A DNA stretch of 64,000 nt from IMG/VR virus record IMGVR_UViG_3300020578_000006, positions 1-64,000 of that record; one strand, given 5' to 3'. Under the pieces are notes generated by a model that saw only the letters and a list, made by a program, of their open reading frames with translations, was not told the origin of the DNA and did not search any database. Numbering within the stretch: the first letter of the stretch is position 1; every line of letters starts with the position of its first letter. Positions 1-64,000 of the stretch are shown here, piece by piece. This DNA comes from a virus. A program made the position numbers and the translations under genes.

Positions 1-38
1 AAATCTGTGTACAGCTTATTCTCTTGTTCTGTTGTCAT
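1..38 (-). CDS. hypothetical protein, N-terminal fragment
   Basis: Leftward reading frame opening with ATG at 36-38 (MTTEQENKLYTD) and running off the left edge. Only 12 residues are visible, so no function can be assigned. It follows the leftward genes at 55-334 in the same direction. The start is a guess. Confidence 0.3.
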   Translation of the reverse strand, partial: MTTEQENKLYTD

Positions 39-54
39 GATCTTAAAGCTTGTT

Positions 55-174
55 TCATTTGTTCTTTTTTATTATGTATGTTAAAAAACCAATAACTCCA
101 AACACCATAAATAAAAGAAATAATATGCTTGGATTGAATTCAGTTCCAATTAATAATTTACAGTTGGGACACAT
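55..174 (-). CDS. small membrane protein with CPxC pair
   Basis: A 39-residue frame starting at ATG 172-174. It begins MCPNC, a CxxC pair of zinc-ribbon type, followed by one hydrophobic segment (about residues 15-33) and a basic tail IIKKNK. It overlaps the end of the 158-334 frame by 17 bases, as is common here. Its role is unknown. The case rests on overlap spacing, the membrane segment and lack of a better frame. Confidence 0.4.
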   Translation of the reverse strand: MCPNCKLLIGTEFNPSILFLLFMVFGVIGFLTYIIKKNK

Positions 175-334
175 TTTTATCTTTAAGAATATAATTTATA
201 TGATCAACAATAATATTTATTTCTTCTTTTTCAATGTATCCACAACTATGCTTGTAGCTATTAAGAGCAAAACGAATGCTTCTTAATTGATCTTCTGTAA
301 ACCAAATGTCAATTAAACTGTTTAATTTGCTCAA
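158..334 (-). CDS. hypothetical protein (58 aa, TTG start)
   Basis: Leftward frame using TTG at 332-334, whose last bases overlap the TGA of the upstream gene (331-792), an ATGA-like coupling. The 58-residue product is soluble and acidic/basic mixed (LSKLNSLIDIW start, ends KNVSQL). I recognise no family. A rightward frame over 50-286 is Phe/Ile-rich and looks like its shadow. Confidence 0.5.
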   Translation of the reverse strand: MSKLNSLIDIWFTEDQLRSIRFALNSYKHSCGYIEKEEINIIVDHINYILKDKNVSQL

Positions 335-792
335 TGTTCCATTCCTTGCTTATCATTTTCATACCAGCTTCTAGTATGCTGCAGGGCAAACTTTAAATCT
401 TTTTCTGGGTATCCTTTGCTACGTAAAAACTCTTCTAAGTTACCATCTTTGGTTTTATCATATACAGCAGGAAACCCATACTGCCAACCGCTAGGAGGGT
501 CAACATAAAACTTACCTTTAACTTCTAGATTGGCAGGAGCAGGAATATCTTTAGTATCTGTATCTGTTAAAGGCCATTCTTCCTTGTCTTCAACATCTTT
601 ATCAATTGGGTAATTGTCTACAAGATCTATATGACCATCAAAGTGAAACCCTGCACCTCTAAGAAAGTCTTCAAACTGCGTACAAACTTCTTCTATAGTA
701 TCAGCTTCAAATTCATGAGTAACCTTAATACCTTTATTGCTCCTATCAAGCTGATCAGGAACAAAGTCAGATGTAAATGTATACTTGCTCAC
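331..792 (-). CDS. hypothetical protein (153 aa)
   Basis: GTG start at 790-792, overlapping the stop of the 789-1040 gene (GTGA), so probably translationally coupled. The product is soluble and acidic, with Trp/Tyr-rich C-terminal motifs (SGWQYGFP, TRSWYENDKQ). No membrane segment or known motif is seen. It is the second gene of a small unit driven by the promoter at 1047-1074. Confidence 0.6.
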   Translation of the reverse strand: MSKYTFTSDFVPDQLDRSNKGIKVTHEFEADTIEEVCTQFEDFLRGAGFHFDGHIDLVDNYPIDKDVEDKEEWPLTDTDTKDIPAPANLEVKGKFYVDPPSGWQYGFPAVYDKTKDGNLEEFLRSKGYPEKDLKFALQHTRSWYENDKQGMEH

Positions 793-1040
793 TTCTTTTT
801 CTTATTCTTCTTCAATGACTCAAGCTTAAATTCATTCTTTACTGCATTCTCAAGAACATGATTAACACCAATGTTACGGTATTGATCTTCCGTAATTACC
901 TCACGGCCGATATCTGCAAATGTTTGTAGCCAGCTATCTGGGCCTTCAATTTGAGCTTCATAATACTTGACAGCTTTAAAAGGACCAACATGAATGGTGT
1001 CGATATCTAGTTTTACATCTAATTTCTTACTTTTACTCAT
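789..1040 (-). CDS. hypothetical early protein (83 aa)
   Basis: The start is placed at ATG 1038-1040 (MSKSKKLDVKL) because a TATAAT -10 ends exactly six bases upstream; a longer frame to 1112 would run through the promoter and a hairpin-rich spacer. The C-terminus is a Lys/Asn run (KKNKKKK). A short W..TF.DI..E pattern recurs in the neighbour at 1172-1402, possibly weak paralogy. Function unknown. Confidence 0.55.
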   Translation of the reverse strand: MSKSKKLDVKLDIDTIHVGPFKAVKYYEAQIEGPDSWLQTFADIGREVITEDQYRNIGVNHVLENAVKNEFKLESLKKNKKKK

Positions 1041-1046
1041 ATTATT

Positions 1047-1074
1047 ATTATACAGAAACTCAAAATAAATCAAG
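1047..1074 (-). promoter_or_regulatory. sigma70-like promoter for 789-1040
   Basis: On the minus strand: -35 CTTGAT (1069-1074), 16-base spacer, -10 TATAAT (1047-1052), then six bases to ATG. The predicted transcript start is at or next to the A of AUG, so the mRNA would be leaderless. Confidence 0.65.
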
Positions 1075-1171
1075 AGCGGAGGAACGATTAGAAACTTAGT
1101 CTCGCTTTCCAAGCTATGTGCTTGGTGCGCTGAGGTCTAACCTATTCAGCCACAGCTATAGTATCTGCCTC

Positions 1172-1402
1172 CTACTCTCGAAGTCTTTTATAGTCTAAAT
1201 TCCATAGACTCATTTTGCGTTGAAAATCTCTTTCCTCATAATCTGCTCGAGCTTTGTAATAATTAGTCAACGCATTCTCTCCTTCAATATCTCGAAATGT
1301 ATCTACCCATCCTAAATCTTCTCCCATCCATGTAGAATATTCATACCTACATTTATTAAGTTTTTTGCCTTTGAACTTCTTCTTTTGATACATTTTAGGC
1401 AT
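1172..1402 (-). CDS. hypothetical protein (76 aa)
   Basis: Starts MPKMYQKKKFKGKKL with a strongly basic N-terminus, then an acidic/aromatic body containing WVDTFRDIEGE. It sits two bases after the 1404-1889 gene in the same direction. No family recognised; the WxxTFxDI pattern resembles that in 789-1040. Confidence 0.55.
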   Translation of the reverse strand: MPKMYQKKKFKGKKLNKCRYEYSTWMGEDLGWVDTFRDIEGENALTNYYKARADYEERDFQRKMSLWNLDYKRLRE

Positions 1403-1403
1403 A

Positions 1404-1889
1404 TTAAATAGGAACTCCTAGCTCTAGCAATCTAATAGCCTGCTCGTCTTTCTTCATATGTCTAATTTGAGCATTACTTAAAGGAAATGCTTTATGATAT
1501 TTTAAATTAAAATTCTCATCATTAATTGAAATTATATTTTCTAAGCTATTAACAGATAATCTCTCGCTTTTCATATCTACAACTTGATACACACCAAAGT
1601 ATTCCCCAGGAAGTGCATTAGGAGTACCGATACCTTTATCCCTATCTGATACAATAATACCATAATTAACCTTAATACCCTTAAAATCGTTACGTGTCTT
1701 AAGCTCTTGCTTAGTTAAAGCATCATAAACTTTACGGTATTCTTTAGAATCATAATCAGGAAGTGCTCTAGGTTTATACCAATATTTAAGATGAAATACT
1801 TTACTACAAATTGATTGTGTAGGGGAAATCTGAATATCCATCCAAGCAAACTTCTTGGGGCTAACTAATTTGTAAATGTATGCGCTCAT
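1404..1889 (-). CDS. hypothetical protein (161 aa)
   Basis: Soluble 161-residue product (MSAYIYKLVSPKKFAWM start). It overlaps the downstream end of the 1886-2098 gene by four bases (ATGA). No catalytic motif or membrane segment is visible. It is in a leftward operon of unknown early genes. Confidence 0.6.
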   Translation of the reverse strand: MSAYIYKLVSPKKFAWMDIQISPTQSICSKVFHLKYWYKPRALPDYDSKEYRKVYDALTKQELKTRNDFKGIKVNYGIIVSDRDKGIGTPNALPGEYFGVYQVVDMKSERLSVNSLENIISINDENFNLKYHKAFPLSNAQIRHMKKDEQAIRLLELGVPI

Positions 1890-2098
1890 CTGTTCCTTTC
1901 TAATGCTTTCTCTACCATTTTAACAAAATATAAATAGTCTTCTTTATCTTTTTTCTCTACATACCCGAGTAACTCGTTAATAATATTAGAGAACTCTGCA
2001 CCAATTTGGATATGCTTGTCAAGATTCTTACGAAGTTGGTCATTGCTTTCTCTAAGGTCCTTTAAAGCCTCTTCAAACATTTTCGTTGCTTCAGACAT
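1886..2098 (-). CDS. hypothetical coiled-coil protein (70 aa)
   Basis: Highly charged helical protein rich in Glu, Lys, Leu and Asn throughout, consistent with a coiled coil. It overlaps the 2091-2363 gene by eight bases and the 1404-1889 gene by four. Function unknown. Confidence 0.6.
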   Translation of the reverse strand: MSEATKMFEEALKDLRESNDQLRKNLDKHIQIGAEFSNIINELLGYVEKKDKEDYLYFVKMVEKALERNR

Positions 2099-2363
2099 TT
2101 TCTAGCTCCGTTAAACTATAATCTTTAAGAATACTTTCCCTTACAGTTGAGTAAGAAAGAAAAGTCTTAGCATCTTGCTTACTATTGAAGATAAATTGCT
2201 GATCTCGCTTACCGCTAGACAAATCTGTGCCCCCTCCAATATTTCGTCCTCCTAATTTATTAGCAAGAACTTCTAGTTTAGTCTCTTGATCGGAATACTT
2301 GTATTTGTTCTTGATAAAAACAAGTAGACTAACCTGTTGTTTAATTTTCGTAACTTTCATCAT
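2091..2363 (-). CDS. hypothetical early protein (90 aa)
   Basis: Two tandem ATGs (MMKVTKIKQQVSLL); the first lies exactly six bases after the CATAAT -10 at 2370-2375. The small basic product contains GGRNIGGGTDLSSG, a glycine-rich turn, followed by a helical C-terminus. No family recognised. First gene of its transcript. Confidence 0.6.
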   Translation of the reverse strand: MMKVTKIKQQVSLLVFIKNKYKYSDQETKLEVLANKLGGRNIGGGTDLSSGKRDQQFIFNSKQDAKTFLSYSTVRESILKDYSLTELENV

Positions 2364-2369
2364 ATCAAT

Positions 2370-2397
2370 ATTATGAATGAACCTAAGGTTTAGTCAA
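2370..2397 (-). promoter_or_regulatory. sigma70-like promoter for 2091-2363
   Basis: -35 TTGACT (2392-2397), 16-base spacer, -10 CATAAT (2370-2375), six bases to ATG. The -35 box overlaps the stop codon of the upstream gene 2390-2599. Predicts a leaderless transcript. Confidence 0.7.
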
Positions 2398-2599
2398 GAT
2401 AAATTACATCAGCCTTGCAACTTCTTATGTCTAAACCAGTTACCTCTTTAATAGCTTTAGCTATCTTGGTATTTAGATTAAACGGACCAACCGGAATATC
2501 TTTACTCCATTCATAATCATCAAAATTTACAATAACTTCTGAAGGCCCGCTTTTGCTTCCCTCATAAACAATACTATAGATCTTCCAATACTTCTTCAT
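2390..2599 (-). CDS. hypothetical protein (69 aa)
   Basis: Small soluble protein (MKKYWKIYSIVYEG start) of likely beta-rich character, ending KADVIYLD. Its start overlaps the stop of the GT32 gene by four bases, so the two are probably co-translated. Unknown function; association with the glycosyltransferase is by context only. Confidence 0.6.
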   Translation of the reverse strand: MKKYWKIYSIVYEGSKSGPSEVIVNFDDYEWSKDIPVGPFNLNTKIAKAIKEVTGLDIRSCKADVIYLD

Positions 2600-3291
2600 T
2601 TAAAAATACTTTTTGTTTCTGCTTCTTCTCTCCAGTGTATCTCATTCATGTGAAGAGCTCTATCAATTTCTGAAACTTTCCATGTACAAAAATCTTCGTA
2701 ATCATAGCCAAAAAACCGTACGCTGTTTTTACCTTTAATATTTGTTATTTTATTAACATCTTCATCTCTATCAAGATAGATATCTACGTCAGCAAAATGT
2801 TTTTTTAACACATTACTAAAAACAACAGGACCTGTTAACTCAACAACGCTGCTAGATGTTTGAAGATAAACATTTTCCAATGCTTTTTTAATTACTGCTT
2901 CTAAAATAGGGTGGTTTGCCTCAAACATTAAGCACCACTGAACAAACAAACCAGGATTTTTTTCTCTAGTTACTATTGCCCTATCTGAATCAACAATAAG
3001 TTCTCTTAATGAACGGTTAATAGATGAATCTATATCTAAATATATACCTCCATTTTTGTATAAAAACATATAACGCCATAAATCAGCTCTTGCTACTCTT
3101 AGTTGAAGGGAATCATATATATCAAATACCTGTTTGCTGTAGTTTTCTTTAACAAAAGAATCTATTTCTTCATCATTAAAAATGATATGCTTGTATTCGG
3201 GGTTTAGCTCTTTCATTTTATCGGTAAAAACTTTAGCAGCTAAAGGAAGCTCTTTAGTTTTCCATGTCTGATATATAAATTTGGGGATCAT
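2596..3291 (-). CDS. GT32-type glycosyltransferase (DXD sugar-binding)
   Basis: 231 residues matching the Gly_transf_sug/GT32 family (mannosyl-, galactosyl- or capsule-type transferases). Hallmarks seen: N-terminal IPKFIYQTW, the RADLWRYMFLYKNGGIYLDID block (about 68-90) with the DXD metal/nucleotide-sugar motif, and a C-terminal His/Trp segment (HMNEIHWREEA). The family transfers a sugar from a nucleotide donor; acceptor and donor cannot be read here. A second member is at 62306-63052. It likely modifies a cell-surface or virion glycan (inference). Confidence 0.85.
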   Translation of the reverse strand: MIPKFIYQTWKTKELPLAAKVFTDKMKELNPEYKHIIFNDEEIDSFVKENYSKQVFDIYDSLQLRVARADLWRYMFLYKNGGIYLDIDSSINRSLRELIVDSDRAIVTREKNPGLFVQWCLMFEANHPILEAVIKKALENVYLQTSSSVVELTGPVVFSNVLKKHFADVDIYLDRDEDVNKITNIKGKNSVRFFGYDYEDFCTWKVSEIDRALHMNEIHWREEAETKSIFK

Positions 3292-3313
3292 GTAAATATA
3301 TTACTTAATATGT

Positions 3314-3667
3314 TTAATATCTCAACAAGTAACTTTTTTGTTTTTCTTGACAAAGCTTAGCATTAGATAAAATATAAGAACTAATATTTTGACTGACACG
3401 ACTAATATAAGTAAGAATCAACAGCAATATAATATGAATATAATACTGCCAATGAAGAAGTGTATAGATTGTTTCATTTTTGGTAGGAAGAGAATTTCTT
3501 ATAAAAATGTACATGGTTATAATAGCCTCATATATTTTAGGAAATTTAAAAAATAAGAATTGAAGAGGGTGAAGAACAAATCGTAGGAATGTATATATTA
3601 TATCATAAAAAAATGACACCACAAAGTTTAGATAATTATTAAAGATCAGCTTTAGTTGATGGTTCAT
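3314..3667 (-). CDS. membrane protein (117 aa)
   Basis: Strongly hydrophobic: at least two candidate membrane segments (about residues 9-32 and 74-92), Phe/Tyr/Ile rich, with a short basic C-terminal tail (QEKQKSYLLRY). Start ATG at 3665-3667 overlaps the end of 3639-3914 by 29 bases. No family recognised. Confidence 0.5.
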   Translation of the reverse strand: MNHQLKLIFNNYLNFVVSFFYDIIYTFLRFVLHPLQFLFFKFPKIYEAIITMYIFIRNSLPTKNETIYTLLHWQYYIHIILLLILTYISRVSQNISSYILSNAKLCQEKQKSYLLRY

Positions 3668-3914
3668 AATTAATATACCTATAAGGCTCTACTTCTTTTG
3701 TAGAATAAGAAAAGTTTACCCCTGGATAATATTTCATATATTTTGTACAATAGTTAGCAGCCGCACGAATAGCAGCGTGTGGGTTAGATGCTTTAAAAAC
3801 TCTTCTATATGACATTTCTGGTTTTATAGAAAAGCTACAATCTGGGTCATTAACCGTAATTTCAACCTTCCAATGCTGAATAGGCTGTCTACGTACAATA
3901 TTAATTTTTGCCAT
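3639..3914 (-). CDS. hypothetical protein (91 aa)
   Basis: Start chosen at ATG 3912-3914 (MAKINIVRRQPIQHW), because the 17 residues upstream lie inside the neighbouring gene. The product has a repeat-like ASNPHAAIRAAANYCTKYM helix, reminiscent of small phage proteins with a beta-alpha layout. Overlaps its upstream neighbour by 14 bases. Function unknown. Confidence 0.55.
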   Translation of the reverse strand: MAKINIVRRQPIQHWKVEITVNDPDCSFSIKPEMSYRRVFKASNPHAAIRAAANYCTKYMKYYPGVNFSYSTKEVEPYRYINYEPSTKADL

Positions 3915-4236
3915 ATGAACAATATATAATCTCAGGTCTAACAACACAAGGAACCCAATCGACAAATTTGTTCCCGTAATTATCTAACCAGATTTGAACC
4001 CCTTTAAATACCCTTGCAGGATCCATTTTTAACATATCTACCTCTAAAGCTGCTAATGTTTCTTTTACTTGATAGTCTCTAATTACATCAGCCTGTGTTT
4101 TAATCTTTACAGGAAGATCAAATTGAGTGAGCAATTCTTCAAATGTATTAGGACCAGAGAATATTTTATTTTCTTGATAAGGAACAGACGTCCAGGCTTT
4201 AAGTGTAGTTTTTAAAAAATTGTAAATGCTTTGCAT
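3901..4236 (-). CDS. hypothetical protein (111 aa)
   Basis: Start chosen at ATG 4234-4236 (MQSIYNFLKTTLKAW), since further upstream the frame overlaps a separate small membrane protein at 4212-4343. The body is soluble with a Pro/Trp-rich end (KFVDWVPCVVRPEIIY). No motif of known function. Confidence 0.55.
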   Translation of the reverse strand: MQSIYNFLKTTLKAWTSVPYQENKIFSGPNTFEELLTQFDLPVKIKTQADVIRDYQVKETLAALEVDMLKMDPARVFKGVQIWLDNYGNKFVDWVPCVVRPEIIYCSYGKN

Positions 4237-4343
4237 AAGATAGAAAATAACACACCCACAACAAAAGCAAAAATAAATAAAGCACCACAAAAGATTATTA
4301 AATCTAGACAAGAATTAAAAGCAGATATAAACCATTGCTTCAT
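4212..4343 (-). CDS. single-pass membrane microprotein (43 aa)
   Basis: Starts at ATG 4341-4343, overlapping the TGA of 4340-4513 (ATGA). Sequence MKQWFISAFNS is followed by a long hydrophobic helix (about residues 12-42) with three Cys and a terminal AFTIF. One of several membrane microproteins in this window. Overlaps the next gene by 25 bases. Role unknown. Confidence 0.5.
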   Translation of the reverse strand: MKQWFISAFNSCLDLIIFCGALFIFAFVVGVLFSILCKAFTIF

Positions 4344-4513
4344 TCTTCAAAGTTAAAATATAATTGACAAAGTTGAATATTTTCTTTATCTTCTTCTTTT
4401 TCTAAAATAATTGACCGAGCTTCCTCTGGAGATGTGGCGGCAACAGTCTTAAACCCTTTAAATATTCTACCTCTAGAACTTACATTATAAATCTCAAACA
4501 AGTACCGGCTCAT
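4340..4513 (-). CDS. hypothetical protein (57 aa)
   Basis: Small frame from ATG 4511-4513 (MSRYLFEIYNVSSRG) with the pattern KTVAATSPEEARSIILEKEE, typical of small phage proteins with a strand-helix fold. It overlaps the end of 4494-4679 by 20 bases. Function unknown. Confidence 0.55.
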   Translation of the reverse strand: MSRYLFEIYNVSSRGRIFKGFKTVAATSPEEARSIILEKEEDKENIQLCQLYFNFEE

Positions 4514-4679
4514 CTTTAACCTCCACTTCTACAACATTTAACATGGCGTGTAATTTTTGTTTATTAATTTTAGTTTTAAATCTACTTTCAACATCTTCCA
4601 CAACGCTATCAAATAAACTTTGATTATTGACTAAAGAGGTCAAAATCATATTTAACGTTAATTTCTGATTTTGCTTCAT
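4494..4679 (-). CDS. hypothetical early protein (61 aa)
   Basis: Starts at ATG 4677-4679, six bases after a TATACT -10. A mostly helical small protein ending in an acidic strand (VEVEVKDEPVLV). First gene of an early leftward unit. No family recognised. Confidence 0.55.
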   Translation of the reverse strand: MKQNQKLTLNMILTSLVNNQSLFDSVVEDVESRFKTKINKQKLHAMLNVVEVEVKDEPVLV

Positions 4680-4685
4680 ATTATG

Positions 4686-4713
4686 AGTATAAAGGAATGT
4701 AGTTTAATTGCAA
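4686..4713 (-). promoter_or_regulatory. sigma70-like promoter for 4494-4679
   Basis: -35 TTGCAA (4708-4713), 16-base spacer, -10 TATACT (4686-4691), six bases to ATG. The -35 lies over the 3' end of the upstream gene. Predicts a leaderless mRNA. Confidence 0.65.
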
Positions 4714-4877
4714 GGGTTTTCTTCACCACAAGATGTTGACTTATTATTAATATGTTCTGTTAAAAATCTTTCTGCTTCCTCATAAGAATCAAACCTCTTT
4801 AAAACTTCTTTATTCTTTGTCACATTAAAAATTGGTAATCTTCCATCATATTCTTCAATAATTTCATAATTATTCAT
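4704..4877 (-). CDS. hypothetical protein (57 aa)
   Basis: Start placed at ATG 4875-4877 (MNNYEIIEEYDGRLP), which overlaps the stop of 4870-5031; the longer frame would lie inside that gene. Pattern FDSYEEAERFLTEHIN suggests a strand-helix microdomain; the C-terminus has two Cys (SCGEENPCN). Function unknown. Confidence 0.5.
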   Translation of the reverse strand: MNNYEIIEEYDGRLPIFNVTKNKEVLKRFDSYEEAERFLTEHINNKSTSCGEENPCN

Positions 4878-5031
4878 TAATACCGGTCCTAAGATCTGTA
4901 GAATCAATAATGGCTTGATTAATGATGGTCTGCTCCTTTGCATCAATAACCTCTAAAGCTTTAAGGCGTCCATCTGGAAGACCTATGTTTAGAACCCAAA
5001 TACAAAAGAATATACTAATAGGATCCCACAT
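4870..5031 (-). CDS. hypothetical protein (53 aa)
   Basis: Starts at ATG 5029-5031 with MWDPISIFFCIWVLNIGLP, a hydrophobic N-terminus that may be a short anchor, then a polar tail with EVIDAKEQTIINQAIID. Overlaps its neighbours by 8 and 17 bases. No family recognised. Confidence 0.45.
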   Translation of the reverse strand: MWDPISIFFCIWVLNIGLPDGRLKALEVIDAKEQTIINQAIIDSTDLRTGINE

Positions 5032-5254
5032 CTTTTTCTTTTTTCTTAGCTTCAGTATAATCTAAATGCTGTGATGAGTCAATAATAAAATCCAAAAATA
5101 GATCATACAAATTATTAAGCTGTTTATTATTACGAATAATATGTTTGGTTGAATCATCCAATCCGGCTAAATACCGATTAAATAATTCGCTATATCTGGA
5201 TATAAAAAGTCTACTTGAAGTGTTTTTTAATTCTTTTGCTAAATCTGAAGTCAT
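5015..5254 (-). CDS. hypothetical helical protein (79 aa)
   Basis: Soluble, helix-rich product (MTSDLAKELKNTSSRLF) ending in a charged tail (TEAKKKEKDVGSY). No known motif. It overlaps the membrane microprotein 5211-5336 by 44 bases, the longest overlap here, so one of the two may start later. Confidence 0.5.
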   Translation of the reverse strand: MTSDLAKELKNTSSRLFISRYSELFNRYLAGLDDSTKHIIRNNKQLNNLYDLFLDFIIDSSQHLDYTEAKKKEKDVGSY

Positions 5255-5336
5255 GATACTTGTTGTATATCTTTAACAAAACCACTAATGGGAGTAATAG
5301 AAATATTGATACTATTATCTCCGCTATCTTCCTCAC
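5211..5336 (-). CDS. single-pass membrane microprotein (41 aa, GTG start)
   Basis: GTG start at 5334-5336, three bases after a late-promoter-like CTAAATAA (5340-5347). One transmembrane helix (about residues 5-22, IIVSIFLLLPLVVLL) followed by a strongly basic tail (FRFSKRIKKHFK), an N-out/C-in type layout. Role unknown; holin-like or membrane-modulating roles are possible but unsupported. Confidence 0.4.
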   Translation of the reverse strand: MRKIAEIIVSIFLLLPLVVLLKIYNKYHDFRFSKRIKKHFK

Positions 5337-5343
5337 ATATTAT

Positions 5344-5724
5344 TTAGAAATTATAATCGTAGAAATAGGTAGCTTGTTCACCTTTCTGATGAAGGCCGAA
5401 CTTACTATAACGGGTCTGCTGCCCTACTTCACACCAGCGCTGGGCTTTACTTCTCCAGCTTAAGATCTTAATCTTGTTACTAGGGTTACTGGAGAGCTTA
5501 TATTCTTGATCATGATTATCTGCAAAATGCCCAGAGAAGCCGCCTGGATGAAAGTCCTTAGGCTTCTTGATACATTCTGCATCAAGCTCACGAATTTTAA
5601 TACGACGGGGGCTGATAATTTCAATGACTTCCCAAGCATCCCTATCAGTGTAATGAAATTCCGTTACATGTTGACCGACAAATGGTTTCACATCTGGTTT
5701 GTTATCTGTCTTTGTTTTCATCAT
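5344..5724 (-). CDS. hypothetical early protein (126 aa)
   Basis: Tandem ATGs, the first six bases after the TATAAT at 5731-5736. The product has a beta-rich look with motifs VTEFHYTDRDAWEVIEI and GQQTRYSKFGLH; similar small proteins with a DAWEVI...R.I.IRE pattern occur in T4-like phages, but I cannot name the family. Soluble, no membrane segment. Single gene on a strong promoter. Confidence 0.65.
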   Translation of the reverse strand: MMKTKTDNKPDVKPFVGQHVTEFHYTDRDAWEVIEIISPRRIKIRELDAECIKKPKDFHPGGFSGHFADNHDQEYKLSSNPSNKIKILSWRSKAQRWCEVGQQTRYSKFGLHQKGEQATYFYDYNF

Positions 5725-5730
5725 ACCTAT

Positions 5731-5758
5731 ATTATAAAAGAAATATTGAATCAGGCAA
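5731..5758 (-). promoter_or_regulatory. sigma70-like promoter for 5344-5724
   Basis: -35 TTGCCT (5753-5758), 16-base spacer, -10 TATAAT (5731-5736), six bases to the first of two ATGs. The -35 overlaps the 3' end of the nuclease gene 5751-6398. Confidence 0.7.
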
Positions 5759-6398
5759 CACTATTTTCTAATTTCTTATCGTTATAAAGGTTTCTATAAT
5801 TCCTAAAACTATCTATCCATTCATCTCTATGGGCAAAAAATATCTGATTTTCACCAGTTTCACAACTAATAAGAATAGTAATATCTTGAATAGGAATACC
5901 TGTTCTATCCTCAAACATATAACTGTAAGCACTAGCTTGCATAAAATAATCCCAAATGTATTCTTTCTTCTTCGGCTTTGAGCTGGTCTTAAAGTCTATA
6001 ATTGATATACATCTATCAAACTCTGCAATACAATCAACCTGTCCGGCTACCTTTAATTCATCTGAATAAAGATGTTGCTCCATACATCTAATGTTCTTAA
6101 TTCTATCTAGGATGGGTTTAAATTGATTAAACATACCACCAACATTGTCTTCTGTATGCTCTTTATTTAGATATGATTCGCAAAGTGTATGGAATTGAGT
6201 ACCTCTTCTAGCTGCAAATTGTTTTATTCTATCCGCCTCTTCATCCCCTACCCGAGCTCTCCACTTAGCTAACTCTTTCTTCTTCCATTCAGATAGTACT
6301 GTTGTAACTGAAGGATATTTGTTTCCCTCAGGAGTAACATAGTGTCTTTCACCAGATTCCTTAGTTACTCTTTGTAACTTAGGCAATTCTATTTTCAT
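5751..6398 (-). CDS. PD-(D/E)XK exonuclease, MGME1-like
   Basis: 215 residues with the RecB/Cas4/MGME1-type nuclease layout: N-terminal YPSVTTVLS, GTQFHTLCESYL (His70, Glu74), AGQVDCIAEFD (Asp122) and ISIIDFKTSS (Asp135, Lys137), then a QASAYSYMFE helix as in RecB-family enzymes. These residues bind metal and cut single-stranded DNA ends in the family, so a role in phage DNA recombination, repair or host DNA degradation is likely. It has its own early promoter. A paralogue is at 46592-47335. Confidence 0.85.
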   Translation of the reverse strand: MKIELPKLQRVTKESGERHYVTPEGNKYPSVTTVLSEWKKKELAKWRARVGDEEADRIKQFAARRGTQFHTLCESYLNKEHTEDNVGGMFNQFKPILDRIKNIRCMEQHLYSDELKVAGQVDCIAEFDRCISIIDFKTSSKPKKKEYIWDYFMQASAYSYMFEDRTGIPIQDITILISCETGENQIFFAHRDEWIDSFRNYRNLYNDKKLENSVA

Positions 6399-6404
6399 GC
6401 CTAT

Positions 6405-6432
6405 ATTATGAATGGATTTGGAAGAATGTCAA
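6405..6432 (-). promoter_or_regulatory. sigma70-like promoter for the nuclease gene
   Basis: -35 TTGACA (6427-6432, consensus), 16-base spacer, -10 CATAAT (6405-6410), six bases to ATG at 6398. Predicts a leaderless nuclease mRNA. Confidence 0.75.
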
Positions 6433-6439
6433 GAAAAAT

Positions 6440-6802
6440 ATACAAAAAAGAAAACATTCTATCTGCCGCATCAATTACACCGGATTCGAATTTTAATGCT
6501 GTAACTACCAGCTAAGTTAAGTGTAATTAGCGTACGTAACTTTGTCCTTCTCAGGACTATGCTCTAAGATGCGTAATACTAGCCTGGAGCTTCGTTCAGT
6601 GAATGAACTTTATATTTTAATATGACTTCTAGTGAATATTATTCACAGTAGACTTATATCTCTTACCGAATGCTACCAATCATATACTCCTTCATATGTA
6701 AATGTATCCATCTACACTCGCCTGTGGGGCACGGCGTTGGACTATTCAGACTGCCTTCAGGGTCCCAACCCTTACTTGCTACAGATAAAATGTCAATGAA
6801 CT
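6440..6802 (-). ncRNA. candidate structured non-coding RNA with tRNA-like 3' element
   Basis: The 438-base gap 6399-6836 has no credible frame but has its own promoter (6809-6836) pointing left. Perfect hairpins are seen at 6632-6646 (6 bp), 6594-6608 (5 bp) and 6544-6557 (5 bp with a four-base loop that reads GAGA on the minus strand, a GNRA loop). Near the 3' end (6471-6530) an 8-bp stem closes a D-arm-like hairpin (TAACT/AGTTA, loop with GG) and a TTCGAAT T-loop-like sequence, but no anticodon arm. A T-rich tract follows (about 6435-6458). Identity unknown; ends are approximate. Confidence 0.5.
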
Positions 6803-6808
6803 GTTATT

Positions 6809-6836
6809 ATTATATGTACTTCTTAAGAAGATGCAA
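6809..6836 (-). promoter_or_regulatory. sigma70-like promoter for the non-coding RNA
   Basis: -35 TTGCAT (6831-6836), 16-base spacer, -10 TATAAT (6809-6814), predicted start near 6802. No ATG follows at the usual six-base distance, unlike the protein-gene promoters, which supports a non-coding product. Confidence 0.65.
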
Positions 6837-7163
6837 CTAGTTTTTTTTATTTTTTTTTAACCAATCATAACCTATTGATGCTCCAGTTTTTAGAGATTCA
6901 ACTTCCGGACTATTTTTGCCTTCCAGTAACATATATTCTGCACTTAAGGACTTTCGTATCGATATAAGCTCATCTCCCTTTATTCCTTTAAGCATTGTAA
7001 TATATCCGCCGGGCCATTTACCATAAAGCTCCTCTAAAGATTCACAGCTAGGTTCACTCCAAACTTCTATAAATTCATTGTAATATCCTGTTGATTCTAA
7101 ATATTTTTCAGTAGGAGTTTTTGCCCACTTAGACCACGATAATTCATTTTGTGAGTTGAACAT
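6837..7163 (-). CDS. hypothetical protein (108 aa)
   Basis: Soluble, aromatic-rich product (MFNSQNELSWSKWAKTPTEKYL) with SLEELYGKWPGGY and a Lys-rich end (WLKKNKKN). No family recognised. It precedes the non-coding RNA promoter and lies left of the tRNA cluster. Confidence 0.55.
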   Translation of the reverse strand: MFNSQNELSWSKWAKTPTEKYLESTGYYNEFIEVWSEPSCESLEELYGKWPGGYITMLKGIKGDELISIRKSLSAEYMLLEGKNSPEVESLKTGASIGYDWLKKNKKN

Positions 7164-7194
7164 AATATATTTAAATTAATAATATCTAAATCAA

Positions 7195-7267
7195 TAGCGA
7201 GTATGGGATTCGAACCCATGTATCGGGAATGAAAGTCCCGAGTCCTAGACCCCTAGACGAACTCGCC
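7195..7267 (-). tRNA. tRNA-Glu (UUC)
   Basis: Full cloverleaf: acceptor GGCGAGT/ACTCGCT, anticodon stem CGGGA/TCCCG with loop CTTTCAT (anticodon TTC), T-loop TTCGAAT. CCA is not encoded. First of a leftward three-tRNA cluster. Confidence 0.93.
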
Positions 7268-7271
7268 GTAT

Positions 7272-7347
7272 TGGTGGGCGTACAAGGATTTGAACCTTGG
7301 ACCAAGGCATTATGAGTGCCCTGCTCTGACCGCTGAGCTATACGCCC
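7272..7347 (-). tRNA. tRNA with CAU anticodon (Met elongator or Ile2)
   Basis: Acceptor GGGCGTA/TACGCCC, anticodon loop CTCATAA (CAT), T-loop TTCAAAT, with an encoded CCA end (7272-7274). It lacks the initiator features seen at 14334-14405, so it is an elongator Met or a lysidine-modified Ile(AUA) tRNA; sequence alone does not decide. Confidence 0.9.
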
Positions 7348-7352
7348 ATCTT

Positions 7353-7425
7353 TGGCTCAGGAGGGACTTGAACCCACACTTGAGCGATTTTAAGTCGCTT
7401 GCCTCTGCCGTTGGGCTACTAAGCC
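7353..7425 (-). tRNA. tRNA-Leu (UAA) with short variable arm
   Basis: Acceptor GGCTTAG/CTGAGCC, anticodon stem AGCGA/TCGCT with loop CTTAAAA (anticodon TAA), T-loop TTCAAGT with one T-stem mismatch. The variable region is only five bases (CAAGT), whereas bacterial tRNA-Leu normally has a long class II arm. Identity by anticodon; charging by LeuRS uncertain. Confidence 0.8.
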
Positions 7426-7469
7426 AACTTGAAATAATAGTATATTGGAATTTAGAATTTAGGCAACTT

Positions 7470-7841
7470 TTAAAAGAATCGTTTTGCTGCCCCGGGCATC
7501 TGGCCGGCCCGTCTCATATGTTCGATATCTTTTTCAGCTAAAATTAATGCTTCAAGAAAAGCTTTTAAAACACCGAACCGCTCGTACATTCTTTTGTAAA
7601 CGAATTCAGGTTCGTTTTGTTTTATTCTTTTAGCCAAATCCTCAAACTTACCTGCTAAATTTTCTTTGATTTGGGCAAGAGTAAAAATACCAACACCCTG
7701 AACCATTACGTGGGAATTTTCTATATTCTCTTTATCCCATTTTGCTATAACTTTAATCTTACTCTTAGGTGCTGGAAGCCCTTGAGTGTTCTTTATAACA
7801 TCTTCATATTGTTCAAAGATTGTATGTGTATCTTTGTTCAT
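7470..7841 (-). CDS. tagged protein, possibly virion-associated (123 aa)
   Basis: N-terminus MNKDTHTIFEQYEDV belongs to a tag shared with the genes at 8086, 17031 and 17430 (M-x-N/K-D-S/T-x-x-IFE-x-Y). In T4, short N-terminal tags target internal proteins to the prohead; that role is inferred here. The rest is helical and basic, ending GQMPGAAKRFF. Preceded by a late-type CTAAATAA four bases before ATG, consistent with late expression. Confidence 0.6.
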   Translation of the reverse strand: MNKDTHTIFEQYEDVIKNTQGLPAPKSKIKVIAKWDKENIENSHVMVQGVGIFTLAQIKENLAGKFEDLAKRIKQNEPEFVYKRMYERFGVLKAFLEALILAEKDIEHMRRAGQMPGAAKRFF

Positions 7842-7845
7842 ATTA

Positions 7846-7853
7846 TTATTTAG
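7846..7853 (-). promoter_or_regulatory. T4-type late promoter (CTAAATAA)
   Basis: Minus-strand CTAAATAA, one base from the T4 late consensus TATAAATA, four bases before the ATG of 7470-7841. No -35 box is seen, as expected for T4 late promoters. Confidence 0.5.
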
Positions 7854-8089
7854 TTACTATGAATATACATATCTGTCCTTATTGCATATTCTTTATAATC
7901 AGCATAGTAAAATCCTCTATCCCCCCCATCTAGTATAATTGTTGGTCTATTCTTTATAAAAAAACACCATTGATCGGTAAACTCTTTACCGTGAAAATTT
8001 AATACATCTTCCTGTAAAACATAATCAGATGTTGTTTCAACTCCACCAATTCCTTTATAGTTTAATGTTCTTTTAGGACAAAATTTCAC
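7850..8089 (-). CDS. hypothetical protein (79 aa)
   Basis: Starts MKFCPKRTLNYKGIGG; aromatic-rich, ends IRTDMYIHSN. It overlaps the stop of 8086-8949 by four bases (ATGA), so it is probably co-translated with that tagged late protein. No family recognised. Confidence 0.55.
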   Translation of the reverse strand: MKFCPKRTLNYKGIGGVETTSDYVLQEDVLNFHGKEFTDQWCFFIKNRPTIILDGGDRGFYYADYKEYAIRTDMYIHSN

Positions 8090-8949
8090 GAGTTTTTAAC
8101 ACAATTATTAACTCTTTTTCCACCCTTAATTTTAGTTCCTTGTTTATGATATCCCTTCCAACATTTAGGGTCTAATCGTCTCTCTTCACTTTCAGCTGAA
8201 GCACGTCTTTGTTCATTATCTGCATCTTTTTTATTCTTTAATTCATTTTTTACGCTAAGAAGATGATTGATATCAATCTTATCTTCAGGCTTTGATGCCC
8301 ATGTCTGATTGTACATTTCGGCAAATTTCTTTAAAACCCAATCTTCATAAAAAGGAGAATGTGTCTCAAAAAACTTTATATAAGGGTCGGAACCTTCTCG
8401 TTTATATTCACTTCTAAAAAACTTGCCCAATATACTCATCCATCTTGATTCATTTTCTTTTCTTCTCTTCACATCACCTGGACTCTCTTCACCTTCGCCT
8501 TTTAACTCCATTTCATGTGCATAGTCTTGTGCAGAATATTCCTCTTTACTATCAGGCATTTGTTCTCTAAATTCATCTTCAACATCAGGGAATCCATGCT
8601 CTTGGTACCAACCATATTGAGACACCACATCCATAGGAAAGTCTTCATCATACATAAATAGATTCATAGCGCGTTTTTCTGGATTTTTATCGTGTTTAAA
8701 GATCCTCTTTACAACTTCATCAAACGCCAATTCCAGCACTTTCCTTTGACCTTCTTTTGTATTTGTATCAATATCTCTAGGAAGAAAAGCGGCTGCTATC
8801 TCGTGAGTATATTTTAATTTCTCTTTTGGCTTATCTTCAGGAAGCTTGGAGGCTGCATGTTTTGAAAGCTTTGCAAATTCTGGATATGGCATACTTTCGG
8901 TTACTACGGTTTTATATGCTTCAAATATAAGATGACTGTCTTTATTCAT
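8086..8949 (-). CDS. tagged late protein with C-terminal Cys motif (287 aa)
   Basis: N-terminal tag MNKDSHLIFEAYKTV (see 7470-7841), then a charged helical body (about 150-250, many Glu/Lys/Arg) and a C-terminal motif with DPKCWKGYHKQGTK and NNCVK. A closely similar Cys-Trp-x-Gly-Tyr...Asn-Cys-Val ending is found on several proteins of marine T4-like phages, mostly unannotated. Preceded by CTAAATAA, so probably late. Likely packaged or assembly-related (inference). Confidence 0.65.
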   Translation of the reverse strand: MNKDSHLIFEAYKTVVTESMPYPEFAKLSKHAASKLPEDKPKEKLKYTHEIAAAFLPRDIDTNTKEGQRKVLELAFDEVVKRIFKHDKNPEKRAMNLFMYDEDFPMDVVSQYGWYQEHGFPDVEDEFREQMPDSKEEYSAQDYAHEMELKGEGEESPGDVKRRKENESRWMSILGKFFRSEYKREGSDPYIKFFETHSPFYEDWVLKKFAEMYNQTWASKPEDKIDINHLLSVKNELKNKKDADNEQRRASAESEERRLDPKCWKGYHKQGTKIKGGKRVNNCVKNS

Positions 8950-8963
8950 CTTATTATTTAGTC

Positions 8964-9509
8964 TTACAAATCAATAGGTTCGTATTTGTCCAATACGTTA
9001 GAAAGGTCCTTTTTAGGCGGAGTAAAGTTTTTAAGTTTAAATTTTCTAAAGTATTCAATATTATTGCCAAGATTATCTCTAGAAACATTAAACGAAACAT
9101 ATTTCTTACCATTTTTATCTATTTTATATTCGGGCGATATTCTATTAATAAAATCAATCATGCTTGCTCTATCATATTCAACCACTACTCCTTCGTCCAT
9201 ATCTACATGCATCATTCTATGATTCTTTTTTCGAGATATTTCATCAGGGTAAACAAATATAAAACCGTTCTTTAAATTGGCTTTCACATCTACACTATAA
9301 TAATTGGCCCAGGTATTCTTTTTAAATTCAAAATCTATGCCGGCAATCTGCTTCTCCTTATCATTCTCATACCATATTACGTCATGGTAAGTACTTTCTA
9401 AATATTCTAGAATTAACTTTTCTGCCCGTAATCCTTTATCAGTATATTCATTATCCCCGTATGCCTCTTTTGTGGTGTTTGTCCATTTCCTTGTAATTCT
9501 CTTACTCAC
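8964..9509 (-). CDS. possible PD-(D/E)XK-like nuclease (181 aa)
   Basis: GTG start at 9507-9509 chosen because it overlaps the stop of the upstream gene; a longer ATG start at 9533 would overlap by 32 bases. The body contains a helix with Glu (KGLRAEKLILEYL), then GIDFEFK and VDVKANL, matching the Asp ... Asp-x-Lys layout of PD-(D/E)XK nucleases of the resolvase/restriction type. The match is short, so function is tentative. Confidence 0.45.
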   Translation of the reverse strand: MSKRITRKWTNTTKEAYGDNEYTDKGLRAEKLILEYLESTYHDVIWYENDKEKQIAGIDFEFKKNTWANYYSVDVKANLKNGFIFVYPDEISRKKNHRMMHVDMDEGVVVEYDRASMIDFINRISPEYKIDKNGKKYVSFNVSRDNLGNNIEYFRKFKLKNFTPPKKDLSNVLDKYEPIDL

Positions 9510-9783
9510 GGTCAAATACCTCAAAACCTTCATCTTCTAGCATATCAGCTGCTGTATCGCTTGCAATATTATAAGCTGTTTCAAATTCACCCTCACGGAG
9601 AAAATCTTGAATTTCATCTACCCCACTTCCGAACGTAGCAGTATCAGGTAAATCAGAACTTGTAAAATAAGATCTAGTATACTTTTTTAAGTAACTATCA
9701 ATTAGTTTTATAGCCACAACTTGTTCCCCGGATTGGTTTATAAGTCTCTTAAGTTTATCTTTTTGTTTTTCGGTTAAATTCAT
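9502..9783 (-). CDS. hypothetical protein (93 aa)
   Basis: Start at ATG 9781-9783 (MNLTEKQKDKLKRL), overlapping the TAA of the lipoprotein gene (TAATG). Helical, acidic C-terminus (DMLEDEGFEVFDRE). Unknown. Probably co-transcribed from the strong promoter at 9984-10011. Confidence 0.6.
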   Translation of the reverse strand: MNLTEKQKDKLKRLINQSGEQVVAIKLIDSYLKKYTRSYFTSSDLPDTATFGSGVDEIQDFLREGEFETAYNIASDTAADMLEDEGFEVFDRE

Positions 9784-9977
9784 TAATATTTTGCTCCCCA
9801 AATTTTTATTCTAGCATTAGGATCGTTGCTTCCATCAGGAGTGTCAAGCATATTATATTTGTTATAATCCCAATCTATACTGTCTTCGGCCATGTTATTC
9901 CTAGTATATGGTCCTTGTTTAACGCTAGTACAAGAACACAAAACAATTCCTGCTAGTAGTAACAATATTAAATTCAT
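9783..9977 (-). CDS. small lipoprotein (64 aa)
   Basis: Signal peptide II pattern: MNLILLLLAGIVLCSC, with a lipobox-like LCSC; mature protein about 48 residues, Asp/Asn/Tyr rich. Phage lipoproteins act in superinfection exclusion or in lysis (o-spanins), but no other spanin partner is visible. It stands first behind a near-perfect sigma70 promoter, so it is probably made early and strongly, favouring an early membrane role over lysis (inference). Confidence 0.7.
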   Translation of the reverse strand: MNLILLLLAGIVLCSCTSVKQGPYTRNNMAEDSIDWDYNKYNMLDTPDGSNDPNARIKIWGAKY

Positions 9978-9983
9978 ACTATT

Positions 9984-10011
9984 ATTATAAAGGTTATTAA
10001 AGTTATGTCAA
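9984..10011 (-). promoter_or_regulatory. consensus sigma70 promoter for the lipoprotein gene
   Basis: -35 TTGACA (10006-10011), 16-base spacer, -10 TATAAT (9984-9989), six bases to ATG. Both boxes match the consensus exactly. Predicts a leaderless mRNA. Confidence 0.85.
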
Positions 10012-10012
10012 G

Positions 10013-10039
10013 AAAAAAAAGCGGTTTCAACGATACCGC
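10013..10039 (-). terminator. rho-independent terminator
   Basis: Minus strand: GCGGT/ACCGC stem with an inner TC/GA pair (10021-10039), followed by eight T (10013-10020). It ends the 10149-10573 unit. The next promoter's -35 begins one base beyond the T-tract. The rest of the 9978-10148 gap holds another 6-bp hairpin (AGGATT/AATCCT) and no gene. Confidence 0.75.
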
Positions 10040-10148
10040 AAAACGTGGATTAGGATTGGTATGGGCTAATCCTACTTTCCTCCATACATCCACCTAATCA
10101 TTTACGTAGGAACTATTATTAGTATAAGATAGAAGAAATAATAATCAA

Positions 10149-10352
10149 CTACCAATGTCGAATTACATTAGCTATAATAAACCCGCATGTAATAAAATTA
10201 ATTAGAACTATGAGAGTACGAATAATTAAGCTAATATTTGCATCTCTTACTTTAAGTGTGGGGATCTCGGGTTTATCGCCATCTGTTAGGCCAATTCTAT
10301 GATCAATAGTTCTAGACCATATTAGCCAGATTTTAGTAAAAGCTTTTTTCAT
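10149..10352 (-). CDS. membrane protein (67 aa)
   Basis: Basic N-terminus (MKKAFTKIWLIW), a polar middle, then a hydrophobic helix at about residues 43-64 (LIIRTLIVLINFITCGFII). One transmembrane segment likely. Its start overlaps the upstream gene's end by four bases. Unknown function. Confidence 0.55.
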   Translation of the reverse strand: MKKAFTKIWLIWSRTIDHRIGLTDGDKPEIPTLKVRDANISLIIRTLIVLINFITCGFIIANVIRHW

Positions 10353-10573
10353 TTTACAGTTTTGTTCAGTCTCTCAACTTCGTCCAAAAATGCTACTAAT
10401 GATTCCGATATTCTATATCTGTCTTGGTTCACAATGCCTTCAATTTTCACATAATCACCATTAACATACCTGTATGCTTGATCTCTACATATTCTACGAA
10501 ACTCTCCAACACATTGTTTAAGCTCAAAAAATTCTTCTTGAGTTAATTTTACATCTCTGAATGTGTACTTCAC
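10349..10573 (-). CDS. hypothetical protein (74 aa, GTG start)
   Basis: GTG at 10571-10573, six bases after a TATAAT (10580-10585) that overlaps the ATG of the divergent gene. Soluble helical protein with Cys at about 21 and 29. The -35 box is weak. Function unknown. Confidence 0.55.
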   Translation of the reverse strand: MKYTFRDVKLTQEEFFELKQCVGEFRRICRDQAYRYVNGDYVKIEGIVNQDRYRISESLVAFLDEVERLNKTVK

Positions 10574-10584
10574 TAAGTAATTAT

Positions 10585-10854
10585 ATGCTCGATAAAATTA
10601 AAAGCCATTTTAACAAAAGCTATAATTTAGTTTTTTGGGTATTGTTTGCCCCTGCTATGATTTGGACATTTTACAGTATACACGAATTATATACGGTATA
10701 TTTTGATCTGCTGACCAAACAAGATCACATGCAATTTTTTCTTAGAATTTTCTTTCCATTATCTGTAGCGTTATATGTTACATCATTAGAACGGGCAGCA
10801 CGAAAGAGACGAGAAAGGCTTAAACAGAATATTGAAAATTATCTAGATACTTAA
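10585..10854 (+). CDS. membrane protein (89 aa)
   Basis: Start chosen at ATG 10585 (MLDKIKSHFNKSYNL); a frame from 10561 lies inside the divergent gene. Two hydrophobic stretches (about 16-35 and 54-72) flank a polar loop, followed by a basic C-terminus (ERAARKRRERLKQ). Probable two-pass inner-membrane protein of unknown role. Confidence 0.5.
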   Translation: MLDKIKSHFNKSYNLVFWVLFAPAMIWTFYSIHELYTVYFDLLTKQDHMQFFLRIFFPLSVALYVTSLERAARKRRERLKQNIENYLDT

Positions 10855-10928
10855 TCTTTAAATCTCTCCCGTAGGTAGAATACATATAACAATACGGCCA
10901 CACATATTAATAAAGATCCAATGCTCAT
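10851..10928 (-). CDS. membrane microprotein (25 aa)
   Basis: ATG at 10926-10928 overlaps the TGA of 10925-11179 (ATGA). The sequence MSIGSLLICVAVLLYVFYL plus RERFKD is one complete transmembrane helix with a basic/charged end. It overlaps the convergent gene by four bases. Too short for homology; supported by coupling and helix character. Confidence 0.4.
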   Translation of the reverse strand: MSIGSLLICVAVLLYVFYLRERFKD

Positions 10929-11179
10929 ATCTTAAATGATTTATTCCACATAATCTCAAATGTCCATCCAGCGTAATCAATTGACAGCTCCCAAAAAGTA
11001 GAGTGAAACACACCATAAAATTTTGGAAACCATCTAAATCTATAAGAGTTTAAAATATAAAAACCTAGACCGTCTTCAAATACTATTTTGTAGTGAGGTT
11101 GGCTCACAAATACGTTTTCACCGAAGTTATGCGGCTTTATATCCTTAGGAGTACCAAATATAATTTTCATTAATCCCAA
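10925..11179 (-). CDS. hypothetical protein (84 aa)
   Basis: Aromatic-rich, beta-type protein (MGLMKIIFGTPKDIKPHNFG; ends FEIMWNKSFKI). Overlaps the end of 11170-11709. No membrane segment. Unknown. Confidence 0.55.
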   Translation of the reverse strand: MGLMKIIFGTPKDIKPHNFGENVFVSQPHYKIVFEDGLGFYILNSYRFRWFPKFYGVFHSTFWELSIDYAGWTFEIMWNKSFKI

Positions 11180-11709
11180 AGGTTCATATAATAAATGGAA
11201 AATAGCTTTAATCCACGTCTGTGTCTTTTATAATAATTATTATATTTCTCTTCATTAAACTCTGTTCTTTTATCTTCATCTAATGTAAATTGAAATGCAA
11301 AAATAATATCATCAAGTACGGCGCGCCACTCATCCTCTGTAAGCGATGTAGGTGGGTCTTGTGCAAATGCCTCATCACGAGTAAGTTCAATTATTTCTCC
11401 AAATCTATCCTCTATATGCCACCTGACACTGGTACCGTGAAATTGATTTCTCATTGCTTTTAAAACTGGAATAGATTTTCTAGCAATGTACCAAGCTGCA
11501 TTCCATTTATCTAAATCATCATACCCGCGAATATGGCGTTGAATAAAATATTTTATTTTAAAGTAAAGCCCAGAGGTTAGAGTATATTTCCATCTTGAAA
11601 CCCATATACAAAACTCTTCTATTAATCTATGTCTTGAGTATACTGGCTCTCCATCACCCCACAAAGATTTTATCTCAGCCAATCTTTTATTAATTTCGTT
11701 ATTTGACAC
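11170..11709 (-). CDS. hypothetical protein (179 aa, GTG start)
   Basis: GTG at 11707-11709. Helical, with RHIRGYDDLDKWNAAWYIARKS and repeated Trp/Tyr/Arg patterns; the RGYDDxDxWN motif occurs in phage proteins of unknown function. Co-directional with 11711-11860 one base upstream. No catalytic motif is obvious. Confidence 0.6.
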   Translation of the reverse strand: MSNNEINKRLAEIKSLWGDGEPVYSRHRLIEEFCIWVSRWKYTLTSGLYFKIKYFIQRHIRGYDDLDKWNAAWYIARKSIPVLKAMRNQFHGTSVRWHIEDRFGEIIELTRDEAFAQDPPTSLTEDEWRAVLDDIIFAFQFTLDEDKRTEFNEEKYNNYYKRHRRGLKLFSIYYMNLWD

Positions 11710-11710
11710 A

Positions 11711-11860
11711 CTAAACCTTCTTTAAAGTCCAGCTGTTATCTTTGTTGTCTTGCCATTCAATTTTATCACCAACAGACCACCCTAGATTAGCCAACAAATC
11801 ATCAGGAAGCTCAATATACAACTCGTCTGTTTTAAGGTCTTTTTTAATTTCTATTTTCAC
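11711..11860 (-). CDS. AbrB/MazE-like small protein (49 aa)
   Basis: GTG at 11858-11860 overlaps the TGA of 11857-12546 (GTGA). The segment IELPDDLLANLGWSVGDKIEW matches the swapped-hairpin pattern of AbrB/SpoVT/MazE proteins (leu-pro ... leu-gly-trp/leu ... gly-asp). In that family it binds DNA or acts as antitoxin; here it may be a phage transcription modulator (inference). Confidence 0.55.
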   Translation of the reverse strand: MKIEIKKDLKTDELYIELPDDLLANLGWSVGDKIEWQDNKDNSWTLKKV

Positions 11861-12546
11861 ACACCTGTCCAACGATAAGTCAGATTAGAAATTTTATGGC
11901 AAATCTTTTGAATTAGTTTAGAAGAGAAGAATACAAAAGGATTATAAATTTCCTTTACAATTGGATAATACCATTTTGCTCTAAAAACATTTCGCTTTGC
12001 AATTGATGTAGAGAGCTTTTGTTCAAATTCTTCGTTTTGCTTCTTTCTTGCTTTAGCAGTTTTCTCTGATTCAATCTCGGCTTTAATAAGATTTATCTTT
12101 TTTACCTTACCCTCAACAGCAATAACATTAAACTCAATATCTAGATATCTACCTCCTACTTCCTCATAGGTGTAAATACCAAAAGTACTAGTAGTCTTTA
12201 CTTTAACCTTAACTGGCTTCCTTTCATCTACAGTCTTTAGAGTAGGATGCTTTTTATTAATTTGTCTTTGAATAAATTTAAAATACAAACGCTCTAAAAA
12301 AGACCTATTATCTGTCCAACCGGAAAAAGGAGGGGTATAGGGTATCTTCTTACCGGTCGGTCTATACTCTGTAACAGATATTTGACCGGAAGAATCAATT
12401 GTAAAGGAAGATAATGTATTATCTAAATCTTTTGTCTGGAACTCGGAGGGTACTTGCTTATTATTATTCTTCAAAAAAGAAGATACTTCTTTTGGAAGAG
12501 AAGGAAGCTTTAAGTTTTCTATAACTACTGTGTCGAACATACCCAT
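11857..12546 (-). CDS. hypothetical protein (229 aa)
   Basis: Start at ATG 12544-12546 (MGMFDTVVIENLKLP); the frame extends upstream but through a TATAAT-like promoter region. MGMFDT openings are common on small phage structural or regulatory proteins of unknown function. A charged helix lies at about 165-190. No known domain recognised. Confidence 0.6.
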   Translation of the reverse strand: MGMFDTVVIENLKLPSLPKEVSSFLKNNNKQVPSEFQTKDLDNTLSSFTIDSSGQISVTEYRPTGKKIPYTPPFSGWTDNRSFLERLYFKFIQRQINKKHPTLKTVDERKPVKVKVKTTSTFGIYTYEEVGGRYLDIEFNVIAVEGKVKKINLIKAEIESEKTAKARKKQNEEFEQKLSTSIAKRNVFRAKWYYPIVKEIYNPFVFFSSKLIQKICHKISNLTYRWTGV

Positions 12547-12601
12547 AATATATATTATAAGAAATATGTGGAATATCAATAACATTTTATAAATTATTGA
12601 T

Positions 12602-12883
12602 ATGAAAGTGACCTTTACTCAGCCTGACAAAAGAGATAATAAAATACCTTTTTCCGAATTAAAGGTAGGAGATGTTTTCACCATAGCTGACCCAAAAATG
12701 TCTAAGGTCACATGCTATATGAAGACGAAGGTTAGCAAATATTATACAGCTTCTAATCTAGATTGTATTAACCTAGAAACTGGAGAGATATCTATATTTT
12801 CAGATACTAAAAAAGAAGTTATATCTGTAGATCAGTTATTTGTTTACAAAGTAAATGCTGAGATTAATGTAAAGGTTGATTAA
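12602..12883 (+). CDS. hypothetical protein (93 aa)
   Basis: Beta-rich soluble protein with a SELKVGDVFTIADP segment, typical of small phage SH3-like barrels. Divergent from 11857-12546 and overlapping the convergent prepilin-like gene by four bases. A TATAAAT-like element lies just upstream. Unknown function. Confidence 0.6.
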   Translation: MKVTFTQPDKRDNKIPFSELKVGDVFTIADPKMSKVTCYMKTKVSKYYTASNLDCINLETGEISIFSDTKKEVISVDQLFVYKVNAEINVKVD

Positions 12884-13614
12884 GGTTCTAAGGGATACCA
12901 TTTCTTAGAATCGGTTAGTTCGTGATATTCTAGAATACTAACACTACCGTTTAAGAACGCAACAATAGCATTATCGTTATATCTGGCTGAAATATAGCCC
13001 GTACTCTTTGGGTTACTTCTTGGATCATATTTGGATTTACTTTTAGGTATATCAACATAATAAAACCCTTCAAACCTCTCCCCCACGGCCATACTTCTTG
13101 ATGAAACAAACGCTATCGTTTGAGAAGGCTTTGTAACCTGGACTAATGATGAAGCAATTCTATTCTGATATTGCTTACCTTCATAATCATTTCCACCTAG
13201 ATAGATATTAAGACCAAAAGAAGGAAGCACACTTACAAGGTATGTCTGTGTTAAGCCTCCTTGTTTTTTGATATATCTGGCCGCCTCATTCACTAAAGTA
13301 CATCCATAAAAATCGTAGTTAAAGTAAGGAGCAAGTCTCCAAGGCCATCGGTGTGATTCATGACTCTCTTCACCGCCAATTTGCTTACCATTTATATCAA
13401 ACGCGGTACCATTAAGATCATAACTCTTCATTAGTAAATTATTATTATCACTACTATAAAGATTGTATGCGGTTATTAAATTTTTTATAGCACTAACCTC
13501 TTTTGCCTTTTTACCGGTATCATGCGCTTTACTCAAAACTGGAAGCCCAACACCTAGTAATATACCTATTACGCAAACTACTACCAAGCTCTCAACAAGC
13601 GTGAAAGCTTTCAT
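12880..13614 (-). CDS. prepilin-like protein with N-terminal methylation motif and C-terminal box resembling H-X9-DG
   Basis: 244 residues. The start MKAFTLVESLVVVCVIGILLG is a type IV prepilin/pseudopilin signal in which phenylalanine follows an Ala instead of the usual Gly cleavage residue, with the key Glu at +5. The C-terminal AIVAFLNGSVSIL resembles the box of prepilin-type proteins from Planctomycetota, Verrucomicrobiota and Lentisphaerota. Its ATG is coupled (ATGA) to the PEP-CTERM gene upstream. A bacterial-surface type protein carried by a phage; probably host-derived. Confidence 0.8.
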   Translation of the reverse strand: MKAFTLVESLVVVCVIGILLGVGLPVLSKAHDTGKKAKEVSAIKNLITAYNLYSSDNNNLLMKSYDLNGTAFDINGKQIGGEESHESHRWPWRLAPYFNYDFYGCTLVNEAARYIKKQGGLTQTYLVSVLPSFGLNIYLGGNDYEGKQYQNRIASSLVQVTKPSQTIAFVSSRSMAVGERFEGFYYVDIPKSKSKYDPRSNPKSTGYISARYNDNAIVAFLNGSVSILEYHELTDSKKWYPLEP

Positions 13615-14327
13615 TTTCTATTTAAAAACCATGTAATAAAAACAACCCCCATAGCGGCTATTAAAAATTCAAATGTAGATGGCTCAGGTATAATTGATAC
13701 ATTAGGGTGAAGAATTGGATCAGAATATTCTAATGAATAAAATTGTGCCGTTGTACCTTCAACGCTAGAATATGTTCCAATAAGCCCTATACCAAAATTA
13801 GTAAGAGGATCTATTTTCCATTGATTAAGAGCCTGGGTAATATTAAAGGATATCTCTCCAGATTGAATAAAAGTTACACTATCTAGAGTAGGTCTGTTTA
13901 AGAGATTAGTATTATACCAACTAAGAGGATCAGAAGCAAATTCTATATTTGAAAAACTATCTCCTAAGGCCACAGCCTTAATTGTAAAGGTCACTCCCGA
14001 AGTCAAATAAGAATATGTTGGGGGGCCTTGATAACCTGGTACCACAGTTCCAGGTACTCTGAATCTTTGAAGATTGAGTTTAAGTAGACCGGTACTGCCT
14101 AGCTCATAATTTGTAATATCATTAACCTCAACACCTCCCACATTGAAATGATATTGATAAGGGCTGCCAGCCTGTTGATTGTTAACACCTACAAAGAGAG
14201 GGGTTCTGGTTGAATTAAATGTTCCGTAATAAAGATAGTAATCAGCATCAGTAGATACGGCCAAGTTAACAGCATGACAGGCTGCACTAAGAAGCAGTGA
14301 TAATATAATTGTAATTAGTTTGTTCAT
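13611..14327 (-). CDS. secreted protein with PEP-CTERM sorting signal
   Basis: 238 residues. Signal peptide at 1-19 (MNKLITIILSLLLSAACHA), a beta-rich body, and a C-terminal PEP-CTERM tripartite signal: PEPSTFEF, a hydrophobic helix (LIAAMGVVFITWF) and basic LNRK. PEP-CTERM proteins are processed by exosortase in EPS-producing bacteria, so a host exosortase is implied. Body function unknown. Forms an operon with the prepilin-like gene and lies seven bases after the initiator-like tRNA. Confidence 0.85.
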   Translation of the reverse strand: MNKLITIILSLLLSAACHAVNLAVSTDADYYLYYGTFNSTRTPLFVGVNNQQAGSPYQYHFNVGGVEVNDITNYELGSTGLLKLNLQRFRVPGTVVPGYQGPPTYSYLTSGVTFTIKAVALGDSFSNIEFASDPLSWYNTNLLNRPTLDSVTFIQSGEISFNITQALNQWKIDPLTNFGIGLIGTYSSVEGTTAQFYSLEYSDPILHPNVSIIPEPSTFEFLIAAMGVVFITWFLNRK

Positions 14328-14333
14328 AAGATT

Positions 14334-14405
14334 TCGCGGGGGTCGGATTTGAACCGACGATCTCCTGGTTATGAGCCAGACGAGTTACCACTTCTCCACC
14401 CCACA
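14334..14405 (-). tRNA. initiator-like tRNA-fMet (CAU)
   Basis: Anticodon loop CTCATAA; acceptor TGTGGGG/CCCCGCG with a weak T-G first pair; T-arm GTCGG-TTCAAAT-CCGAC. Much of the body (GGGGTGGAG, CTCGTC, GGCTCATAACC, TCGTCGGTTCAAATCCG) matches bacterial initiator tRNA nearly base for base. The anticodon stem has two of the three initiator G-C pairs (T-A replaces one). CCA is not encoded. Confidence 0.85.
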
Positions 14406-14436
14406 ATATATATATTAATATATATTAAATAATACA

Positions 14437-14904
14437 ATGAAAAGAATAGAAGATGTTATTTTGGAAGCATCTACAGAGACAAAAGCTAAGTTGTATGTAC
14501 CGGCAAAGAAAGCTTTCGAAGCCCCAGATACAGGAGTAACAATCAATAAGCCAGCCGCATATAGAGTAATTAAAGATTGTGCTGAAACAACATTGCTCTT
14601 TTTACCTATAGAAATCTTTCTTAAATTTAAATCTCCAACTCAAGCGTTAAAGGGAAAATTTTCTAGAGAGCAAGTAATTGATCTCTATAACAGAACAACA
14701 ACAGATTCTGTTGCTAAGATTCTCTTTCAAACAATACTAGATACTTGCCCTAAAGCTCCCCCGCAATTAACCCCTACAAAAGCTGCTATAATAACAGATG
14801 TTGATATAGATGATCCTTACGACACATATGGAGACAATACACCCGCTCAAAGTGCTGAGACATCTAAATCGTTAGTTGATATAATTGTTTCGGCTTACTC
14901 TTAA
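14437..14904 (+). CDS. hypothetical protein (155 aa)
   Basis: N-terminus MKRIEDVILEASTETK loosely resembles the short tags on other late proteins. The middle is helical; the C-terminus is Asp/Pro/Thr rich (DVDIDDPYDTYGDN). Preceded by TTAAATAA, a late-type element. Ends convergently with the GT2-like gene (4-base overlap). Unknown; a virion role is possible. Confidence 0.55.
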   Translation: MKRIEDVILEASTETKAKLYVPAKKAFEAPDTGVTINKPAAYRVIKDCAETTLLFLPIEIFLKFKSPTQALKGKFSREQVIDLYNRTTTDSVAKILFQTILDTCPKAPPQLTPTKAAIITDVDIDDPYDTYGDNTPAQSAETSKSLVDIIVSAYS

Positions 14905-15590
14905 AGAGTAAAAGATGCTATCTGTGTATTAGTAGAGGAATTCACTGAAGGCCATCCAGCGGCTTTTCTTTCGTTAAATAATTTTCCATCTTCTTTCTCT
15001 GTTCTTCTACCTTCCTTATAAACGTTATCATCTCTTTCTTGCCCATAAAAGTAGGCGTGATTATGAAATAAGATTGCCCAAGCATCTTTATAATAAACCT
15101 TATCTTCTATTGCTCTAGTACATAGCTCAGCATCACCAAAATTATGTTTATACCAAACTGGCCATCCCCCATATTTTGCTAATAAGTTTCTATGTATTAA
15201 TGAATGGCAGGAGTTTTCAAAACCATGACTATCACCGTTAAAACCAACCATACCAAAATTATTTCTTCCTATTTGTTTATCATATGCAATAAGACCTCTT
15301 CTCAACCAATCCTTTCCTGCAAGAATATCATTAGATAAATTTGCCAATATAGGAATATCCGTAAATGTATCTGTTGCATATTGTAATGCTTCCCAATAGG
15401 AGAGCTTAGGCTTATTACTTACAAGAGGGGTAGCTCCTAATTTTTCTGTAGAAAGTACTATATCTCTATCTTCTTGTCCTGAAACTGTTACCAATTTATA
15501 AGGAACGCTAGCTGTATAGTTTAGCCTTTTTACACATTCTAAAGTAATTTCCTTTCGTCCTCTACAAGGCATTATAGCTAATACTAACAT
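14901..15590 (-). CDS. GT2-like glycosyltransferase
   Basis: 229 residues in GT-A style: MLVLAIMPCRGRKEITLECVKRL start, a possible acidic NLSNDILAGKDW motif at about 90-101 in place of a clean DXD, MVGFNGDSHGF, and a C-terminal FGDAELCTRAIE followed by HNHAYFYGQERDD. Similar short glycosyltransferases are common in marine phages. Donor and acceptor cannot be inferred. Catalytic Asp assignment is tentative. Confidence 0.65.
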   Translation of the reverse strand: MLVLAIMPCRGRKEITLECVKRLNYTASVPYKLVTVSGQEDRDIVLSTEKLGATPLVSNKPKLSYWEALQYATDTFTDIPILANLSNDILAGKDWLRRGLIAYDKQIGRNNFGMVGFNGDSHGFENSCHSLIHRNLLAKYGGWPVWYKHNFGDAELCTRAIEDKVYYKDAWAILFHNHAYFYGQERDDNVYKEGRRTEKEDGKLFNERKAAGWPSVNSSTNTQIASFTL

Positions 15591-15623
15591 ATTGATTATG
15601 TTATAATATTAATAATAAAAAGC

Positions 15624-15631
15624 AATAAATA
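15624..15631 (+). promoter_or_regulatory. T4-type late promoter (AATAAATA)
   Basis: AATAAATA, one mismatch to TATAAATA, four bases before the ATG at 15636. No -35 is visible. Confidence 0.5.
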
Positions 15632-15635
15632 ATTA

Positions 15636-16286
15636 ATGGTTTCTTACAGACAGTTTATTAAAGAGGCTAATTTCAATGTTAATACAGGACGGGGAATTGT
15701 AGGGCCTGGAACAAAGAGAGGTACAAATCAGCAGCAACCGTATTACCCAGTACAAACATCATCACAAATACAAAGAACACAGCAACCACGTGCTTACTCA
15801 CCTACACAACAAGTTGCTCCGTCAGTGACTCAGCGTAATATAGCAACGACATCTTATCCTGTTCAAACTACCGCACCAACACAGCCTCAACAAACCGCTA
15901 CTGGGAAGAATGGACAGCTAACACAAAAGGAATTAAAACTTGTAGGCAAGTATAACGCTGGTCCATCTGGTAAGAGGCAATGGTATACTAATAATGCATT
16001 TTTAAGTCCGAGAGCTGCAGATGCTTTTCTTGCCGCGCAACAAGCCTACGGAAGACCGTTTCCAATTAATAGTGCTTATAGAAATTTAGAACATCAAAGA
16101 GGTCTATCTGGTGAGGGGCATAAAGTAGTAGGAAGAGCTGGAACCTCTAGACATGGTTTAGGAATGGCAATAGATATTCAGCCTAATACACCTCATTATA
16201 ACTGGTTCAAACAGAATGGGCCGCAATTTGGATGGCATTTTGCCTCTATACCTGGTGATCCTTATCATTTTGAGTTTAGAGGTTGA
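15636..16286 (+). CDS. M15-family peptidase (VanY-like) with N-terminal tag
   Basis: 216 residues: N-terminus MVSYRQFIKEANF resembles the T4 capsid-targeting tag; a Gln/Thr/Pro-rich linker (about 25-95); then a D-Ala-D-Ala carboxypeptidase-type M15 domain with SAYRN, TSRHGLGMAIDI (His and Asp zinc ligands) and the terminal HFEFRG (His ligand). The family cuts peptide bridges in peptidoglycan. The tag and late promoter favour a virion-carried or late lytic enzyme (inference). Confidence 0.85.
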   Translation: MVSYRQFIKEANFNVNTGRGIVGPGTKRGTNQQQPYYPVQTSSQIQRTQQPRAYSPTQQVAPSVTQRNIATTSYPVQTTAPTQPQQTATGKNGQLTQKELKLVGKYNAGPSGKRQWYTNNAFLSPRAADAFLAAQQAYGRPFPINSAYRNLEHQRGLSGEGHKVVGRAGTSRHGLGMAIDIQPNTPHYNWFKQNGPQFGWHFASIPGDPYHFEFRG

Positions 16287-16304
16287 TTTTTTTATAGCTT
16301 CCTG

Positions 16305-16312
16305 TATAAATA
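16305..16312 (+). promoter_or_regulatory. T4-type late promoter (TATAAATA)
   Basis: Exact TATAAATA followed by GTGA and the ATG of 16317-16622. Classic T4 late-promoter sequence. Confidence 0.65.
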
Positions 16313-16316
16313 GTGA

Positions 16317-16622
16317 ATGAATAAACTACTTGCCTCACTTGTAGTTGGCCTTGCGCTAACTACTATCGCGTTGGCCGATTCTGGTACCTGTACTCCCTGT
16401 GATGACAGTGATTGGACAGTCGCGCGTGGCTTTGCCGCAGTGGGCGACCTTCTGGTAGTTAGACCTCTGGGAACCGCCGCGACAATAGGTGGTTTTGGTC
16501 TATTTGCAGTTGCGTCCCCATTTGCTGCTATGGCTGATGCAACAGATGAAGTATTTGATACGCTCGTTCAAGAGCCTGGCGAATATACGTTTGTTCGCGA
16601 TCTTGGCGATTTCAGTCGCTAA
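16317..16622 (+). CDS. exported protein, unusually GC-rich (101 aa)
   Basis: Signal peptide MNKLLASLVVGLALTTIALA with an ALA cleavage site, a CTPCDD Cys pair, then RPLGTAA, a hydrophobic stretch (GFGLFAVASPFAAMA) and EPGEYTFVRDLGDF. This architecture, with VRPLG-A-T and (E/D)-YTF-R-LG, is familiar from uncharacterised exported proteins of Proteobacteria. Base composition is clearly richer in G+C than the neighbours, suggesting recent transfer. Late promoter directly upstream. Function unknown. Confidence 0.7.
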   Translation: MNKLLASLVVGLALTTIALADSGTCTPCDDSDWTVARGFAAVGDLLVVRPLGTAATIGGFGLFAVASPFAAMADATDEVFDTLVQEPGEYTFVRDLGDFSR

Positions 16623-16626
16623 TAAT

Positions 16627-16663
16627 AATAGACTAAGGGTTCTATTCCTTTAGTCTATTTTAC
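16627..16663. terminator. bidirectional terminator hairpin
   Basis: Near-perfect inverted repeat AATAGACTAAGG/CCTTTAGTCTATT (one bulge) lies between the convergent ends of 16317-16622 and 16650-16850, followed by TTTTA on the plus strand. It overlaps the stop codon of the leftward gene. Confidence 0.65.
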
Positions 16664-16850
16664 CATATACTGTTTTATTAATCGCTTTATCGGTTCTTTT
16701 TACTAAGCGAAACGTACATTGATCACAAGTTTTTTCACTAACTGCAAGCGTTTCAATTGCTTCATCTAATGTATGTGATTCGCCTAGCACTACCCAATCT
16801 TCCCATTGTTCGTTGATTAATTTTTCCACAACGTAATAGGTTATACTCAT
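16650..16850 (-). CDS. hypothetical protein (66 aa)
   Basis: Small strand-helix protein (MSITYYVVEKLINEQWEDW; TLDEAIETLAVSEKTCDQC), with a CxxC-like CDQC pair. Preceded by CTAAATAA, late-type. Unknown. Confidence 0.55.
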   Translation of the reverse strand: MSITYYVVEKLINEQWEDWVVLGESHTLDEAIETLAVSEKTCDQCTFRLVKRTDKAINKTVYGKID

Positions 16851-16854
16851 ACTA

Positions 16855-17034
16855 TTATTTAGTCTGATTTTGTAAAGATAATAATTCTTTTAAAGCATCT
16901 TCCAAGCTAACTTCTTTTAAATTATCCTTAATTTCTGGTTTAGGAGGTTCCACTATTTGACATAACTGCTGAAGCACTGAAGCTTCTAGGTTTTTAATTG
17001 TATTATCTTTTGTTATTGTAACGCCGGCTATCAC
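16855..17034 (-). CDS. hypothetical protein (59 aa, GTG start)
   Basis: GTG at 17032-17034 overlaps the TGA of 17031-17426. Helical product (MIAGVTITKDNTIKNLEASV; EDALKELLSLQNQ). The late-type element for the next gene sits over its stop. Unknown, probably co-expressed with the tagged late protein upstream. Confidence 0.5.
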   Translation of the reverse strand: MIAGVTITKDNTIKNLEASVLQQLCQIVEPPKPEIKDNLKEVSLEDALKELLSLQNQTK

Positions 17035-17426
17035 ACACCGGCTACTGAAGGTACAATAGATTCAGCATTTTCATTACGACCGCGAGCGGAAAGATGGGTA
17101 TCTAATGCTTTACGGAGAATTTGTTCACACTCTTCAGTAGAATAAGATCTGTTTAAATCTCCTAGAAGCTTATTTGAAGCAACATCAATTCTTGTACCGC
17201 GAGCTTTTGATTCTTCTTGCTCGCTTTGCTGCTTCTTAGCAATTGCATCTGTTACTTTTCTATTTAAATTGGCTAGATATCTATCAGATGGTGTTCCTTT
17301 TTTACCATCGCGATCGATATCTTCTTTAGGGTTAGTAGACCTAGATCTCTTCTTCTCTTCTACTACTTCTGAGGAAGGTCTGCTCTTAACAAAATTTTCA
17401 AATATTAAGCGGCTATCGTTGTCCAT
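17031..17426 (-). CDS. tagged late protein (131 aa)
   Basis: N-terminal tag MDNDSRLIFENFV is shared with 7470, 8086 and 17430. It is followed by an EF-hand-like NPKEDIDRDGKKGTPSDRYL segment, seen in several T4-like phage proteins, and a basic helical C-terminus. AATAAATA (17431-17438) stands four bases before ATG. Likely virion-associated or scaffold-like (inference). Confidence 0.6.
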   Translation of the reverse strand: MDNDSRLIFENFVKSRPSSEVVEEKKRSRSTNPKEDIDRDGKKGTPSDRYLANLNRKVTDAIAKKQQSEQEESKARGTRIDVASNKLLGDLNRSYSTEECEQILRKALDTHLSARGRNENAESIVPSVAGV

Positions 17427-17429
17427 ATA

Positions 17430-18284
17430 TTATTTATTTGCCGATGGCTTATTTATTTGATAAGCCCCGGGGGTTCCTTTTGTGGTCAATCTAGGGCCTT
17501 TTGTTGTCATAACATAGTATGGGCCTTCGGATGGAGCCGGTGTTCCATCTGGTAGTGTTGCTTTTCTTACTGGCTCTTCTTTTGTTGGATCAACTCCCGG
17601 CGCAACAGTCTCGTCACCTGTAGCTGGGGCTGCTGGTGCAACAGTATCATCTTGAACTGGAGCACCCTTAATTGTAGCTCCATCCCCTGTATCAGATACC
17701 GCGCCTGTAACTGATGCCCCAGCAGGCGCAGCATCTGAGGTTTTGGGTATTGCTAATCTAGCTGGGGTATTGGGTATTGCTATTCTAGAATTGGTATCTG
17801 CAACCCCTCCTATAATACTAGCCGGGGTTTGTTCACCTCCACCAGAGGGGCCTAGATTTTTAATTACATTATTAACCATAGAAGCAATTTGTGGTGCTAA
17901 AGATAATGATTTAGATAGCATACTCAATTGTTGTGTTGTTGGTGATGCTAGTGAAATAATATTCAAAATGTAAGAAGGAAGGTTTTGTATTCCTGACTGT
18001 AAGGCTTGCAGCGAACCAGGTACATTATTTTTTTGTAAAATATCAGCTGTATCTTTAGCTTTAGTAAATGAATCGGAAATATTTTTTAATATTTTTTTTA
18101 CATCATCAATAGACAGACTCACGTTTTGTGGTGTTGTGACACCCGCAGCACCAGGCACTGCTTGAGGTAGAGGGGTACTAGATGTTGTAACGCTCTTATT
18201 AGGGCTTACAACAGCACCTGTCTCGTTAGCTTCTTTACAAACCTTTCTGTAGGCTTCAAATATTAAGCCAATATCATTTCTCAC
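17430..18284 (-). CDS. tagged Pro/Ala/Thr-rich late protein (284 aa)
   Basis: GTG start; tag MRNDIGLIFEAYRKV at the N-terminus, a helical region (about 55-145), then a low-complexity Ala/Pro/Thr/Val/Gly region (about 145-240). Four bases before GTG is an exact TATAAATA. The tag plus late promoter suggests packaging with the capsid; function unknown. Confidence 0.6.
   Translation of the reverse strand: MRNDIGLIFEAYRKVCKEANETGAVVSPNKSVTTSSTPLPQAVPGAAGVTTPQNVSLSIDDVKKILKNISDSFTKAKDTADILQKNNVPGSLQALQSGIQNLPSYILNIISLASPTTQQLSMLSKSLSLAPQIASMVNNVIKNLGPSGGGEQTPASIIGGVADTNSRIAIPNTPARLAIPKTSDAAPAGASVTGAVSDTGDGATIKGAPVQDDTVAPAAPATGDETVAPGVDPTKEEPVRKATLPDGTPAPSEGPYYVMTTKGPRLTTKGTPGAYQINKPSANK
17431..17438 (-). 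promoter_or_regulatory. T4-type late promoter (AATAAATA)
   Basis: Minus-strand AATAAATA four bases before the ATG of 17031-17426, inside the 3' end of the upstream gene. Confidence 0.5.
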
Positions 18285-18288
18285 CTAT

Positions 18289-18296
18289 TATTTATA
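18289..18296 (-). promoter_or_regulatory. T4-type late promoter (TATAAATA)
   Basis: Exact minus-strand TATAAATA, four bases (ATAG) before the GTG of 17430-18284. Confidence 0.65.
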
Positions 18297-18306
18297 GGCA
18301 AAAAAG

Positions 18307-18471
18307 TTATTTTTGAATTACAGCATCCTTTGGAAGATAAGCATTTAACTCTAGTTTAGAACCAATATACCCTGTTTGTACAAGGTTCTTAGACTTAATA
18401 TCAATAGTATAAACAGCATATCCACCACACGGGAGAGGCTTAACAATAGGTTTGTCTTTAGATTCGCTCAT
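18307..18471 (-). CDS. hypothetical protein (54 aa)
   Basis: ATG at 18469-18471, six bases after a TATAAT (18478-18483). Small beta-rich protein (KPIVKPLPCGGYAVYTIDI ... GYIGSKLELNAYLP). No family recognised. Confidence 0.55.
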   Translation of the reverse strand: MSESKDKPIVKPLPCGGYAVYTIDIKSKNLVQTGYIGSKLELNAYLPKDAVIQK

Positions 18472-18477
18472 TGATCT

Positions 18478-18483
18478 ATTATA
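18478..18483 (-). promoter_or_regulatory. -10 box (TATAAT) for 18307-18471
   Basis: Perfect minus-strand TATAAT six bases before ATG; no good -35 at 16-17 bases. It shares the spacing of the other early promoters. Confidence 0.45.
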
Positions 18484-18523
18484 TTGTTGACAACAAATAA
18501 TCTACAGAAGACTAAATAATAAT

Positions 18524-18847
18524 ATGAAGTCATTGAAACTAAGAGTTTCATCGTCTGACATCAAAAACGGAGAGAGATCTAACCCACAAAACTGCGCCAT
18601 TGCTCGTACACTTAAGAGAAATAATAGTATAAAAAAGCTTAAGAGTGTGAGTGTATTCCATAACGTTTGCATTATTAAAAAAGAAGAAAAAGGTAAAATT
18701 CAAAACTATCGTGCTGAAGTACCTTATGAAGCACAAAACTTCATAAGAAATTTCGATCATGGTGTTGCGGTTGTTCCTTTTAATCTATCTCTTAATTTTG
18801 AGAAGGTCAGCAACAGAACCGCCTTCCATAATCTCTACAACAGCTAA
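18524..18847 (+). CDS. hypothetical phage protein (107 aa)
   Basis: Pattern SSSDIKNGERSNPQNCAIARTLKRN and, near the end, NFIRNFDHGVAVVPFNLSLNF matches a small family frequent in phages (xxxDIxxGxRxxxxxCPIAxAxxR ... FIxxFDxGxxVxPFxF), of unknown function. Basic, soluble. Preceded by CTAAATAA, so probably late. Confidence 0.65.
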   Translation: MKSLKLRVSSSDIKNGERSNPQNCAIARTLKRNNSIKKLKSVSVFHNVCIIKKEEKGKIQNYRAEVPYEAQNFIRNFDHGVAVVPFNLSLNFEKVSNRTAFHNLYNS

Positions 18848-18862
18848 ATGTTGTAGGGGGGT
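18835..18862 (+). terminator. candidate terminator after 18524-18847
   Basis: Stem CTACAAC/GTTGTAG (18835-18856) spans the stop codon and is followed by a G-run and a T-rich stretch (GTTGTTTTG). Moderately convincing. Confidence 0.4.
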
Positions 18863-18900
18863 TGTTTTGTTATATTAAAGACCCTAGCCGTATGTAAACA

Positions 18901-18934
18901 CAAAAATAGGGCAAGGTTTTACCCTTACCCTATT
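18901..18934 (-). terminator. rho-independent terminator of 18954-19259
   Basis: Minus strand: stem AATAGGG/CCCTATT plus inner AAGG/CCTT (18905-18934), followed by a T-run (18902-18906 complement). It lies just downstream of the leftward gene. Confidence 0.7.
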
Positions 18935-18953
18935 TAAGGTACAGCAAGCAATA

Positions 18954-19259
18954 TTACTCAGAACGATGCTTGCCGTTCAAAGCGATGGCTCGCTTCAGCA
19001 CATCAGCGTTAATGGGCTTGTTATAGTCCGTAACGTTGAGGGCTTTGCGGGTCTCTTCCACCGACTGACCAGCACGCAGGAGCTTGAGAGCGCCGCGGCT
19101 GATGTAGTGGCTGAGATAAGCCTCGACGGAACCAGCGTTGATGGACTTACGTTCCAAATACGCACGATTCGTCAGACGGCTCTTGCCTGTGATCAAGCAA
19201 GTCAACCGAGGGGTCACCTCGCGCTCGCTCGACGTCCTAACCGTAGTAGCAGTAGTCAT
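18954..19259 (-). CDS. hypothetical protein with strong Shine-Dalgarno (101 aa)
   Basis: Start at ATG 19257-19259 because an AGGAGG (19267-19272 complement) lies seven bases upstream, the only strong Shine-Dalgarno I noticed here. The product has CLITGKSRLTNRAYLERK and YISRGALKLLRAGQSVEE, resembling small phage proteins with a (C/T)-x-(V/I)-TG-x-SR-x-(S/T)N motif. G+C is higher than the neighbours. It has its own promoter with a real leader, plus a terminator: a self-contained, perhaps recently acquired, highly expressed unit. Confidence 0.65.
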   Translation of the reverse strand: MTTATTVRTSSEREVTPRLTCLITGKSRLTNRAYLERKSINAGSVEAYLSHYISRGALKLLRAGQSVEETRKALNVTDYNKPINADVLKRAIALNGKHRSE

Positions 19260-19266
19260 TATATTA

Positions 19267-19272
19267 CCTCCT
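19267..19272 (-). promoter_or_regulatory. strong Shine-Dalgarno (AGGAGG)
   Basis: Minus-strand AAAGGAGGT upstream of ATG 19259. Notable because most genes in the window have no such site. It decides the start codon over an in-frame ATG further upstream. Confidence 0.75.
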
Positions 19273-19288
19273 TTCATCTTATTCATAT

Positions 19289-19316
19289 ATTCTATAGGAA
19301 GCTCAGTTCTAGTCAA
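19289..19316 (-). promoter_or_regulatory. sigma70-like promoter for 18954-19259
   Basis: -35 TTGACT (19311-19316), 16-base spacer, -10 TAGAAT (19289-19294). Unlike the others, about 29 bases separate the -10 from ATG, giving room for the Shine-Dalgarno. Confidence 0.65.
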
Positions 19317-19332
19317 GTAAAAATTAGTCAAT

Positions 19333-20169
19333 TTATTTAGTTGATTCTGAAGCGGTCAGCGACTCCATCTGTTTAAACTTGGAAAGGAGGTCCAGATCTT
19401 TATTAGAATTCTTCGGAGGAATAACTTTAATAAGATCGGTAATATGTGTTACTTCTTGAACCTCAGGCTTTTCCTCCTTAGTCCATTCATACCCCTTTTT
19501 ACCAATACTAATAATCATCTCCTTATCAGCTGGTCCGAACCTATTCTTACTCCAAGTAAATACCCTTAATGTATTATCTTCTTCATCTACATTAAGATTA
19601 ATACAAGCATCTACCCCGTGCAATACGGCCGTAGAGCCTTTGTACACACCTGCTTTAGTAAGATGACATAAAGCAATAACAGTACACTTTGTATCCTTAG
19701 CCCGAGCACAAAGACGTGCAATACAATGTTGTTCTTTTTTTCTCGGGGTCATCTGCTTTTTGGTAGATAGAGTTTGAAAGCTGTCAATTACGATAAATTC
19801 AAACTCTGACATCTTCTCACAAATAGCATCAATATCGGATTGAACTGCAATAGGAACATCTTTAACATTAAGACGCTTACAAGCAAATGCGAGTTGCTCG
19901 ATAGATTCCTCTCCAGAAGCATGAGCAACCTTTACACCTTTATCGTGAAGAGCCTGCGCAAGCTGAAGACAGAAAGTACTTTTACCAGTACCTGCACCTG
20001 CGGCTAATAGATAAACGCCCCCTCTAAGAAATCCACCAGTCTCGCTTTCAGCACCACCGAGAAACTCATCTACCTCAACAAGACCCGTCTTAAGCCTGTT
20101 AAAATAAATATCTGGAATTTTGACCTTATTTGCAGGTACAAAGTCCGTACTCTTTAATATCATTTTCAT
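19333..20169 (-). CDS. RadA/Sms-like recombination ATPase
   Basis: 278 residues of the RecA-fold: TGLVEVDEFLGG, Walker A GAGTGKST (58-65), VAHASGEES (RadA-type SGEES), Walker B EFIVIDS, and the RadA-specific KNRFG motif near residue 210. RadA drives branch migration in recombination. It lacks the N-terminal zinc finger and the C-terminal Lon-like domain of bacterial RadA (about 450 aa), so it is a minimal core. Alternative: a divergent DnaB/UvsX-like ATPase, but SGEES and KNRFG favour RadA. Own early promoter. Confidence 0.8.
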   Translation of the reverse strand: MKMILKSTDFVPANKVKIPDIYFNRLKTGLVEVDEFLGGAESETGGFLRGGVYLLAAGAGTGKSTFCLQLAQALHDKGVKVAHASGEESIEQLAFACKRLNVKDVPIAVQSDIDAICEKMSEFEFIVIDSFQTLSTKKQMTPRKKEQHCIARLCARAKDTKCTVIALCHLTKAGVYKGSTAVLHGVDACINLNVDEEDNTLRVFTWSKNRFGPADKEMIISIGKKGYEWTKEEKPEVQEVTHITDLIKVIPPKNSNKDLDLLSKFKQMESLTASESTK

Positions 20170-20176
20170 TACCTAT

Positions 20177-20204
20177 ATTATGTATGAAATCGAGACTTAG
20201 TCAA
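20177..20204 (-). promoter_or_regulatory. sigma70-like promoter for the RadA-like gene
   Basis: -35 TTGACT (20199-20204), 16-base spacer, -10 CATAAT (20177-20182), seven bases to ATG. Back-to-back with the rightward promoter at 20219-20247. Confidence 0.7.
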
Positions 20205-20218
20205 GATAAAAAATAATA

Positions 20219-20247
20219 TTGACATTCATAATCAGATATATTAAAAT
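20219..20247 (+). promoter_or_regulatory. sigma70-like promoter for 20254-20475
   Basis: -35 TTGACA (20219-20224), 17-base spacer, -10 TAAAAT (20242-20247), six bases to ATG. Divergent from the RadA promoter. Confidence 0.7.
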
Positions 20248-20253
20248 TGTATA

Positions 20254-20475
20254 ATGAACATTAAAAATAGTCCACCTTTTCCTATTAGTATGGTTAAACC
20301 TAAATTAAACCTGCCTCCAGAAAAAATGCGTAACCGTTATGGACGAATGGTTTATGGGCACAAAACCGCTGGTGCGATTGAGGTTATGACTAAAGAATGT
20401 TGGGATAGTAATAAGAAGTACTTCATTCCCAACGGTGCACGAAGTTGTGTTAAGAACTTTTCTAAAGTTACTTAG
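20254..20475 (+). CDS. hypothetical early protein (73 aa)
   Basis: Basic protein (MNIKNSPPFPISMVKPKLNLP) with PEKMRNRYGRMVYGH and a C-terminal IPNGARSCVKNF. Unknown. First gene of a rightward series from a divergent early promoter. Confidence 0.6.
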   Translation: MNIKNSPPFPISMVKPKLNLPPEKMRNRYGRMVYGHKTAGAIEVMTKECWDSNKKYFIPNGARSCVKNFSKVT

Positions 20476-20483
20476 AATAAATA
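20476..20483 (+). promoter_or_regulatory. T4-type late promoter (AATAAATA)
   Basis: AATAAATA followed by ATAG and the ATG of 20488-20772; overlaps the end of the previous gene. Confidence 0.5.
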
Positions 20484-20487
20484 ATAG

Positions 20488-20772
20488 ATGTTCGAACAAG
20501 TTTATGTTCAATTATTAACTGAAGAAATCTTGGAAGAAAAAAAAGGTTCTCGCTGTACTAAAGTTACAGGTCAACAATCTTCTACAAGATCAGATAAAAA
20601 GTATATGAGATGTACCCGCGTTGGGGGGAAGTTAAAACGTGTTCATTATGGAGATCCCAAAAGAAGAATTAAAAAATCTAATCCAAAAAAGCGCGCCTCG
20701 TTTAGGGCTAGACATAAATGTTCATCGGCAAAGCCTGGTACTGCTAAATACTTTAGCTGTAAGAACTGGTAA
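20488..20772 (+). CDS. basic Cys-containing late protein, probably virion-associated (94 aa)
   Basis: Acidic N-terminus (MFEQVYVQLLTEEILEE), then a very basic body: SRCTK, MRCTRVGG, HYGDPKRRIKKSNPKKR, FRARHKCSSAKPGTAKYFSCKNW. The HYGD(P)-x-R-I-K-K-S-x-P-x-R-x-SF-x-ARH-x-C motif recurs in proteins of marine T4-like phages, some virion-associated. The acidic head may be a removable tag. Late promoter upstream. Confidence 0.65.
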   Translation: MFEQVYVQLLTEEILEEKKGSRCTKVTGQQSSTRSDKKYMRCTRVGGKLKRVHYGDPKRRIKKSNPKKRASFRARHKCSSAKPGTAKYFSCKNW

Positions 20773-20781
20773 TAATAAATC

Positions 20782-20810
20782 TTGATATATATTAAAAATA
20801 CATCTATAAT
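20782..20810 (+). promoter_or_regulatory. sigma70-like promoter for 20817-21098
   Basis: -35 TTGATA (20782-20787), 17-base spacer, -10 TATAAT (20805-20810), six bases to ATG. Confidence 0.7.
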
Positions 20811-20816
20811 AGATGT

Positions 20817-21098
20817 ATGACTAAGAGAAAAGAGTATGATGCTGTTCTCAATAAAATTGTTAATACCTCTAAAGTGGTGTCTAGAGGACAAAGGGTACCA
20901 GTTATAGAACTTACTTTTAAGCCAGATGGTTATAGAAAAGATGGACACTTGGTTTATGTAGATTATAGGTGTGCTAAAGAGCTTATTGAGAAATTAAACG
21001 ATCAAGTAAGAGAGATAGAAACAACCTATTATCCCTATGAGCTGTTTAATAGAATAAATAATAGAGTCCATGAAGGACTCAAAGATCAAGAAGGGTAG
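20817..21098 (+). CDS. hypothetical early protein (93 aa)
   Basis: Soluble, charged product (MTKRKEYDAVLNKIVNTSKV). No family recognised. First gene behind its promoter; overlaps 21070-21288 by 29 bases. Confidence 0.6.
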   Translation: MTKRKEYDAVLNKIVNTSKVVSRGQRVPVIELTFKPDGYRKDGHLVYVDYRCAKELIEKLNDQVREIETTYYPYELFNRINNRVHEGLKDQEG

Positions 21099-21288
21099 CC
21101 TTGAAGAGCTATTCTATTTAATCTACGATAAAGAACCAGAACTATCGTCTGAGAGTAGTATTGCTTGTGAGAAGTTTAAGTCTACTATGGAGTTGGTTAA
21201 TTTTAATACTGATCTGTATGATGCACTTCATGGAAAGGATGGTTGGCATTATAACCTTTTGACTGGTAAATTAGAAAGAAGAGTTTAA
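21070..21288 (+). CDS. hypothetical protein (72 aa)
   Basis: Small soluble protein (MKDSKIKKGSLEELFYLIYD), ending GWHYNLLTGKLERRV. The 29-base overlap with its upstream gene may be shorter if translation starts later. Unknown. Confidence 0.5.
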   Translation: MKDSKIKKGSLEELFYLIYDKEPELSSESSIACEKFKSTMELVNFNTDLYDALHGKDGWHYNLLTGKLERRV

Positions 21289-21300
21289 CCTTAATCTGTT

Positions 21301-21374
21301 GCACCTGTAGCTCAGTTGGATAGAGCAGCAGATTTCTAATCTGCGGGTCACAGGTTCGAACCCTGTCAGGTGCG
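21301..21374 (+). tRNA. tRNA-Arg (UCU)
   Basis: Acceptor GCACCTG/CAGGTGC, anticodon stem GCAGA/TCTGC with loop TTTCTAA (TCT), T-loop TTCGAAC, discriminator G. Reads AGA, a frequent codon in AT-rich phage genes. Confidence 0.95.
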
Positions 21375-21382
21375 AATAATTT

Positions 21383-21661
21383 ATGAAAGTAAAATATAAC
21401 AACAAAGATGTTGAATTTACCCCGCTATTACAAGTGTTGCAGGTAAAAAAAGATTTATTATTTGCAGTAGAACCTTTAAAGAAAAAGATTAGCGTCGACC
21501 CAACTACTACTGCTGCAATAATGTTTAATGTATTAGGGTTTTATGTTCAGTTATTACAAGATAATGAACAAATAGAATTTGTTGCAGATGTACAGAGGGA
21601 ATTAAAAGAAATGATTGAAACAGGTTTTGATAGATTTGATAGAGGTGAGAAGATAAAATAA
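21383..21661 (+). CDS. hypothetical protein (92 aa)
   Basis: Helical protein (MKVKYNNKDVEFTPLLQVLQ) with an amphipathic middle and a charged C-terminus (ETGFDRFDRGEKIK). Lies between tRNA genes. Unknown. Confidence 0.6.
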   Translation: MKVKYNNKDVEFTPLLQVLQVKKDLLFAVEPLKKKISVDPTTTAAIMFNVLGFYVQLLQDNEQIEFVADVQRELKEMIETGFDRFDRGEKIK

Positions 21662-21663
21662 CA

Positions 21664-21738
21664 TGCTGGGTAGACCTTTTAGTGCTTTCGAGTCTTTGGG
21701 ATAATTAAAGGAAAAGTACGTCAAATTATCCACCAGCA
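21664..21738 (+). other. small structured RNA candidate between tRNAs
   Basis: Outer stem TGCTGG (21664-21669)/CCAGCA (21733-21738) and inner 8-bp stem GGATAATT (21699-21706)/AATTATCC (21724-21731). tRNA-sized with acceptor-like ends, but no U33, anticodon or T-arm can be drawn convincingly. It sits exactly in a tRNA array. Either a decayed tRNA or a distinct small RNA. Confidence 0.4.
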
Positions 21739-21742
21739 TTAT

Positions 21743-21823
21743 GCCGGGGTGCCAGAGTGGTCAAATGGACCTGATTTGTAATCAGGCGCGAAAGCTACGC
21801 AGGTTCAAATCCTGTCCCCGGCC
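21743..21823 (+). tRNA. tRNA with UGU (Thr) anticodon on a class II body
   Basis: Acceptor GCCGGGG/CCCCGGC, D-arm CCA/TGG, anticodon stem CCTGA/TCAGG with loop TTTGTAA (TGT), a 12-base variable region (CGCGAAAGCTAC), T-arm GCAGG-TTCAAAT-CCTGT. Bacterial tRNA-Thr is class I, while long variable arms mark Ser, Leu and Tyr tRNAs. So amino-acid identity is open: Thr by anticodon, Ser-like by body. Confidence 0.8.
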
Positions 21824-21827
21824 CATT

Positions 21828-21900
21828 TGCCAGGTGGTGCAATTGGTAGCACAGCAGACTTTGGATCTGCATGTTCTAGGTTCGAGTCCTAGCCTGGCAG
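21828..21900 (+). tRNA. tRNA-Gln (UUG)
   Basis: Acceptor TGCCAGG/CCTGGCA, anticodon stem GCAGA/TCTGC with loop CTTTGGA (TTG), T-loop TTCGAGT, discriminator G. Four bases after the preceding tRNA. Confidence 0.93.
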
Positions 21901-21976
21901 TGCTATATGGCTCATTTATTATTTTTAGCAATAAATTACTTTAGAATTATTATATACTATTGACATAAATAATATT

Positions 21977-22195
21977 ATGCCCGTAACAGTCACAAAAGTA
22001 GACACATTTCAAGCAAAATTAAATAGTGCTTTATTCAATCTAACTCAAGCAGATCCAACAACATATCCTGCAGTAACGTCTATGAGAATTGATGGTCCAG
22101 ATACTTCTAATGCATTTACAGGTACAACATTTGAATCGATCACGGCTTACTATATCTTTGATCAGTACGCATTAAGAACTAGAAATTCTCCGTAA
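21977..22195 (+). CDS. hypothetical protein (72 aa)
   Basis: Small soluble protein (MPVTVTKVDTFQAKLNSALF), Thr/Ala/Pro-rich, with FTGTTFESITAYYIFDQY. Unknown. A TTGACA stands close upstream but without a spaced -10. Confidence 0.55.
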   Translation: MPVTVTKVDTFQAKLNSALFNLTQADPTTYPAVTSMRIDGPDTSNAFTGTTFESITAYYIFDQYALRTRNSP

Positions 22196-22223
22196 CGCCA
22201 TTTAAAAACGACTAAATATTCTT

Positions 22224-22895
22224 ATGTTTTCAATAGCCGACTTATGGGCTAATACAGAGACTACAAACCATATTGTAGCGTTAGCAATTGCTTTTATTAC
22301 GGGTGTATTAAGCCCGATTATAGCCTCCTGGGCTAAGGCAAGATTTTCTTTTAAGAAGGTAGAAATAGAAGAAGAAGAAACAGATGAGATTTTAAAAATG
22401 TTAAACGCAAATGAATTAGTAGATGAAAGAATAGAAAATATAAGAGCAGATTATGATTTCGATAGAGTGTGGATTGCACAATTTCACAACGGTGGTTCTT
22501 TTTATCCTTCAGATAAAGTTTTAAATAAATTTCAAAAGTTTAGCTTAACTTATGAGGCATGTAAAAATAATATTTCAAGTGAGTTAAGTACAGTGCAAAA
22601 TGTACCGGTAACTGTCTTTACCTCTATATTAAGAAAAGTTAAAGAAGATGGCTATTTTGGAATTGATAATGTATCTGATGCAGTAGATACGAGTATGTCA
22701 TTAAAGCCGTTTTGGTGTGAACGGGGTGTGAAGAGTTTTGTGATAGTTGCAATAAAAAGTTTAGATAAGAAGTTTTTAGGAATTATGGTCGTAGATATGG
22801 TAACACAGGTTAGACCGTTTTCTGAAGAAATTATTAAAAATCTTATTGTCGAATCCAAAATACTTGGAGGATACTTGGTACGAGAAAATACGTAG
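22224..22895 (+). CDS. membrane-anchored GAF-like protein
   Basis: 223 residues: one transmembrane helix at about 15-37 (IVALAIAFITGVLSPIIASW), a charged coiled segment (45-70), then a GAF-like sensor domain with DRVWIAQFHNGGSFYP and LTYEAC, a pattern of small phage membrane proteins (x-R-(V/I)-x-(I/L)-x-x-FHNG). Ligand unknown. Preceded by CTAAATAT, so late-type expression is possible; could relate to lysis timing or membrane sensing (inference). Confidence 0.65.
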   Translation: MFSIADLWANTETTNHIVALAIAFITGVLSPIIASWAKARFSFKKVEIEEEETDEILKMLNANELVDERIENIRADYDFDRVWIAQFHNGGSFYPSDKVLNKFQKFSLTYEACKNNISSELSTVQNVPVTVFTSILRKVKEDGYFGIDNVSDAVDTSMSLKPFWCERGVKSFVIVAIKSLDKKFLGIMVVDMVTQVRPFSEEIIKNLIVESKILGGYLVRENT

Positions 22896-22915
22896 ATATA
22901 GTTTATAATAAAAGA

Positions 22916-23104
22916 ATGAGGCGTCGTAATTATTTTTACCGAACGCATGAAGAGGATTATAATTCATTGGCCCGGGATGCAGCCGAGCTTTATGTTTTTA
23001 GAAAAAGTTTACTTGAAGCACAATTATGTTCTAAGAGATTAATTTTATTTCTTGTAACCAGTGGGCTAATTAGTATCTCACTTCTACTTACATTAATGTT
23101 TTAA
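22916..23104 (+). CDS. membrane protein (62 aa)
   Basis: Basic/aromatic N-terminus (MRRRNYFYRTHEEDY), amphipathic middle, one C-terminal transmembrane helix (about 41-61). Overlaps the next gene's start by one base. A single-pass, tail-anchored microprotein of unknown role. Confidence 0.5.
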   Translation: MRRRNYFYRTHEEDYNSLARDAAELYVFRKSLLEAQLCSKRLILFLVTSGLISISLLLTLMF

Positions 23105-23373
23105 TGCATGTTTTACTTCGTCTAAAAATTGAGGAGAAAAGTAACAATTGCCCCTATACTCCTCAATCGGTGAGTGATATCACTGAATCTATTAAAGAGG
23201 CCGTATTAAGACTTAAGATTAAAAACCCTCTTTTTGAGACGCTAGTCAAATTAGAAAAAAATAAAGTCACATATTGTCAGTTTAAAATGTCACCGACTGT
23301 GTGGAGATTTTTTCTCGCAGCCTTCGGTTCAGTTGAGACTATTGAAAGAGACTACGAAATATATTTAGTTTAA
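23104..23373 (+). CDS. hypothetical protein (89 aa)
   Basis: Starts directly at the stop of the membrane protein upstream. Soluble, mixed alpha/beta (MHVLLRLKIEEKSNN), with PTVWRFFLAAFGSVETIE. Unknown. Confidence 0.55.
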   Translation: MHVLLRLKIEEKSNNCPYTPQSVSDITESIKEAVLRLKIKNPLFETLVKLEKNKVTYCQFKMSPTVWRFFLAAFGSVETIERDYEIYLV

Positions 23374-23410
23374 CCTTGCTTTTTCGTTTCATAACTTATA
23401 ATATAACCAG

Positions 23411-23569
23411 ATGAGAGAGCTAATTGTACAAATCTTTTTTCTTGGAATTGCGATTGGTTTTTCTTTATATTTTTATTATGCTTGGCAAATTTCTAAAAAA
23501 GACGATCTTTCTTCTACCCGTAGTAGGAAAAGTGGTGGAGGCGCTAAAAAGCGTTCCAACAAAAAGTGA
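23411..23569 (+). CDS. membrane microprotein with basic tail (52 aa)
   Basis: ATG 23411, in a frame different from the longer frame at 23424-23732 that runs into a tRNA. One transmembrane helix (about 5-26, IVQIFFLGIAIGFSLYFYY) and a basic Ser/Lys/Arg tail. TATAAT lies eight bases upstream with a TTGCTT-like -35. Role unknown. Confidence 0.5.
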   Translation: MRELIVQIFFLGIAIGFSLYFYYAWQISKKDDLSSTRSRKSGGGAKKRSNKK

Positions 23570-23640
23570 GGTTTGGGGTTATCCTTTTTTCTTTTATGAA
23601 AGAAAACCCCGCTTATTTTCGAATATGATACCGGGCATTT

Positions 23641-23731
23641 GGCCCGGTAGTTTAATGGTAAAACAGCAGACTTATACTCTGTATTATCGCCAGATTAGCG
23701 TAAAATGTAGGTTCGACTCCTACCCGGGCTA
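23641..23731 (+). tRNA. tRNA with UAU (Ile) anticodon and 24-base variable arm
   Basis: Acceptor GGCCCGG/CCGGGCT, D-arm GTTT/AAAC, anticodon stem GCAGA/TCTGT with loop CTTATAC (TAT), T-arm GTAGG-TTCGACT-CCTAC. The variable region is 24 bases and can form a stem (TTA-CGC/GCG-TAA). Ile tRNAs are normally class I with 4-5 base variable loops, and AUA is usually read by CAU-lysidine tRNAs. So both anticodon and body are unusual. Confidence 0.75.
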
Positions 23732-23735
23732 GTGT

Positions 23736-24530
23736 ATGATTATAGATTGCTTTACATACAATAATGAAGAGGAGATGCTCAATTTTAGACTTCATGAATT
23801 AAATCACGTAGTAGACAAATTTGTTTTATTGGAAAGCCCTTACTACCATCAAGGCGGTTTAAAACAGAATACCTTTGAAAAGCATAAAGTGAAGTTTATA
23901 CAATTTAAAAATAAGATTGTACATATCGTTCATACTGCCAAGCCTCATCCCAATCCCTGGATTAATGAAAAGAATTTAAGAAATGTTGCTACAACCGGTT
24001 TAAAGTATATTAAACCGAGTTCTACTGATTATGTAGGTATATCAGATATTGATGAGATACCTGACCCTCTTGCTCTTGAAAAGTTAAAAGAGATAAAGCC
24101 TAAGATTTTACTTGGTTTTATGCATAATTTTTATTACTATAATATTAATTGTAGGAAGAGAAATAAGTGGTTTGGTTCTGTATTTGGAGATTTAGATAGT
24201 ATATATTACCATTTTAATAATGATTTTAATGAGCTAAGACATGCATTAAAACGGGGAGATTCAAATTTAAAAGTGGCGGGGCTCAAAACATTTTCTGCAG
24301 GGGGTTGGCATTTTTCTTATTTTGGTACTTTAGATAAAATAATAGAGAAATTAGAAAGCTTTACTCATTCTGAATATAATAAATCTGAGTATAAGAACAA
24401 AGACAATATTATAAAGGCTATTAGAGAAGGTAAAGATTTGTTTAACCGGGGTGGAAATGAAGATTTGAATATAATAACAGAAACTTACCTTCCAAAGTAC
24501 ACTAATTTGTTGCCAAATATATTTGTATAA
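23736..24530 (+). CDS. GT17-like glycosyltransferase
   Basis: 264 residues matching the GT17 family (beta-1,4-N-acetylglucosaminyltransferase type): MIIDCFTYNNEEEMLNFRLHEL, KFVLLESPYYHQG, DYVGISDIDEIPD (acidic DXD-like), and the C-terminal GGWHFSYFGTLDKIIEKLESFTH. In eukaryotes the family adds bisecting GlcNAc; bacterial and viral members act on unknown acceptors. Starts five bases after the tRNA. Likely glycan modification. Confidence 0.85.
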   Translation: MIIDCFTYNNEEEMLNFRLHELNHVVDKFVLLESPYYHQGGLKQNTFEKHKVKFIQFKNKIVHIVHTAKPHPNPWINEKNLRNVATTGLKYIKPSSTDYVGISDIDEIPDPLALEKLKEIKPKILLGFMHNFYYYNINCRKRNKWFGSVFGDLDSIYYHFNNDFNELRHALKRGDSNLKVAGLKTFSAGGWHFSYFGTLDKIIEKLESFTHSEYNKSEYKNKDNIIKAIREGKDLFNRGGNEDLNIITETYLPKYTNLLPNIFV

Positions 24531-24533
24531 ACA

Positions 24534-24561
24534 GTTGATAACTGAATTTTTATTATAAAAT
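24534..24561 (+). promoter_or_regulatory. sigma70-like promoter for 24568-24714
   Basis: -35 GTTGAT (24534-24539), 16-base spacer, -10 TAAAAT (24556-24561), six bases to ATG 24568. Confidence 0.55.
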
Positions 24562-24567
24562 TAAACT

Positions 24568-24714
24568 ATGGCCGGTAAAGGAAGTAAGCCAAGAAATTGT
24601 TTTAGCAAGGAGTTTAAAAGAAACTTCGACGATATAAACTGGGTAACTAAAGAAGGTAAAGAGATTAGAAACTATAAAGAAAAGAAAGGGAAGAAAATTT
24701 ACAAATACCCATGA
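24568..24714 (+). CDS. basic microprotein (48 aa)
   Basis: ATG 24568, stop overlapping the next ATG (ATGA at 24711-24714). Very basic product (MAGKGSKPRNCFSKEFKRNF ... EKKGKKIYKYP). May bind nucleic acid, but no family is recognised. Confidence 0.55.
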   Translation: MAGKGSKPRNCFSKEFKRNFDDINWVTKEGKEIRNYKEKKGKKIYKYP

Positions 24715-25001
24715 AATTTGACGTTGAAGAGCTTATTGGAAAATTGGAGGTGTTAAATAATACCTACCTTTGGTCAATTCAAGAGGCTAAAAAAATTGTT
24801 GAGGAGACGGAGAAGCTTATTAGCTCTAAAGACCCTAACAGATTTTCTAAAATAGATAAGCTTAGAAATAAATTTTTAGAGCTTCAAACCCGTCATATTA
24901 ACGATAAAACATATTACAATAAGCTTATAGCACAATCTCGGTCTTACTTCCTGAAGAAGTATAATACTGACATAATTAAACTACTAGGAGATGAGGAATG
25001 A
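24711..25001 (+). CDS. coiled-coil protein (96 aa)
   Basis: Charged helical sequence through most of its length (KFDVEELIGKLEVLNN; EAKKIVEETEKLI). Coupled on both sides by four-base overlaps. Unknown. Confidence 0.6.
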   Translation: MKFDVEELIGKLEVLNNTYLWSIQEAKKIVEETEKLISSKDPNRFSKIDKLRNKFLELQTRHINDKTYYNKLIAQSRSYFLKKYNTDIIKLLGDEE

Positions 25002-25180
25002 GAAAGCTGAGTAAAAAAGAAATTAGAAGATTAGAAGAAGAAGGTAGATTGCGTGATTTAGTAGAGATTTGGGTTGACCGTCACAATCATAAACTCGAAC
25101 TTCTTCGTACTTTTACCAGTCTTGTTGCAGCTATAGCATCTTCTGTTGTCCTATTAAAATTACTTCATATTATAAATTGA
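24998..25180 (+). CDS. membrane microprotein (60 aa)
   Basis: Charged N-terminal helix (MRKLSKKEIRRLEEEGRLRD) followed by a hydrophobic C-terminal helix (about 37-58). Four-base overlaps to both neighbours (ATGA / TTGA). Tail-anchored, unknown role. Confidence 0.55.
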   Translation: MRKLSKKEIRRLEEEGRLRDLVEIWVDRHNHKLELLRTFTSLVAAIASSVVLLKLLHIIN

Positions 25181-25578
25181 AAGTCTTCAATAAGATTAAA
25201 GAAGTAAGTTATGCTCTTTTAAATGAGCATCCTAGTTCTCATAGATGTCGTCATTTTAGTTTTATATTGGATGGTAATAAGATACTAAAAATAGGGTTTA
25301 ATAGAAGCAAAACCCATCCTAGGAACCTTCTTTATAATTATAAAAATAGACGAGGTGAATTTATGGCCGATCAAATTGGTATACATAGTGAGATGGATGC
25401 GGTTATTAAGTTAGGGGCGACTGATTGTTCTGGATTATCAATTGTTAATACTAGAATTAATAGAAATAATGAGCTAGATATGAGCAAACCTTGTAGCGGT
25501 TGTTTACATATGTTAAGAAGTTTAAATTTTAACAATATCTATTATTTTGATTATAGTAAGCTTTTCAAAAAACTTTAA
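25177..25578 (+). CDS. cytidine/deoxycytidylate deaminase-like protein
   Basis: TTG start overlapping the upstream stop (TTGA). 133 residues with the zinc-deaminase signatures H-x-E (His70, Glu72 in IHSEMDAV) and PCSGC (Cys106, Cys109). These bind the catalytic zinc and activate water in cytidine, dCMP or other deaminases. Shorter than typical dCMP deaminases and without clear dCMP loops, so the substrate is uncertain. A second, more canonical deaminase is at 47316-47750. Confidence 0.75.
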   Translation: MKVFNKIKEVSYALLNEHPSSHRCRHFSFILDGNKILKIGFNRSKTHPRNLLYNYKNRRGEFMADQIGIHSEMDAVIKLGATDCSGLSIVNTRINRNNELDMSKPCSGCLHMLRSLNFNNIYYFDYSKLFKKL

Positions 25579-25581
25579 TAG

Positions 25582-26052
25582 TTAATCTTCGCCAGTAATT
25601 AAAGGTGCCGGCTTTACATTTGGATCTATGGGTGCGGCTGTTTTATGTGATAATGATTCGTCACTGTTTTCTTGTGCTCCTGTTACTGATGTTTCTTGCA
25701 AGTCCCATTTAAGTGTATTAGAGTTCCATGAATAATGACTAACGTCATCTGGTATAGGTAATATATGTTCCCACTTACATGTTTCTTTATTTAAAACTAA
25801 ATCTCGATGAGGTTTAGGAGGTATAAATGCATCCAAAGATTCATCATATGAATCTCCAATAGCAGCAAATTTTTTTCTAATAATATTATTATAGCTAGTT
25901 TTAATCCATTTTTCCCCGCCAAAATTATCTCTACAGAATTTTTTACCTATTTCTTCATTTTCTTTATTTGTATTATCTATAGTATCTTTATCGGCTATAG
26001 CCAAAACTCTAACTACAATATTTTCTTTATTAATTTCTGCGTAGTGTGCCAT
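25582..26052 (-). CDS. tail-fibre-associated conserved protein (156 aa)
   Basis: Resembles a protein widespread in marine T4-like phages near tail fibres: starts MAHYAEINKENIVVRVLAI, then RDNFGGEKWIKTSYNN, KFAAIGDSYDESLDAFIPPKPH and LNKETCKWEHILPIP. Its exact role is unknown; often annotated as a tail or fibre-related protein. It follows the large adhesin gene by one base, fitting a chaperone or small fibre component (inference). Confidence 0.75.
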   Translation of the reverse strand: MAHYAEINKENIVVRVLAIADKDTIDNTNKENEEIGKKFCRDNFGGEKWIKTSYNNIIRKKFAAIGDSYDESLDAFIPPKPHRDLVLNKETCKWEHILPIPDDVSHYSWNSNTLKWDLQETSVTGAQENSDESLSHKTAAPIDPNVKPAPLITGED

Positions 26053-26053
26053 A

Positions 26054-29000
26054 TTATCTCACAAATATATTTACAAATTGTATAGCATGACATTCAGTGC
26101 CTGCCTGAAACCCGGGGCCACATATAGATGCACCAGTACTAAACCCTGTCCAACCTTGATGACCACTCCAATTCCACGTAAACATTCTGTTTGAGTCATT
26201 ACTTAATCCGTTAGTTTGGGTATCTGGCCAAAGTGCATTATTATAGGTATAGATTGGCGATCCACCTGCCCATAAATTTGGGTATCTAGAATATGTTAGT
26301 GGTAAGATAGCTATTGTTGTTGAGTCTGGAGCACGACCAACTGGATTATTAAAACTAAATCCACAGTTATTTGGATTGTTTAGTACAGATTGATCTTTTT
26401 CCGATAAAATTGGACAAAAATCAGCCCATCCAAATACGTATCTACTCCCCGGACTTCTTAGATAAAAACTATCATTAAGCTGTACTCGGTTAATAATCAT
26501 TTCCATATTATTCCAAGTATCTTCACCTTTAATACCGTGAATTACACCCGAAGGTAAATAACGAGGAACAAAATTACTAGTTACAGCAGCAAGGTTGGCT
26601 TGTCTCAAGCCTTCTTTATAGTTTCCGCCCCCAGCATTTGCAAACCATTGTGTGTGCCATTTTACTGTAACGCTGCTCCCGGCGCCCTCTCTTCCAACAG
26701 CAACTAACACCCATCCACCTCCAAAACTTGTCATGTCACAATAAATTGACGTGGGCTCTCCGTCAACCCATAAGAAATAATCTCCACTTGGAGCCCCTGG
26801 TCTAGCTGCTAAAATTTCCCTTGCATTATTTGCAGGATTTTCAATAGTACCAAGAAGTCCTCTGCTCTTATTATTAGTATACTTATACCTTACAATCACT
26901 ATACCCTTTCCACCGTTTCCACCCGTACTATAAGCGTGCGTCCCTCCACCGCCACCACCGCCTGTATTTGCTGCACCATTTCCCCCCCGTATACTAGATC
27001 CACTGTACCCGGCCTCACCAGAACTATCCCACATCCACCTCCAGTTAGAGTTAGGGCTTGAGTAATTTATCTGACTGCTTCCGCTTTGTCCACCTGCTCC
27101 ACCCTGGCTACCATAACTATCATCATACCTACTCCCTCCACCGCCTCCGCCCATTCCTGCAGGCCCAGATCCCGGTCCAGTATAGTTTGCCGCTCCTCCT
27201 CCACCTCCAAAACATTTCTCAATTCCTAGAATATAAGAATAATACCCATCCCCCCCTATACCAGACTGAATACTCGCTCGACCATTTGCAAGTGAATTTC
27301 CATCAGTGGTAGGAGAATTAAAAGATGCTCCCCCACCAGAACCTCCATAATAATCTACTGTACCTGCAGAAGCCCCTCCAGAAGTACCCTGACCGGCAAT
27401 ATTTTTACCCCCATATCTTATACCCACTACATTATGGGTGGCAGAGGCCCCTCCCCCGGAACCACCTCTAGTTGGATTTGGACCAATATATCTTTCCCCG
27501 CTTGTCCCGGTAGATCTATAATGCCCGCTTTGAGCGCCGCCACCCCCTCTTGCCTGTATAATTTGTTGATTAGAATTTATAAATTGCCATGTACCAGGGG
27601 TTAGAAACTCGTGAATTGTATATTGAACACCCCCTATAACTCTTTGATATATCCTATCACCACCGTGTGCACGCTGTACACCCTGATATCTCACTACAAC
27701 AATACCAGAACCACCAAATCCTCCTCTATTATTTGAGTTATAATGTGCACTTCCTCCACCACCACCTCCGGTGTTTTCCCCTGCATCACCTCCGGGTGTA
27801 TTACCACCATCTCCCCCACCTGGACTACCAACATTATATGCAGAGCCACCACCCTGGCCGCGCAAACCGCCCCCAGAGCCCCCACCTCCTCCGCCTATAC
27901 CACCGTTTCCTGATTCTCTTGAATGTCCAGCGCCGCCTCCTCCTCCGGCCCAATAATAATTATCACCTGTTATGTTATTTAAGATGCCAGGGCCCCCATC
28001 TGATCTAGCTGTGGAATCAACGCCTTGACCGCCTGCACCTCCTCCTCCACCAGAATAATACTGAGGTCCACCACGACCACCTCTAAATCCTTGACCTGCG
28101 GTCCCAGCGCCTCCATCTCTAAAAGAAGCACTACCATCACTGTACCCAGAAGCCCCTCCACCAGATCCTCCGGCACATCCTGCTGGGCCAGGATTATACT
28201 GGTAATATGAACTACCTCCCCGGCCACCCCCTATAGCAGTAAAAGTAGCAAATTGTGAGTTGCCCCCGTTACCAGCGGCAATATTAAACTGATGGGTAGA
28301 ACTTTGTTGGAATGTACCGCCTGCAGGTGCACCAGCACCCCCTGCTCCTACTACAACAGTATACGATTGACCAGCTATAATCGGTAATGTACCAGATAAT
28401 ACTCCACCGCCTCCGCCTCCACCACCCATATCCATACCTCCACCGCCACCACCTGCTACAACCAGATAGTCTACGCTAGTTACATTAGTTTGACCAGCAG
28501 ACAGAGGGGTTGTAAGATAGAGAAAAGAATCACCCCCAACACTACCTGTAGGAGGAGGGCCGTTATAAGGGCCAGGTGAACCGGCTCCACCGGCTCCTAC
28601 AACTACTGTACAATTACCTGTTAAAACAGTAGCACATTGATTTTCAATAACTCCACCGCCTCCGCCTCCACCACCCATATCCATACCTCCACCACCTCCA
28701 CCTGCTACCACTGTATACCAAATTTTATTTCCTCTAGAAGGATCAGTACCTAATTGTGTGATATTAAAAGTACCTGAATTTTCAAATACATGTACTCTAT
28801 TATCTCCAATATCATATATAACATCACCCCCGGTGGCAATCATTCCTTGAGGGAAAGTAATTCCTGATGTTATTGTCAATCTACTTCTATTAGGTAGTTC
28901 TTCTACTGTACACTCCCCTTGAATGGTTCTATTTCTAGCTGTTGCTCCATCTAAATTATCTCCATAACCATTTACCCACCAATTAGTTGTCATAAATTGA

Positions 29001-29566
29001 TGTTGATTACTACCACCATACCTTCTCGCCTGAAGACCTATTCTACCATTTGTAGTTCCCCAGCTTGGTACTATTCTTTCAAAATGCCAGGTTTTTTCAT
29101 CATACAAATCAGAGTTTGAAAACTTACAAATTTCAGTATTATTAGCATAAAATATCCAATGAGAGATAGTATGGGAGTTATAATAACCGTGTCCTATTTT
29201 TGCAGTAAATCTTAAATAACTATTCACAGAGGTAGGTGTAAAATCTACATACGCACCTGCAAACCAATCAAAACTATTTGTTAGATAGTAAGCACCGCCT
29301 GTATAATAAGAAATGACTCTATTATTACAGAAATTTAAATCTTCAGAGATGGCCAAGCTTCCAGTACTATCATAAATTAAAGGTCTGATATTGCCTTGTG
29401 TATCTAAATTTTGTACTGATTGTGGGTTAATACTTAAATTTGCAAATTTACTATTTGTTAGCGCTTTGTCCGCAATTTTTAACCCAGTAACAGATAGATT
29501 AGTAAATGCATTATTTGCAATAGCATTCACATCAACATTAGAATTTACTATTTTTGTTAATGGCAT
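26054..29566 (-). CDS. large Gly-rich tail adhesin with fibrinogen-like C-terminus
   Basis: 1170 residues. N-terminal ~220-residue fibre module is paralogous to the proteins at 29568 and 30224. Residues about 270-900 hold Gly-rich domains with repeated VVAGGGGGGMDMGGGG and VVVGAGGAG motifs, as in polyglycine-helix adhesins of T-even-like phages. The last ~250 residues look like a fibrinogen-C/intelectin-type domain (GDYFLWVDGEPTSIYCDMTS, FGGGWVLVAVG). Gly-rich tips and fibrinogen-like folds bind glycans, so this is the best receptor-binding candidate. Late-type CTAAATAA precedes ATG. Confidence 0.85.
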   Translation of the reverse strand: MPLTKIVNSNVDVNAIANNAFTNLSVTGLKIADKALTNSKFANLSINPQSVQNLDTQGNIRPLIYDSTGSLAISEDLNFCNNRVISYYTGGAYYLTNSFDWFAGAYVDFTPTSVNSYLRFTAKIGHGYYNSHTISHWIFYANNTEICKFSNSDLYDEKTWHFERIVPSWGTTNGRIGLQARRYGGSNQHQFMTTNWWVNGYGDNLDGATARNRTIQGECTVEELPNRSRLTITSGITFPQGMIATGGDVIYDIGDNRVHVFENSGTFNITQLGTDPSRGNKIWYTVVAGGGGGGMDMGGGGGGGGVIENQCATVLTGNCTVVVGAGGAGSPGPYNGPPPTGSVGGDSFLYLTTPLSAGQTNVTSVDYLVVAGGGGGGMDMGGGGGGGGVLSGTLPIIAGQSYTVVVGAGGAGAPAGGTFQQSSTHQFNIAAGNGGNSQFATFTAIGGGRGGSSYYQYNPGPAGCAGGSGGGASGYSDGSASFRDGGAGTAGQGFRGGRGGPQYYSGGGGGAGGQGVDSTARSDGGPGILNNITGDNYYWAGGGGGAGHSRESGNGGIGGGGGGSGGGLRGQGGGSAYNVGSPGGGDGGNTPGGDAGENTGGGGGGSAHYNSNNRGGFGGSGIVVVRYQGVQRAHGGDRIYQRVIGGVQYTIHEFLTPGTWQFINSNQQIIQARGGGGAQSGHYRSTGTSGERYIGPNPTRGGSGGGASATHNVVGIRYGGKNIAGQGTSGGASAGTVDYYGGSGGGASFNSPTTDGNSLANGRASIQSGIGGDGYYSYILGIEKCFGGGGGAANYTGPGSGPAGMGGGGGGSRYDDSYGSQGGAGGQSGSSQINYSSPNSNWRWMWDSSGEAGYSGSSIRGGNGAANTGGGGGGGTHAYSTGGNGGKGIVIVRYKYTNNKSRGLLGTIENPANNAREILAARPGAPSGDYFLWVDGEPTSIYCDMTSFGGGWVLVAVGREGAGSSVTVKWHTQWFANAGGGNYKEGLRQANLAAVTSNFVPRYLPSGVIHGIKGEDTWNNMEMIINRVQLNDSFYLRSPGSRYVFGWADFCPILSEKDQSVLNNPNNCGFSFNNPVGRAPDSTTIAILPLTYSRYPNLWAGGSPIYTYNNALWPDTQTNGLSNDSNRMFTWNWSGHQGWTGFSTGASICGPGFQAGTECHAIQFVNIFVR

Positions 29567-29567
29567 A

Positions 29568-30224
29568 TTAGTTATTTAGAAACTCCTCTAACACTAATTG
29601 TGTTACAGTGTTTCCTGAAGTCCCTCCATCGCCATTCCAATATCTAGTCCCGTGAAACGCTCCATAATAATTTCCAGAATAATATCTGCACTGAATACCT
29701 ATTCTTCCTGATGTAGTTCCCCAGCTCGGATACATACGTTCATAATGAAGTCTTTTTTCTCCATATTGCGCCCCAAGTGTCCATTGATCTCTTAATTGAT
29801 TATTCCAATAAAATAGTTGATGTTGAATTCCGTAACTACCATCATTCCAATACCAACTATAATTTGCTGCCCACCTAATTATACTATCCGCTCTAAGGGG
29901 GGTATAATCAATAAATAAACCAGGTACCCAGGTAAAAGAAGCAGGGGCCCCAAACGGTATATTATAGGTTTGTATGACTCTATTAATACAGTAGGCCTTA
30001 TTATTGCTATACTGAAGAGTTCCTGTAGAACTAAATACTAATTGCTGAAAAGAAGATGTAGAGGATAATATCTTTCCTAATGTTAGAGTATTATCTGCGA
30101 TTAAATTACCAGTAATACTATTAAGAGATAGCTTACTTGTAGTTATCGATAAATTATTAACCTGACTATCGTTAAAAGTATTTGCAGTTATTAACGAGGG
30201 GGATGATATTCTAGTTAATGCCAT
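29568..30224 (-). CDS. tail fibre protein, paralogue 2 (218 aa)
   Basis: Stand-alone copy of the ~220-residue module at the N-terminus of the large adhesin: MALTRISSPSLI start, N-x-(C)-INRVIQ, WVPGLFIDYTPL, HYERMYPSWGTTSGRIGIQ, ending QLVLEEFLN. Probably a shorter fibre or spike subunit. Ends one base before the adhesin's start region. Confidence 0.75.
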   Translation of the reverse strand: MALTRISSPSLITANTFNDSQVNNLSITTSKLSLNSITGNLIADNTLTLGKILSSTSSFQQLVFSSTGTLQYSNNKAYCINRVIQTYNIPFGAPASFTWVPGLFIDYTPLRADSIIRWAANYSWYWNDGSYGIQHQLFYWNNQLRDQWTLGAQYGEKRLHYERMYPSWGTTSGRIGIQCRYYSGNYYGAFHGTRYWNGDGGTSGNTVTQLVLEEFLNN

Positions 30225-30907
30225 TAGCTTGATAACTCCTCTATTACTAATTGAGGTCTAACAAAGTAATTTCCGCCCCCTCCATTCCAATAATAAGTAC
30301 TATGGACTGCAAGGCGATATCTATTAGAAGAATAATCTCTATATTGCATACCTATTCTTGAGCGAAATCTTCCCCAAGAATTTACAAAAAATTGAAAGTA
30401 ATTCATGGATTCTGGATAATAACCAGAGTCATTATACCTGCAAGTATCTACATTATTTGCAAAGAAAATGTAGTGACTAATTTGATGGGCATTTCCGGTC
30501 CACCCTGTACCCCAACTACAAGAAAATTTTAATTTGCTACTTGATGATAAAGGGGTATAATCGTAATACAAACCTGGTACCCAATTATAGGTACTATTAG
30601 ATGTTGCAATATATCTACCTGCTTGAGAATTAACATCGGAATTACCTCCTAGGTAGTTATATACAACTCTATTAATACAGTGATTAAAATTAACTGCAGT
30701 AGTAGGAGTACCATTAATATCTGTATATATACTTCTATTTGGTGTACTAGTTGCAAACGTACAAAGCGGTATTGTATTAGATGTTATTTGACCGGTACCA
30801 ATACTAAGGTCACTTATCTTATTAGTAGAAACTGTTTTATTAGTTATAAATGACGAAGTTACGGTAGAATCATTAAACAACCCAGATTTAATACGAGTTA
30901 AAGGCAT
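30224..30907 (-). CDS. tail fibre protein, paralogue 3 (227 aa)
   Basis: Third copy of the module: MPLTRIKSGLFNDST, CINRVVYNY, WVPGLYYDYTPL, FFVNSWGRFRSRIGMQ, ending QLVIEEL. Same order of motifs as its neighbours, diverged in loops. Its stop overlaps the start of the next copy by one base. Divergent from the C1q-like genes. Confidence 0.75.
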   Translation of the reverse strand: MPLTRIKSGLFNDSTVTSSFITNKTVSTNKISDLSIGTGQITSNTIPLCTFATSTPNRSIYTDINGTPTTAVNFNHCINRVVYNYLGGNSDVNSQAGRYIATSNSTYNWVPGLYYDYTPLSSSSKLKFSCSWGTGWTGNAHQISHYIFFANNVDTCRYNDSGYYPESMNYFQFFVNSWGRFRSRIGMQYRDYSSNRYRLAVHSTYYWNGGGGNYFVRPQLVIEELSS

Positions 30908-30926
30908 ACATATTATTTAATGTTTT

Positions 30927-30934
30927 TATAAATA
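30927..30934 (+). promoter_or_regulatory. T4-type late promoter (TATAAATA)
   Basis: Exact TATAAATA, five bases before ATG 30940. The leftward gene 30224-30907 has a TTAAATAA within the same 32-base gap, making a divergent late promoter pair. Confidence 0.65.
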
Positions 30935-30939
30935 ATAGT

Positions 30940-31458
30940 ATGCCTATTTTCGGTATTAATAACAATAATATATATGCAGACAATACATCTCAAGAGTTTA
31001 GAATATCTGTAAACAATGTAGATGCATGGCGTTATAATATTAATAACAGTACTATACGGCAAATTTATCGTCCGATTTTACAGATAAATAGTACACTTGC
31101 AGGCGATACAAACCCTGGTCAGAATTATTTACACACTTGGACGCCACAAAGTTATCAAGGACCTGCTTCAACTGTAGCAACAGCTAATTACTTTACTGCA
31201 CCTCAAACCGGGATATATAAAGCAAATATTACAGCATTATGTCGGCACAATCATCATCATTGGATTATGAGAAATGGATCTGCACCAGCTAGTTTTTCAC
31301 ATTATGTCTATCAAGGGACCGGTAACTATATGTCTATTGGCGCAAGTATGATTTTTTCTTTAAATGCAGGAGATACAATATCGTTTGGTGGTAATAGAAA
31401 TGATGGTAATATTTGGGGAGGTGGATGGACAATAGGCTCAATAGAAAGGATGGGATAA
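30940..31458 (+). CDS. C1q-like tail protein 1 (172 aa)
   Basis: Jelly-roll signature of C1q/TNF-like domains: NYFTAPQTGIYKANITAL, HHHHWIMRNG-like loop, SMIFSLNAGDTISFGG. The N-terminus (MPIFGINNNNIYADN) is short. C1q-like trimers form receptor-binding heads of phage fibres and bacterial surface proteins. First of three tandem relatives. Confidence 0.75.
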   Translation: MPIFGINNNNIYADNTSQEFRISVNNVDAWRYNINNSTIRQIYRPILQINSTLAGDTNPGQNYLHTWTPQSYQGPASTVATANYFTAPQTGIYKANITALCRHNHHHWIMRNGSAPASFSHYVYQGTGNYMSIGASMIFSLNAGDTISFGGNRNDGNIWGGGWTIGSIERMG

Positions 31459-31459
31459 T

Positions 31460-32122
31460 ATGGGGGTAAATTTTAGATTTGGTACTACCGGTAACACAAT
31501 AGAATTGGCTTCTGGTGTAGATGACTGTTTTATTGGAAGAGATTTTGCTAATTTTACTACTTTACCGGATGGTCTAGACGCCGTACAAAGACAACCTGTA
31601 TTAAGACTTAATAATACAACTACTGGTCAAGAATTATATAGATGGTCTAATAATTCCTTAGTAGCAGGACCGGGAGTTAACAGGATAACACCAAGCCTAT
31701 TTGTTGGTAAAAACGCAAATGAAGCCAACGGAAATCAAAACCCTGTTCCTTTTGGCTTAGTACTTAGAGATACAGCTGGGGGGTGGGTAGCAGCTAGCAA
31801 TCGGTATGTAATTCCTGTTGCTGGATGGTATAGGGTGAGTGTCACAGGATTAATTAGAAACAATGCGGTTTTAAATCCAAGGGTAAACGGGAGTCGTTGG
31901 TTTAACGGTGTACATACAGTACAGAGCTGCTACACAACATGCACTGTAGAATTTGTAAGAAACTGTGTGGCGGGAGACTTTATAGATGTCGAATCATGGA
32001 ATGGAGGAAATGTAGATGGAGGTACAGATTTAGGCCCTTCAGATAGAAATGAAGCACAATATTCCCCTTTAGGGGTAACCGGTATACCATGGACTTACAT
32101 GTGTATTGATTATATTTCATAA
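31460..32122 (+). CDS. C1q-like tail protein 2 (220 aa)
   Basis: ATG two bases after the previous stop. Motifs ASNRYVIPVAGWYRVSVTGL and TVEFVRNCVAGDFIDVESW follow the C1q-like order. N-terminal half (MGVNFRFGTTGNTIELASG) differs from copy 1. Likely fibre tip or capsid/tail decoration. Confidence 0.7.
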   Translation: MGVNFRFGTTGNTIELASGVDDCFIGRDFANFTTLPDGLDAVQRQPVLRLNNTTTGQELYRWSNNSLVAGPGVNRITPSLFVGKNANEANGNQNPVPFGLVLRDTAGGWVAASNRYVIPVAGWYRVSVTGLIRNNAVLNPRVNGSRWFNGVHTVQSCYTTCTVEFVRNCVAGDFIDVESWNGGNVDGGTDLGPSDRNEAQYSPLGVTGIPWTYMCIDYIS

Positions 32123-32126
32123 TTTT

Positions 32127-32696
32127 ATGGCTATTTCATTTTCTAACGGTATGTCAATAAATACTTCTTTATCGGAAGTATTTTTTAATAATAATGCAAA
32201 TCAAGAGATTTCAAGAATTGGAATAACAGGTACTTCACAACCTCAATTGCCTTTTGCTTCTGTTCGCTATAACGCATCAACTACTTCAATGTCATATTAT
32301 CCACAAAATAACTATCCCAACTCTCCTTTTGGTCAATCCTATTTTCCAGTACAGGTACCTGCTAATGAACCTTACTATTGGAATCCGAGATATTTTAATA
32401 GAAGAACCAGTGAATTTGTGTGCCCGGTATATGGAAAATATAGAATGACAATGAATGTTTTGACTACAGGTAATAGCTATAATAGAGATGGGATGCAGTG
32501 TTACCCGGTAAGGAACGGTATCTCTATCGGGGTAAATGGTGCAATAGTACTTGGTGGTGCAAGCTACGCCACCGTACAAAGTGTGGTTGTAGTGGTTGCA
32601 AATGGAGGGGATAGACTGTGTTGGTATGCAAATGAAGGAATGAGAAGAGGTTATAGTGATACTTGGTCAACATTTACATATTGTTTATTAGCATAA
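32127..32696 (+). CDS. C1q-like tail protein 3 (189 aa)
   Basis: Start chosen at ATG 32127 (MAISFSNGMSINTSL), five bases after the previous stop. Motifs TSEFVCPVYGKYRMTMNVL and a late YATVQSVVVVVANGGDRLCWY match the jelly-roll layout of copies 1 and 2. Confidence 0.7.
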   Translation: MAISFSNGMSINTSLSEVFFNNNANQEISRIGITGTSQPQLPFASVRYNASTTSMSYYPQNNYPNSPFGQSYFPVQVPANEPYYWNPRYFNRRTSEFVCPVYGKYRMTMNVLTTGNSYNRDGMQCYPVRNGISIGVNGAIVLGGASYATVQSVVVVVANGGDRLCWYANEGMRRGYSDTWSTFTYCLLA

Positions 32697-32712
32697 TTAA
32701 AATAAATATATT

Positions 32713-32985
32713 ATGGCAAAAACATTTAAAGTCGAAATTTCTGATTTAAGCGATAAAATTCTAAGATGGGGAGAATGTGATCCACAGAAATGGTTTGAAA
32801 TTGTAGTAAAAAATAGGGCTAATGCTGCTATTGAGGAGCTTTACGCATTAGAGTTAAGAAAAGCAATAAAAAATAAAACTAATATAAGCGGGGATAAGAA
32901 AAAAGTAGTTTTAGAAAGTACAGAATTAAACGCAAAAGAAAGACATTTAAAGGTAAGCAATGAGCTTCCATCAACTAGTATATAA
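32713..32985 (+). CDS. small tail-module protein A (90 aa)
   Basis: Helical charged protein: MAKTFKVEISDLSDKILRW, DPQKWFEIVVKNRANAAIEEL, LESTELNAKERH. Shares layout and the ESTEL motif with the next gene, so the two are paralogues. Small proteins with EIS-x-x-D/E-x-x-A-L openings often lie in phage tail-fibre modules; role unknown. Confidence 0.65.
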   Translation: MAKTFKVEISDLSDKILRWGECDPQKWFEIVVKNRANAAIEELYALELRKAIKNKTNISGDKKKVVLESTELNAKERHLKVSNELPSTSI

Positions 32986-32996
32986 AGGGTAACCAC

Positions 32997-33287
32997 ATGG
33001 CTGAATATTATGTAACTTTAGACGACGCTGAAATAAAAGCAATGGAATATGTTGCTGCTGATGTTCAAGACTGGATAGATAATTTAATTAATTTTAAGAT
33101 TCAGACATGTACAGATGAGTTTCTCAAGAGATATATAGAAATTCAGCAAGCTAAAAACGAAGAAATTATAACTAACACTGATTTATTAATTCAAGAAAGT
33201 ACAGAATTGCCTGCGTCACAGAGAATGGAAGAAAAAAATTATAAGATATTTCCTGACGATCCGTTTAATCCTTCTCTGATACCTTAG
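32997..33287 (+). CDS. small tail-module protein B (96 aa)
   Basis: MAEYYVTLDDAEIKAMEYV, VQDWIDNLINFKIQTCTDEFL, IQESTELPASQRM: the same plan as 32713-32985. Ends convergently inside the next leftward gene (23-base overlap). Unknown role. Confidence 0.65.
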   Translation: MAEYYVTLDDAEIKAMEYVAADVQDWIDNLINFKIQTCTDEFLKRYIEIQQAKNEEIITNTDLLIQESTELPASQRMEEKNYKIFPDDPFNPSLIP

Positions 33288-35964
33288 GAACTTCTGCCGG
33301 GTCTACTTCTATTAACGCAAACTTGTATGTTTTCTTTCTTTTATTATTTATAATATATAGATTATCTTCACCTTCAACAATAGTATAATCACCTATTGAA
33401 TTGCTCAGATGTAAATCTTGTGTAAAGATATTTCTCCATCTTAACGCAGGGCTTCCTAGATCCCACGTATTATTAGCCCGAGGAAAGATGTTATTACTGC
33501 TTATATTGCCGGCTATTGTAACATTTGAAGCTATATCCCAAGAAGGAGCCCCTGTAGAAAGCTTTATTGGAGTAACATTACCATCAGCAATTTTTACTGT
33601 TGTTACAGAATTACTGGTTAGCTTATTAGCCCCTATAGTATTATCATCAACCGATACAATTGTATTTCTAATGGGTAAAGGTGAAGCGTTCACATATTGC
33701 ACTTCTAAAACATCAGTCCCTGCTGGTACCGCTTCCGACATTAATAATGTAAATGGAGAAGGGAGAGAATAAGCAGATTTATTTTGATAGACACCGGAAA
33801 CAAATACCATTATTTCATTGGGTGAGTACGCGGCACTTACCAACGTAAATGTTGTTGTTGTTCCTGTTGAATTGAACGATTGACTATGATAAACATATCG
33901 TACCCCTTCAATACCATCGTACGCGGTAATAGGTTTTGTAGCGAGTAATCTATCTACAAAAATATTATTAGCAGTAAGAGAGGGAACTGATAGAGATTTA
34001 GTAATAGTAACATCACCGAAGAATAAAGTTCCTGCTGCTGTAGTTATATTTCCAATAGTAAGATTACCTATAATATTAACATCCTTAATAAAAGTAGCAT
34101 TTTCTCTAAATAAACTAGAATTTACAGCTGTAAACGCTGCTACTCTCGTATCGCTTGCACTAAGTGTACCATCAATTTTTATGTCTCCAAAAAATACACT
34201 TTCTAAATATCTATAATTTGGAGACCCCAATATAAATTGTTGATTTCTTGTTGCTTGAGCTTCTCGACCTACTAATATAGTATTATCAAGTGTTGTTAAT
34301 GAACCTAAAGTATTATTTACACTGGTACCGATATGAATATTATAGCTTCCTGCTTGTACAAGTCCGCCTGCATCAGTTCCAATAGAAATATTAAAACTAC
34401 CAAAATTATAATTATCACCTGCACTATGACCTACAGCTACATTACCAACTCCATCACCTTGTAGAGTTAATGCTCTAAAACCAACTACAACGTTGGAATT
34501 AGCATTACTAAAATTTGTACCAGCATTAGAACCAATAAAAACATTTTCGCTTCCGTCAACAATATCTCTACCTGCCCTATAACCTATTTGCACAGAATCT
34601 ATACTAAAACCTATATTTGTTGCAACTTCTTCCCCAATAAGTACATTGCTAAATCCACCAATTTTGCCTAATGTAGGTACATTTCTACCTATAACAACAC
34701 TGCTTCTTTCACCAAATATAATTAAATCATTATAGGTGCTAGTTGTACTAAGTGTACCAGCAATAGTTAAAGTTCTATTTGGTATCCCGGTTCTAATTCC
34801 AATAACCCCTTGGGGTTGGGTACCATCAGTATTTTGAGCATTACCTATTAGAAGAACAGGATTATCGAACTCTGCATCATAAAATTCAGCTAATACTTGA
34901 CCGGTACCTCCCTGTCTTAAGTAAAGTGCAGGTCCTTTATCTTCATTAATAACGCTAAGTGCACTAGTAGTTGTAATAATAGTATTTGCTAGGAATGAAC
35001 TACCTGAGGCAAATAAATTACCAAAAATTCGAACATCCCCTCTAAAAGTTGCACCTGATAAGATAAAATTAGAACTAGATAAATCTGCTTTGGTTGCATA
35101 TTGACTGCTTGTAGAGAACCATGAACTGTACACTGACTCCCAGCTGGCACTATTAGCAGTCATTGTTGCATATGTTGACTGAAGAATAGGGGGTATAGCT
35201 TCGTAAATAACGTAATCTAGCGTTTTATTACCACTAAAATATTGTGTAGTTACATATAAATTTCCTGTAGCGCTAATAGAGCCTGCTACTGTTAATTCAT
35301 GGTTAGGGTATTCTGTATTAATACCAATAATACCGGTGTTCATTCCTGGAACCCAAGGTGTAATGTTTCCTATATGTAAAGCAACGCCTCCTTCAGTATC
35401 AACAAATTGTGCTATATCGTCAAAACCGGTTTGCTCTACATAGAGAGCAGGTCCTTGACCTATATTAACAATTCTTAATGCAGTTGTTTCAACAACCTTT
35501 GTATCTGTAGTAGCTATACCTCCAAGAGCTGAAAGTACTCCGACAACTACAAGATCGCCTTCAACGCGTACATCACCAAAAATAGAGCCACCGGTTAACT
35601 TAAAGAACAATGCGCTAGCAGAAGGTTCTGTTAGCCAGGTTGCACTATTAAGTCTTAATGTTGTATAAGTAGAATTCCAATTACCGCTATTTGCCCTTAC
35701 CCCGACATAAGTATTTTGCCAAAATGCACTATTAGCAACAAATTGATTTCTAACTGCATCATAATTTACAGTAGAAGCAAAACTCCTTACCCCGGCTGGT
35801 GTTGATACTAAGACGAATGCTGCACTAAGAGCTGGCGATAAACCGATAGGTGCACCTAAATTGGGCTCTGCATCTTTAAGAGTAAAAAATTCGTAACGTT
35901 CAGGATTAGGGTTAGTTGGTGGTGTTGGATGTTCTTTACCACTTATTAAAAAAGGTGTGTTCAT
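33265..35964 (-). CDS. long tail fibre with YadA-like head repeats (899 aa)
   Basis: N-terminal region with coiled/short repeats, two copies of a GPALYV-(E/R)QTG..-(I/L)A(Q/E)F block with GVIGI-T-PN-LT-AG (about 165-235 and 330-410), then YadA-like left-handed beta-roll repeats (NVFIGSNAG, NVVVGFRA, NVAVGHSAG, NISIGTDAG; about 430-560). The C-terminal NTWDLGSPALRWRNIFTQDL and GDYTIVEGEDNLYIINNK closely match fibres of marine T4-like phages. Trimeric receptor or structural fibre. Confidence 0.85.
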   Translation of the reverse strand: MNTPFLISGKEHPTPPTNPNPERYEFFTLKDAEPNLGAPIGLSPALSAAFVLVSTPAGVRSFASTVNYDAVRNQFVANSAFWQNTYVGVRANSGNWNSTYTTLRLNSATWLTEPSASALFFKLTGGSIFGDVRVEGDLVVVGVLSALGGIATTDTKVVETTALRIVNIGQGPALYVEQTGFDDIAQFVDTEGGVALHIGNITPWVPGMNTGIIGINTEYPNHELTVAGSISATGNLYVTTQYFSGNKTLDYVIYEAIPPILQSTYATMTANSASWESVYSSWFSTSSQYATKADLSSSNFILSGATFRGDVRIFGNLFASGSSFLANTIITTTSALSVINEDKGPALYLRQGGTGQVLAEFYDAEFDNPVLLIGNAQNTDGTQPQGVIGIRTGIPNRTLTIAGTLSTTSTYNDLIIFGERSSVVIGRNVPTLGKIGGFSNVLIGEEVATNIGFSIDSVQIGYRAGRDIVDGSENVFIGSNAGTNFSNANSNVVVGFRALTLQGDGVGNVAVGHSAGDNYNFGSFNISIGTDAGGLVQAGSYNIHIGTSVNNTLGSLTTLDNTILVGREAQATRNQQFILGSPNYRYLESVFFGDIKIDGTLSASDTRVAAFTAVNSSLFRENATFIKDVNIIGNLTIGNITTAAGTLFFGDVTITKSLSVPSLTANNIFVDRLLATKPITAYDGIEGVRYVYHSQSFNSTGTTTTFTLVSAAYSPNEIMVFVSGVYQNKSAYSLPSPFTLLMSEAVPAGTDVLEVQYVNASPLPIRNTIVSVDDNTIGANKLTSNSVTTVKIADGNVTPIKLSTGAPSWDIASNVTIAGNISSNNIFPRANNTWDLGSPALRWRNIFTQDLHLSNSIGDYTIVEGEDNLYIINNKRKKTYKFALIEVDPAEVPKVSEKD

Positions 35965-36323
35965 TATGTATCATTGAATGCTTCTAGAAGTGAAAATGAG
36001 ACGTGTACACCGCTTGCTGTATCTGTATCAGTATAAGCGAGAATTGCGTCTCCGTCTATTATTAATACTTTACCTAAAATTACATTTGCTGAATCGTTTC
36101 TTGGTACCGTAAATCCAGATACTAGGTAATATAAAGTTTTATCGGCTGCGCTAGATATACCTACAGATACCGTAGCTGTTTTGTTAGTCATGTTTGCTGC
36201 TTGAACTGTAAGAATAATTGTAGCTCGTTGAGAGGGACAGATATAGAAAGGAGTAAAATCAGTATTTATATCGGTTAGCAATCTAAACCGTCTAACAAAT
36301 TTATTTAAAGGAATCTGAGCCAT
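35964..36323 (-). CDS. virion structural protein candidate (119 aa)
   Basis: Beta-rich (MAQIPLNKFVRRFRLLTDI; ATIILTVQAANMTNKTATVSVG; YYLVSGFTVPRNDSANVILG). Such small beta-sandwich proteins recur in tail-fibre modules of marine T4-likes. Overlaps the long fibre gene by one base. Exact position in the virion unknown. Confidence 0.65.
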   Translation of the reverse strand: MAQIPLNKFVRRFRLLTDINTDFTPFYICPSQRATIILTVQAANMTNKTATVSVGISSAADKTLYYLVSGFTVPRNDSANVILGKVLIIDGDAILAYTDTDTASGVHVSFSLLEAFNDT

Positions 36324-36332
36324 ATATTTTAT

Positions 36333-37820
36333 TTATTCCAAAGATAGTACAAATGGAGTTATAAGTGAGAATATTGATCTATTAAAGGTTCTTCCTTCAA
36401 TAGTACCTGTGGCTTGTCTAATAGTAAAGTCAGACCCTACTTTAAAATCACCTTTCTCATTGGTTAAAGTTACAAATATTCTTGCACCGTCGGTTGCTCT
36501 GACCTCGTTTTCCGGCTTGGCTACACCACCTAAAACAGGCAAAGCAGTCGCCAAAGTAGACCCAGCACCAACATATTCCATAGTATATGCACTAGCTAAA
36601 ATTTGACTTCTGAAGTACAAGTACACAGCATTCTCCGTTCCATCTTCATTTGGATCAGGAATAAGTGGGCCGCTAGAAATATAGGACTGAACTGTATCTT
36701 CAGCAATTAATTCATATGTATAAGCAGGGTACCCATTACCACCGACACTAAGAGCAGATACTAATGTATGTAATGTTTTTTGTTGCTCCCCTGCGCAGTC
36801 AAATACCATTAATTCTGCAGGATATCTTGCCAATAATGTGGGAAATATATCTTTAACTAAAAAGCTACCTTCACCTGCAGAAACGTCTCTTATTAAAGTA
36901 CCAGTCAACATTGGTGCGTTAGATTTTCCAAAAGCAACAAGACCAGATAAACCAAATGATGCATTAGAGGTATTAATATCGCATTGACCCCCTGCACTCA
37001 CCATAACAGCCGTTGTACCGCCAATAGTGAAGATACTAACAAGCTGCGCATAACCATTGTTCAGTATTATAATACCATCTCCACCCTCATTAAACTGGGT
37101 ATAGGAATCAAGAACCATACTTCTCAAGAATCCTCCTACTCTGTCCCCGTCGATTCTCATACCGGCTCCGGCATCATCTCTACCCGGGGCAGTTGATTGT
37201 GTAATAGAACTACACCCCTGTACATAAGGACTAGTAAAGATATAAAGGGGATGTCCAGGAACGTGTTTGTTACCGGTAGGTGGAGACACAATATAGCCTG
37301 GAGTTTGAAAGGCTACTTGGTAGTCTTGTTCAGCAGTGTTTAAGTGAGGAAACGCTATAGCTGCCCCCGGGCGTTTATGACCTCTGAATGTAAATCCCCA
37401 GATATAATCTGCATTAGTAACCCAAAATAAATCTAATGCAGAGTTTCTAGGAAATACACTTGTACGTCTTAAATTATCACCAATAATGGAAGTGCGTTGT
37501 GGTACAAACACTGGGTTTAATTCATGATATTCACCGGTCTTTACAAAAATAGTCCATTGCCTTTGGGGGTTTTGTGCCGCAAACTGACAAGCTCTTTTAA
37601 TAGTTTTAAAAGGATAATTTTCTGCTGTACCTACATTACCATCAGATCCACTTACTGTTACATACAAAACATTTGGTGTGCTCCATAACCCACCACTAAG
37701 AAGATTAGATATAGCGTAAAAATCTACTTGAAACTCACCTTGAAACGGTCTGTAACCTACTAGATAATCTGAAGGAAGCGGACTAGTCCGTGAAAAATCG
37801 GCAAATGAACGGTAGGCCAT
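36333..37820 (-). CDS. right-handed beta-helix tail spike-like protein (495 aa)
   Basis: Contains a pectin-lyase-like start (LYVTVSGSDGNVGTAENYPFKTIKRACQ, i.e. Gly-x-Asp-Gly ... PF-T-I--A), followed by repeating short strands (GNNRR-like, MVLDSYTQFNEGGDGIII, AMVSAGGQCDINTS). Conserved in marine T4-like phages as a tail or baseplate spike; depolymerase activity cannot be confirmed. Late-type CTAAATAA upstream. Confidence 0.8.
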   Translation of the reverse strand: MAYRSFADFSRTSPLPSDYLVGYRPFQGEFQVDFYAISNLLSGGLWSTPNVLYVTVSGSDGNVGTAENYPFKTIKRACQFAAQNPQRQWTIFVKTGEYHELNPVFVPQRTSIIGDNLRRTSVFPRNSALDLFWVTNADYIWGFTFRGHKRPGAAIAFPHLNTAEQDYQVAFQTPGYIVSPPTGNKHVPGHPLYIFTSPYVQGCSSITQSTAPGRDDAGAGMRIDGDRVGGFLRSMVLDSYTQFNEGGDGIIILNNGYAQLVSIFTIGGTTAVMVSAGGQCDINTSNASFGLSGLVAFGKSNAPMLTGTLIRDVSAGEGSFLVKDIFPTLLARYPAELMVFDCAGEQQKTLHTLVSALSVGGNGYPAYTYELIAEDTVQSYISSGPLIPDPNEDGTENAVYLYFRSQILASAYTMEYVGAGSTLATALPVLGGVAKPENEVRATDGARIFVTLTNEKGDFKVGSDFTIRQATGTIEGRTFNRSIFSLITPFVLSLE

Positions 37821-37877
37821 AGAATTATTTAGTTTATTTTACCGTAAAAGAAGGTATTAAACTAAATAATTCTTTAA

Positions 37878-38069
37878 TTACGACTCTGAAGAATTATTTT
37901 CAACCGCTTCATTAGGAACAATATCAACACGGCTGAGAATACGTGTACCACTAATTAATGTTACAGGTACTAAGGCGGCCTTGTATTGATTAAGAAGCTC
38001 TTCAATTTTGCTCTTAGCTTCTACTAGTTCCTTTTCACGCGGAGTCAAATTTTTGTTAGTATCTGTCAT
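37878..38069 (-). CDS. hypothetical protein (63 aa)
   Basis: Charged helix at the N-terminus (LTPREKELVEAKSKIEELLNQY) followed by a short beta-rich half. In the tail module, so probably structural or assembly. Unknown. Confidence 0.5.
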   Translation of the reverse strand: MTDTNKNLTPREKELVEAKSKIEELLNQYKAALVPVTLISGTRILSRVDIVPNEAVENNSSES

Positions 38070-38107
38070 ACTACTACTTATATATCTACAAGTTTATTTC
38101 CACTATT

Positions 38108-38455
38108 TTATTCTACTATTTCTATATAGTCAAATCTTTTTGCCTCAGATGCTTTTTGGTAACCTGCATCATTTGCAAAGATAATTTCTAATTTCTGCGG
38201 TGTATAAAAAGTAGGAAGCGTAAAAGACATAGCATTATTAGTATGTGTTACATAATCAAAAATAGGATAAGCACTAAAAGGCGGATTACCTGCACTTGTA
38301 CTTTTTACCCCGGTATAAAAATTATATGATTTTTGCTTACCATCAAATTTATTAGAACTTAAATATAAGCCAGCATCAGTTTTGTAGCTAAACATATCAC
38401 CATAAAGATAGATTTGTTTTCCAGAGGTACCTACTTTTACTGTAATATTAGGCAT
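38108..38455 (-). CDS. hypothetical structural protein (115 aa)
   Basis: Beta-rich (MPNITVKVGTSGKQIYLYG; MSFTLPTFYTPQKLEIIFAND). One-base overlap with the gp15-like gene upstream. Probably a virion component by context. Confidence 0.6.
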   Translation of the reverse strand: MPNITVKVGTSGKQIYLYGDMFSYKTDAGLYLSSNKFDGKQKSYNFYTGVKSTSAGNPPFSAYPIFDYVTHTNNAMSFTLPTFYTPQKLEIIFANDAGYQKASEAKRFDYIEIVE

Positions 38456-39282
38456 TATGGTTCTCCCAGAGGGGTATATAACTTTACTTCTGATATTTGA
38501 GGTCGCCCTGAAACTGTAACAGTTTCTGTATTAGAAAATGCAGAAAGTGCAGGGTCAGTATTGGATATAACTTGTGTCCTAAGAAATGTGTAGCTACCAT
38601 AATCAAGAGATACCCCAGTGCTAACAGCTGTAAGCTGGGTATCAATTTTAAATATATTTTTGACCGGGGCCTGAGGATCAGGAAACATCCAGCCTTTAAT
38701 AGTAAATGCAGTATCTGCAATTATTTGAGCTTTTTGATTACCATTAATATCAGTAGGGTAATTTAAGTTTATAGATCCATTCCATAAAACTTCGCTGCGA
38801 ATTTCTTGAGTATATGGAAGATTAAATTCTTTTGGAACTGTCCAGCTTAATATAATATAAGGATTATTAAAAGGAACAAAATTACTTAAAATTTGATCCA
38901 TGTCTGATTGATATCTAGTAATAATACTCATCTTTACATCAATGTTAATTGGGACAGGGGCCTTATAGAAAAACGTTACATTCCCCGGACTATCTTCAAC
39001 TGGATTGCTTGGAGCAAAGAACCCGGCATTTTTGTTAAAAACTCTATTATTATCTCGGGAAATACTACCTATTGTTACACTAACGACAGGTAGAGATAAA
39101 TTTTGACCAGGGTTAATTAAATCGTGAAGTACTCTCTGTTTTGGTGCATAAATGTATCTTACCTGTTGAGAGGCCTCAGCCACTCTATTCTTATTATATC
39201 TTTTAATAACAACATCATCAAATGCTGCTAAAAACTGAATTAATAGATCCTTGATCTCAAAATAATGAGTAGGAAGCTTCAT
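38455..39282 (-). CDS. 15: tail sheath stabiliser/completion protein, T4 gp15-like
   Basis: 275 residues, close to T4 gp15 (272). Matching blocks in order: VVIKRYN, RYIYAPKQRVLHDL, PVVSVTIGSISRDNNR, FFYKAPVPINIDVKMSIITRYQSDMDQILSNFVPF (the TRYxxDMxQIxxxxxPxF core of gp15) and FTIKGWMFP. gp15 caps the tail tube/sheath and joins tail to neck. Late-type CTAAATAAG precedes ATG. Confidence 0.7.
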   Translation of the reverse strand: MKLPTHYFEIKDLLIQFLAAFDDVVIKRYNKNRVAEASQQVRYIYAPKQRVLHDLINPGQNLSLPVVSVTIGSISRDNNRVFNKNAGFFAPSNPVEDSPGNVTFFYKAPVPINIDVKMSIITRYQSDMDQILSNFVPFNNPYIILSWTVPKEFNLPYTQEIRSEVLWNGSINLNYPTDINGNQKAQIIADTAFTIKGWMFPDPQAPVKNIFKIDTQLTAVSTGVSLDYGSYTFLRTQVISNTDPALSAFSNTETVTVSGRPQISEVKLYTPLGEP

Positions 39283-39316
39283 ATATCTTATTTAGTAGTG
39301 AATCCGACCAACTACT

Positions 39317-39520
39317 TCAATAATACTTCCACTTATTATGACTAATCTTTGATGCTAACTTTCTTTTGGCTGATGGTTTTAAATAAGATCTTAAAAGCTT
39401 TACTTCTTCAAGAATACCACATCTTTTTACGGCATTACTAAACTGTTTTAGTTTTTTGTCAAAATATAACTTATTGGAAGACTTCTTCTTATCGAGAACG
39501 ACTTCACAGTTAATGATCAT
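39317..39520 (-). CDS. rpsU: ribosomal protein bS21, phage-encoded
   Basis: 67 residues with the bS21 pattern: FDKKLKQFSNAVKRCGILEEVKLLRSYLKPSAKRKLASK aligns with the bacterial (F-x-x-A-L-x-x-F-K-R-x-x-E-x-(A/S)-G-x-L-x-E-x-R-...-Y-x-K-P-x-x-x-R-x-x-K) core. bS21 sits on the 30S platform near the anti-Shine-Dalgarno and affects initiation. It is the ribosomal protein most often reported in phages. Located in a late structural region. Confidence 0.85.
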   Translation of the reverse strand: MIINCEVVLDKKKSSNKLYFDKKLKQFSNAVKRCGILEEVKLLRSYLKPSAKRKLASKISHNKWKYY

Positions 39521-39534
39521 AATCTATTTACTTA

Positions 39535-39882
39535 TTAAATCTGATCTTCAACTACTACTATCTCTGCTTTAGTATTAAAGTATTTTCCAGGCTTTTTGGG
39601 TATAAGAAACTTTGCATACTCTAAAATTTTTCTATCTTCATTACACAAGCTGTCAACAGAATAATCAAAAATTATTTTTTTTGTACCTATACAAAAATTG
39701 TATGGATAAGGAACTTCAAAAACTTTCTTAGTTTGATTAACCATTATGGTAAAAATTAAGTAAAAGTCTTTTATACAAAAAAGTATAAGTCTACCAGTCT
39801 TTATAGATTTACCGTTTACAGAAAAAGATATCTTCTGTTGTAACAAAGTGTTGATGCTTTTCTCTAATTTCTCTACGTACAT
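39535..39882 (-). CDS. hypothetical protein (115 aa)
   Basis: Start at ATG 39880-39882 (MYVEKLEKSINTLLQ) immediately after the upstream stop. Mixed strand/helix, basic; RKILEYAKFLIPKKPGKYF near the end. Unknown. Confidence 0.55.
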   Translation of the reverse strand: MYVEKLEKSINTLLQQKISFSVNGKSIKTGRLILFCIKDFYLIFTIMVNQTKKVFEVPYPYNFCIGTKKIIFDYSVDSLCNEDRKILEYAKFLIPKKPGKYFNTKAEIVVVEDQI

Positions 39883-39883
39883 A

Positions 39884-40261
39884 TTAAGAATCCATATAAG
39901 CAATCTTTTGAGGAGTTGTCATTCTTGCTAAATTTTCTCTAAAGTATTTCCAAAATGCTGGACCTGCAGGTATACTGGTAATTAAATCACAACTATCGCA
40001 ATTTACACACCTATAATCCTGCATAAAAAGATCCCACACAATGACAAGATTTTTCTGATCTGGACTATATCTTGTACCTTTAACTGCAGGTTTATAATTA
40101 AGAGTTACTCTTCCATCTACACTGTTAAGAACAGCCTGTGCATTAGTACATAACATTCTTCTTGTCATAGGTTTACCAGGCCGGGGGCGCCTGCGGGCAA
40201 ACTTTATCTCACAGACGTTGTTTTGAAGTACGCTTTTCAGGCTTGCTAGAGATACTAACAT
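39884..40261 (-). CDS. DUF2693-like SH3-barrel protein
   Basis: Start at ATG 40259-40261 (MLVSLASLKSVLQNN) preferred over one at 40303, which overlaps the upstream gene by 95 bases. Pattern CEIKFARRRPRPGKPMTRRMLCTN and NLVIVWDLFMQDYRCVN, then KYFRENLARMTTPQKIAYMDS, matches a protein common in T4-like marine phages with an SH3-like barrel (K-x-x-G-x-x-R-x-M-x-CT). Function unknown, possibly nucleic-acid binding. Confidence 0.6.
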   Translation of the reverse strand: MLVSLASLKSVLQNNVCEIKFARRRPRPGKPMTRRMLCTNAQAVLNSVDGRVTLNYKPAVKGTRYSPDQKNLVIVWDLFMQDYRCVNCDSCDLITSIPAGPAFWKYFRENLARMTTPQKIAYMDS

Positions 40262-40664
40262 CTTCTTTTCTGGGTTGTACGACACCGAATATTCTTTGTT
40301 CATTAAGAAATATCCCGTGGCTTAGTTTTCCATAATTTACTACTTCAATATTAGCAATAGGAACTCCCATATTATTGGGAAAACATACATAATCACCTTC
40401 CTTTACTAACTTACAACTATCACCCCTCAATATAACCTTACCAATGCGCCAGGCATTTGTATCTGCATTAACAGGAACAACTATACCATTTCTTACAATA
40501 GTGTTCGATGTACCGCCTTCATCAACAAATTCTACTAGTAAAATATCATCTAGTAGTTTTGAAAGATTATAACCTACGAAAACACTATTAAGTGAATTTC
40601 TTGAATGTGAGCTAAGATCTATTAAACTTTTCTGTACTGGTCCAAGTTGATCTACGTTTGCCAT
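40209..40664 (-). CDS. possible GroES-like co-chaperonin (gp31-like), 151 aa
   Basis: The middle reads DDILLVEFVDEGG, GIVVPVN, WRIGKVILRGDSCKLVKEGDYVCFPNN, resembling the GroES beta-barrel (valine/leucine-rich start, mobile loop, GEV-x-x-xG, KxGDxVxF). T4 gp31 replaces GroES for capsid folding. The match is by pattern only; a different beta-barrel is possible. Preceded by a CATAAGTG-like element. Confidence 0.4.
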   Translation of the reverse strand: MANVDQLGPVQKSLIDLSSHSRNSLNSVFVGYNLSKLLDDILLVEFVDEGGTSNTIVRNGIVVPVNADTNAWRIGKVILRGDSCKLVKEGDYVCFPNNMGVPIANIEVVNYGKLSHGIFLNEQRIFGVVQPRKEDVSISSKPEKRTSKQRL

Positions 40665-40696
40665 ATATAGTCACTTATGTACAAACTACCTTAAAA

Positions 40697-40978
40697 TCAA
40701 GAGTCTTTAATTGTTTTTGGCTTTTTTATATAGTTAATTCTCTGCCTTTTAAATCTCGGCAAAACATTAACCAAGAGTTTGTATTGATCTTGTACCGTTG
40801 TAAACTGTCTTAAATTTCTATTGGATGTTAAATTTACTACTTTAGCCGCAAGCGGGTCAAGCATAGATAACCACCGATTGACAAGATATAGTGAAAACTC
40901 TTTTTCTGATTCTGGAGAATCTATTAAATTATTTTTTTTACTAAAAGCGATGCCATCAATAATATCAAATATATTCAT
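40697..40978 (-). CDS. 62: DNA polymerase clamp-loader small subunit, T4 gp62-like
   Basis: 93 residues: IDGIAFSKKNNLIDS, SEKEFSLYLVNRWLSML, RQFTTVQDQYKLLVNVLPRFKRQRINYIKKPK. This matches the compact phage clamp-A family (E-x-x-F-x-x-F-x-x-N-x-x-L ... Q-Y-x-x-L-x-x-x-x-x-x-K-R). gp62 partners gp44 to load the sliding clamp. Overlaps the FkbM gene by four bases. Its partner is outside this window. Confidence 0.65.
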   Translation of the reverse strand: MNIFDIIDGIAFSKKNNLIDSPESEKEFSLYLVNRWLSMLDPLAAKVVNLTSNRNLRQFTTVQDQYKLLVNVLPRFKRQRINYIKKPKTIKDS

Positions 40979-41583
40979 GCGTTATTATGCTTATACAGTA
41001 AATGGGAATCAGTAAATTTATGAAATAAAGTATAATTCCGTATTGTAAAAAAATTAATATAGTTTTCACTGTAATACTTACCGGTACCATCATGATTATT
41101 GCCCCAGTGTTCTTCAAATAAAATATATTTTGGACTATAACGATTAAAGTCTAAACCTTTAAGAACTTCTATTTCAAACCCTTCTACATCAAGAGAGAAA
41201 AAATCGATTTCATTAATATTATGTTTTTTCAAAAGAGAAGTCAAAGTCTTTGCTGGTACCTCAATAGTTGTGTTGTGTGATTCTGTACAACCACCGGATG
41301 GGTCATCATTAAAAAAACTACCTTTAATTGTGGCTTCCTTATAATCAAAAGAAACTAAGGCGCACTCTTCAATAATAGAACCCGGTCTTGTTAATTTAAG
41401 ATTATCTCTAAAAATAGGATTTGGTTCAACTAATAACCCTTTCCATCCTTTTTGTTCTAGGGGGTAGGTATTACTTTGAAATACACCGTTATGGGCACCG
41501 GCCTCAATAAAAAAACCTACTCTATCTTTATAGATATCTAAGATAAATCTATCTTGACCATATTGTGACGTATGGTCAGACAT
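40975..41583 (-). CDS. FkbM-family methyltransferase
   Basis: 202 residues: SQYGQDRFILDIYK, GFFIEAGAHNGVFQSNTY (SAM-binding G-x-(H/N)-x-G), GLLVEPNP, DFFSLDVEGFEIEVLKGL (D-x-E-G motif). FkbM-type enzymes O-methylate sugars or small molecules using SAM. Target unknown, possibly a glycan. Adjacent two bases to the DUF366 gene and coupled to gp62. Confidence 0.85.
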   Translation of the reverse strand: MSDHTSQYGQDRFILDIYKDRVGFFIEAGAHNGVFQSNTYPLEQKGWKGLLVEPNPIFRDNLKLTRPGSIIEECALVSFDYKEATIKGSFFNDDPSGGCTESHNTTIEVPAKTLTSLLKKHNINEIDFFSLDVEGFEIEVLKGLDFNRYSPKYILFEEHWGNNHDGTGKYYSENYINFFTIRNYTLFHKFTDSHLLYKHNNA

Positions 41584-41584
41584 A

Positions 41585-42175
41585 TTAATGTGAAATAATC
41601 TTTGTAGATGCTATAAAAATATCGTCGTTGGTTTGGTAAAAGAAATTAACTACATCCTTCATAAAGGATACAGCCTGGTCATTATCAAGATTAGTACTAA
41701 ACGCAAATGCAGGTGCGCGTTTACCAGCAACCACATTGATACCAGTATGACCGAGCGCGGCCCCATCTTTTACGTGTACAATACTAACACTACATTTACC
41801 CTTTTGTTGAGTGACACCACCCTGGGTAAACTCCTTCGTGACCATAAGATCATCCCCATCTACTTCAATTGGTGCTTGAATATACTTGTAGAGTATATTT
41901 GCAATATTTGCATTAAACATTCTCTGATAACAAATGGCACCAAAACTTTCTGTAATTAGAGGTATCTCATACAAAAAATGAATCATGTCTTCGCTGTAGA
42001 TAAAGTCTTTATTTAAGGAATCTTCTTGATCTATTAATCCTTCTGTCTCCACATTGGCAGGAGCTCTAAAAGCAATTATATTACCAATTGGAAGGCACTT
42101 ATCTCTAAAATACCGGTAAGCAAATCTCTTATGTAATAACACCCCATCGTAAACTTTAATATCATTTAAAATCAT
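41585..42175 (-). CDS. DUF366-family protein
   Basis: 196 residues: VYDGVLLHKRFAYRYFRDKCL, GNIIAFRAPANVE, DQEDSLNKDFIYSEDMIHFLYEIP, and C-terminal KCSVSIVHVKDG-(G)-HTGINV. These match the DUF366 family, of unknown function, known in archaea and some phages. Starts six bases after a TATAAT -10, so early expression. Confidence 0.65.
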   Translation of the reverse strand: MILNDIKVYDGVLLHKRFAYRYFRDKCLPIGNIIAFRAPANVETEGLIDQEDSLNKDFIYSEDMIHFLYEIPLITESFGAICYQRMFNANIANILYKYIQAPIEVDGDDLMVTKEFTQGGVTQQKGKCSVSIVHVKDGAALGHTGINVVAGKRAPAFAFSTNLDNDQAVSFMKDVVNFFYQTNDDIFIASTKIISH

Positions 42176-42181
42176 AGAACA

Positions 42182-42209
42182 ATTATAATATGTATTATAG
42201 ATTAGTCCA
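42182..42209 (-). promoter_or_regulatory. sigma70-like promoter for the DUF366 gene
   Basis: -35 TGGACT (42204-42209), 16-base spacer, -10 TATAAT (42182-42187), six bases to ATG 42175. It lies over the 3' end of the upstream gene. Confidence 0.6.
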
Positions 42210-42383
42210 CACTATGTTCACACCAAAGCCAAGAATAGAAATTTGAAAGATATAACCGTAATCGTATCTGCTATAAAAAATACCGGTATCTAATTTGGTA
42301 ATAAAAGGACCGCACTCTATACCATCATCAGTTTTGCGATGAAATAGTATATGAGGATATATAAATCTAATTATTGGTATCAT
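42195..42383 (-). CDS. hypothetical protein (62 aa)
   Basis: Start at ATG 42381-42383 (MIPIIRFIYPHILFH); the frame upstream reads through the (GC)5 palindrome and is not used. Aromatic and beta-rich, with FITKLDTGIFYSRYDYGY. Unknown. Confidence 0.5.
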   Translation of the reverse strand: MIPIIRFIYPHILFHRKTDDGIECGPFITKLDTGIFYSRYDYGYIFQISILGFGVNIVWTNL

Positions 42384-42395
42384 AATATTGTAACG

Positions 42396-42411
42396 TTTGC
42401 GCGCGCGCAAA
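42396..42411. repeat. perfect palindrome TTT(GC)5AAA
   Basis: A 16-base perfect palindrome with an alternating G-C core, unique in this AT-rich sequence. It lies between the leftward 42195-42383 gene and the rightward portal. Could be a bidirectional terminator, a restriction/modification target cluster or a protein site. The remainder of the 42384-42651 gap holds A/T runs and the late promoter, no gene. Confidence 0.7.
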
Positions 42412-42632
42412 AAGATAAGGTACTAGTAAATTGATGATTCTCATATCCTATATAAAAGACAAAGTCATTAGATGGGGATAAACAATTTTCAAAACGCGTG
42501 AGCAAAAAAAGCTTTTTCCCGGAATTTTTTTCTTTCATATTAAAGGGTTTGTCTTAATAACCCACAATACATTTTATAGCGTATAAACACAAAAATCAAC
42601 TGGTAAATTTCATTTGAATATATTTTTTAACG

Positions 42633-42640
42633 TATAAATA
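42633..42640 (+). promoter_or_regulatory. T4-type late promoter of the portal gene
   Basis: Exact TATAAATA, 11 bases before ATG 42652. No Shine-Dalgarno between. Confidence 0.7.
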
Positions 42641-42651
42641 AGATATCTATT

Positions 42652-44466
42652 ATGCCTGAGTACGGAAATTCTGATTCTGGACGTGAATCGACATTTGGTC
42701 GTTCGTTAATGAGTTATATTAACTCTAAGCTTCCTTATCAGAGCTATACATCTATTGATACTATAAGTAAACTAAATCCCAAATTTAAAGTATTTCAAGA
42801 TACAGGCAGTAAGAGAACAGAAGCACTAGCCAGACAAAGCATTAGCAGTAATACTGAATATAATAGCTTAGACCCATCCGGCATTATTGGTCTAGATAAC
42901 AATTTCACCCAATACATGTATGCAAATGTGCAACATGACAAAGTATCTAGATTAAGAGACTACAGAACAATGGCATCTTTTTCTGAAGTAGCCGATGCGC
43001 TAGATGAAATATGTGATGATGCAATAAACAAAGATTCAAAAGGCAAAGTAGTTCATGCTAAGTTTCTAGATCTAGATTTAAATGACAAAGACACTACAGT
43101 TCTAGAAGAAGAGTTTCAAAAATATATTCAACATTTTGATTTGTCCCATAAAGGGTGGGAATATTTTAGAACACTACTAGTTGATGGTGAGTTATACTTT
43201 GAACATATTATCCACAAGCAATACGAGGATGAAGGAATATTAGGAGTTATAACTGTACCTAACGAATTTGTTGATCCTATTTTTGGCAATGTACAGAATA
43301 TGATGATTAAGGGCTTCTTGTTAAGAAAGCCAGTTTTTGACAAAAACAACCCTACCAAGATATTGGAATATAAGCTTGTTCCAATGGACAAAAATCAAAT
43401 AACTTATATTAACTCTGGTATATGGAATGAGAACAAGACAATAAGACTTCCGTTCATAGAGAACGCAAGAAGAGCATATAGGCAGATTAGTCTATTAGAA
43501 GATGCGGTCGTAATTTATAGGTTGGCACGAGCACCTGCGCGTTTAATCTTCAATGTAGATGTTGGCAATATGCCTGCACCAAAAGCAGAAGCGTATATGC
43601 GTAAATTAATGAACCAATATTGGTCATCTAAGAGTTTTGATGCGCAGCAAGGCGGAGGGGCTCTTAAAAAATATAACCCACAAAGTATTTTAGATAATTT
43701 CTGGTTTGCAAAGCGCGCTGGTTCTGAAGGTACAGATGTAAGACAATTAGAAGGTGCAAATCAAGCTTGGGGGCTAGAGGAAATGAACTATTTCTTAAAG
43801 AAACTTTATAAGAGCTTAAAGGTACCAGTATCCAGACTTAATGCTGAAACTGGCTACAAAGATGATATGAACATTCTTCGTGAGGAATTAAAATTTGCTA
43901 AATTTATTGTTAGAATGCAGCAGCAATTTGCTGAAGGCTTAAAGAATGGTTTTGTAACGCATTTAAAGCTTAGAAAGCTTTGGGAAAAATTTGATCTTAA
44001 GGAAACTAACATTGATATTGAGTTTAATGTACCAATTAACTTCTTTGAGATGAGAGAGGCACAAAAACAGGAGATCAAATCAAAGACATTCGGTGACATA
44101 ATTCAATCAGCTGATAATATTAGTAAGACATATGCATTAAAGAAATACATGGATTGGACAGATGTAGAAATTCTTGCAAATAGAGAATTTATGAGAAAAG
44201 ATATGGCATTTAGCTGGGAATTAGAGCAAATTAAAGCTGGAGGCCCTAATTGGAAAGAAAATGCTTTAGCGGGTGTTGCTCCAGCAGAAGGTGGTGAAGT
44301 TGGTGGTGCAAGTGTTGGTGGTGGAGCCGCAAGTACATTACCGCCTGCTTTTGGACCTACCCCGGCTGGTGGACCAGAAGGTGGAGTTCCTGCTGAAGGC
44401 GGGCCTGCTCCAGCAGAGGGTGCACCGGGCCCTGCGGCCGGTGGGGCACCACCCCCTACCGGTTAA
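42652..44466 (+). CDS. 20: portal vertex protein, T4 gp20-like
   Basis: 604 residues, comparable to T4 gp20 (524) plus a C-terminal Gly/Pro/Ala-rich tail (about 535-604). Portal hallmarks: YRTMASFSEVADALDEICDDA, EYFRTLLVDGELYFEHI, VPNEFVDP, RAPARLIFNVDVGNMP, RKLMNQYW, FWFAKRAGSEGTDVRQLEG and VSRLNAETG. It forms the dodecameric DNA gate and assembly initiator. The low-complexity tail is unusual; it may be a disordered internal extension. Late promoter upstream. Confidence 0.95.
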   Translation: MPEYGNSDSGRESTFGRSLMSYINSKLPYQSYTSIDTISKLNPKFKVFQDTGSKRTEALARQSISSNTEYNSLDPSGIIGLDNNFTQYMYANVQHDKVSRLRDYRTMASFSEVADALDEICDDAINKDSKGKVVHAKFLDLDLNDKDTTVLEEEFQKYIQHFDLSHKGWEYFRTLLVDGELYFEHIIHKQYEDEGILGVITVPNEFVDPIFGNVQNMMIKGFLLRKPVFDKNNPTKILEYKLVPMDKNQITYINSGIWNENKTIRLPFIENARRAYRQISLLEDAVVIYRLARAPARLIFNVDVGNMPAPKAEAYMRKLMNQYWSSKSFDAQQGGGALKKYNPQSILDNFWFAKRAGSEGTDVRQLEGANQAWGLEEMNYFLKKLYKSLKVPVSRLNAETGYKDDMNILREELKFAKFIVRMQQQFAEGLKNGFVTHLKLRKLWEKFDLKETNIDIEFNVPINFFEMREAQKQEIKSKTFGDIIQSADNISKTYALKKYMDWTDVEILANREFMRKDMAFSWELEQIKAGGPNWKENALAGVAPAEGGEVGGASVGGGAASTLPPAFGPTPAGGPEGGVPAEGGPAPAEGAPGPAAGGAPPPTG

Positions 44467-44893
44467 GTTTTTTTAACCGTTTAACAACAAAATCTAATTT
44501 TTGAATTTCGTATCTACGAGCATCTATTTCTTCTGGCGCATACCAATATTTGTCTGATACATTGATCATATCTTTATATGAATATTCAAAACTAACTGGC
44601 TTGTGTTGAATTTTATATTGGATAAAATGTCTTAATTCATGCAGTAAGTTTCTTATCATTCTTCTAACTCTTAGTTTTTTATTAAAAGACTTACAGTCTA
44701 TTCCAATGTTAATTTCGTTCCTGCTTATATCAAAATCACTGTACCCTTTACTTCTAATATGAATGTGAAGGGTCTTGTTAGAGGGATAGCCTTCCTTGTA
44801 GCATAGATAGGAAACTACATCTTTAAGTGATCTGTAACAAATATTAAAACGCTTTAACCACTTATGGGAATTTCTTGAAAAAATAATTTTCAT
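44456..44893 (-). CDS. HExxH metallopeptidase-like protein (145 aa)
   Basis: Start at ATG 44891-44893, overlapping the TGA of the flavoprotein gene (ATGA). Contains LLHELRHFIQYKIQ, a HExxH zinc motif, with a downstream APEEIDAR that could supply the third ligand, as in SprT/ImmA-type zincins. Convergent end overlaps the portal stop. Substrate unknown. Confidence 0.65.
   Translation of the reverse strand: MKIIFSRNSHKWLKRFNICYRSLKDVVSYLCYKEGYPSNKTLHIHIRSKGYSDFDISRNEINIGIDCKSFNKKLRVRRMIRNLLHELRHFIQYKIQHKPVSFEYSYKDMINVSDKYWYAPEEIDARRYEIQKLDFVVKRLKKLNR
44460..44479. terminator. hairpin at convergent ends of portal and peptidase
   Basis: Perfect stem CGGTTAA/TTAACCG with a GTTTTT loop, containing the portal stop codon. 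May terminate both transcripts; the following T-run is short. Confidence 0.45.
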
Positions 44894-45492
44894 TTCAACC
44901 AAACAGTTGTCGGGTCGAATGCGGTTGTATTCAAGAAATCCCAGACTTCATAATCTGGTTTTATTTCTATTGTTGCAGCTTTTAATAGGTTTGCTAACAA
45001 CGATTCTAAATCTTGAATATGCCACACATCATCTAAAAGTCTTCTACCGGATGTACGTGTTTTATGGGCAACGTGATCGGCATAGGAATATGCAAAACCT
45101 GCAAAAGGGGGAATCATACAACCCAAACTAACTAAATTTCCTAGAATTCTTGAACAAACTTCTTTACCACCAACGGAGTGCATTGTAACTATTGCACAAG
45201 CCGGTTTACCGACAAGATATTTAGATCCTTCTAATACAGTCATCTTTTCAAATAATTGCTGCATACTTGACCCCCAACTATCCCAATATGTACCTGTTGA
45301 AAAAATTAATGCGTCTGCTTTTTTAATAGCACGTTTAACGCTATTCCAACAAAATGAAGGAGATAAATGAATAATTCTAACACGAACAGAATCATTTTTT
45401 TTGAGAAGCATTCGCTTAATTTTTCTTAACAACATTGAAGTATTGCCAGTTCGCCCACCTATGGCACCATTGATTATTAGGACGTTCTTCAT
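44890..45492 (-). CDS. NADPH-dependent FMN reductase / flavodoxin-like protein
   Basis: 200 residues: MKNVLIINGAIGGRTGNTSML (FMN phosphate loop G-x-x-R-x-G-N-(T/S)), ADALIFSTGTYWDSWGSSMQQLFEKM (flavin-binding, family block), and KPACAIVTMHSVGGKEVC. The family reduces flavins or quinones, or moves electrons. Its role in a phage is unknown; it could feed radical-SAM enzymes nearby, but this is speculation. Own early promoter. Confidence 0.8.
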   Translation of the reverse strand: MKNVLIINGAIGGRTGNTSMLLRKIKRMLLKKNDSVRVRIIHLSPSFCWNSVKRAIKKADALIFSTGTYWDSWGSSMQQLFEKMTVLEGSKYLVGKPACAIVTMHSVGGKEVCSRILGNLVSLGCMIPPFAGFAYSYADHVAHKTRTSGRRLLDDVWHIQDLESLLANLLKAATIEIKPDYEVWDFLNTTAFDPTTVWLK

Positions 45493-45498
45493 TTATAG

Positions 45499-45527
45499 AG
45501 TATAAAAGAAAATATATGTAAAATCAA
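45499..45527 (-). promoter_or_regulatory. sigma70-like promoter for the flavoprotein gene
   Basis: -35 TTGATT (45522-45527), 17-base spacer, -10 TATACT (45499-45504), six bases to ATG 45492. Divergent from the promoter at 45538-45565, 10 bases apart. Confidence 0.6.
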
Positions 45528-45537
45528 ATTATTTATA

Positions 45538-45565
45538 TTGATTTTTTTAGAATACCTCTTATTAT
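45538..45565 (+). promoter_or_regulatory. sigma70-like promoter for 45572-45775
   Basis: -35 TTGATT (45538-45543), 16-base spacer, -10 TATTAT (45560-45565), six bases to ATG 45572. Confidence 0.6.
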
Positions 45566-45571
45566 ATGGAT

Positions 45572-45775
45572 ATGGAAAAGTTTACAGTAGTTATTAAAAA
45601 CGTATATAGTTCAGATAAAAGCAGATCTGTAACTATTAAAGCGGAAGACAGTTGGTTGGCCCATAAAGAGGCAAATAACTATTATAATCAGCTTAGGGAA
45701 GATGTTGTCTCCATTAAAGACAGCAAAAACAATGAAGTCTACAATCTAGAAAAAGGCTTTATTTTTGAATCCTAA
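45572..45775 (+). CDS. hypothetical early protein (67 aa)
   Basis: Two ATGs in frame (45566 and 45572). The first follows the -10 directly and would lie upstream of the transcript start, so the second (MEKFTVVIKNVYSS) is chosen. Strand-helix protein (SVTIKAEDSWLAHKEANNYY) of unknown function. Confidence 0.6.
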   Translation: MEKFTVVIKNVYSSDKSRSVTIKAEDSWLAHKEANNYYNQLREDVVSIKDSKNNEVYNLEKGFIFES

Positions 45776-46094
45776 TTTAGAAACTTTTAAGAAATATAAC
45801 CAGCTTGGGGTTAGACGCAGCTACAAGCCCACTAAAAACCGGATAGAAAAATTTAAATATAATAGCGAATGGGAATCTGATCCTGACCAAAATGTATTTA
45901 CACTTAGAGACTATAAATGTTGTTATATAACAATAATGAAAAATAAGCAAGGCAAATACCGCCCAACAGTTAATGGTGCCTTCCTCTGTGACCATTTAGA
46001 TGTCATTGAATTACCAAAAGAATATGATACTTTAGAAGATGCCCAAAATAATGCATTTCTATTTGTAGACACAGTAACTGGAAAGAATAAATAA
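45765..46094 (+). CDS. hypothetical protein (109 aa, TTG start)
   Basis: TTG at 45765 overlaps the previous stop by 11 bases. Basic, with RRSYKPTKNRIEKFKYN and CCYITIMKNKQGKYRPTVNG. Unknown. Start uncertain. Confidence 0.55.
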   Translation: MNPNLETFKKYNQLGVRRSYKPTKNRIEKFKYNSEWESDPDQNVFTLRDYKCCYITIMKNKQGKYRPTVNGAFLCDHLDVIELPKEYDTLEDAQNNAFLFVDTVTGKNK

Positions 46095-46114
46095 TAAATA
46101 CATGAGCGTGATTA

Positions 46115-46348
46115 ATGAATAGTTTTCATCTACAAGTTGTAGATCAAAGCGCCAGCGGATCACTTCATGTAAAGTTGATTATAGACTCTAAAGAGTCTGG
46201 CATTCTTTATTTGTCTCAAGAACAGTTAGATGCTATCAGTAGCGGTCTCAAATCATATTGCTATGAAAATGACCTTTCTTTTTCTACAGAAAATCCTTTC
46301 GATATTTCTTCCCTCGACGATCTTGAGGACGACGACGAACTAGAATAA
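46115..46348 (+). CDS. hypothetical acidic protein (77 aa)
   Basis: MNSFHLQVVDQSASGS start, beta-rich, with an acidic tail (SSLDDLEDDDELE). Unknown. AATAAATA occurs 20-30 bases upstream. Confidence 0.5.
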   Translation: MNSFHLQVVDQSASGSLHVKLIIDSKESGILYLSQEQLDAISSGLKSYCYENDLSFSTENPFDISSLDDLEDDDELE

Positions 46349-46356
46349 ATATATGT

Positions 46357-46563
46357 GTGAAAAAAACACATTCATCTGTTCGAGGATTCTGTGAAGAATT
46401 TTCTTCACACGTATACGAAGACACGGCCCATCATAGCATTCTTGTGAATGTAGAGCATGATTGGTTTAGTATTATGGATGGTGGGTTAAAAAAGCTCGGA
46501 TATAAATTAGTTCACATGACGGAAATGCCAAAAACACTTACCTGTGTGTATTATAAGGCTTGA
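46357..46563 (+). CDS. hypothetical protein (68 aa, GTG start)
   Basis: GTG at 46357, nine bases after the previous stop. Small mixed protein (KKTHSSVRGFCEEFSSHVY; HDWFSIMDGGLKKLGYK). Unknown. Confidence 0.5.
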   Translation: MKKTHSSVRGFCEEFSSHVYEDTAHHSILVNVEHDWFSIMDGGLKKLGYKLVHMTEMPKTLTCVYYKA

Positions 46564-46591
46564 TATTTCTTTTTTTTGTTTATAATTAGTT

Positions 46592-47335
46592 GTGCCTAAA
46601 ATACTGCTAGCGGACAAACCTGTTTTTGATGCAAAAGAACATACATATACTGACCCTAAGGATAAATTTCAGTATACTAGTGTAACAAGATGGGTAGAAA
46701 AATTCAAATATCCTTTTGATGAAATGGATATTGCTTATAGGGTAGCCAGAAGTCAAGATGTAACAGTTCAAACCGTTTTAGATCTATGGAAGAGGAAGAG
46801 GGATGATAGTGCAAATTTTGGAACAAAAGTACATAAAGTTTTAGAGGTATTTCTTAGTAAAAACAAAATTATTGACTCTCATTACAAGGAAATAATTAAC
46901 GGTTTTAAAGCGTTAAATATTTCCCTTGATACAAAGAGAAGTATGTTTGAAAACTTGGTATATAACAGGAAGTATGGTATTGCTGGAACCTCTGATATTA
47001 TTGTTCAAAACAAAGATAAAAAAACGTTTAATGTCTATGATTTTAAAACCAACAAGCAATTTAGATATACTTCTCCGTTTGGGCATCGAATGTTAAAGCC
47101 GCTAGAGCATTTTCCGTGCTCAGAGTACCATACATACTCCTTACAGCTAAGCATGTACGCATTTCTCTATAAGCTAATGTCTGGTCTAGAACCGTTAAGA
47201 TTAAAGATTTTTTGGTATGAACGCAAGGAGCCAGAAAATTATGAAAAAGTAGCCGGAAAATGGCATATTATCAATATTCCTTACATGGAAGAAGAAATAT
47301 TAAAATGCTTACACCATGAAGATGCTGAAGAATAG
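46592..47335 (+). CDS. PD-(D/E)XK exonuclease, second MGME1-like copy
   Basis: GTG start five bases after TATAAT (46581-46586). 247 residues with YTSVTRWVEKFK, FGTKVHKVLEVFL (His81), AGTSDIIVQN (Asp135) and FNVYDFKTNK (Asp150, Lys152), then a Leu/Tyr helix (YSLQLSMYAFLYK). Same layout as 5751-6398 with low identity, so an old duplication or independent gain. Nuclease for DNA ends (family knowledge). Confidence 0.8.
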   Translation: MPKILLADKPVFDAKEHTYTDPKDKFQYTSVTRWVEKFKYPFDEMDIAYRVARSQDVTVQTVLDLWKRKRDDSANFGTKVHKVLEVFLSKNKIIDSHYKEIINGFKALNISLDTKRSMFENLVYNRKYGIAGTSDIIVQNKDKKTFNVYDFKTNKQFRYTSPFGHRMLKPLEHFPCSEYHTYSLQLSMYAFLYKLMSGLEPLRLKIFWYERKEPENYEKVAGKWHIINIPYMEEEILKCLHHEDAEE

Positions 47336-47750
47336 AATTTCGTGGGAAGAGTATGCATTATTGTTAGCTCGTGAGGCTTCTAAGAGAAGTGAAGATCCTT
47401 TTAAAAAAGTTGGTGCATGTGCCCTTGGCTATAATAATAGGGTTTTAGGTATTGCTTATAATGGTCTTGTATCCGGTAAAAAAGTAAGCAATTCCTTTTG
47501 GCGCAATAGAGATAAAAGGCTACCTTATATTATTCATGCTGAACAGAATCTATTGAGTTTATTTAAAAGAGGCGAGGCAAGAATGATAGCTTGTACATTA
47601 TTACCGTGCTCTGATTGTGCACGACTAATATGTAGTTGGGAAATACCATTAGTATGTTATTTGGACGATTATAATAGAGATAGTGGTGCTATTGAAATAT
47701 TTAAATTTTACAATACGAGACTAAAAAAACTTAGTTTAACTGGAAAATAG
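47316..47750 (+). CDS. dCMP deaminase-like enzyme
   Basis: 144 residues: WEEYALLLAREASKRSEDPFKKVGACAL, HAEQN (His74, Glu76), TLLPCSDCARL (Cys98, Cys101). This is the zinc-deaminase fold of deoxycytidylate deaminases, which make dUMP for thymidylate synthesis. T4 gene cd is the counterpart in nucleotide metabolism. Overlaps the nuclease gene by 20 bases. Confidence 0.85.
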   Translation: MKMLKNRISWEEYALLLAREASKRSEDPFKKVGACALGYNNRVLGIAYNGLVSGKKVSNSFWRNRDKRLPYIIHAEQNLLSLFKRGEARMIACTLLPCSDCARLICSWEIPLVCYLDDYNRDSGAIEIFKFYNTRLKKLSLTGK

Positions 47751-47773
47751 TTTTCTAGACATAAATATGGTAT

Positions 47774-48517
47774 ATGGCCGTAGCAACAATTTCTGTTAAT
47801 TTCGCAACTTTATCTGACGCACGCGCTGGTACTAGTACAGTAACAAGTATCAATCCCAAGCAGTTAAAAGATTTATTTAATAGCGCCAATAACATGTACG
47901 ATATTAGCGTTAAGAGCATTACAACAAACGGTAACGTTACAATTAATGGCACGGTAAATGCCTCTGCAGGATATGCAGGTAATTTTGTTGCTTCTGGAAC
48001 AATATCAGGCACAGGCTGGGCTGGTAATCTTGGAGTTACCGGTAATATTTCTGCTACTCAAGGGTGGAACGGTAATTTAACGGTCACAGGTAGTATTTTT
48101 GCTTCTAACGGATATGCTGGTACCCTCTCGGTAACAGGTAATATTCAAGCCACCCAAGATATCATTGCATATTATTCTGATAAAAGATTAAAAAACATTA
48201 GCGGTAATATTTCTGGTGCTCTAGAAAAAGTAAACAAGCTAAACGGCATATATTATACTAATAATGATGTGGCAAACTCTTTTGGCTATAATGATACAGA
48301 AAACAAAGTCGGTTTAATAGCTCAAGAGGTGAAAGAAGTTTTACCAGAATCCGTAAAACTAGCTCCGTTTGATTCAGACGGAAATAGTAAGAGTATTTCC
48401 GGTCAAAATTATTTAACTGTTCAGTATGATAAGATTGTTCCTTTACTTGTTGAAGCAATAAAAGAGCTTACAGCAAAAGTTAAAGATTTAGAAGCATCTA
48501 AGACGTTGGAGAAGTAA
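47774..48517 (+). CDS. tail fibre with S74 intramolecular chaperone
   Basis: 247 residues: N-terminal repeats NG-(Y/W)-(A/N)-G-(N/T)-L-(S/T)-VTG-(N/S)-I, then the S74 (endosialidase CIMCD) domain: YYSDKRLKNIS at 134-143 with the Ser-Lys catalytic pair, YYTNNDVANSFGY, VGLIAQEVKEVLPE and a coiled C-terminus. The chaperone trims itself after fibre trimerisation. A CATAAATA late-type element precedes ATG. Confidence 0.9.
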   Translation: MAVATISVNFATLSDARAGTSTVTSINPKQLKDLFNSANNMYDISVKSITTNGNVTINGTVNASAGYAGNFVASGTISGTGWAGNLGVTGNISATQGWNGNLTVTGSIFASNGYAGTLSVTGNIQATQDIIAYYSDKRLKNISGNISGALEKVNKLNGIYYTNNDVANSFGYNDTENKVGLIAQEVKEVLPESVKLAPFDSDGNSKSISGQNYLTVQYDKIVPLLVEAIKELTAKVKDLEASKTLEK

Positions 48518-48518
48518 C

Positions 48519-49280
48519 ATGCCGACAACCGGCAATAATCTGTCATTAAATCAGCTAGCAGCTGCTACAGGGCAAGCGGTTAAAGGTCTTTCTAATGCCG
48601 CTGGTGGAACAGGCCCAAATATAAATATATCACATTTTACGATCACCGGTGTTACAACCCCTACCTGGAATGTAGCTACTGTAGCTTATGGCGGCAATTT
48701 TACCGCGTCCGGTAATTTTTCAGGAGCAGGATCAAGATTTGGTAGAATAAGTTCAAGAGATGCAAATTTTACCTGGGGAACTACACCTGCAGGATCATCA
48801 GTGGTTTCAACAGCAGGCTTTCAAAGAACGTTTAACAACGCTTATAACCCAGGCGGCACATCATGTTCTTCCTCAGCGGTAAGAACTGTTACATTAAGAT
48901 TTAATGATGGGTTTAATGATGATGCAACAAATTATAATGCTACATTAGTAACCGGTAACATAACACTTTATTCGCCCCCAGCACCTTCTTTCTCTGTTAC
49001 AGGGAAAACACAACCCCCTCGACCTTGTAACACAGGCGGCGGTTGTGGAGGCTTATGTCGAGGAGCATCTATTTCTGTTAGTAGTACAGCAGGTAATTGG
49101 CAAGGTGTTGCCGGTGGTTCTGTAAACTACTATATTAATGGTGGGTTTGCCGGGTCTAACGGAGGAGGTGGGTTCACCTATACCAATCTTTGCGGTAACA
49201 CGTTATATTCGCTGTACGTGCAAAACTCTTATAGCTGTAATAGCAGTACACAAAACGTCACCACCCCAGCATACATTTAA
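48519..49280 (+). CDS. fibre-associated Gly/Ser/Thr-rich protein (253 aa)
   Basis: Two bases after the S74 fibre stop. Low-complexity beta-rich protein (NGGGFTYTNLCGN; NTGGGCGGLCRG), with paired Cys. Probably a fibre-tip or adhesin partner of the S74 fibre by position. Confidence 0.6.
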   Translation: MPTTGNNLSLNQLAAATGQAVKGLSNAAGGTGPNINISHFTITGVTTPTWNVATVAYGGNFTASGNFSGAGSRFGRISSRDANFTWGTTPAGSSVVSTAGFQRTFNNAYNPGGTSCSSSAVRTVTLRFNDGFNDDATNYNATLVTGNITLYSPPAPSFSVTGKTQPPRPCNTGGGCGGLCRGASISVSSTAGNWQGVAGGSVNYYINGGFAGSNGGGGFTYTNLCGNTLYSLYVQNSYSCNSSTQNVTTPAYI

Positions 49281-49314
49281 TCTGGATTATTTTGTTATTA
49301 AGCTAATATAATAT

Positions 49315-50253
49315 ATGAGCGTAGACTTAACCTTTTTTAAGTCAAATCCAAACAATATCTTAAGAGTCAAAAGAACAGGTTCATCAAGATCGCATGTAAT
49401 TATTGACTTTGTTAAGAATAACAAAAGCCTTCTTTCCGGAAAAGAATACAACGTTAAAGATTATGAAAGTATAATGTGTTATAGTGTAAGCCCTAATATA
49501 GATGAATTAAAATATTATTTAAAAAATAAAAAAAAGAACGACTATCTCGAACTTAATGATAAGCTCGATCACTTTTATATTGCACGTGCATTAAAACTAC
49601 CAATAGCAAAAATCTTGGAAAAAGATAAGGATAAAATAGTAAAAAGCTTTTATAAAATATACATTTCGTTTTTGAAGCAGTATTATGTAGAAGAGCAAGA
49701 TTTAAAGAGAATTAAAAAGACTGTTAGTAATATTAGTGATTTTTCCATATTACTTCAATATCTTCCGTATGACAGTGAATATAAGAATGGTAAGAAAAGA
49801 GTTATTGTATTAGACAGAATTCGCAAATGGCTTTATTCCTATTTTTACCCCGGTTGTCTTCCTTTTATTGAATTATATGATAAAGAGCTTATATGGGCGC
49901 AAAATATTATGCAAACACTTTTACCTTTAAATTTAGAGTATGCCTATCTTAATATAGGTAGTGGTATTAAATTTGATGAGGCTAAAGATATATGGAGAGG
50001 TCTTATTAGAAGCAAATACGAAACAGCTATTAAGCTTTTATCTGAAGAGGAAGCAGAAGCCAAGGAAATTGACGACCAGGAAACGATTTTAGAAATAAAT
50101 TTATTAAGAGAGAAGCTTAAGACTGTTGTTGAGGCTTTAAGGTTTGATTCAGTAAAAAGTATTCAAGAATTAATTATGTTTTGGCCAGAAGAGCTTTCAC
50201 CCGGGCCTCAAATTACTATTGACCCAGTTGGCCGGTCTTTAGTCTTTAGATAA
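49315..50253 (+). CDS. conserved phage protein, family member 1 (312 aa)
   Basis: Helical/charged; C-terminal block DIWRGLIRSKYETAIKLL ... SIQELIMFWPEELSPGPQITID resembles the C-terminus of 61444-62313 (IW-x-x-LI ... SIxExIxxWPxxLxPxP). Proteins ending in a similar WP-x-x-L-x-P-x-P motif occur in marine T4-like phages. Function unknown. Confidence 0.6.
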   Translation: MSVDLTFFKSNPNNILRVKRTGSSRSHVIIDFVKNNKSLLSGKEYNVKDYESIMCYSVSPNIDELKYYLKNKKKNDYLELNDKLDHFYIARALKLPIAKILEKDKDKIVKSFYKIYISFLKQYYVEEQDLKRIKKTVSNISDFSILLQYLPYDSEYKNGKKRVIVLDRIRKWLYSYFYPGCLPFIELYDKELIWAQNIMQTLLPLNLEYAYLNIGSGIKFDEAKDIWRGLIRSKYETAIKLLSEEEAEAKEIDDQETILEINLLREKLKTVVEALRFDSVKSIQELIMFWPEELSPGPQITIDPVGRSLVFR

Positions 50254-51618
50254 ATAGCCCTTAATTATATTAATTAATCCTTCCAGCATAGTTTTATAAG
50301 GCTCAGGGTAAAACAATAAACACTTTAAATATTCGATAATTTTCTTTAATTCTTGCTTTGATAATGTTTCTATACAAAACTCAGGTATGAGTACATCATT
50401 AGTATGATTAATTTTTTCCATTGATAGACCATTCCATACATATTCTTCTTTACCGTTTTCATGAATCCCTTTAATTCGACTCCCCAGGGGGCCATGTACA
50501 GTATTAATATATAAACGTAATTTGTTTTTAACACAAAAATCGACTATTCTATGGGTTTCATAAATATTTTGAATTAGCGGGCAAAACAGAAGCGAATATA
50601 ATCTATTAAGCGAAAGCAATTTTTCTATATTTTTTTGTACCATGTTAAAATTACCATTTTTTCTAATAAAATTATAATTAGATTCTGTTAAAGAATCTAT
50701 AGATAGCAATATACCCATATTGGGAAGTTTTGCAAATAAATCTTCTATTCTTTTGTTTAAAATAGAACCATTTGTAGTTACAAGAACAGATATATTTGGA
50801 TTAATTTCTGCTATACTATCCCATATTTTATAATATAAAGGTGTTAAAAACGGCTCACCGCCTAGAAAATTTGTCGTTGTTAAATGAGGTATAAATTCTT
50901 TAAGTTGATTGACAAAAGCATCATCATAGGGTGATATTAGTTGTGGTAGTTTTTCCCTATTTTTTCTTATAGAAGATGACCACTTTCCACCACACATAAT
51001 GCATTCGTAATTACAAACTGTTCCAAATTCAAAATCCATATTTACCGGCATATCATTGTATATACTAGAACGCCATGAATTAAACTTCTTAATTAATATA
51101 TTTTTGTTTAATGCAAGAATGCCTTTATAACACAAATCACAGCCTTTTGTAAAATCTAACTTAGATAATGCAGCTATTAAATCTTTTCTCTCTGTGCTAT
51201 TCCACATTTCTTTTATAGTTTTGTTGGGGTAGCTACCTAAGACATGCTGTCTATTATAACAGCATACATTGACATTTCCTGTAGAATCAAAATTAAGCGA
51301 TGTATATGGTGCACAGCAAATAGGAGGCTCTCTATGTATAATGTTTTCTTCTTTTAACACTTGTATGTTGGTTAGTAGTTTTTCCCTTTCAGATTCTCTA
51401 TAGAGATTATCTATTGCTGTATCTACAAACTCCTTATAGCCATAAGTGTCACACAACCACACAACAGTCTCAATAGGATTATCCACCTCATCAAGACTAC
51501 CGTCGTGCGGGTTAATTCTTACCGACATTGCTTTAAATTGCTCTGTAGAAAAAGGTGCTTGTCTTTCTTGTTTTATTGCTAAAAACAAATCAATTATTTT
51601 TTCTGGAAATTTAGACAT
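50239..51618 (-). CDS. radical SAM protein 1 with N-terminal SPASM/twitch region
   Basis: 459 residues. An unusual N-terminal auxiliary-cluster region (CC at 101-102, CC at 119-120, C160, C163; APYTSLNFDSTGNVNVCCYNRQ) precedes the radical-SAM core: CNYECIMC (C202, C206, C209) then FLGGEPFLTP. The core binds a 4Fe-4S cluster to cleave SAM. Such phage proteins ('twitch' type) are of unknown substrate. Paired with the GT8 gene, 8-base overlap. Confidence 0.85.
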   Translation of the reverse strand: MSKFPEKIIDLFLAIKQERQAPFSTEQFKAMSVRINPHDGSLDEVDNPIETVVWLCDTYGYKEFVDTAIDNLYRESEREKLLTNIQVLKEENIIHREPPICCAPYTSLNFDSTGNVNVCCYNRQHVLGSYPNKTIKEMWNSTERKDLIAALSKLDFTKGCDLCYKGILALNKNILIKKFNSWRSSIYNDMPVNMDFEFGTVCNYECIMCGGKWSSSIRKNREKLPQLISPYDDAFVNQLKEFIPHLTTTNFLGGEPFLTPLYYKIWDSIAEINPNISVLVTTNGSILNKRIEDLFAKLPNMGILLSIDSLTESNYNFIRKNGNFNMVQKNIEKLLSLNRLYSLLFCPLIQNIYETHRIVDFCVKNKLRLYINTVHGPLGSRIKGIHENGKEEYVWNGLSMEKINHTNDVLIPEFCIETLSKQELKKIIEYLKCLLFYPEPYKTMLEGLINIIKGYLSKD

Positions 51619-52432
51619 ATATCTTACTTTTTTCTACGTAACTATCAAAAATGTATTTTAGCTTGTTAATTATTAGTTTACTAGATGTTGCATTTTTTGT
51701 TATTTCATCCTTTACAAATTCTTCAAAACACTCTTCTGCTTTATCTGAATGCCACGGCTTAACAAAACCATGATATTGAATAATATGTGCATCTTTTAAG
51801 GATTGTACAGAGGCTATAGATGAAACCACATTATATTTTTGCGGAAGGTAGAATACATCACCGGCGAAACACACATTAAATACAGGCTGATCACTCGACC
51901 ATGATTTTTCGGATGCTAATTTTATTAAAGATTGCTTGTACTTAGGCTTTAAGAATTTTTTAGAAAATGACATTAAACCACAATTAAATCTTTTGCGATT
52001 TTGTTCTATTGGGCTGTTTGGCTCAATCTCAGGAATGCCTAAATATTTTTCACACGCAGAAAACAAATGTTTATCTTCCCATAGCTCCTTAATATCATTA
52101 AGAAATACCATATCACTATCAAATATAATAATACGATCATACCCTAAATTCCCCATCTCAAATACATCAAATCTGTAGTATAAATTATATCCCCATTTTT
52201 GGGTAGTAGGTAGGCACCCACTATAATCATTATTCTTAGCATTAATAACAATAATGTTTTTATAAATTTTTTTAAGTGTTAAAATATTTTTTTCTGATAA
52301 ACTACCATCTGATAACAATATTATATCACCATCGAACCATGGATTACTTTCTTTTAAACTAATCAAAAAAACTTTCATACTAAGCACAAAACTATCGTTA
52401 AGAGCCAATAACATAGCAATCTTTTTATTCAT
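51611..52432 (-). CDS. GT8-family glycosyltransferase 1
   Basis: 273 residues: AMLLALNDSFVLSMKVFLISL, RFDVFEMGNLGYDRIIIFDSDMVFLNDI (DSD metal motif), FNCGLMSFSKKF, SDQPVFNVCF and YHGFVKPWH. These are GT8 hallmarks (LgtC/glycogenin group; retaining galactosyl- or glucosyltransferases). A relative is at 63039-63839. Confidence 0.9.
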   Translation of the reverse strand: MNKKIAMLLALNDSFVLSMKVFLISLKESNPWFDGDIILLSDGSLSEKNILTLKKIYKNIIVINAKNNDYSGCLPTTQKWGYNLYYRFDVFEMGNLGYDRIIIFDSDMVFLNDIKELWEDKHLFSACEKYLGIPEIEPNSPIEQNRKRFNCGLMSFSKKFLKPKYKQSLIKLASEKSWSSDQPVFNVCFAGDVFYLPQKYNVVSSIASVQSLKDAHIIQYHGFVKPWHSDKAEECFEEFVKDEITKNATSSKLIINKLKYIFDSYVEKSKIYV

Positions 52433-52471
52433 TAATAAATAATTTAGTCAAAAACAATTTTATTTCAATGT

Positions 52472-53356
52472 ATGCCTAAAATATCTATAGTAATGCCAGT
52501 TCGCAATAACGAACAGTATTTAGATGAATCAATACAGAGTATTCTAAATCAGACAGAAAAGGACTATGAATTTTTAATATTTGCCGATAGATGTAATGAA
52601 GTAACACTATTTAAACTCTCTCAATACAAAGACAGTAGAGTTAAAATCATTTCTAACCCTAGCATAAAGGGCATTACAGACTCGTTAAACTTTCTTATAT
52701 CTAATGCATCGTCTAATATAATAGCCAGACAGGATGCAGATGACATTTCTTCTTTAGATAGACTAAAAATATTTTTTGACGAAAATCAAAAAACTCATCT
52801 TACTACTAGTAATTTTTTTATTAAAGTAGACAATCAATTAACTTTACAAAAAAAATCTAATCTTCACGTTGTAAATTTGTTTAATTTTTTATTTTTCTAT
52901 AATTTTGGAGCCCATGGGCAGTTATTCTTTAATAAACAGTTTTATAATTCACAATTTAAATATTGTCAAGATTATGAACTCTGTAGTAGTATTTTAAGAG
53001 AGAATTTTAAAGATTTTTATTTGATTGAAAAACCGATCTATACGTATAGAAAGCATAACAATTCTATTTTTAATAATCACCGGTCAAAACAAGTTTATTT
53101 CTCTCTTTTAACATCTCAAGAAAATATTAGGCATTTTTTAGGCCTTAATCCACCTCTCTGTAAAGTAAAAGATATGCGTAACTTTTTCTTAGAACATAAG
53201 AAGCCTGTACATACTAGCGAGACACTCTTTTTATCGATGACAAAGACTATACTTGAAAGATTTAAAAGTCTTTTTTGTTCTTCTGATATAGAGAAAAATG
53301 CAGTAGACGAAACATATTACAAAGCCTATAATTCTACTTTTATTAAATCACAATAA
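52472..53356 (+). CDS. GT2-family glycosyltransferase
   Basis: 294 residues: KISIVMPVRNNEQYLDESIQSILNQ, YEFLIFADRC, RQDADDIS (D-x-D), HGQLFFNKQFY, YCQDYELCSSIL. Classic GT-A inverting fold. Nucleotide-sugar unknown. Confidence 0.9.
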   Translation: MPKISIVMPVRNNEQYLDESIQSILNQTEKDYEFLIFADRCNEVTLFKLSQYKDSRVKIISNPSIKGITDSLNFLISNASSNIIARQDADDISSLDRLKIFFDENQKTHLTTSNFFIKVDNQLTLQKKSNLHVVNLFNFLFFYNFGAHGQLFFNKQFYNSQFKYCQDYELCSSILRENFKDFYLIEKPIYTYRKHNNSIFNNHRSKQVYFSLLTSQENIRHFLGLNPPLCKVKDMRNFFLEHKKPVHTSETLFLSMTKTILERFKSLFCSSDIEKNAVDETYYKAYNSTFIKSQ

Positions 53357-54015
53357 ATCTTTTGCAATTTTGAAAATATAAATTCTTTATCTCTTTCGGA
53401 AAAAACTACAGTCTTATGTTTTAAATTGATGCTAACTAACCATTTTCTAACCGTAGACTGAATATTTAGATCTGCAGGAAGATCGACCTCAAATACATTC
53501 TTCTGTCTGGTTTTTGTAATTATTTTATATTTTGCTATAGCAAGCAGTTTACCCTCTTCATTTAATATTGTTAACTCTTTATCAAATATAAGATTATAAT
53601 GGGAATAAAAATTATAATGATTGTTATTAAATTTATAATTTCTTATAATTTTATTTGCATATATGGAGGGAATATAATCTAGATTATTAGTTAGAAAACC
53701 TCTTTCGTAACTTCTTATTATCTTAAAGAACTTTCCACTATTTTCCAAGCAGTCTTTGTGTGACTTACCGCACGTTATATAAATTTTATTATTTTTATTA
53801 AATCTTATAGCAGCACACTTGATGTAAATTTTTTCATTATTCATTTTTTCATAATCTGGATCTGAAAAGTTTGGCATTAGAATAATGCCGTGCTTGGTTT
53901 TATAGGGTTCGTCCCATATTTTGGTCGAACGTAAAGGCTTAGGGTCTATACTATTGAGTAATTCATAGTAATCACCACTCTTTATTGCGTTTTGTCTTTT
54001 AATTAATAAATTCAT
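53326..54015 (-). CDS. hypothetical protein in glycan/rSAM island (229 aa)
   Basis: MNLLIKRQNAIKSGDYYELL start; contains YIKCAAIRFNKNNKIYITCGKSHKDC and many strands. No family recognised. Convergent overlap (31 bases) with the GT2 gene. Divergent from GT31 two bases away. Confidence 0.55.
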   Translation of the reverse strand: MNLLIKRQNAIKSGDYYELLNSIDPKPLRSTKIWDEPYKTKHGIILMPNFSDPDYEKMNNEKIYIKCAAIRFNKNNKIYITCGKSHKDCLENSGKFFKIIRSYERGFLTNNLDYIPSIYANKIIRNYKFNNNHYNFYSHYNLIFDKELTILNEEGKLLAIAKYKIITKTRQKNVFEVDLPADLNIQSTVRKWLVSINLKHKTVVFSERDKEFIFSKLQKIYCDLIKVEL

Positions 54016-54016
54016 T

Positions 54017-54772
54017 ATGAGACCGCTAGTATTGATATTTACCTGTAAAAAATATATTTATAGGTGTAAAGATATACAAGAAACTTGGGGCCATGACCTT
54101 AAAAAAAATAATATAGATTACTTTTTTGTTAGTGGTGACAATCTCGATATAGAGCCATATCTAAATATAGATTTTAAAGAAAGCTATGAACAACTTCCAC
54201 AAAAAACATATATTACTTTTAATAGAGTAAAAGATTTAAATTATACCCACTTTATTAAGACAGATGACGATACATTTTTTAACGTTATTTCGTTTTTAAA
54301 AGAGCTAAACAGCTTATCAAATTTTGACTACATAGGTAAGTTTAACAAGCAAACTTCAGCTTCTTCAAAAATTCATTATTTTAAATGTAATGATTCTTTT
54401 AAAATTCCCAAACGTATATCTAAATTTTCTTATGCAGAGGGGGGTTTTTATATTTTAAGCAAAAAAGCACTAAACTATATTTGTGCTCAAAAAGAAAGTA
54501 CATTCGTCAATAAACCTACATCCTATAAGGGGGAGGATGTTTTAGTGGGTAGCATACTAAAGAATAAAGTAAAATCATTAGACATTAAAAATAACAACTC
54601 AGAAAAATTTAATATGGATCTAACTTTGTTCTCTCTTCACCCTGTAGATACTAGCATATTCAAACAGCTATACAAAAAAACCTTTAATTCTCAATTAAAA
54701 ATCTTACAACAAAATCAACTTCTAAACGAATATAATATTAGAGATAAATTCTTGGCAAATCTTAAACCTTGA
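54017..54772 (+). CDS. GT31-like glycosyltransferase (galactosyltransferase type)
   Basis: 251 residues: PLVLIFTCKKYIYRCKDIQETW, FIKTDDDTFFNV (DDD metal motif), FSYAEGGFYILSKKALNYI, YKGEDVLVGSIL (ED-x-x-x-G). These are signatures of beta-1,3-galactosyl/GlcNAc transferases (GT31), best known from eukaryotes and uncommon in bacteria. Compact compared with eukaryotic members. Acceptor unknown. Confidence 0.8.
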   Translation: MRPLVLIFTCKKYIYRCKDIQETWGHDLKKNNIDYFFVSGDNLDIEPYLNIDFKESYEQLPQKTYITFNRVKDLNYTHFIKTDDDTFFNVISFLKELNSLSNFDYIGKFNKQTSASSKIHYFKCNDSFKIPKRISKFSYAEGGFYILSKKALNYICAQKESTFVNKPTSYKGEDVLVGSILKNKVKSLDIKNNNSEKFNMDLTLFSLHPVDTSIFKQLYKKTFNSQLKILQQNQLLNEYNIRDKFLANLKP

Positions 54773-56150
54773 AAAAATCTTCCGGTAGCTTCTTACAAAA
54801 GCCTACTTTTTCATAAATTTCTTTACCCGCCGTATCCACGTCCACAAAAGGAAATTGCCGCTCTAACATATATTGTCTTTGAGGCTCTTTAAAATTATTG
54901 TATTTTGATTTATCTAGCCAAAGCGTTTCCTGCCATAACTTTTTATCGAGATAGGGATATCTTACCTCTATACCATGGACTCCACAGCAATACTCACAAG
55001 AATAAGGATTATTATCATCATAATCTATAACACCATTAATATCCTTAAGCCTTTTAAATAGCTTATTAATACCCTTAAAGCCAATGGCATCTCCACCTAA
55101 GCCGGATAAACAAATCTTATATCCTTCTTTTTTTGCTTTTAAAAAAATAAGACCGGCCCCTATAAACCCATAAGTCTCTCTACATACATATCCTACAAAT
55201 TTATTTTTATAAAAATCAAAGTGAGTATAGGCATAGTCCTCGACATTTTTAAAAATTTCATCTCGAGTAATCTCATGCATACTATCTGTAGGGTCGATAA
55301 GCTCTTTATTGACAATATTAGGTATTAAAATCTGTTTTCCTTCTATGATAGGTGGATTTTTAGTACTCAATCCATGGCGCCATAATAAAACATTAGACGG
55401 CTTTTCTAATACATTGACGGAATAAGCTTTAAAAGGAAGGTTATACTTTAACAGGGCGCTGCAAATAGCTCCGCTATCATACCCCTCACTAACACCCATA
55501 AAAATTTTTTTAGAAGCAGCAACAGTTCTTTTCAATATACTTTCATCAAACGCCATTTTCCAATCATCTAAATTAACTTTGTGTTCATTATCTAAATCAA
55601 AAGCTGTTATTTTATTTAATTTTATATTATCATTGCTTATATCGTATGTGTAATAATAATTTCCATATACGTGAAAAATTTCTTTATACCCTAATACAGA
55701 CAGTGCGCTCTTATATGAAGCTATACCTATTGTATTATTATGAATACTAAAAAATATAGGCTTAGTACCGAAAGTGTCAGAGCCAAAAATTAATTTCTTT
55801 TTTTTCTTATCTAACAAAACGATAGTAAATTCACCATCAAGATATTTAAAAAATTCTGCTCCATACTCTTCATATGCTTTGATTATACTTTCTCCATCTG
55901 ATAGACTATCAGGGGTAATGTCTTTATAATTATATATTTCACCATTGAAAACCATTATGATGTCACCACATTTAGAAATAAGTGGTTGAGGGGTCAAGTC
56001 TCCGGTAATACTTAGTAAATTATGTATAAAGTGAAAGCCGCTTTCGTTTTTATAAGAAGTTAAATCTGGTCCTCTAAATTTTTGATAGAAATTGGCGGCA
56101 TTTAAAACTTCTTCGGATGTATCTTTATTTGTGACCAAAAAACTACACAT
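54762..56150 (-). CDS. asparagine synthetase-like amidotransferase (AsnB family)
   Basis: 462 residues: Cys2 nucleophile (MCSFLV), FNGEIYNY, DTFGTKPIFF (class II glutaminase), then the synthetase half with an altered P-loop VSEGYDSGAI instead of SGGLDSS, and LSGLGGDAIGF. AsnB-type enzymes amidate carboxylates; members in secondary metabolism modify other acids. Shorter than E. coli AsnB (554 aa). The altered loop suggests another substrate or reduced activity. Confidence 0.85.
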   Translation of the reverse strand: MCSFLVTNKDTSEEVLNAANFYQKFRGPDLTSYKNESGFHFIHNLLSITGDLTPQPLISKCGDIIMVFNGEIYNYKDITPDSLSDGESIIKAYEEYGAEFFKYLDGEFTIVLLDKKKKKLIFGSDTFGTKPIFFSIHNNTIGIASYKSALSVLGYKEIFHVYGNYYYTYDISNDNIKLNKITAFDLDNEHKVNLDDWKMAFDESILKRTVAASKKIFMGVSEGYDSGAICSALLKYNLPFKAYSVNVLEKPSNVLLWRHGLSTKNPPIIEGKQILIPNIVNKELIDPTDSMHEITRDEIFKNVEDYAYTHFDFYKNKFVGYVCRETYGFIGAGLIFLKAKKEGYKICLSGLGGDAIGFKGINKLFKRLKDINGVIDYDDNNPYSCEYCCGVHGIEVRYPYLDKKLWQETLWLDKSKYNNFKEPQRQYMLERQFPFVDVDTAGKEIYEKVGFCKKLPEDFFKV

Positions 56151-56200
56151 AAAATATTTATACAGTAGTATAAAAAATAAAAACTACAGGTAAATAAAGC

Positions 56201-57355
56201 ATGCTTGATAAAAATTTATGTATTTTGCCATGGATTTCGCTTTATATAAGAGCGGACGGCAATATTTATCCCTGTGAAAGTGTAGCCTGGCAAGGAGACG
56301 ACTACTTACTTGGTAATCTAAACACAACAACACTAGAGGAAGCTTGGAACCACGATATGATGAAGAAGCTTCGGCTTAAAGTTATTACCAATTCTACATG
56401 CGAACTGTCTAATGAAGAGAAAAATTCTTGCATGTACCTTATAAATCATTCTCTTTATGAAGACGTATATAAAAATTACAAAAACGAAACAAAGTCAGAC
56501 GGAAGTTATAAAGTTGATATAAAAGCATTATTTTTAGAAAGATCCAATCTTTGTAATCTTCAATGTTTATATTGTTGTGATGTTAGTAGCTCTAGCTGGG
56601 AGCGAAAAAATAAAACCAATATAATGAAAATTAGTGATACTGTTTATGATTTAAAAGTGCTACCTATAACAAACAATCTTAGAGAATTATTTTTATCTGG
56701 CGGTGAACCGGTTATTAACAAATACAATAAAAAACTCTTACAACATTTAATTAACCATAATCCAAATATAGAATTAGGAATGGCAACGAATTTAACTTAT
56801 AATTTTGAACTATATGAAGAGTTTTTTAGTTTATTAGAAAAATTTAATAATACTAAAGTTTTTTGTAGTGTAGACAGCTCAGAAACTCGACACGATTTTA
56901 TTAGAATCAACTCAAATTGGAATACCGTAAAAACCAATTTAAATAAACTTAAAAACTATAAAGTAAGAATATATTTTAATAGTGTTATATCTTTATTAAG
57001 TGCTTTCTACTTAAAAGAATTTCACGAAACTTTAATTAATATGAAGATAATAGGCATTGACGGTATTCGATATATTAATTTGACTGGTCCAGAAGAACTT
57101 TGTATACAGTCGCTTTCGTTTAATAAGAAAAAAGAACTTAAAGAGTATCTTATTAGCTACATTAATTTTTTAAAAGAAAATGAAAATTTATCTAATAATA
57201 TAGATTTATATCCAAACAATAACAAGCCTTCTCAGGCTGCAGACAATATAATAAAATTTTTATTTAAAAAACTAGGTAATAATAATTATATAGACAATTT
57301 GTCTAAATTTGTATCTATAGATACTATTAAAAAACACTTTGACAGATTACTCTAA
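56201..57355 (+). CDS. radical SAM protein 2 with N-terminal SPASM/twitch region
   Basis: 384 residues. N-terminal CILPWISLYIRADGNIYPC (C7, C25), LGNLNTTTLEEAWN, C67, C77; radical-SAM core CNLQCLYC (C118, C122, C125) then LFLSGGEPVIN. Same inverted order as radical SAM protein 1. Late-type GTAAATAA precedes ATG. Substrate unknown. Confidence 0.85.
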   Translation: MLDKNLCILPWISLYIRADGNIYPCESVAWQGDDYLLGNLNTTTLEEAWNHDMMKKLRLKVITNSTCELSNEEKNSCMYLINHSLYEDVYKNYKNETKSDGSYKVDIKALFLERSNLCNLQCLYCCDVSSSSWERKNKTNIMKISDTVYDLKVLPITNNLRELFLSGGEPVINKYNKKLLQHLINHNPNIELGMATNLTYNFELYEEFFSLLEKFNNTKVFCSVDSSETRHDFIRINSNWNTVKTNLNKLKNYKVRIYFNSVISLLSAFYLKEFHETLINMKIIGIDGIRYINLTGPEELCIQSLSFNKKKELKEYLISYINFLKENENLSNNIDLYPNNNKPSQAADNIIKFLFKKLGNNNYIDNLSKFVSIDTIKKHFDRLL

Positions 57356-57592
57356 AATATCGCCATAATTTTTGGAATAAGAAAAAATACTTCCAAAAAA
57401 CTTTTTTTGATTAAAATTATAATAGGCTATAAATTCTTTATCTTCAGTGGTGTAATTAATTGCAAAGATATTTTTACCTAGAACACTTTTGTAGAAATTG
57501 CCGCTAATTTTTTGTTTTGTGCTTATTTGTTCGGCTAAAAAAGTACCATTATCATTTAAATTTATTATCTCATCTCTTGTCTTAAATACCAT
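57347..57592 (-). CDS. hypothetical protein (81 aa)
   Basis: MVFKTRDEIINLNDNGTFLA start, beta-rich, ends SIFSYSKNYGDILE. Nine-base convergent overlap with radical SAM protein 2. A CTAAATA-like late element precedes it. It may be a small partner or substrate of the radical SAM protein (speculative). Confidence 0.45.
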   Translation of the reverse strand: MVFKTRDEIINLNDNGTFLAEQISTKQKISGNFYKSVLGKNIFAINYTTEDKEFIAYYNFNQKKFFGSIFSYSKNYGDILE

Positions 57593-57614
57593 AAACGTAT
57601 TTAGATGTATATCA

Positions 57615-57642
57615 TTGATTACAACTAGGTTTATATTATAAT
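57615..57642 (+). promoter_or_regulatory. sigma70-like promoter for the PIG-L gene
   Basis: -35 TTGATT (57615-57620), 16-base spacer, -10 TATAAT (57637-57642), six bases to ATG 57649. Confidence 0.7.
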
Positions 57643-57648
57643 TAATTT

Positions 57649-58317
57649 ATGGTCAAAACTATGGTTATAGTTCCTCATGGAGATGATGAAATATTAGGCT
57701 TTTATGGGGCTATAAAAAGAAATTTAGAGCAGAACAATCATGTTAGTGTTGCGTTTATTATGGGGCCTAAGAACCTAACTAACGAAAGGAACACTCATCA
57801 ATTTCACACTATAGAAAAAGTTAAAGATAAGTTAGGTTATAACGAGGTGTTTTATCTAGATATTTTTAACGAACACAATATTCATTCAAATAAGCTCGAG
57901 CTCATCACAAGAATAGAAGAACTTGTATCTAATAATCATATAGATATCGTTTACACCACCCACTGGGGTGACAACCATCAAACACATAAATTATGCTATG
58001 AAGCGGTTGTTGCAGCCATAAGACCTATAGGGCCATGTAAAGCATCGAGACTAATTACAGGGGAGATTATATCCTCTACAGATCAAGCCCCGCAAACAGA
58101 AGCACATAGCTTTATCCCTAATATATTTTTGGAATTGTCCGAACAAGAAATAGAGGAAAAGATTAATCTTTTGAAAATGTATGAATATGAATATATGCAA
58201 ACCCCTCACCCTAGATCTGAGTGGGGGCTAAAAGCGGTAGCTAGCTTTAGAGGTATACAAGCAGGTGTTAAATACGCTGAAGGATATTTTTGTGCAAGAG
58301 AAATCATTAAAAAATAA
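57649..58317 (+). CDS. PIG-L/LmbE family deacetylase
   Basis: 222 residues: IVPHGDDEILGFYG (zinc motif H-x-D-D, 10-13), YNEVFYLDIF, THWGDNHQTHKL (the H-x-D-H-x-x-T/H block) and SSTDQAP. The family removes acetyl groups from N-acetylglucosamine-like sugars or mycothiol-type precursors. Own early promoter, unlike the neighbours. Confidence 0.85.
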   Translation: MVKTMVIVPHGDDEILGFYGAIKRNLEQNNHVSVAFIMGPKNLTNERNTHQFHTIEKVKDKLGYNEVFYLDIFNEHNIHSNKLELITRIEELVSNNHIDIVYTTHWGDNHQTHKLCYEAVVAAIRPIGPCKASRLITGEIISSTDQAPQTEAHSFIPNIFLELSEQEIEEKINLLKMYEYEYMQTPHPRSEWGLKAVASFRGIQAGVKYAEGYFCAREIIKK

Positions 58318-59527
58318 CATAGAACAAATTGTAAATCAAAAGCATTTTTGTATTTTACCGTGGGTACATTTATATCATTTTACTGATAAAAAAGTATATC
58401 CATGCCCTGTTATGGGTGCATGGGGAGTCAACTCATTAGGCAACACTTCTGATGATATAGAAAAATTATGGAATAGTGAGCATCTTAAAGAGATAAGACG
58501 CAAGATGCTTAACAACGAAGCAATACCTTTTTGTAATAGAAACTGTAATGATTCTATAAACTCGTGCAAAAGACATTTTGGATTAGAGCTCATAGACAAG
58601 GCATCCTCAGCCATTCTAAATACCAAGCCTGATGGAAGTGTCGACCCTATAAACTTTATTGCGTGGAATATTATAGAATCAAACAAATGCAATTTTAAAT
58701 GTAGTTATTGCAATGTAAAATACTCTAATCGATTTGGTGAAAAATTAGAGACGTTCTCAGATACAGAGGCCATGAAGGATAAGATATTTCCATATCTTGA
58801 TAATATAGAAGAACTTTGGCTAGCATCTGGGGAGTCAGCCATACAAGACAGCTATTATGATATTCTAGAAGAACTTATTACAAGAAACCGTACAGATATA
58901 AGATTGTTTTTTATCACTAATATGAGTGTTGTAAATTATAAAGGTAGAAATATTTTTGAAATACTGAGCAAATTTAAAAATGCAGTAATATTTGGAAGTA
59001 TAGATGATAGGGAATCTAGACTTGAATACATAAGGTTTGGAAGTTCTTACAGTAAGATATTAGAAAATAGAATAGAGCTTTTAAAATATCCTAGTATTAA
59101 GTTTTACTTGCAACCTGTAATTAGTATATTTAATATTTTCTCTTTTCCAGATTTTCATAGAGATTGGTATAATCGAGGTCTTATAGGGGCTGACGAAGTA
59201 AGATATTATGTATTAGATTCTCCTTCATATCTTCAAGCCAACATTTTGCCTTTAAAATATAAAAACAAACTTTTAGAAAAATGGCGCGGCTATCAACAAT
59301 GGATAAAGGACAACTTAACTGATAAGGTAGATACATACCCTAACAGATGTAACCCCGTTAACTTTATTGACACACTTATAAACCATATAAGCGTACCAAA
59401 AGATAATTTAGAGCTACAGCATTTTTTTACTTTTATAGATGAAAATGATAAAAAGACCGGGCTTGCTTTTAATAATGTTTTTAATGAATATGGAGATATC
59501 AAATGCATTTCAAAGAAATATTTTTAA
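58292..59527 (+). CDS. radical SAM protein 3 with N-terminal SPASM/twitch region
   Basis: Start set at GTG 58292 (a longer frame from 58265 overlaps the PIG-L gene by 53 bases). 411 residues: CILPWVHLYHFTDKKVYPC (C20, C38), LGNTSDDIEKLWN, C81, C85, C92, core CNFKCSYC (C133, C137, C140), LWLASGESAIQ. Closest to radical SAM protein 2 in layout. It follows the deacetylase and leads directly into 59503-60345. Confidence 0.85.
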   Translation: MQEKSLKNNIEQIVNQKHFCILPWVHLYHFTDKKVYPCPVMGAWGVNSLGNTSDDIEKLWNSEHLKEIRRKMLNNEAIPFCNRNCNDSINSCKRHFGLELIDKASSAILNTKPDGSVDPINFIAWNIIESNKCNFKCSYCNVKYSNRFGEKLETFSDTEAMKDKIFPYLDNIEELWLASGESAIQDSYYDILEELITRNRTDIRLFFITNMSVVNYKGRNIFEILSKFKNAVIFGSIDDRESRLEYIRFGSSYSKILENRIELLKYPSIKFYLQPVISIFNIFSFPDFHRDWYNRGLIGADEVRYYVLDSPSYLQANILPLKYKNKLLEKWRGYQQWIKDNLTDKVDTYPNRCNPVNFIDTLINHISVPKDNLELQHFFTFIDENDKKTGLAFNNVFNEYGDIKCISKKYF

Positions 59528-60345
59528 ATTTTTATAATTCTTTACCCATACAAAAGTTTATTAAGAATATTAATAATATTGGTAGGGGGGTTAAAGATAT
59601 TAATCAAACAGGGTTTCCCTCTAAGCTTTCTACACTAATATCTTTTAACTTTAAAGAAAATAAATTACTAAATTTTAAGATCTATTGTGAAATATTTAGA
59701 AAATTTAAAAAGTACGAAATCTTAAAGTTCTTACCAACAGACAAAGACTTTAACTACTATTTTAGTTATTGGGACAACACCCTTTCATCTAGCCTTTGCT
59801 TTGGTATAAAAGTAGACAAAGACCATCTACCCACTCAATATTTTCATATTAAATTAAACCGTGTAATAAAAGAATTTACAGAGTGTAAAATTTATAAGGA
59901 AAGGCCAACTTTTAAGAGAACGGGCATTTCATTTGAGTATACTGGTTCTTCTGTTAAAAAGAAATACTATTTTTACTTTACGGAAAGTGATGACATAGAG
60001 TATTTTAAGCAAAAATATAATCTAACATTAGACGGGGGGTGTATTGATCATATAGAATTTACAGAATTTGATAACGGTGATCAAAAAATAATAGTAGTAT
60101 ATTCATATAAAAACGAGGCTGCTTACTCTAATATTCAAAAAACTTTTTTTCATCATACTTTAATTAAAGACTGTGTAGAATACTTTACCCAAGACCACGA
60201 CCTCTTACCTTGTTACTTCGGTGTCTATAAAAACAATACAATTGCACTGTATTGGAGCGTTACAGAAAAAGAATTAAAAAATGTAGTAAATATAGATCCG
60301 CTAGCCTTTAAAAATAAATTAGAAAAATTACTCGATAAAGTATGA
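59503..60345 (+). CDS. hypothetical protein (280 aa)
   Basis: Overlaps the end of radical SAM protein 3 by 25 bases and the amidinotransferase start by four, so part of one operon. Alternating strands and aromatic residues (FSYWDNTLSSSLCFGIKVDKD; FYFTESDDIEYF; CVEYFTQDHDLLP). No family recognised; may be a transferase or binding protein. Confidence 0.55.
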   Translation: MHFKEIFLNFYNSLPIQKFIKNINNIGRGVKDINQTGFPSKLSTLISFNFKENKLLNFKIYCEIFRKFKKYEILKFLPTDKDFNYYFSYWDNTLSSSLCFGIKVDKDHLPTQYFHIKLNRVIKEFTECKIYKERPTFKRTGISFEYTGSSVKKKYYFYFTESDDIEYFKQKYNLTLDGGCIDHIEFTEFDNGDQKIIVVYSYKNEAAYSNIQKTFFHHTLIKDCVEYFTQDHDLLPCYFGVYKNNTIALYWSVTEKELKNVVNIDPLAFKNKLEKLLDKV

Positions 60346-61436
60346 AATGTGTTAATAGCTATAATGAATGGGATCCTTTAGAGGAGATTATTGTTGGTAA
60401 TGGATTTCCAGCAGATCTTCCTTCAGATGATCTGGGGTTTAAATTCTTTTTTCATGATAATCTTTTAGGACCAGATGGCGCATTATATGCAGGAAGATGG
60501 TATTTAGAAAAGAGATATATTGAAGAATTAAGAGAGGATTTAGAGTCATTTGTCAATATTTTAAAACAAAGAAATATTACTGTAAGAAGGCCTAAGGAAC
60601 CTGCAGGACCTCATGAAGTGAAAACGCTTTGTTGGTCATCAAGCAACTATCCTGCTCTCAATGTTCGAGATCTTACACTAGTAGTAGGTAATGAAATAAT
60701 AGAAACATCTGTATTGGCACGGTGGCGTCAATTTGAAAACGATTATCTTAAGCATTTATTCTTAGACTACTTTAAGAGAGGGGCTAAATGGACGGCTGCC
60801 CCAAGGCCCTTAAGTACTGATAAGTCTATAGATTATTCTAGAGTAGAGCAAACACCAGAAATAAAAAAGTATTATGATACTCTTAAACAACAAGAACATA
60901 GTAATCTAGATTGTGGGGTAGAGATAATGTTTGATGCAGCAAATTGTATTAGAATGGGCAACACAATAATGTTTAACGCGCCAACTGAACATGAGAGATT
61001 GGGCGCAGAGTGGCTACAGAGACATCTAGGTAAAAAATATAAAGTATGGACCGTTAATATATTTGATAACCATATAGATTCTTTATTTCTTCCTATTCGC
61101 CCGGGGTTAGCAATCTTAACCCTCCCCATAAAGCACAAATTGCCTGAGCCACTAAGAAAATGGGATATTGTCTATGTTCCTTCTTTACTAGAGCCGCACA
61201 AAACCCCTGATTATATGCCTATTGCATCAGAGAAAATATTTTGTAACCTGCTCTCTCTTTCACCGAACGAAGTCATATGTCAGCCAGAATATTATGATAT
61301 TTTATCTAAAAGGCTAAAACCATTTAAAGTAGAGGTAACACCAAACAGATTAAGACATAGTCGATTATTTGGTGGAGGACATCATTGTCTCACACTGGAT
61401 ATAAGAAGAAAGGGCAAATTAGAAAATTATTTCTAA
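60342..61436 (+). CDS. glycine/inosamine amidinotransferase-like enzyme
   Basis: 364 residues: EWDPLEEIIVGNG, ALNVRDLTLVVGNEIIET, IMFDAANCIRMG (Asp198), DNHIDSLFLPIRPGL (His244), RLFGGGHHCLTLDIRR (Cys349). The Asp-His-Cys triad and spacing match L-arginine:glycine amidinotransferase, which moves the amidino group of arginine to an amine. Substrate may be glycine, inosamine or another amine. Shares an operon with radical SAM protein 3. Confidence 0.9.
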   Translation: MKCVNSYNEWDPLEEIIVGNGFPADLPSDDLGFKFFFHDNLLGPDGALYAGRWYLEKRYIEELREDLESFVNILKQRNITVRRPKEPAGPHEVKTLCWSSSNYPALNVRDLTLVVGNEIIETSVLARWRQFENDYLKHLFLDYFKRGAKWTAAPRPLSTDKSIDYSRVEQTPEIKKYYDTLKQQEHSNLDCGVEIMFDAANCIRMGNTIMFNAPTEHERLGAEWLQRHLGKKYKVWTVNIFDNHIDSLFLPIRPGLAILTLPIKHKLPEPLRKWDIVYVPSLLEPHKTPDYMPIASEKIFCNLLSLSPNEVICQPEYYDILSKRLKPFKVEVTPNRLRHSRLFGGGHHCLTLDIRRKGKLENYF

Positions 61437-61443
61437 TTAATAT

Positions 61444-62313
61444 ATGCTCTACAAGTTGGCACAAAAACTATCCTTAAGGGGAATTATTATAAAAATTAGT
61501 TTTATTAATAATGGTATTGCTATCTTTAGAACTGTTTGTAATAGTAAGCATGCAGACTTATTTGGGTTGAAAGGTTCAGATTCTGAATTTACAGATATTA
61601 TTACAGAGCAGCCCGTAGAGTTCGATGAAAACTCTGTTACATGTCTAGAGTATCTTTATGTTCCTAAGCATATTTTTTTAGATGATTTTGAAAAAAATAC
61701 CGAATATACAAATTTATTTGGGGAAGATTTTCTTATAAAGAGTAAACATTATATCGAAACTACAACTAAAAAAATTCAAGAAGAGCGGGCCAGATTTATA
61801 ATGTACTCTTCCGAACAACTAGAACCTTGCAACCGATTTTCTAATGATTTGCTAGATGATTATTATTATATGAAGTTTTACCCTGAAAAGCGAGATAATA
61901 TTTCAAGAGAAATTGTTTATGATAAAATTAAAGAAGATATTATTAAAAAGTACTTTCTTATTAAGGATTCTGATAATAGAAAAATAAAAGGAGCTTTTAG
62001 AAGGCTTGGTATTACAAACGCTGCAGAGCAAATAAACGATCCAGATTATATTAATGCGTTTAAGAATATATGGTATAGCCTTATAGAAGAACAAAAAGAA
62101 GAGCAACTCTTACAGTTGGATACGGCCAAACAAAATATTCTAAAAGCCGAGGGTGTTGATAAAGAGGATTTTTTACAGCAATGTGATATACTTGAATTAA
62201 TGATCAAACAAATAGATAAAACTGTTCTATTAGGTTGTAATTCTATCAGTGAAATTATTAAAACCTGGCCCAGCTATCTTCAACCTGAACCATATTACAT
62301 AGACAATGAGTGA
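61444..62313 (+). CDS. conserved phage protein, family member 2 (289 aa)
   Basis: Helical, charged. C-terminal block NIWYSLIEEQKEEQLL ... SISEIIKTWPSYLQPEPYYID resembles 49315-50253. Overlaps the GT32 gene by eight bases. Unknown; the paired copies flank the island. Confidence 0.6.
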   Translation: MLYKLAQKLSLRGIIIKISFINNGIAIFRTVCNSKHADLFGLKGSDSEFTDIITEQPVEFDENSVTCLEYLYVPKHIFLDDFEKNTEYTNLFGEDFLIKSKHYIETTTKKIQEERARFIMYSSEQLEPCNRFSNDLLDDYYYMKFYPEKRDNISREIVYDKIKEDIIKKYFLIKDSDNRKIKGAFRRLGITNAAEQINDPDYINAFKNIWYSLIEEQKEEQLLQLDTAKQNILKAEGVDKEDFLQQCDILELMIKQIDKTVLLGCNSISEIIKTWPSYLQPEPYYIDNE

Positions 62314-63052
62314 AACAATTAACTTCTTCTGGTTAGGAGACAAGCTTGGATTATTAGAGCAGCTATCATTGAAGTCATTTTTAGACCATGGACATAAAAC
62401 AATTCTATGGGCTTACAATATCAAATGCCACGGGGTGCCTTCAGGTGTCATTGTTAATAATGCTAATGAAATACTTTCCGAAGATCGAATATTTAAATAT
62501 ACCGGTAACGGCGATTGTCGTGTAAATAGTATCGGTGGGTTTTCTGACTTATTTAGATATTATCTTTTGAATAAAGTTGGCGGGTGGTATTGTGATATGG
62601 ATGTTACCTGTCTAGCCCCTTTCAATAATATTAATCAGGAGTATGTTATAAGACCTCATAAAAATACTAAAATTGTTGGTAATATCCTTAAGACCCCTAA
62701 CAATAATAGTTTTCTAGAAGATTGTATAGCTGAAACCGAAAGACTTGTCGATAAGGATAACGATAGATGGATTAAACCATTAGAGATATTAAGAGATTGC
62801 GTATACAAGCACGGTATTGATAAGTTTATTGTTCAAAAAGATTGGTTTGGTAATGATGATATTGAGGAGATAAGAAAAATGTTAAACATAGGAGTATTCA
62901 CCAAATATATTAATTTACCTAAGTATGCTATTCATTGGTGTAATGAGGCAATTTCTACTGGTCGCTGGGACTATTCTATAAAGCGAGATTTTAATAAACC
63001 ATTGCCTACTACTCTATTTTATAACCTATTAAAAAAACATGAACTCTTGTAA
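62306..63052 (+). CDS. GT32-type glycosyltransferase
   Basis: 248 residues: TINFFWLGDKLGLLEQLSL, SIGGFSDLFRYYLLNKVGGWYCDMDVTC (D-x-D), VIRPHKN, and YAIHWCNEAIS. Matches the Gly_transf_sug/GT32 fold like 2596-3291 but without its Q-x-W start. Substrates unknown. Confidence 0.85.
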   Translation: MSETINFFWLGDKLGLLEQLSLKSFLDHGHKTILWAYNIKCHGVPSGVIVNNANEILSEDRIFKYTGNGDCRVNSIGGFSDLFRYYLLNKVGGWYCDMDVTCLAPFNNINQEYVIRPHKNTKIVGNILKTPNNNSFLEDCIAETERLVDKDNDRWIKPLEILRDCVYKHGIDKFIVQKDWFGNDDIEEIRKMLNIGVFTKYINLPKYAIHWCNEAISTGRWDYSIKRDFNKPLPTTLFYNLLKKHELL

Positions 63053-63839
63053 TATAGCGTTTGTAACTACGTTAAGCGATGATTTTTTGCCTGGAGCGGT
63101 TGCAGCAATTAAAAGCCTCATTAAAAATACCCCTACATTTAGCTACCCTATAATAATCTTAGAGTGGGGAGGCTTATCTGATTATAATAAAAGCTTACTT
63201 AAGAAAATATATAAAAATATTTCTTTTAAACATGTAGACTCTAATAACTACCCTGAGTATCAATCCGGTGAAAATAGAGTTTGGAATTATAATTTTAACT
63301 ATAGATATGATATATTTTTACTCGATAAATTTGATAGGATAATTTTCTTTGATTCTGATATAATTTTTAATATAGATATATCCAAATTGGCTAAGATAAA
63401 ATGTAATTTTGGTGCTGTTCCAAGGTCTAGAGGGACTAATGTTCAGATAGGAAAAAGACCGGGGTTTAATGCCGGCTTAATGATTATTGGGAAGAAGTTT
63501 TTAAATAAAGAAACCCGGGATAGTTTAATAAAGCTTTCTAAGCAGCCAGCTATTTTGGATATCCGTGTAAAAAAACAATTATGGATAGGAAATGAGCCCA
63601 TTCTAAACAATTTCTTTAAAACATTTACCAAATTACCAAAAAAATATAACTTGTGTATAGATGATATAAAGCCAAAAATTAATTTACTAGACTATAATAT
63701 ACATTATATTGGTAAACGTAAGCCGTGGAATAATTCTATAGATAGTTACGCCACTAACAAATTAGCATCAAAATACGGACAGTTCTTTGCAGTTCTTACG
63801 TCTAAAAAGCTTGTTAATTTATATAAAAAGTATACTTAA
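63039..63839 (+). CDS. GT8-family glycosyltransferase 2
   Basis: 266 residues: IAFVTTLSDDFLPGAVAAIKSL, RYDIFLLDKFDRIIFFDSDIIFNIDI (DSD), GFNAGLMIIGKKFL, NEPILNNFF and YNIHYIGKRKPW. Same plan as 51611-52432, lower identity. Overlaps the GT32 gene by 14 bases. Confidence 0.9.
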   Translation: MNSCNIAFVTTLSDDFLPGAVAAIKSLIKNTPTFSYPIIILEWGGLSDYNKSLLKKIYKNISFKHVDSNNYPEYQSGENRVWNYNFNYRYDIFLLDKFDRIIFFDSDIIFNIDISKLAKIKCNFGAVPRSRGTNVQIGKRPGFNAGLMIIGKKFLNKETRDSLIKLSKQPAILDIRVKKQLWIGNEPILNNFFKTFTKLPKKYNLCIDDIKPKINLLDYNIHYIGKRKPWNNSIDSYATNKLASKYGQFFAVLTSKKLVNLYKKYT

Positions 63840-63842
63840 TAT

Positions 63843-64000
63843 ATGGAACTAGATGATATATTAGCGTTTTTTAATGAAGATGCTTTATGCCCAGAAAACA
63901 TTAAAAATTGTAGATCTCTTAGAGATGCTTACTTTAAAGAGTACAATGGCCTTTTAAACAAAAAATGTGAACATTGTACTTTAGTATCCTTGAGAGACAA
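63843..64000 (+). CDS. hypothetical protein with CEHC motif, partial
   Basis: ATG 63843, running off the right edge. 52 residues visible (MELDDILAFFNEDALCPENI ... NKKCEHCTLVSLRD). A CxxC knuckle and another Cys pair suggest a small metal-binding protein. Unknown. Confidence 0.5.
   Translation, partial: MELDDILAFFNEDALCPENIKNCRSLRDAYFKEYNGLLNKKCEHCTLVSLRD

Follow-up and report, generated by a model that had tools for sequence, protein, structure and literature searches.

Leaderless messages in phages are generally seen either as exceptions, of which lambda cI is one, or as peculiar to Thermus. In the Thermus phage phiYS40, middle and late transcripts have been reported to be leaderless, and infection has been proposed to shift IF2/IF3 in their favour (reviewed in PMC3594737). 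The Pelagibacter phage HTVC008M encodes the ribosomal protein bS21 (PMC6375957), and bS21 also lies among the structural genes of low-GC freshwater myoviruses with jumbo genomes (Chen 2022, PMC9723584), in the description of which the word "promoter" is absent. A TA-like signal precedes the start of bacterial leaderless genes by about 10 bp (Zheng 2011, PMC3160421). A limited literature search, which is weak evidence of absence, found no description of leaderless early and late promoters in T4-like phages.

The window analysed here is a stretch of 64,000 nucleotides from IMG/VR record IMGVR_UViG_3300020578_000006. Its sequence makes it highly likely that this freshwater T4-like jumbo phage uses fusion of promoter and start codon as its default gene head, early and late, the first genes of its units being predicted leaderless. 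Like phiYS40, it is a large phage with mostly leaderless transcripts, here by prediction, but it belongs to another lineage and would combine leaderless sigma70-type early with leaderless T4-type late promoters. Its visible translation factor is bS21 rather than IF2/IF3, and searches of the phage for IF3, an S1-domain protein and peptide deformylase found none. The TATAAT-to-start geometry matches the TA-like signal of the bacterial leaderless genes, which however come from cellular genomes, without a phage sigma or a late class.

HTVC008M gives the closest match to the ribonucleotide reductase of this phage (53%) in a search against phages only, in which the IMPDH/GMP-reductase-like protein likewise had phage relatives. 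In HTVC008M, TAAATA lies 4-6 nt before the start of 10 of 192 genes, mostly at exactly 5 (1.5 expected), but Shine-Dalgarno (SD) motifs precede most genes and an early -10/ATG peak is missing, which makes the trait partial. The phages of Chen 2022 share with this one the freshwater myovirus type, low GC content and bS21 among structural genes; they differ in their 293-331 kb genomes, in their predicted Bacteroidetes hosts, where the promoters found here are not Bacteroidetes-like, and in the orientation of bS21, which is opposite in strand to its structural neighbours there but shares the - strand with the tail sheath stabilizer here (portal on +).

Early and late promoters in register with start codons

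The first-pass annotation had claimed that early promoters end their -10 box six bases before ATG, with a -35 box at 15-17 bases, and this geometry was confirmed at each of 13 sites (1047, 2370, 4686, 5731, 6405, 9984, 20242, 20805, 24556, 42182, 45499, 45560 and 57637). The -10 is TATAAT, CATAAT, TATACT, TAAAAT or TATTAT, ending exactly six bases before ATG, and the best -35 has four to six of six matches to TTGACA (TGGACT at 42182). The seven-base spacing described for 20177 was found as well; at 10580 and 18478 the six-base spacing and the weak -35 (3/6) were reproduced, but the gene at 10580 begins with GTG instead of ATG. Comparison with relatives places the start of one gene at ATG 45572 rather than at the in-frame ATG 45566. 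All features are collected in Table 1.

Table 1. Promoters, late boxes and associated genes in the window
Feature	Position	Strand	-35 / -10 or box	Distance to start	Start or remark
Early promoter	1038..1073	-	TTGATT / TATAAT (1047-1052)	6 nt	ATG 1040
Early promoter	2361..2397	-	TTGACT / CATAAT	6 nt	tandem ATGATG, start 2363
Early promoter	4677..4713	-	TTGCAA / TATACT	6 nt	ATG 4679
Early promoter	5722..5758	-	TTGCCT / TATAAT	6 nt	tandem ATGATG, start 5724
Early promoter	6396..6432	-	TTGACA / CATAAT	6 nt	ATG 6398
Late box	8955..8960	-	TAAATA	5 nt	ATG 8949
Early promoter	9975..10011	-	TTGACA / TATAAT	6 nt	ATG 9977
Doubtful promoter	10571..10585	-	weak -35 (3/6) / TATAAT	6 nt	GTG 10573
Doubtful promoter	18469..18483	-	weak -35 (3/6) / TATAAT	6 nt	ATG 18471
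Early promoter	20167..20204	-	TTGACT / CATAAT	7 nt	ATG 20169
Early promoter	20219..20256	+	TTGACA / TAAAAT	6 nt	ATG 20254
Early promoter	20782..20819	+	TTGATA / TATAAT	6 nt	ATG 20817
Early promoter	24535..24570	+	TTGATA / TAAAAT	6 nt	ATG 24568
Late box	30914..30919	-	TAAATA	6 nt	ATG 30907
Late box	30929..30934	+	TAAATA	5 nt	ATG 30940
Late box	36330..36335	-	TAAATA	6 nt	ATG 36323
Late box	37826..37831	-	TAAATA	5 nt	ATG 37820, tail-fibre gene
Late box	39289..39294	-	TAAATA	6 nt	ATG 39282, tail sheath stabilizer gene
Ribosomal protein bS21, 67 aa	39317..39520	-			phage-encoded
Late box	39525..39530	-	TAAATA	4 nt	ATG 39520, bS21 gene
Early-type promoter	42173..42209	-	TGGACT / TATAAT	6 nt	ATG 42175
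T4-type portal protein gp20	42652..44466	+	own late box	about 11-13 nt	
Early-type promoter	45490..45527	-	TTGATT / TATACT	6 nt	ATG 45492
Early promoter	45538..45574	+	TTGATT / TATTAT	6 nt	ATG 45572
Late box	47762..47767	+	TAAATA	6 nt	ATG 47774, tail-fibre gene
Early promoter	57615..57651	+	TTGATT / TATAAT	6 nt	ATG 57649

A second class, with the TATAAATA-like box of T4-type late transcription and without a -35, shares this arrangement. TAAATA is found ending 4-6 bases ahead of the start in 27 genes of the window and in 25 genes from 100 kb outside it, against about 0.7 expected in each. This late class outnumbers the early class, and the earlier observation, real for early promoters, was thus too narrow and understates the case. 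Some late boxes lie farther from the start, as at the portal gene, and two on opposite strands (30914 and 30929) fall within one 32-bp divergent gap. The base preceding the start is T in 40/52 late heads versus 56/141 other genes (p=4e-6). No -35 information is present upstream of the late set, whereas the early set has a -35 that is partly built into the definition of the set, although a scan free of motif input also yields TTGAC at 29-30.

The phage encodes homologues of the gp55-type late sigma (E=5.5e-26) and of the gp45-type sliding clamp (E=5.6e-13), which with portal gp20, polB, UvsX and gp32 make up the T4-type core genes found, as in T4-like phages of the Straboviridae/Kyanoviridae kin, and a search of the phage for a separate vegetative sigma70 drew a response from the gp55-like gene only. 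T4 late promoters (TATAAATA, gp55/gp33/gp45) have the box, the missing -35 and the gp55 and clamp proteins in common with this phage, but in T4 that box mostly stands 24-28 nt ahead of a start led by an SD, rather than 4-6 nt from the start codon. Spacing of 20-30 nt combined with an SD is the way T4 is arranged; the machinery does not require it. In sigma70 promoters the modal distance of six bases after the -10 sets +1 at the A of ATG, and for the TATAAATA late box a distance of 5 does likewise.

Early genes would thus be read from a promoter of the host sigma70 type (TTGAC-N15-17-TATAAT) with its -10 ending six bases from ATG, and late genes from a T4-type TAAATA box without -35, ending 4-6 bases from ATG or GTG and probably recognised by the phage gp55-type sigma together with the gp45-type clamp. 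In both classes the first RNA base would be the A or G that opens the start codon, to within one or two bases, and the first gene of a unit would be translated from a 5'-terminal AUG or GUG without an SD.

Controls and conservation of the spacing

Gene starts were picked by coding signal alone with our own gene caller, which, applied to T4 and Aeh1, reproduced their SD peak. Scored -35/-10 promoters stood at distance 6 in 11/111 genes of the window (shuffle mean 0.22; maximum at any position 3 in 100 shuffles) and in 22/139 genes outside it (shuffle mean 0.25; maximum 4), the latter in five 20-kb stretches of the same genome (100 kb) unseen in the first-pass annotation. None of 551 internal Met codons had a scored promoter at this distance. 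The motif-free k-mer scan recovered three words, with Poisson p down to 1e-49: TATAAT at 5-7, TTGAC at about 29-30 bases from the start and TAAATA at 4-6. The distance histogram proposed earlier as a check, compared with shuffled upstream regions, peaks sharply at 6, and the outcome was repeated in the unread genome parts and in relatives.

TATAAT and TAAATA are AT-rich words that a genome of 34% GC might yield by chance or base composition, but the peaks are absent from dinucleotide shuffles, from the internal Met controls and from similarly AT-rich phages; the same analysis of T4, Aeh1, CP81 and P-SSM2 gave no comparable promoter-to-start peak. These controls rule out chance or composition, whose probability we consider virtually nil, and bear out the earlier argument from the repeated spacing.

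The boxes also persist in relatives, which were found with the portal protein gp20 as anchor. Orthologous upstream regions have diverged to about 44-51% identity, yet box and spacing remain, with an early-type box at 6-9 nt in 32/32 distinct orthologous upstreams (top-scoring box, per-gene criterion) and a late box at 4-8 nt in 52/57. Among single genes, 20 distinct orthologous upstreams of the 42175 gene have the early-type box at 6-9 nt, and 11 of the 45492 gene, some of them with a GTG start, have it at 6-8 nt. For late boxes the corresponding distances are 4-7 nt for the 36323 gene (11 orthologous upstreams), 5 nt for the 37820 gene (6/7), 4-11 nt for the 39282 gene (12) and 6 nt for the 47774 gene (9/9). 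Codons 2-7 of the orthologues vary mainly at third positions, which indicates that translation starts at the assigned codon.

Unit heads and translation signals

An early or late box in register is borne by 76/116 unit heads (about 66%; false-positive rate 3.9%), compared with 24% of tight-operon genes; in about a third of unit heads no such box can be recognised. SD motifs precede 2% of early and 6% of late heads, near shuffled values and in line with the lack of SD that had been predicted for promoter-adjacent genes, and 27% of tight-operon genes versus 8% of shuffled unclassified upstreams. Tight genes have a gap of -4 in 36/99 cases and following genes mostly overlap their neighbour, suggesting that later genes of a unit would mostly be started by stop-start overlap (ATGA), with SD in a minority. 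Between 209.7 and 229.7 kb, late boxes lie below 217 kb and 15/17 early boxes above it; the classes thus segregate.

The boxes might instead be SD-independent translation signals, as in the A-rich, unstructured leaders of Bacteroidetes, on mRNAs with ordinary leaders. Bacteroidetes are described as initiating at A/T-rich starts without SD (PMC6847099), and bS21 is known in lake phages with predicted Bacteroidetes hosts (PMC9723584). However, the early TTGAC about 29-30 nt upstream is beyond ribosome contact and at promoter spacing, the late box fits the gp55 consensus in a phage with gp55 and gp45 homologues, and the boxes favour unit heads over tight-operon genes. Divergent gene pairs 32-39 bp apart have a box on each side, which leaves scant space for separate leaders and promoters, and Bacteroidetes promoters (TAnnTTTG) in register number zero. 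We therefore regard ordinary leaders as improbable.

A closer alternative is that transcripts begin 1-6 nt ahead of the start codon, leaving a leader too short for an SD. Distances do range from 4 to 6 in the late and from 5 to 8 in the early class, with 8-11 in some orthologues and about 11-13 nt at the portal gene, but the modal distance of 6, or 5 for the late box, puts +1 on the A, and such short leaders appear unlikely, if less so than ordinary ones. ATG is the prevailing start codon, GTG being used by 6/57 early heads and by 11/52 late heads. In E. coli, leaderless GUG generally works poorly (PMC9031893), which together with the GTG behind late boxes suggests either that the host tolerates GUG or that a leader of a few bases is present on some mRNAs. 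Taking these observations together, leaderless mRNA in both early and late genes is the best reading, held with considerable confidence as a strong prediction rather than a measurement.

The host and the phage bS21

The phage may simply mirror a host rich in leaderless genes, with nothing phage-specific about them, a reading compatible with promoter-start fusion and to which we give somewhat less than an even chance. Actinobacteria and Deinococcus-Thermus commonly have leaderless genes (PMC3160421). The phage has PEP-CTERM and pseudopilin proteins, a hint of a Verrucomicrobia-like host, and SD is scarce in several Verrucomicrobia (PMC10783764). On the other hand, WhiB, sought in the phage as a sign of an actinobacterial host, was not found. 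Since the late class depends on the phage sigma, its fusion to AUG would be a phage trait whatever the host. The phage bS21 resembles E. coli/Pseudomonas/Lactococcus-type chains, and this type and the promoters appear to point away from a Bacteroidetes host. Portal relatives sought in cellular genomes were not found and give no host clue, and QueF, with 37-46% matches over several phyla (best of 10 a Bacteroidetes MAG, 46%), is uninformative on the host.

The bS21 gene is present in 33/40 portal-bearing relatives, close to the portal gene, and is located among structural genes. On the ribosome, bS21 occupies the site where an SD leader would bind, the anti-Shine-Dalgarno site. We speculate, with considerable doubt, that phage bS21 might supplant host bS21 there and so install a leaderless regime of translation, weakening SD-led host initiation while leaderless phage messages, early and late, would still be translated. 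In vitro, the GFP output of E. coli ribosomes carrying HTVC008M bS21 was only about 5% (PMC6375957). Such a takeover, if true, would account for that result and assign a role to the bS21 genes of phages, and the present system offers a clean in vitro test of their purpose.

Gene finders and promoter scans that assume a leader will miss such promoters, and a pelagimyophage survey did not, by its own account, find middle and late promoters (PMC7029224). The promoter-to-start rule can in turn correct start codon calls. That promoter and start codon are fused in two transcription systems, each using a different sigma factor, speaks for selection acting on leaderlessness itself.

Spacing of promoters at start codons

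The virus record is 229,717 bases long (window, its bases 1–64,000, 34% GC) and encodes within the window a T4-type portal whose nearest annotated relatives are only ~27–32% identical. The first-pass annotation had listed sixteen sites with a −10 box close to a start codon, all of which we inspected in the sequence. At each of the 13 main sites, as described, exactly six bases separate the −10 from the ATG, with a −35 at 15–17 bases, and site 20177 had seven bases, as claimed, while site 10580, listed together with boxes preceding ATG, is followed by GTG. Judged from relatives, the true start of the 45566 ORF is 45572, from which TATTAT lies at exactly six bases, where it had been placed.

Gene calling relied solely on codon statistics and ignored promoters and Shine-Dalgarno (SD) motifs. 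Promoter-scored −35/−10 sites at distance 6 numbered 11 in the window, against a mean of 0.22 in dinucleotide shuffles, and 22 against 0.25 in five stretches of 20 kb taken from parts of the genome unseen by the earlier annotation, and none of 551 internal methionine codons carried such a site. The excess over shuffled controls, in the window and in the unseen stretches, upholds the claim that the spacing is not chance. A motif-free, position-wise scan of all 5- and 6-mers placed TATAAT peaks at 5–7 and TTGAC ~29–30 bases upstream of the start, and gave a still stronger signal for TAAATA at 4–6 bases (p = 1e-49). The earlier observation is real, and also stronger and wider than first stated.

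Late-promoter class and comparison phages

TAAATA forms the core of T4 late promoters, for which no −35 is expected, and no −35 information was found 5′ of the TAAATA boxes. In the window 27 genes, and in the other stretches 25, have this box ending 4, 5 or 6 bases ahead of the start codon (0.7 expected in each set). A gp55-type late sigma and also a gp45-type clamp are encoded in the genome. At 209.7–229.7 kb the two classes segregate, with late boxes below 217 kb and early promoters nearly all above.

Run through the same gene caller, T4, Aeh1, Campylobacter phage CP81 and P-SSM2 showed no start-adjacent promoter peak, and T4 and Aeh1 gave an SD motif peak at 5–8. T4 late boxes lie mostly 24–28 nt upstream of the start, compared with 4–6 in this phage. 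The cultured T4-like Pelagibacter phage HTVC008M has a partial late class: 10 of its 192 genes, where 1.5 would be expected, place TAAATA 4–6 nt upstream of the start, a small but clear peak beside ordinary SD genes. This partial peak suggests that leaderlessness may have been acquired gradually within this branch of the T4-like phages.

Transcription units and conservation

A gene counted as a unit head when it diverged from its upstream neighbour or lay 25 nt or more beyond it (n = 116), and 76 of these heads (66%) carried a box of either class in register, with a false-positive rate of 3.9% in shuffled upstreams; a divergent gap as short as 32 bp (30907/30940) holds one late box per gene. 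SD motifs occurred in 2% (early) and 6% (late) of box-bearing heads, and in 27% of tight-operon genes versus 8% of shuffled unclassified upstreams. The commonest arrangement of tight genes is an ATGA overlap with the previous stop (36 of 99). Most simply read, each unit opens with a leaderless gene and relies on translational coupling for the genes that follow. GTG starts 17 of 109 heads, which suggests either tolerance of leaderless GUG by the host ribosome or mRNAs that retain a few bases of leader. Tandem ATGATG, found at 11 of 57 early heads versus 1 of 193 other genes (p = 4e-7), perhaps guards against the start site slipping by a few bases.

Among 40 portal-bearing contigs, orthologous upstreams were only 44% (early) and 51% (late) identical over 45 nt, and nearly all distinct upstreams kept the early-type −10 at 6–9 nt or the late box at 4–8 nt from the start. 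Codons 2–7 of orthologues vary mainly at third positions, indicating that translation begins at that start codon.

Cargo, host and predicted translation

Promoters look sigma70-like, unlike the Bacteroidetes type (k-mer scan). The genome has five matches to PEP-CTERM, three of them above the family cut-off, adjoining prepilin-type pseudopilin-like proteins. Such cargo is unusual for a phage and is a weak pointer to a host with exosortase, for instance among the Verrucomicrobia, of which several members are SD-scarce (PMC10783764). A cluster of glycosyltransferases (GT2, GT8, DXD type), radical SAM/SPASM proteins, a PIG-L deacetylase and an asparagine-synthase-like amidotransferase is a predicted glycan or surface modification island. 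Genes of the queuosine/7-deazaguanine pathway, perhaps with a role in DNA modification, encode QueC, bimodular QueF and an IMPDH/GMP-reductase-like enzyme.

Coordinates of features (C1, whole record; L047 and L049, 20-kb stretches outside the window)
Feature	Position	Strand	Remark
Ribosomal protein bS21	window 39317–39520	−	late box heads gene
gp55-type late sigma	164,096–164,506 of record		
ATGATG early heads	C1:218–229 kb; window 2363, 5724		
Secreted-looking proteins with C-terminal PEP-CTERM sorting motifs	window 13611–14327, 12880–13614; C1:207082–210510	−	beside pseudopilin-like proteins
KaiC/DnaB-like RecA-fold ATPase	window 19333–20169	−	early promoter at 7 nt
Glycosyltransferase family 17 protein	window 23736–24530	+	directly 3′ of tRNA-Ile(tat) gene
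Predicted glycan or surface modification island	window 50239–63839		
QueC, QueF, IMPDH/GMP-reductase-like	C1:140–160 kb (L049); L047:16107–17072, L047:18040–18957		

From the established start distances of these promoters, +1 falls on the start codon's first base when six bases follow a sigma70 −10 or five follow TATAAATA, and the predicted mRNAs would therefore have no leader or almost none. The leaderless early mRNAs proposed in the first-pass annotation agree with the spacing, the statistics and the SD scarcity at heads, but "early" was too narrow, the late class having the same geometry; a leaderless reading of early and late heads is well supported at the sequence level. On ribosomes, bS21 is positioned at the anti-SD site, and its gene was found in 33 of the 40 portal-bearing relatives. 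A 5′-terminal AUG would be bound by ribosomes, probably as 70S particles (review PMC9031893). Ribosome redirection has been proposed for phage bS21 (PMC9723584), and E. coli ribosomes with HTVC008M bS21 gave ~5% GFP yield in vitro (PMC6375957). Location at the anti-SD site, the low yield and the leaderless regime together lead to the hypothesis that phage bS21 works against SD-led messages.

Both leaderless mRNA and the T4 late promoter have been known before. In the literature searched, no T4-like phage is described that joins them as its standard gene head for early and late genes alike.

Follow-up and report, generated by a model that had tools for sequence, protein, structure and literature searches.

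Does the bS21 gene carried by a lake virus serve to turn the ribosomes of the host towards viral messages? The original prediction was that this protein, encoded together with an initiator-like tRNA and with promoters implying leaderless messages, replaces host bS21 and biases initiation to phage mRNAs lacking a Shine-Dalgarno (SD) sequence. bS21 is the commonest ribosomal protein in phages, and a replacement and preference hypothesis for it was published in 2019–2022 (PMC6375957, PMC7162821, PMC9723584). The stretch of DNA analysed, the window, comprises bases 1–64000 of a virus record of 229,717 bp in total.

The phage bS21 gene and its genome

The gene at 39317–39520 lies on the minus strand and its translation (MIINCEVVLDKKKSSNKLYFDKKLKQFSNAVKRCGILEEVKLLRSYLKPSAKRKLASKISHNKWKYY) has 67 aa, ending in the tail ...KISHNKWKYY. 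It matched the S21 family PF01165 with an E-value of 8.4e-7 (29.1 bits, cut-off 27), the alignment spanning profile positions 10–49 of 55, i.e. most of the length. Against the NCBIfam equivalog TIGR00030 it scored 24.2 bits, below the cut-off of 28.95. A profile built from the phage protein retrieved PDB bS21 chains as its matches, and judged by its sequence the protein is a divergent member of the bS21 family. The tblastn search against phage records gave zero matches, the profile scan of genome contigs found no close cellular relatives, and the identity to verrucomicrobial bS21 was only 31–35%. The AlphaFold model had low confidence (pLDDT 66), and Foldseek with this model produced no useful match.

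Relatives of the protein were present in 37 viral contigs, with identity down to 56%. Residues C5, E6, F20, D21, G35, K48, P49 and S50 are invariant among them, as are K63, W64, K65 and Y67 of the tail. With dN/dS of 0.025/0.76 and 0.119/2.2 in comparisons with relatives, the gene is under strong purifying selection. The tail aromatics W64, Y66 and Y67 sit +15, +17 and +18 past the conserved proline, while the position of Tyr54 of Flavobacterium johnsoniae (+13) corresponds to residue 62, which is N and not aromatic (7jil alignment, offset 8).

The bS21 gene is co-oriented with both its neighbours, the adjoining tail sheath stabilizer (gp15-like; 38455–39282, minus; phrog_227, E 1.6e-17) and an upstream conserved hypothetical gene (39535–39882, minus), both found in the same place in 16 relatives. 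A GroES-like protein (40209–40664, minus; phrog_3188, E 8.6e-4, and synteny) belongs to the same conserved block, and the order GroES-like, hypothetical, hypothetical, bS21, gp15-like was kept in 16 of the 16 relatives checked. TerL is far off, at approximately 138.6–140.3 kb. The family match, the selection and the synteny together bear out the predicted homologue. A late-type box, AGTAAATA, is located 4 nt upstream of the bS21 ATG (39525–39532, minus). In the aligned upstream regions of 34 relatives, a [ATG]TAAATA-like or AT-rich box stands about 4–9 nt before the ATG in all, and no SD was present.

By its gene content the 229.7-kb lake virus is a T4-like phage. The genome includes terminase, sheath and DNA polymerase genes, a portal protein in T4-like structural context (42652–44466, plus; phrog_213, E 2.7e-95) and a homologue of the late sigma factor gp55 (genome 164060–164677; phrog_234, E 1.8e-24). 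Both elements of the T4-type late promoter set, this sigma factor and the box TATAAATA, are present. The N-terminus M(N/D)xDS(H/R)LIFEAY recurs in many proteins, in the window at 7470–7841, 8086–8949, 17031–17426 and 17430–18284 (all minus) and elsewhere in the genome at 153363, 168563, 215102, 215683 and 216450, and others begin with MKxFKQFLxE/MVSYRQFIKEA (window 15636–16286, plus; genome 170652, 171275 and 173248). By analogy with the T4 capsid-targeting sequence, which both N-termini resemble, these are candidates for head-packaged, injected proteins.

Late promoters, Shine-Dalgarno use and the initiator-type tRNA

In 48 of the 261 genes the late box TATAAATA, with at most one mismatch, stands 3–7 nt ahead of the start codon, against 8.5 in shuffled sequences. 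Its spacing peaks at 4, 5 and 6 nt (16, 14 and 14 genes, respectively), with about one gene per position elsewhere, and with a weight matrix 58 genes exceeded a score reached by 1.9 genes per other 5-nt window. On the plus strand, boxes lie at 30927–30934, 5 nt before the ATG of 30940–31458, and at 16305–16312, 4 nt before the ATG of 16317–16622; on the minus strand at 18289–18296, 4 nt before the GTG of 17430–18284, and at 56155–56162, 4 nt before the ATG of 54762–56150. With one mismatch allowed, also the 1170-aa gene 26054–29566 has a box 6 nt before its ATG (29573–29580, minus). In T4 the late box spans positions -13 to -6, counted from the start of the transcript (PMC1524935), and thus a spacer of about 5 nt would put +1 on the A of the ATG. 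From this spacing the late transcripts of the lake phage are predicted to be leaderless. The promoters implying leaderless messages are real as promoter anatomy, not as RNA. Start-abutting late boxes were absent from T4, the cyanophages and most other T4-like phages tested, and such promoters in a T4-like clade are undescribed in the literature searched. AR9 was ruled out as an earlier example of late phage genes without leaders, its leaders being 26–491 nt long.

SD use was measured as the share of genes with an anti-SD match of at least 4 nt in the SD zone, compared with an upstream control window, the start sites of all 20 phages compared being supplied by one home-made, simple gene caller. 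The share was 0.34 in the lake phage against 0.33 in the control, whereas the same pipeline gave 0.75 against 0.27 for T4; the predicted SD poverty could thus be both verified and quantified. The corresponding values were 0.41–0.60 against about 0.3 in the cyanophages and 0.65–0.77 against 0.18–0.32 in other phages carrying bS21. The upstream positions in the lake phage are enriched in A and not in G. The genes without a late box retain a weak remainder (matches of at least 5 nt 0.13 vs 0.07), and thus the genome is not wholly SD-free.

The AGGAGG at 19267–19272 (minus), which had been singled out as the only strong one, is a genuine SD (AAAGGAGGTAATATAATG) of a 101-aa gene with GC 0.55 (18954–19259, minus), but it is not single: a few other genes also have SDs of 6–7 nt, and AGGAGG or CCTCCT occurs 25 times in the window and 71 times in the genome. 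Several of the genes with an SD, the tail sheath gene among them, appear to be late. The SD of 18954–19259 is retained in contig L347 despite a synonymous change, and it is missing from the distant homologues in three contigs (L349–L351, 39%). No family match for the 101-aa protein was found in Pfam, PHROGs or phages. The gene is accompanied by a terminator-like hairpin.

The initiator-like tRNA, too, stood in part. ARAGORN, the sequence (GGTGGAG...GGTAACTCG...CTCATAA) and comparison with cellular initiators identified 14334–14405 (minus) as an initiator-derived tRNA-Met(CAU), with the CAU anticodon and A11:U24 present. However, its anticodon stem is UGG:CCA and not GGG:CCC, so that U29:A41 takes the place of one of the three G:C pairs (29–31:39–41). 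At 1:72, where bacterial initiators lack a strong pair, stands a U.G wobble (U1.G72). Two contigs of the same phage type carry the tRNA in identical form, and no initiator-type tRNA was found in the remaining related contigs, mostly fragments. Initiators with A29:U41 were present at three MAG loci (L151, L154 and L156), belonging to an Akkermansiaceae MAG, a Ca. Ectomicrobium MAG and a contig assigned to Myxococcales. This Myxococcales contig (L151, 146 kb) includes an array of 15 tRNAs with an initiator tRNA resembling that of the phage, and may be a phage contig within the bin. As a basis for a host call the initiator-tRNA pattern was set aside as suggestive only, with six mixed matches including the Akkermansiaceae MAG.

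Related phages and presumed hosts

The clade set consisted of 79 TerL relatives, of which the loci of 8 kb or more were pooled. The pooled 853 genes included 182 late boxes at 3–7 nt, against 22.9 in shuffles, and SD was at or near the control level across all identity bands, with the exception of one distant locus (L341, 47% TerL identity) that appears SD-using. Among 22 long contigs, a Pfam S21 match was present in G139 only; one bS21 search of these contigs lacked an internal positive control, while Pfam detected G139 and local HMM scans were concordant. The bS21 of G139 (199 kb) is of a distinct 60-aa type, 54% identical to Akkermansia-group bS21, and also this relative shows the leaderless-type, SD-free organisation. 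In G146 (222 kb), late boxes lie at 3–7 nt in 45 of the 260 genes, 25 of them at exactly 5 nt, the SD share is 0.21 against 0.29 in the control, and neither Pfam nor the clade profile nor a verrucomicrobial profile detected a bS21. Both G139 and G146 have about 1.6 kb of other DNA in the place of bS21, between gp15 and the hypothetical neighbour. The promoter geometry and the absence of SD are thus decoupled from this bS21, which the organisation does not need, and the start-codon habit, shared by relatives without the gene, probably reflects host ribosomes and not a takeover by bS21. One related phage (L352 1495–1677, the contig behind L290) carries an Akkermansia-like bS21 of the FETP type at another genome position; judged by sequence, it is an independent acquisition.

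Outside the clade, Melnitz, PA5oct and SCTP-2 all carry bS21 yet have ordinary SD and no start-abutting late boxes, so bS21 and leaderless promoters are not coupled in general; a general link between the two was accordingly discarded. The Pelagibacter phages HTVC008M and Mosig, also with bS21, are SD-using; in both, a minority of the late boxes sits at a spacing of exactly 5 nt from the ATG. The late genes concerned in these cultured pelagiphages (L033 and L057–L060 in HTVC008M; L061–L064 and L129–L130 in Mosig) are probably leaderless, which could be tested in culture.

The lake phage encodes PEP-CTERM proteins and pseudopilin-like proteins, both of which are frequent in Verrucomicrobiota. 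Two clusters pair the two kinds (window 12880–14327 and genome 207082–209863, both minus), which is unusual in a phage and a clue to the host. Also the 54% identity noted for the bS21 of G139 was counted toward a verrucomicrobial host, while one PEP-CTERM gene of the phage with a strong SD (genome 208298) is a counter-sign for an SD-blind one. SD scarcity has been reported in some Verrucomicrobiota, namely IMCC26134 and Akkermansia (PMC10783764). The SD share of the Akkermansia type was 0.18 against 0.31 in the control, with other SD-blind Verrucomicrobiota similar, and that of an SD-using control genome of the phylum 0.58 against 0.28; longer stretches confirmed SD absence in four genomes with aromatic tails and SD use in the control. 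In a sample of 40 Verrucomicrobiota genomes, the median SD excess was 0.08 in the 15 genomes with an aromatic residue at least +12 past the conserved proline of bS21 and 0.35 in the 25 without (p 3e-4, not corrected for kinship). From this correlation, an aromatic bS21 tail may be a marker of SD-blind ribosomes beyond Bacteroidota as well. Within the phylum (L187–L226), SD use is variable and tracks the aromatic tail. TANNNT boxes 6–9 nt before the ATG are in modest excess in the Akkermansia and G082 genomes, a hint that also these hosts may have short leaders or none. An SD-blind freshwater member of Verrucomicrobiota is, from these sequence comparisons, a plausible host. As the probable hosts themselves lack SD, its absence would not tell phage from host mRNA.

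Possible roles of bS21 and comparison with known systems

The explanation that we find reasonably probable as a whole is adaptation to an SD-blind host, most likely a freshwater member of Verrucomicrobiota, with leaderless late genes and a late bS21 that keeps the 30S subunits replete. The T4-like clade would have given up SD initiation, its gp55-type late promoters would have come to abut the start codon, and with promoters so placed the late mRNAs should be leaderless; this mode would be independent of bS21. The phage bS21 would be produced late from its own leaderless mRNA, escaping SD-based autoregulation, and would most likely fill new or bS21-depleted 30S subunits, which would thereby remain able to initiate without SD while structural proteins are made in a burst. 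We infer that the protein is incorporated into ribosomes and that its aromatic tail KWKYY would play the role of the aromatic bS21 tails of SD-blind bacteria. Flavobacterium ribosomes without bS21 prefer strong SD, and their initiation on SD-less mRNAs is reduced (PMC9976891), so a late phage bS21 would keep the subunits supplied with the protein and fit for initiation independent of SD. With or without displacement of host bS21, it would supply or protect the host's own mode and not introduce a new bias.

The predicted takeover, in which phage bS21 displaces the host protein, the ribosomes come to prefer SD-less or leaderless phage mRNAs and the phage initiator tRNA helps, has real parts, and replacement of host bS21 is possible: bS21 is exchangeable, and that of HTVC008M is taken up into E. 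coli ribosomes, with GFP synthesis falling to about 5% (PMC6375957). The initiator-type tRNA and the minority of start-abutting boxes in the bS21-carrying HTVC008M and Mosig agree with it. The causal bias nevertheless does not fit G146, Melnitz, PA5oct and SCTP-2 or the SD-less likely hosts; moreover, no IF3, S1 or deformylase was found in the phage, and the tRNA was seen in near-identical contigs only, most of the others being fragments. We therefore consider a takeover unlikely. The independence of G146 from bS21 fits as well with a protein that is extraribosomal or merely a matter of dosage, without effect on mRNA choice, and the phage protein is short and divergent enough to fail TIGR00030. 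Strong purifying selection and the invariant core and tail argue instead for a specific contact, ribosome incorporation has a precedent (PMC6375957), and this reading appears rather improbable.

A switch gated by bS21 would have early, bS21-short ribosomes translate the few strong-SD genes (18954–19259, genome 208298) until the phage bS21 made late closes the anti-SD, turns these genes off and favours leaderless late messages. The Flavobacterium behaviour described above is what such a switch would use, the bS21 gene has a late box and no SD, and the rare strong SD of 18954–19259 has been retained in L347. The distant homologues of this gene without SD, and the SD-bearing genes that look late, such as the tail sheath, speak against it, and we regard it as quite improbable. 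If true, it would mean a change of ribosome composition between infection phases in a T4-like clade. The clade offers natural contrasts, with the bS21 type of the lake phage (type A), a second bS21 type or none on a constant leaderless, SD-free background, and the takeover hypothesis is therefore testable by comparison.

bS21 and its proposed role were already known; the feature of note is the clade-wide presence of start-abutting late promoters, decoupled from bS21. T4 and the lake phage have the late sigma homologue and the box TATAAATA in common, but in T4 the late boxes are mostly 21–52 nt upstream and the genome is SD-using, whereas in the lake phage they are 4–6 nt upstream and SD is lacking. 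HTVC008M (Kyanoviridae) is likewise T4-like with bS21, and a few of its late boxes are spaced exactly 5 nt from the ATG; it differs in using SD (0.65 vs 0.29) and in its bS21, which has no aromatic tail and lies between CobS and Hsp20 genes. The huge phages of freshwater Bacteroidetes of Chen et al. 2022 (PMC9723584) are also lake myoviruses with one bS21 in late-gene context, an aromatic bS21 tail and SD-blind hosts, and the same replacement idea was put forward for them. Their bS21 is, however, situated amid TerL, MCP and portal genes on the opposite strand, not co-oriented beside gp15, its aromatic residue is at the Tyr54 position instead of +15/+17/+18, the hosts are Bacteroidetes, and late promoters abutting the start codon are a feature of the lake phage. 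In the anti-SD occlusion of Bacteroidota (Jha 2021; McNutt 2023, PMC9976891), translation is likewise SD-blind and the bS21 tail implicated, while in Verrucomicrobiota and their presumed phages the pattern is suggested by sequence correlation.
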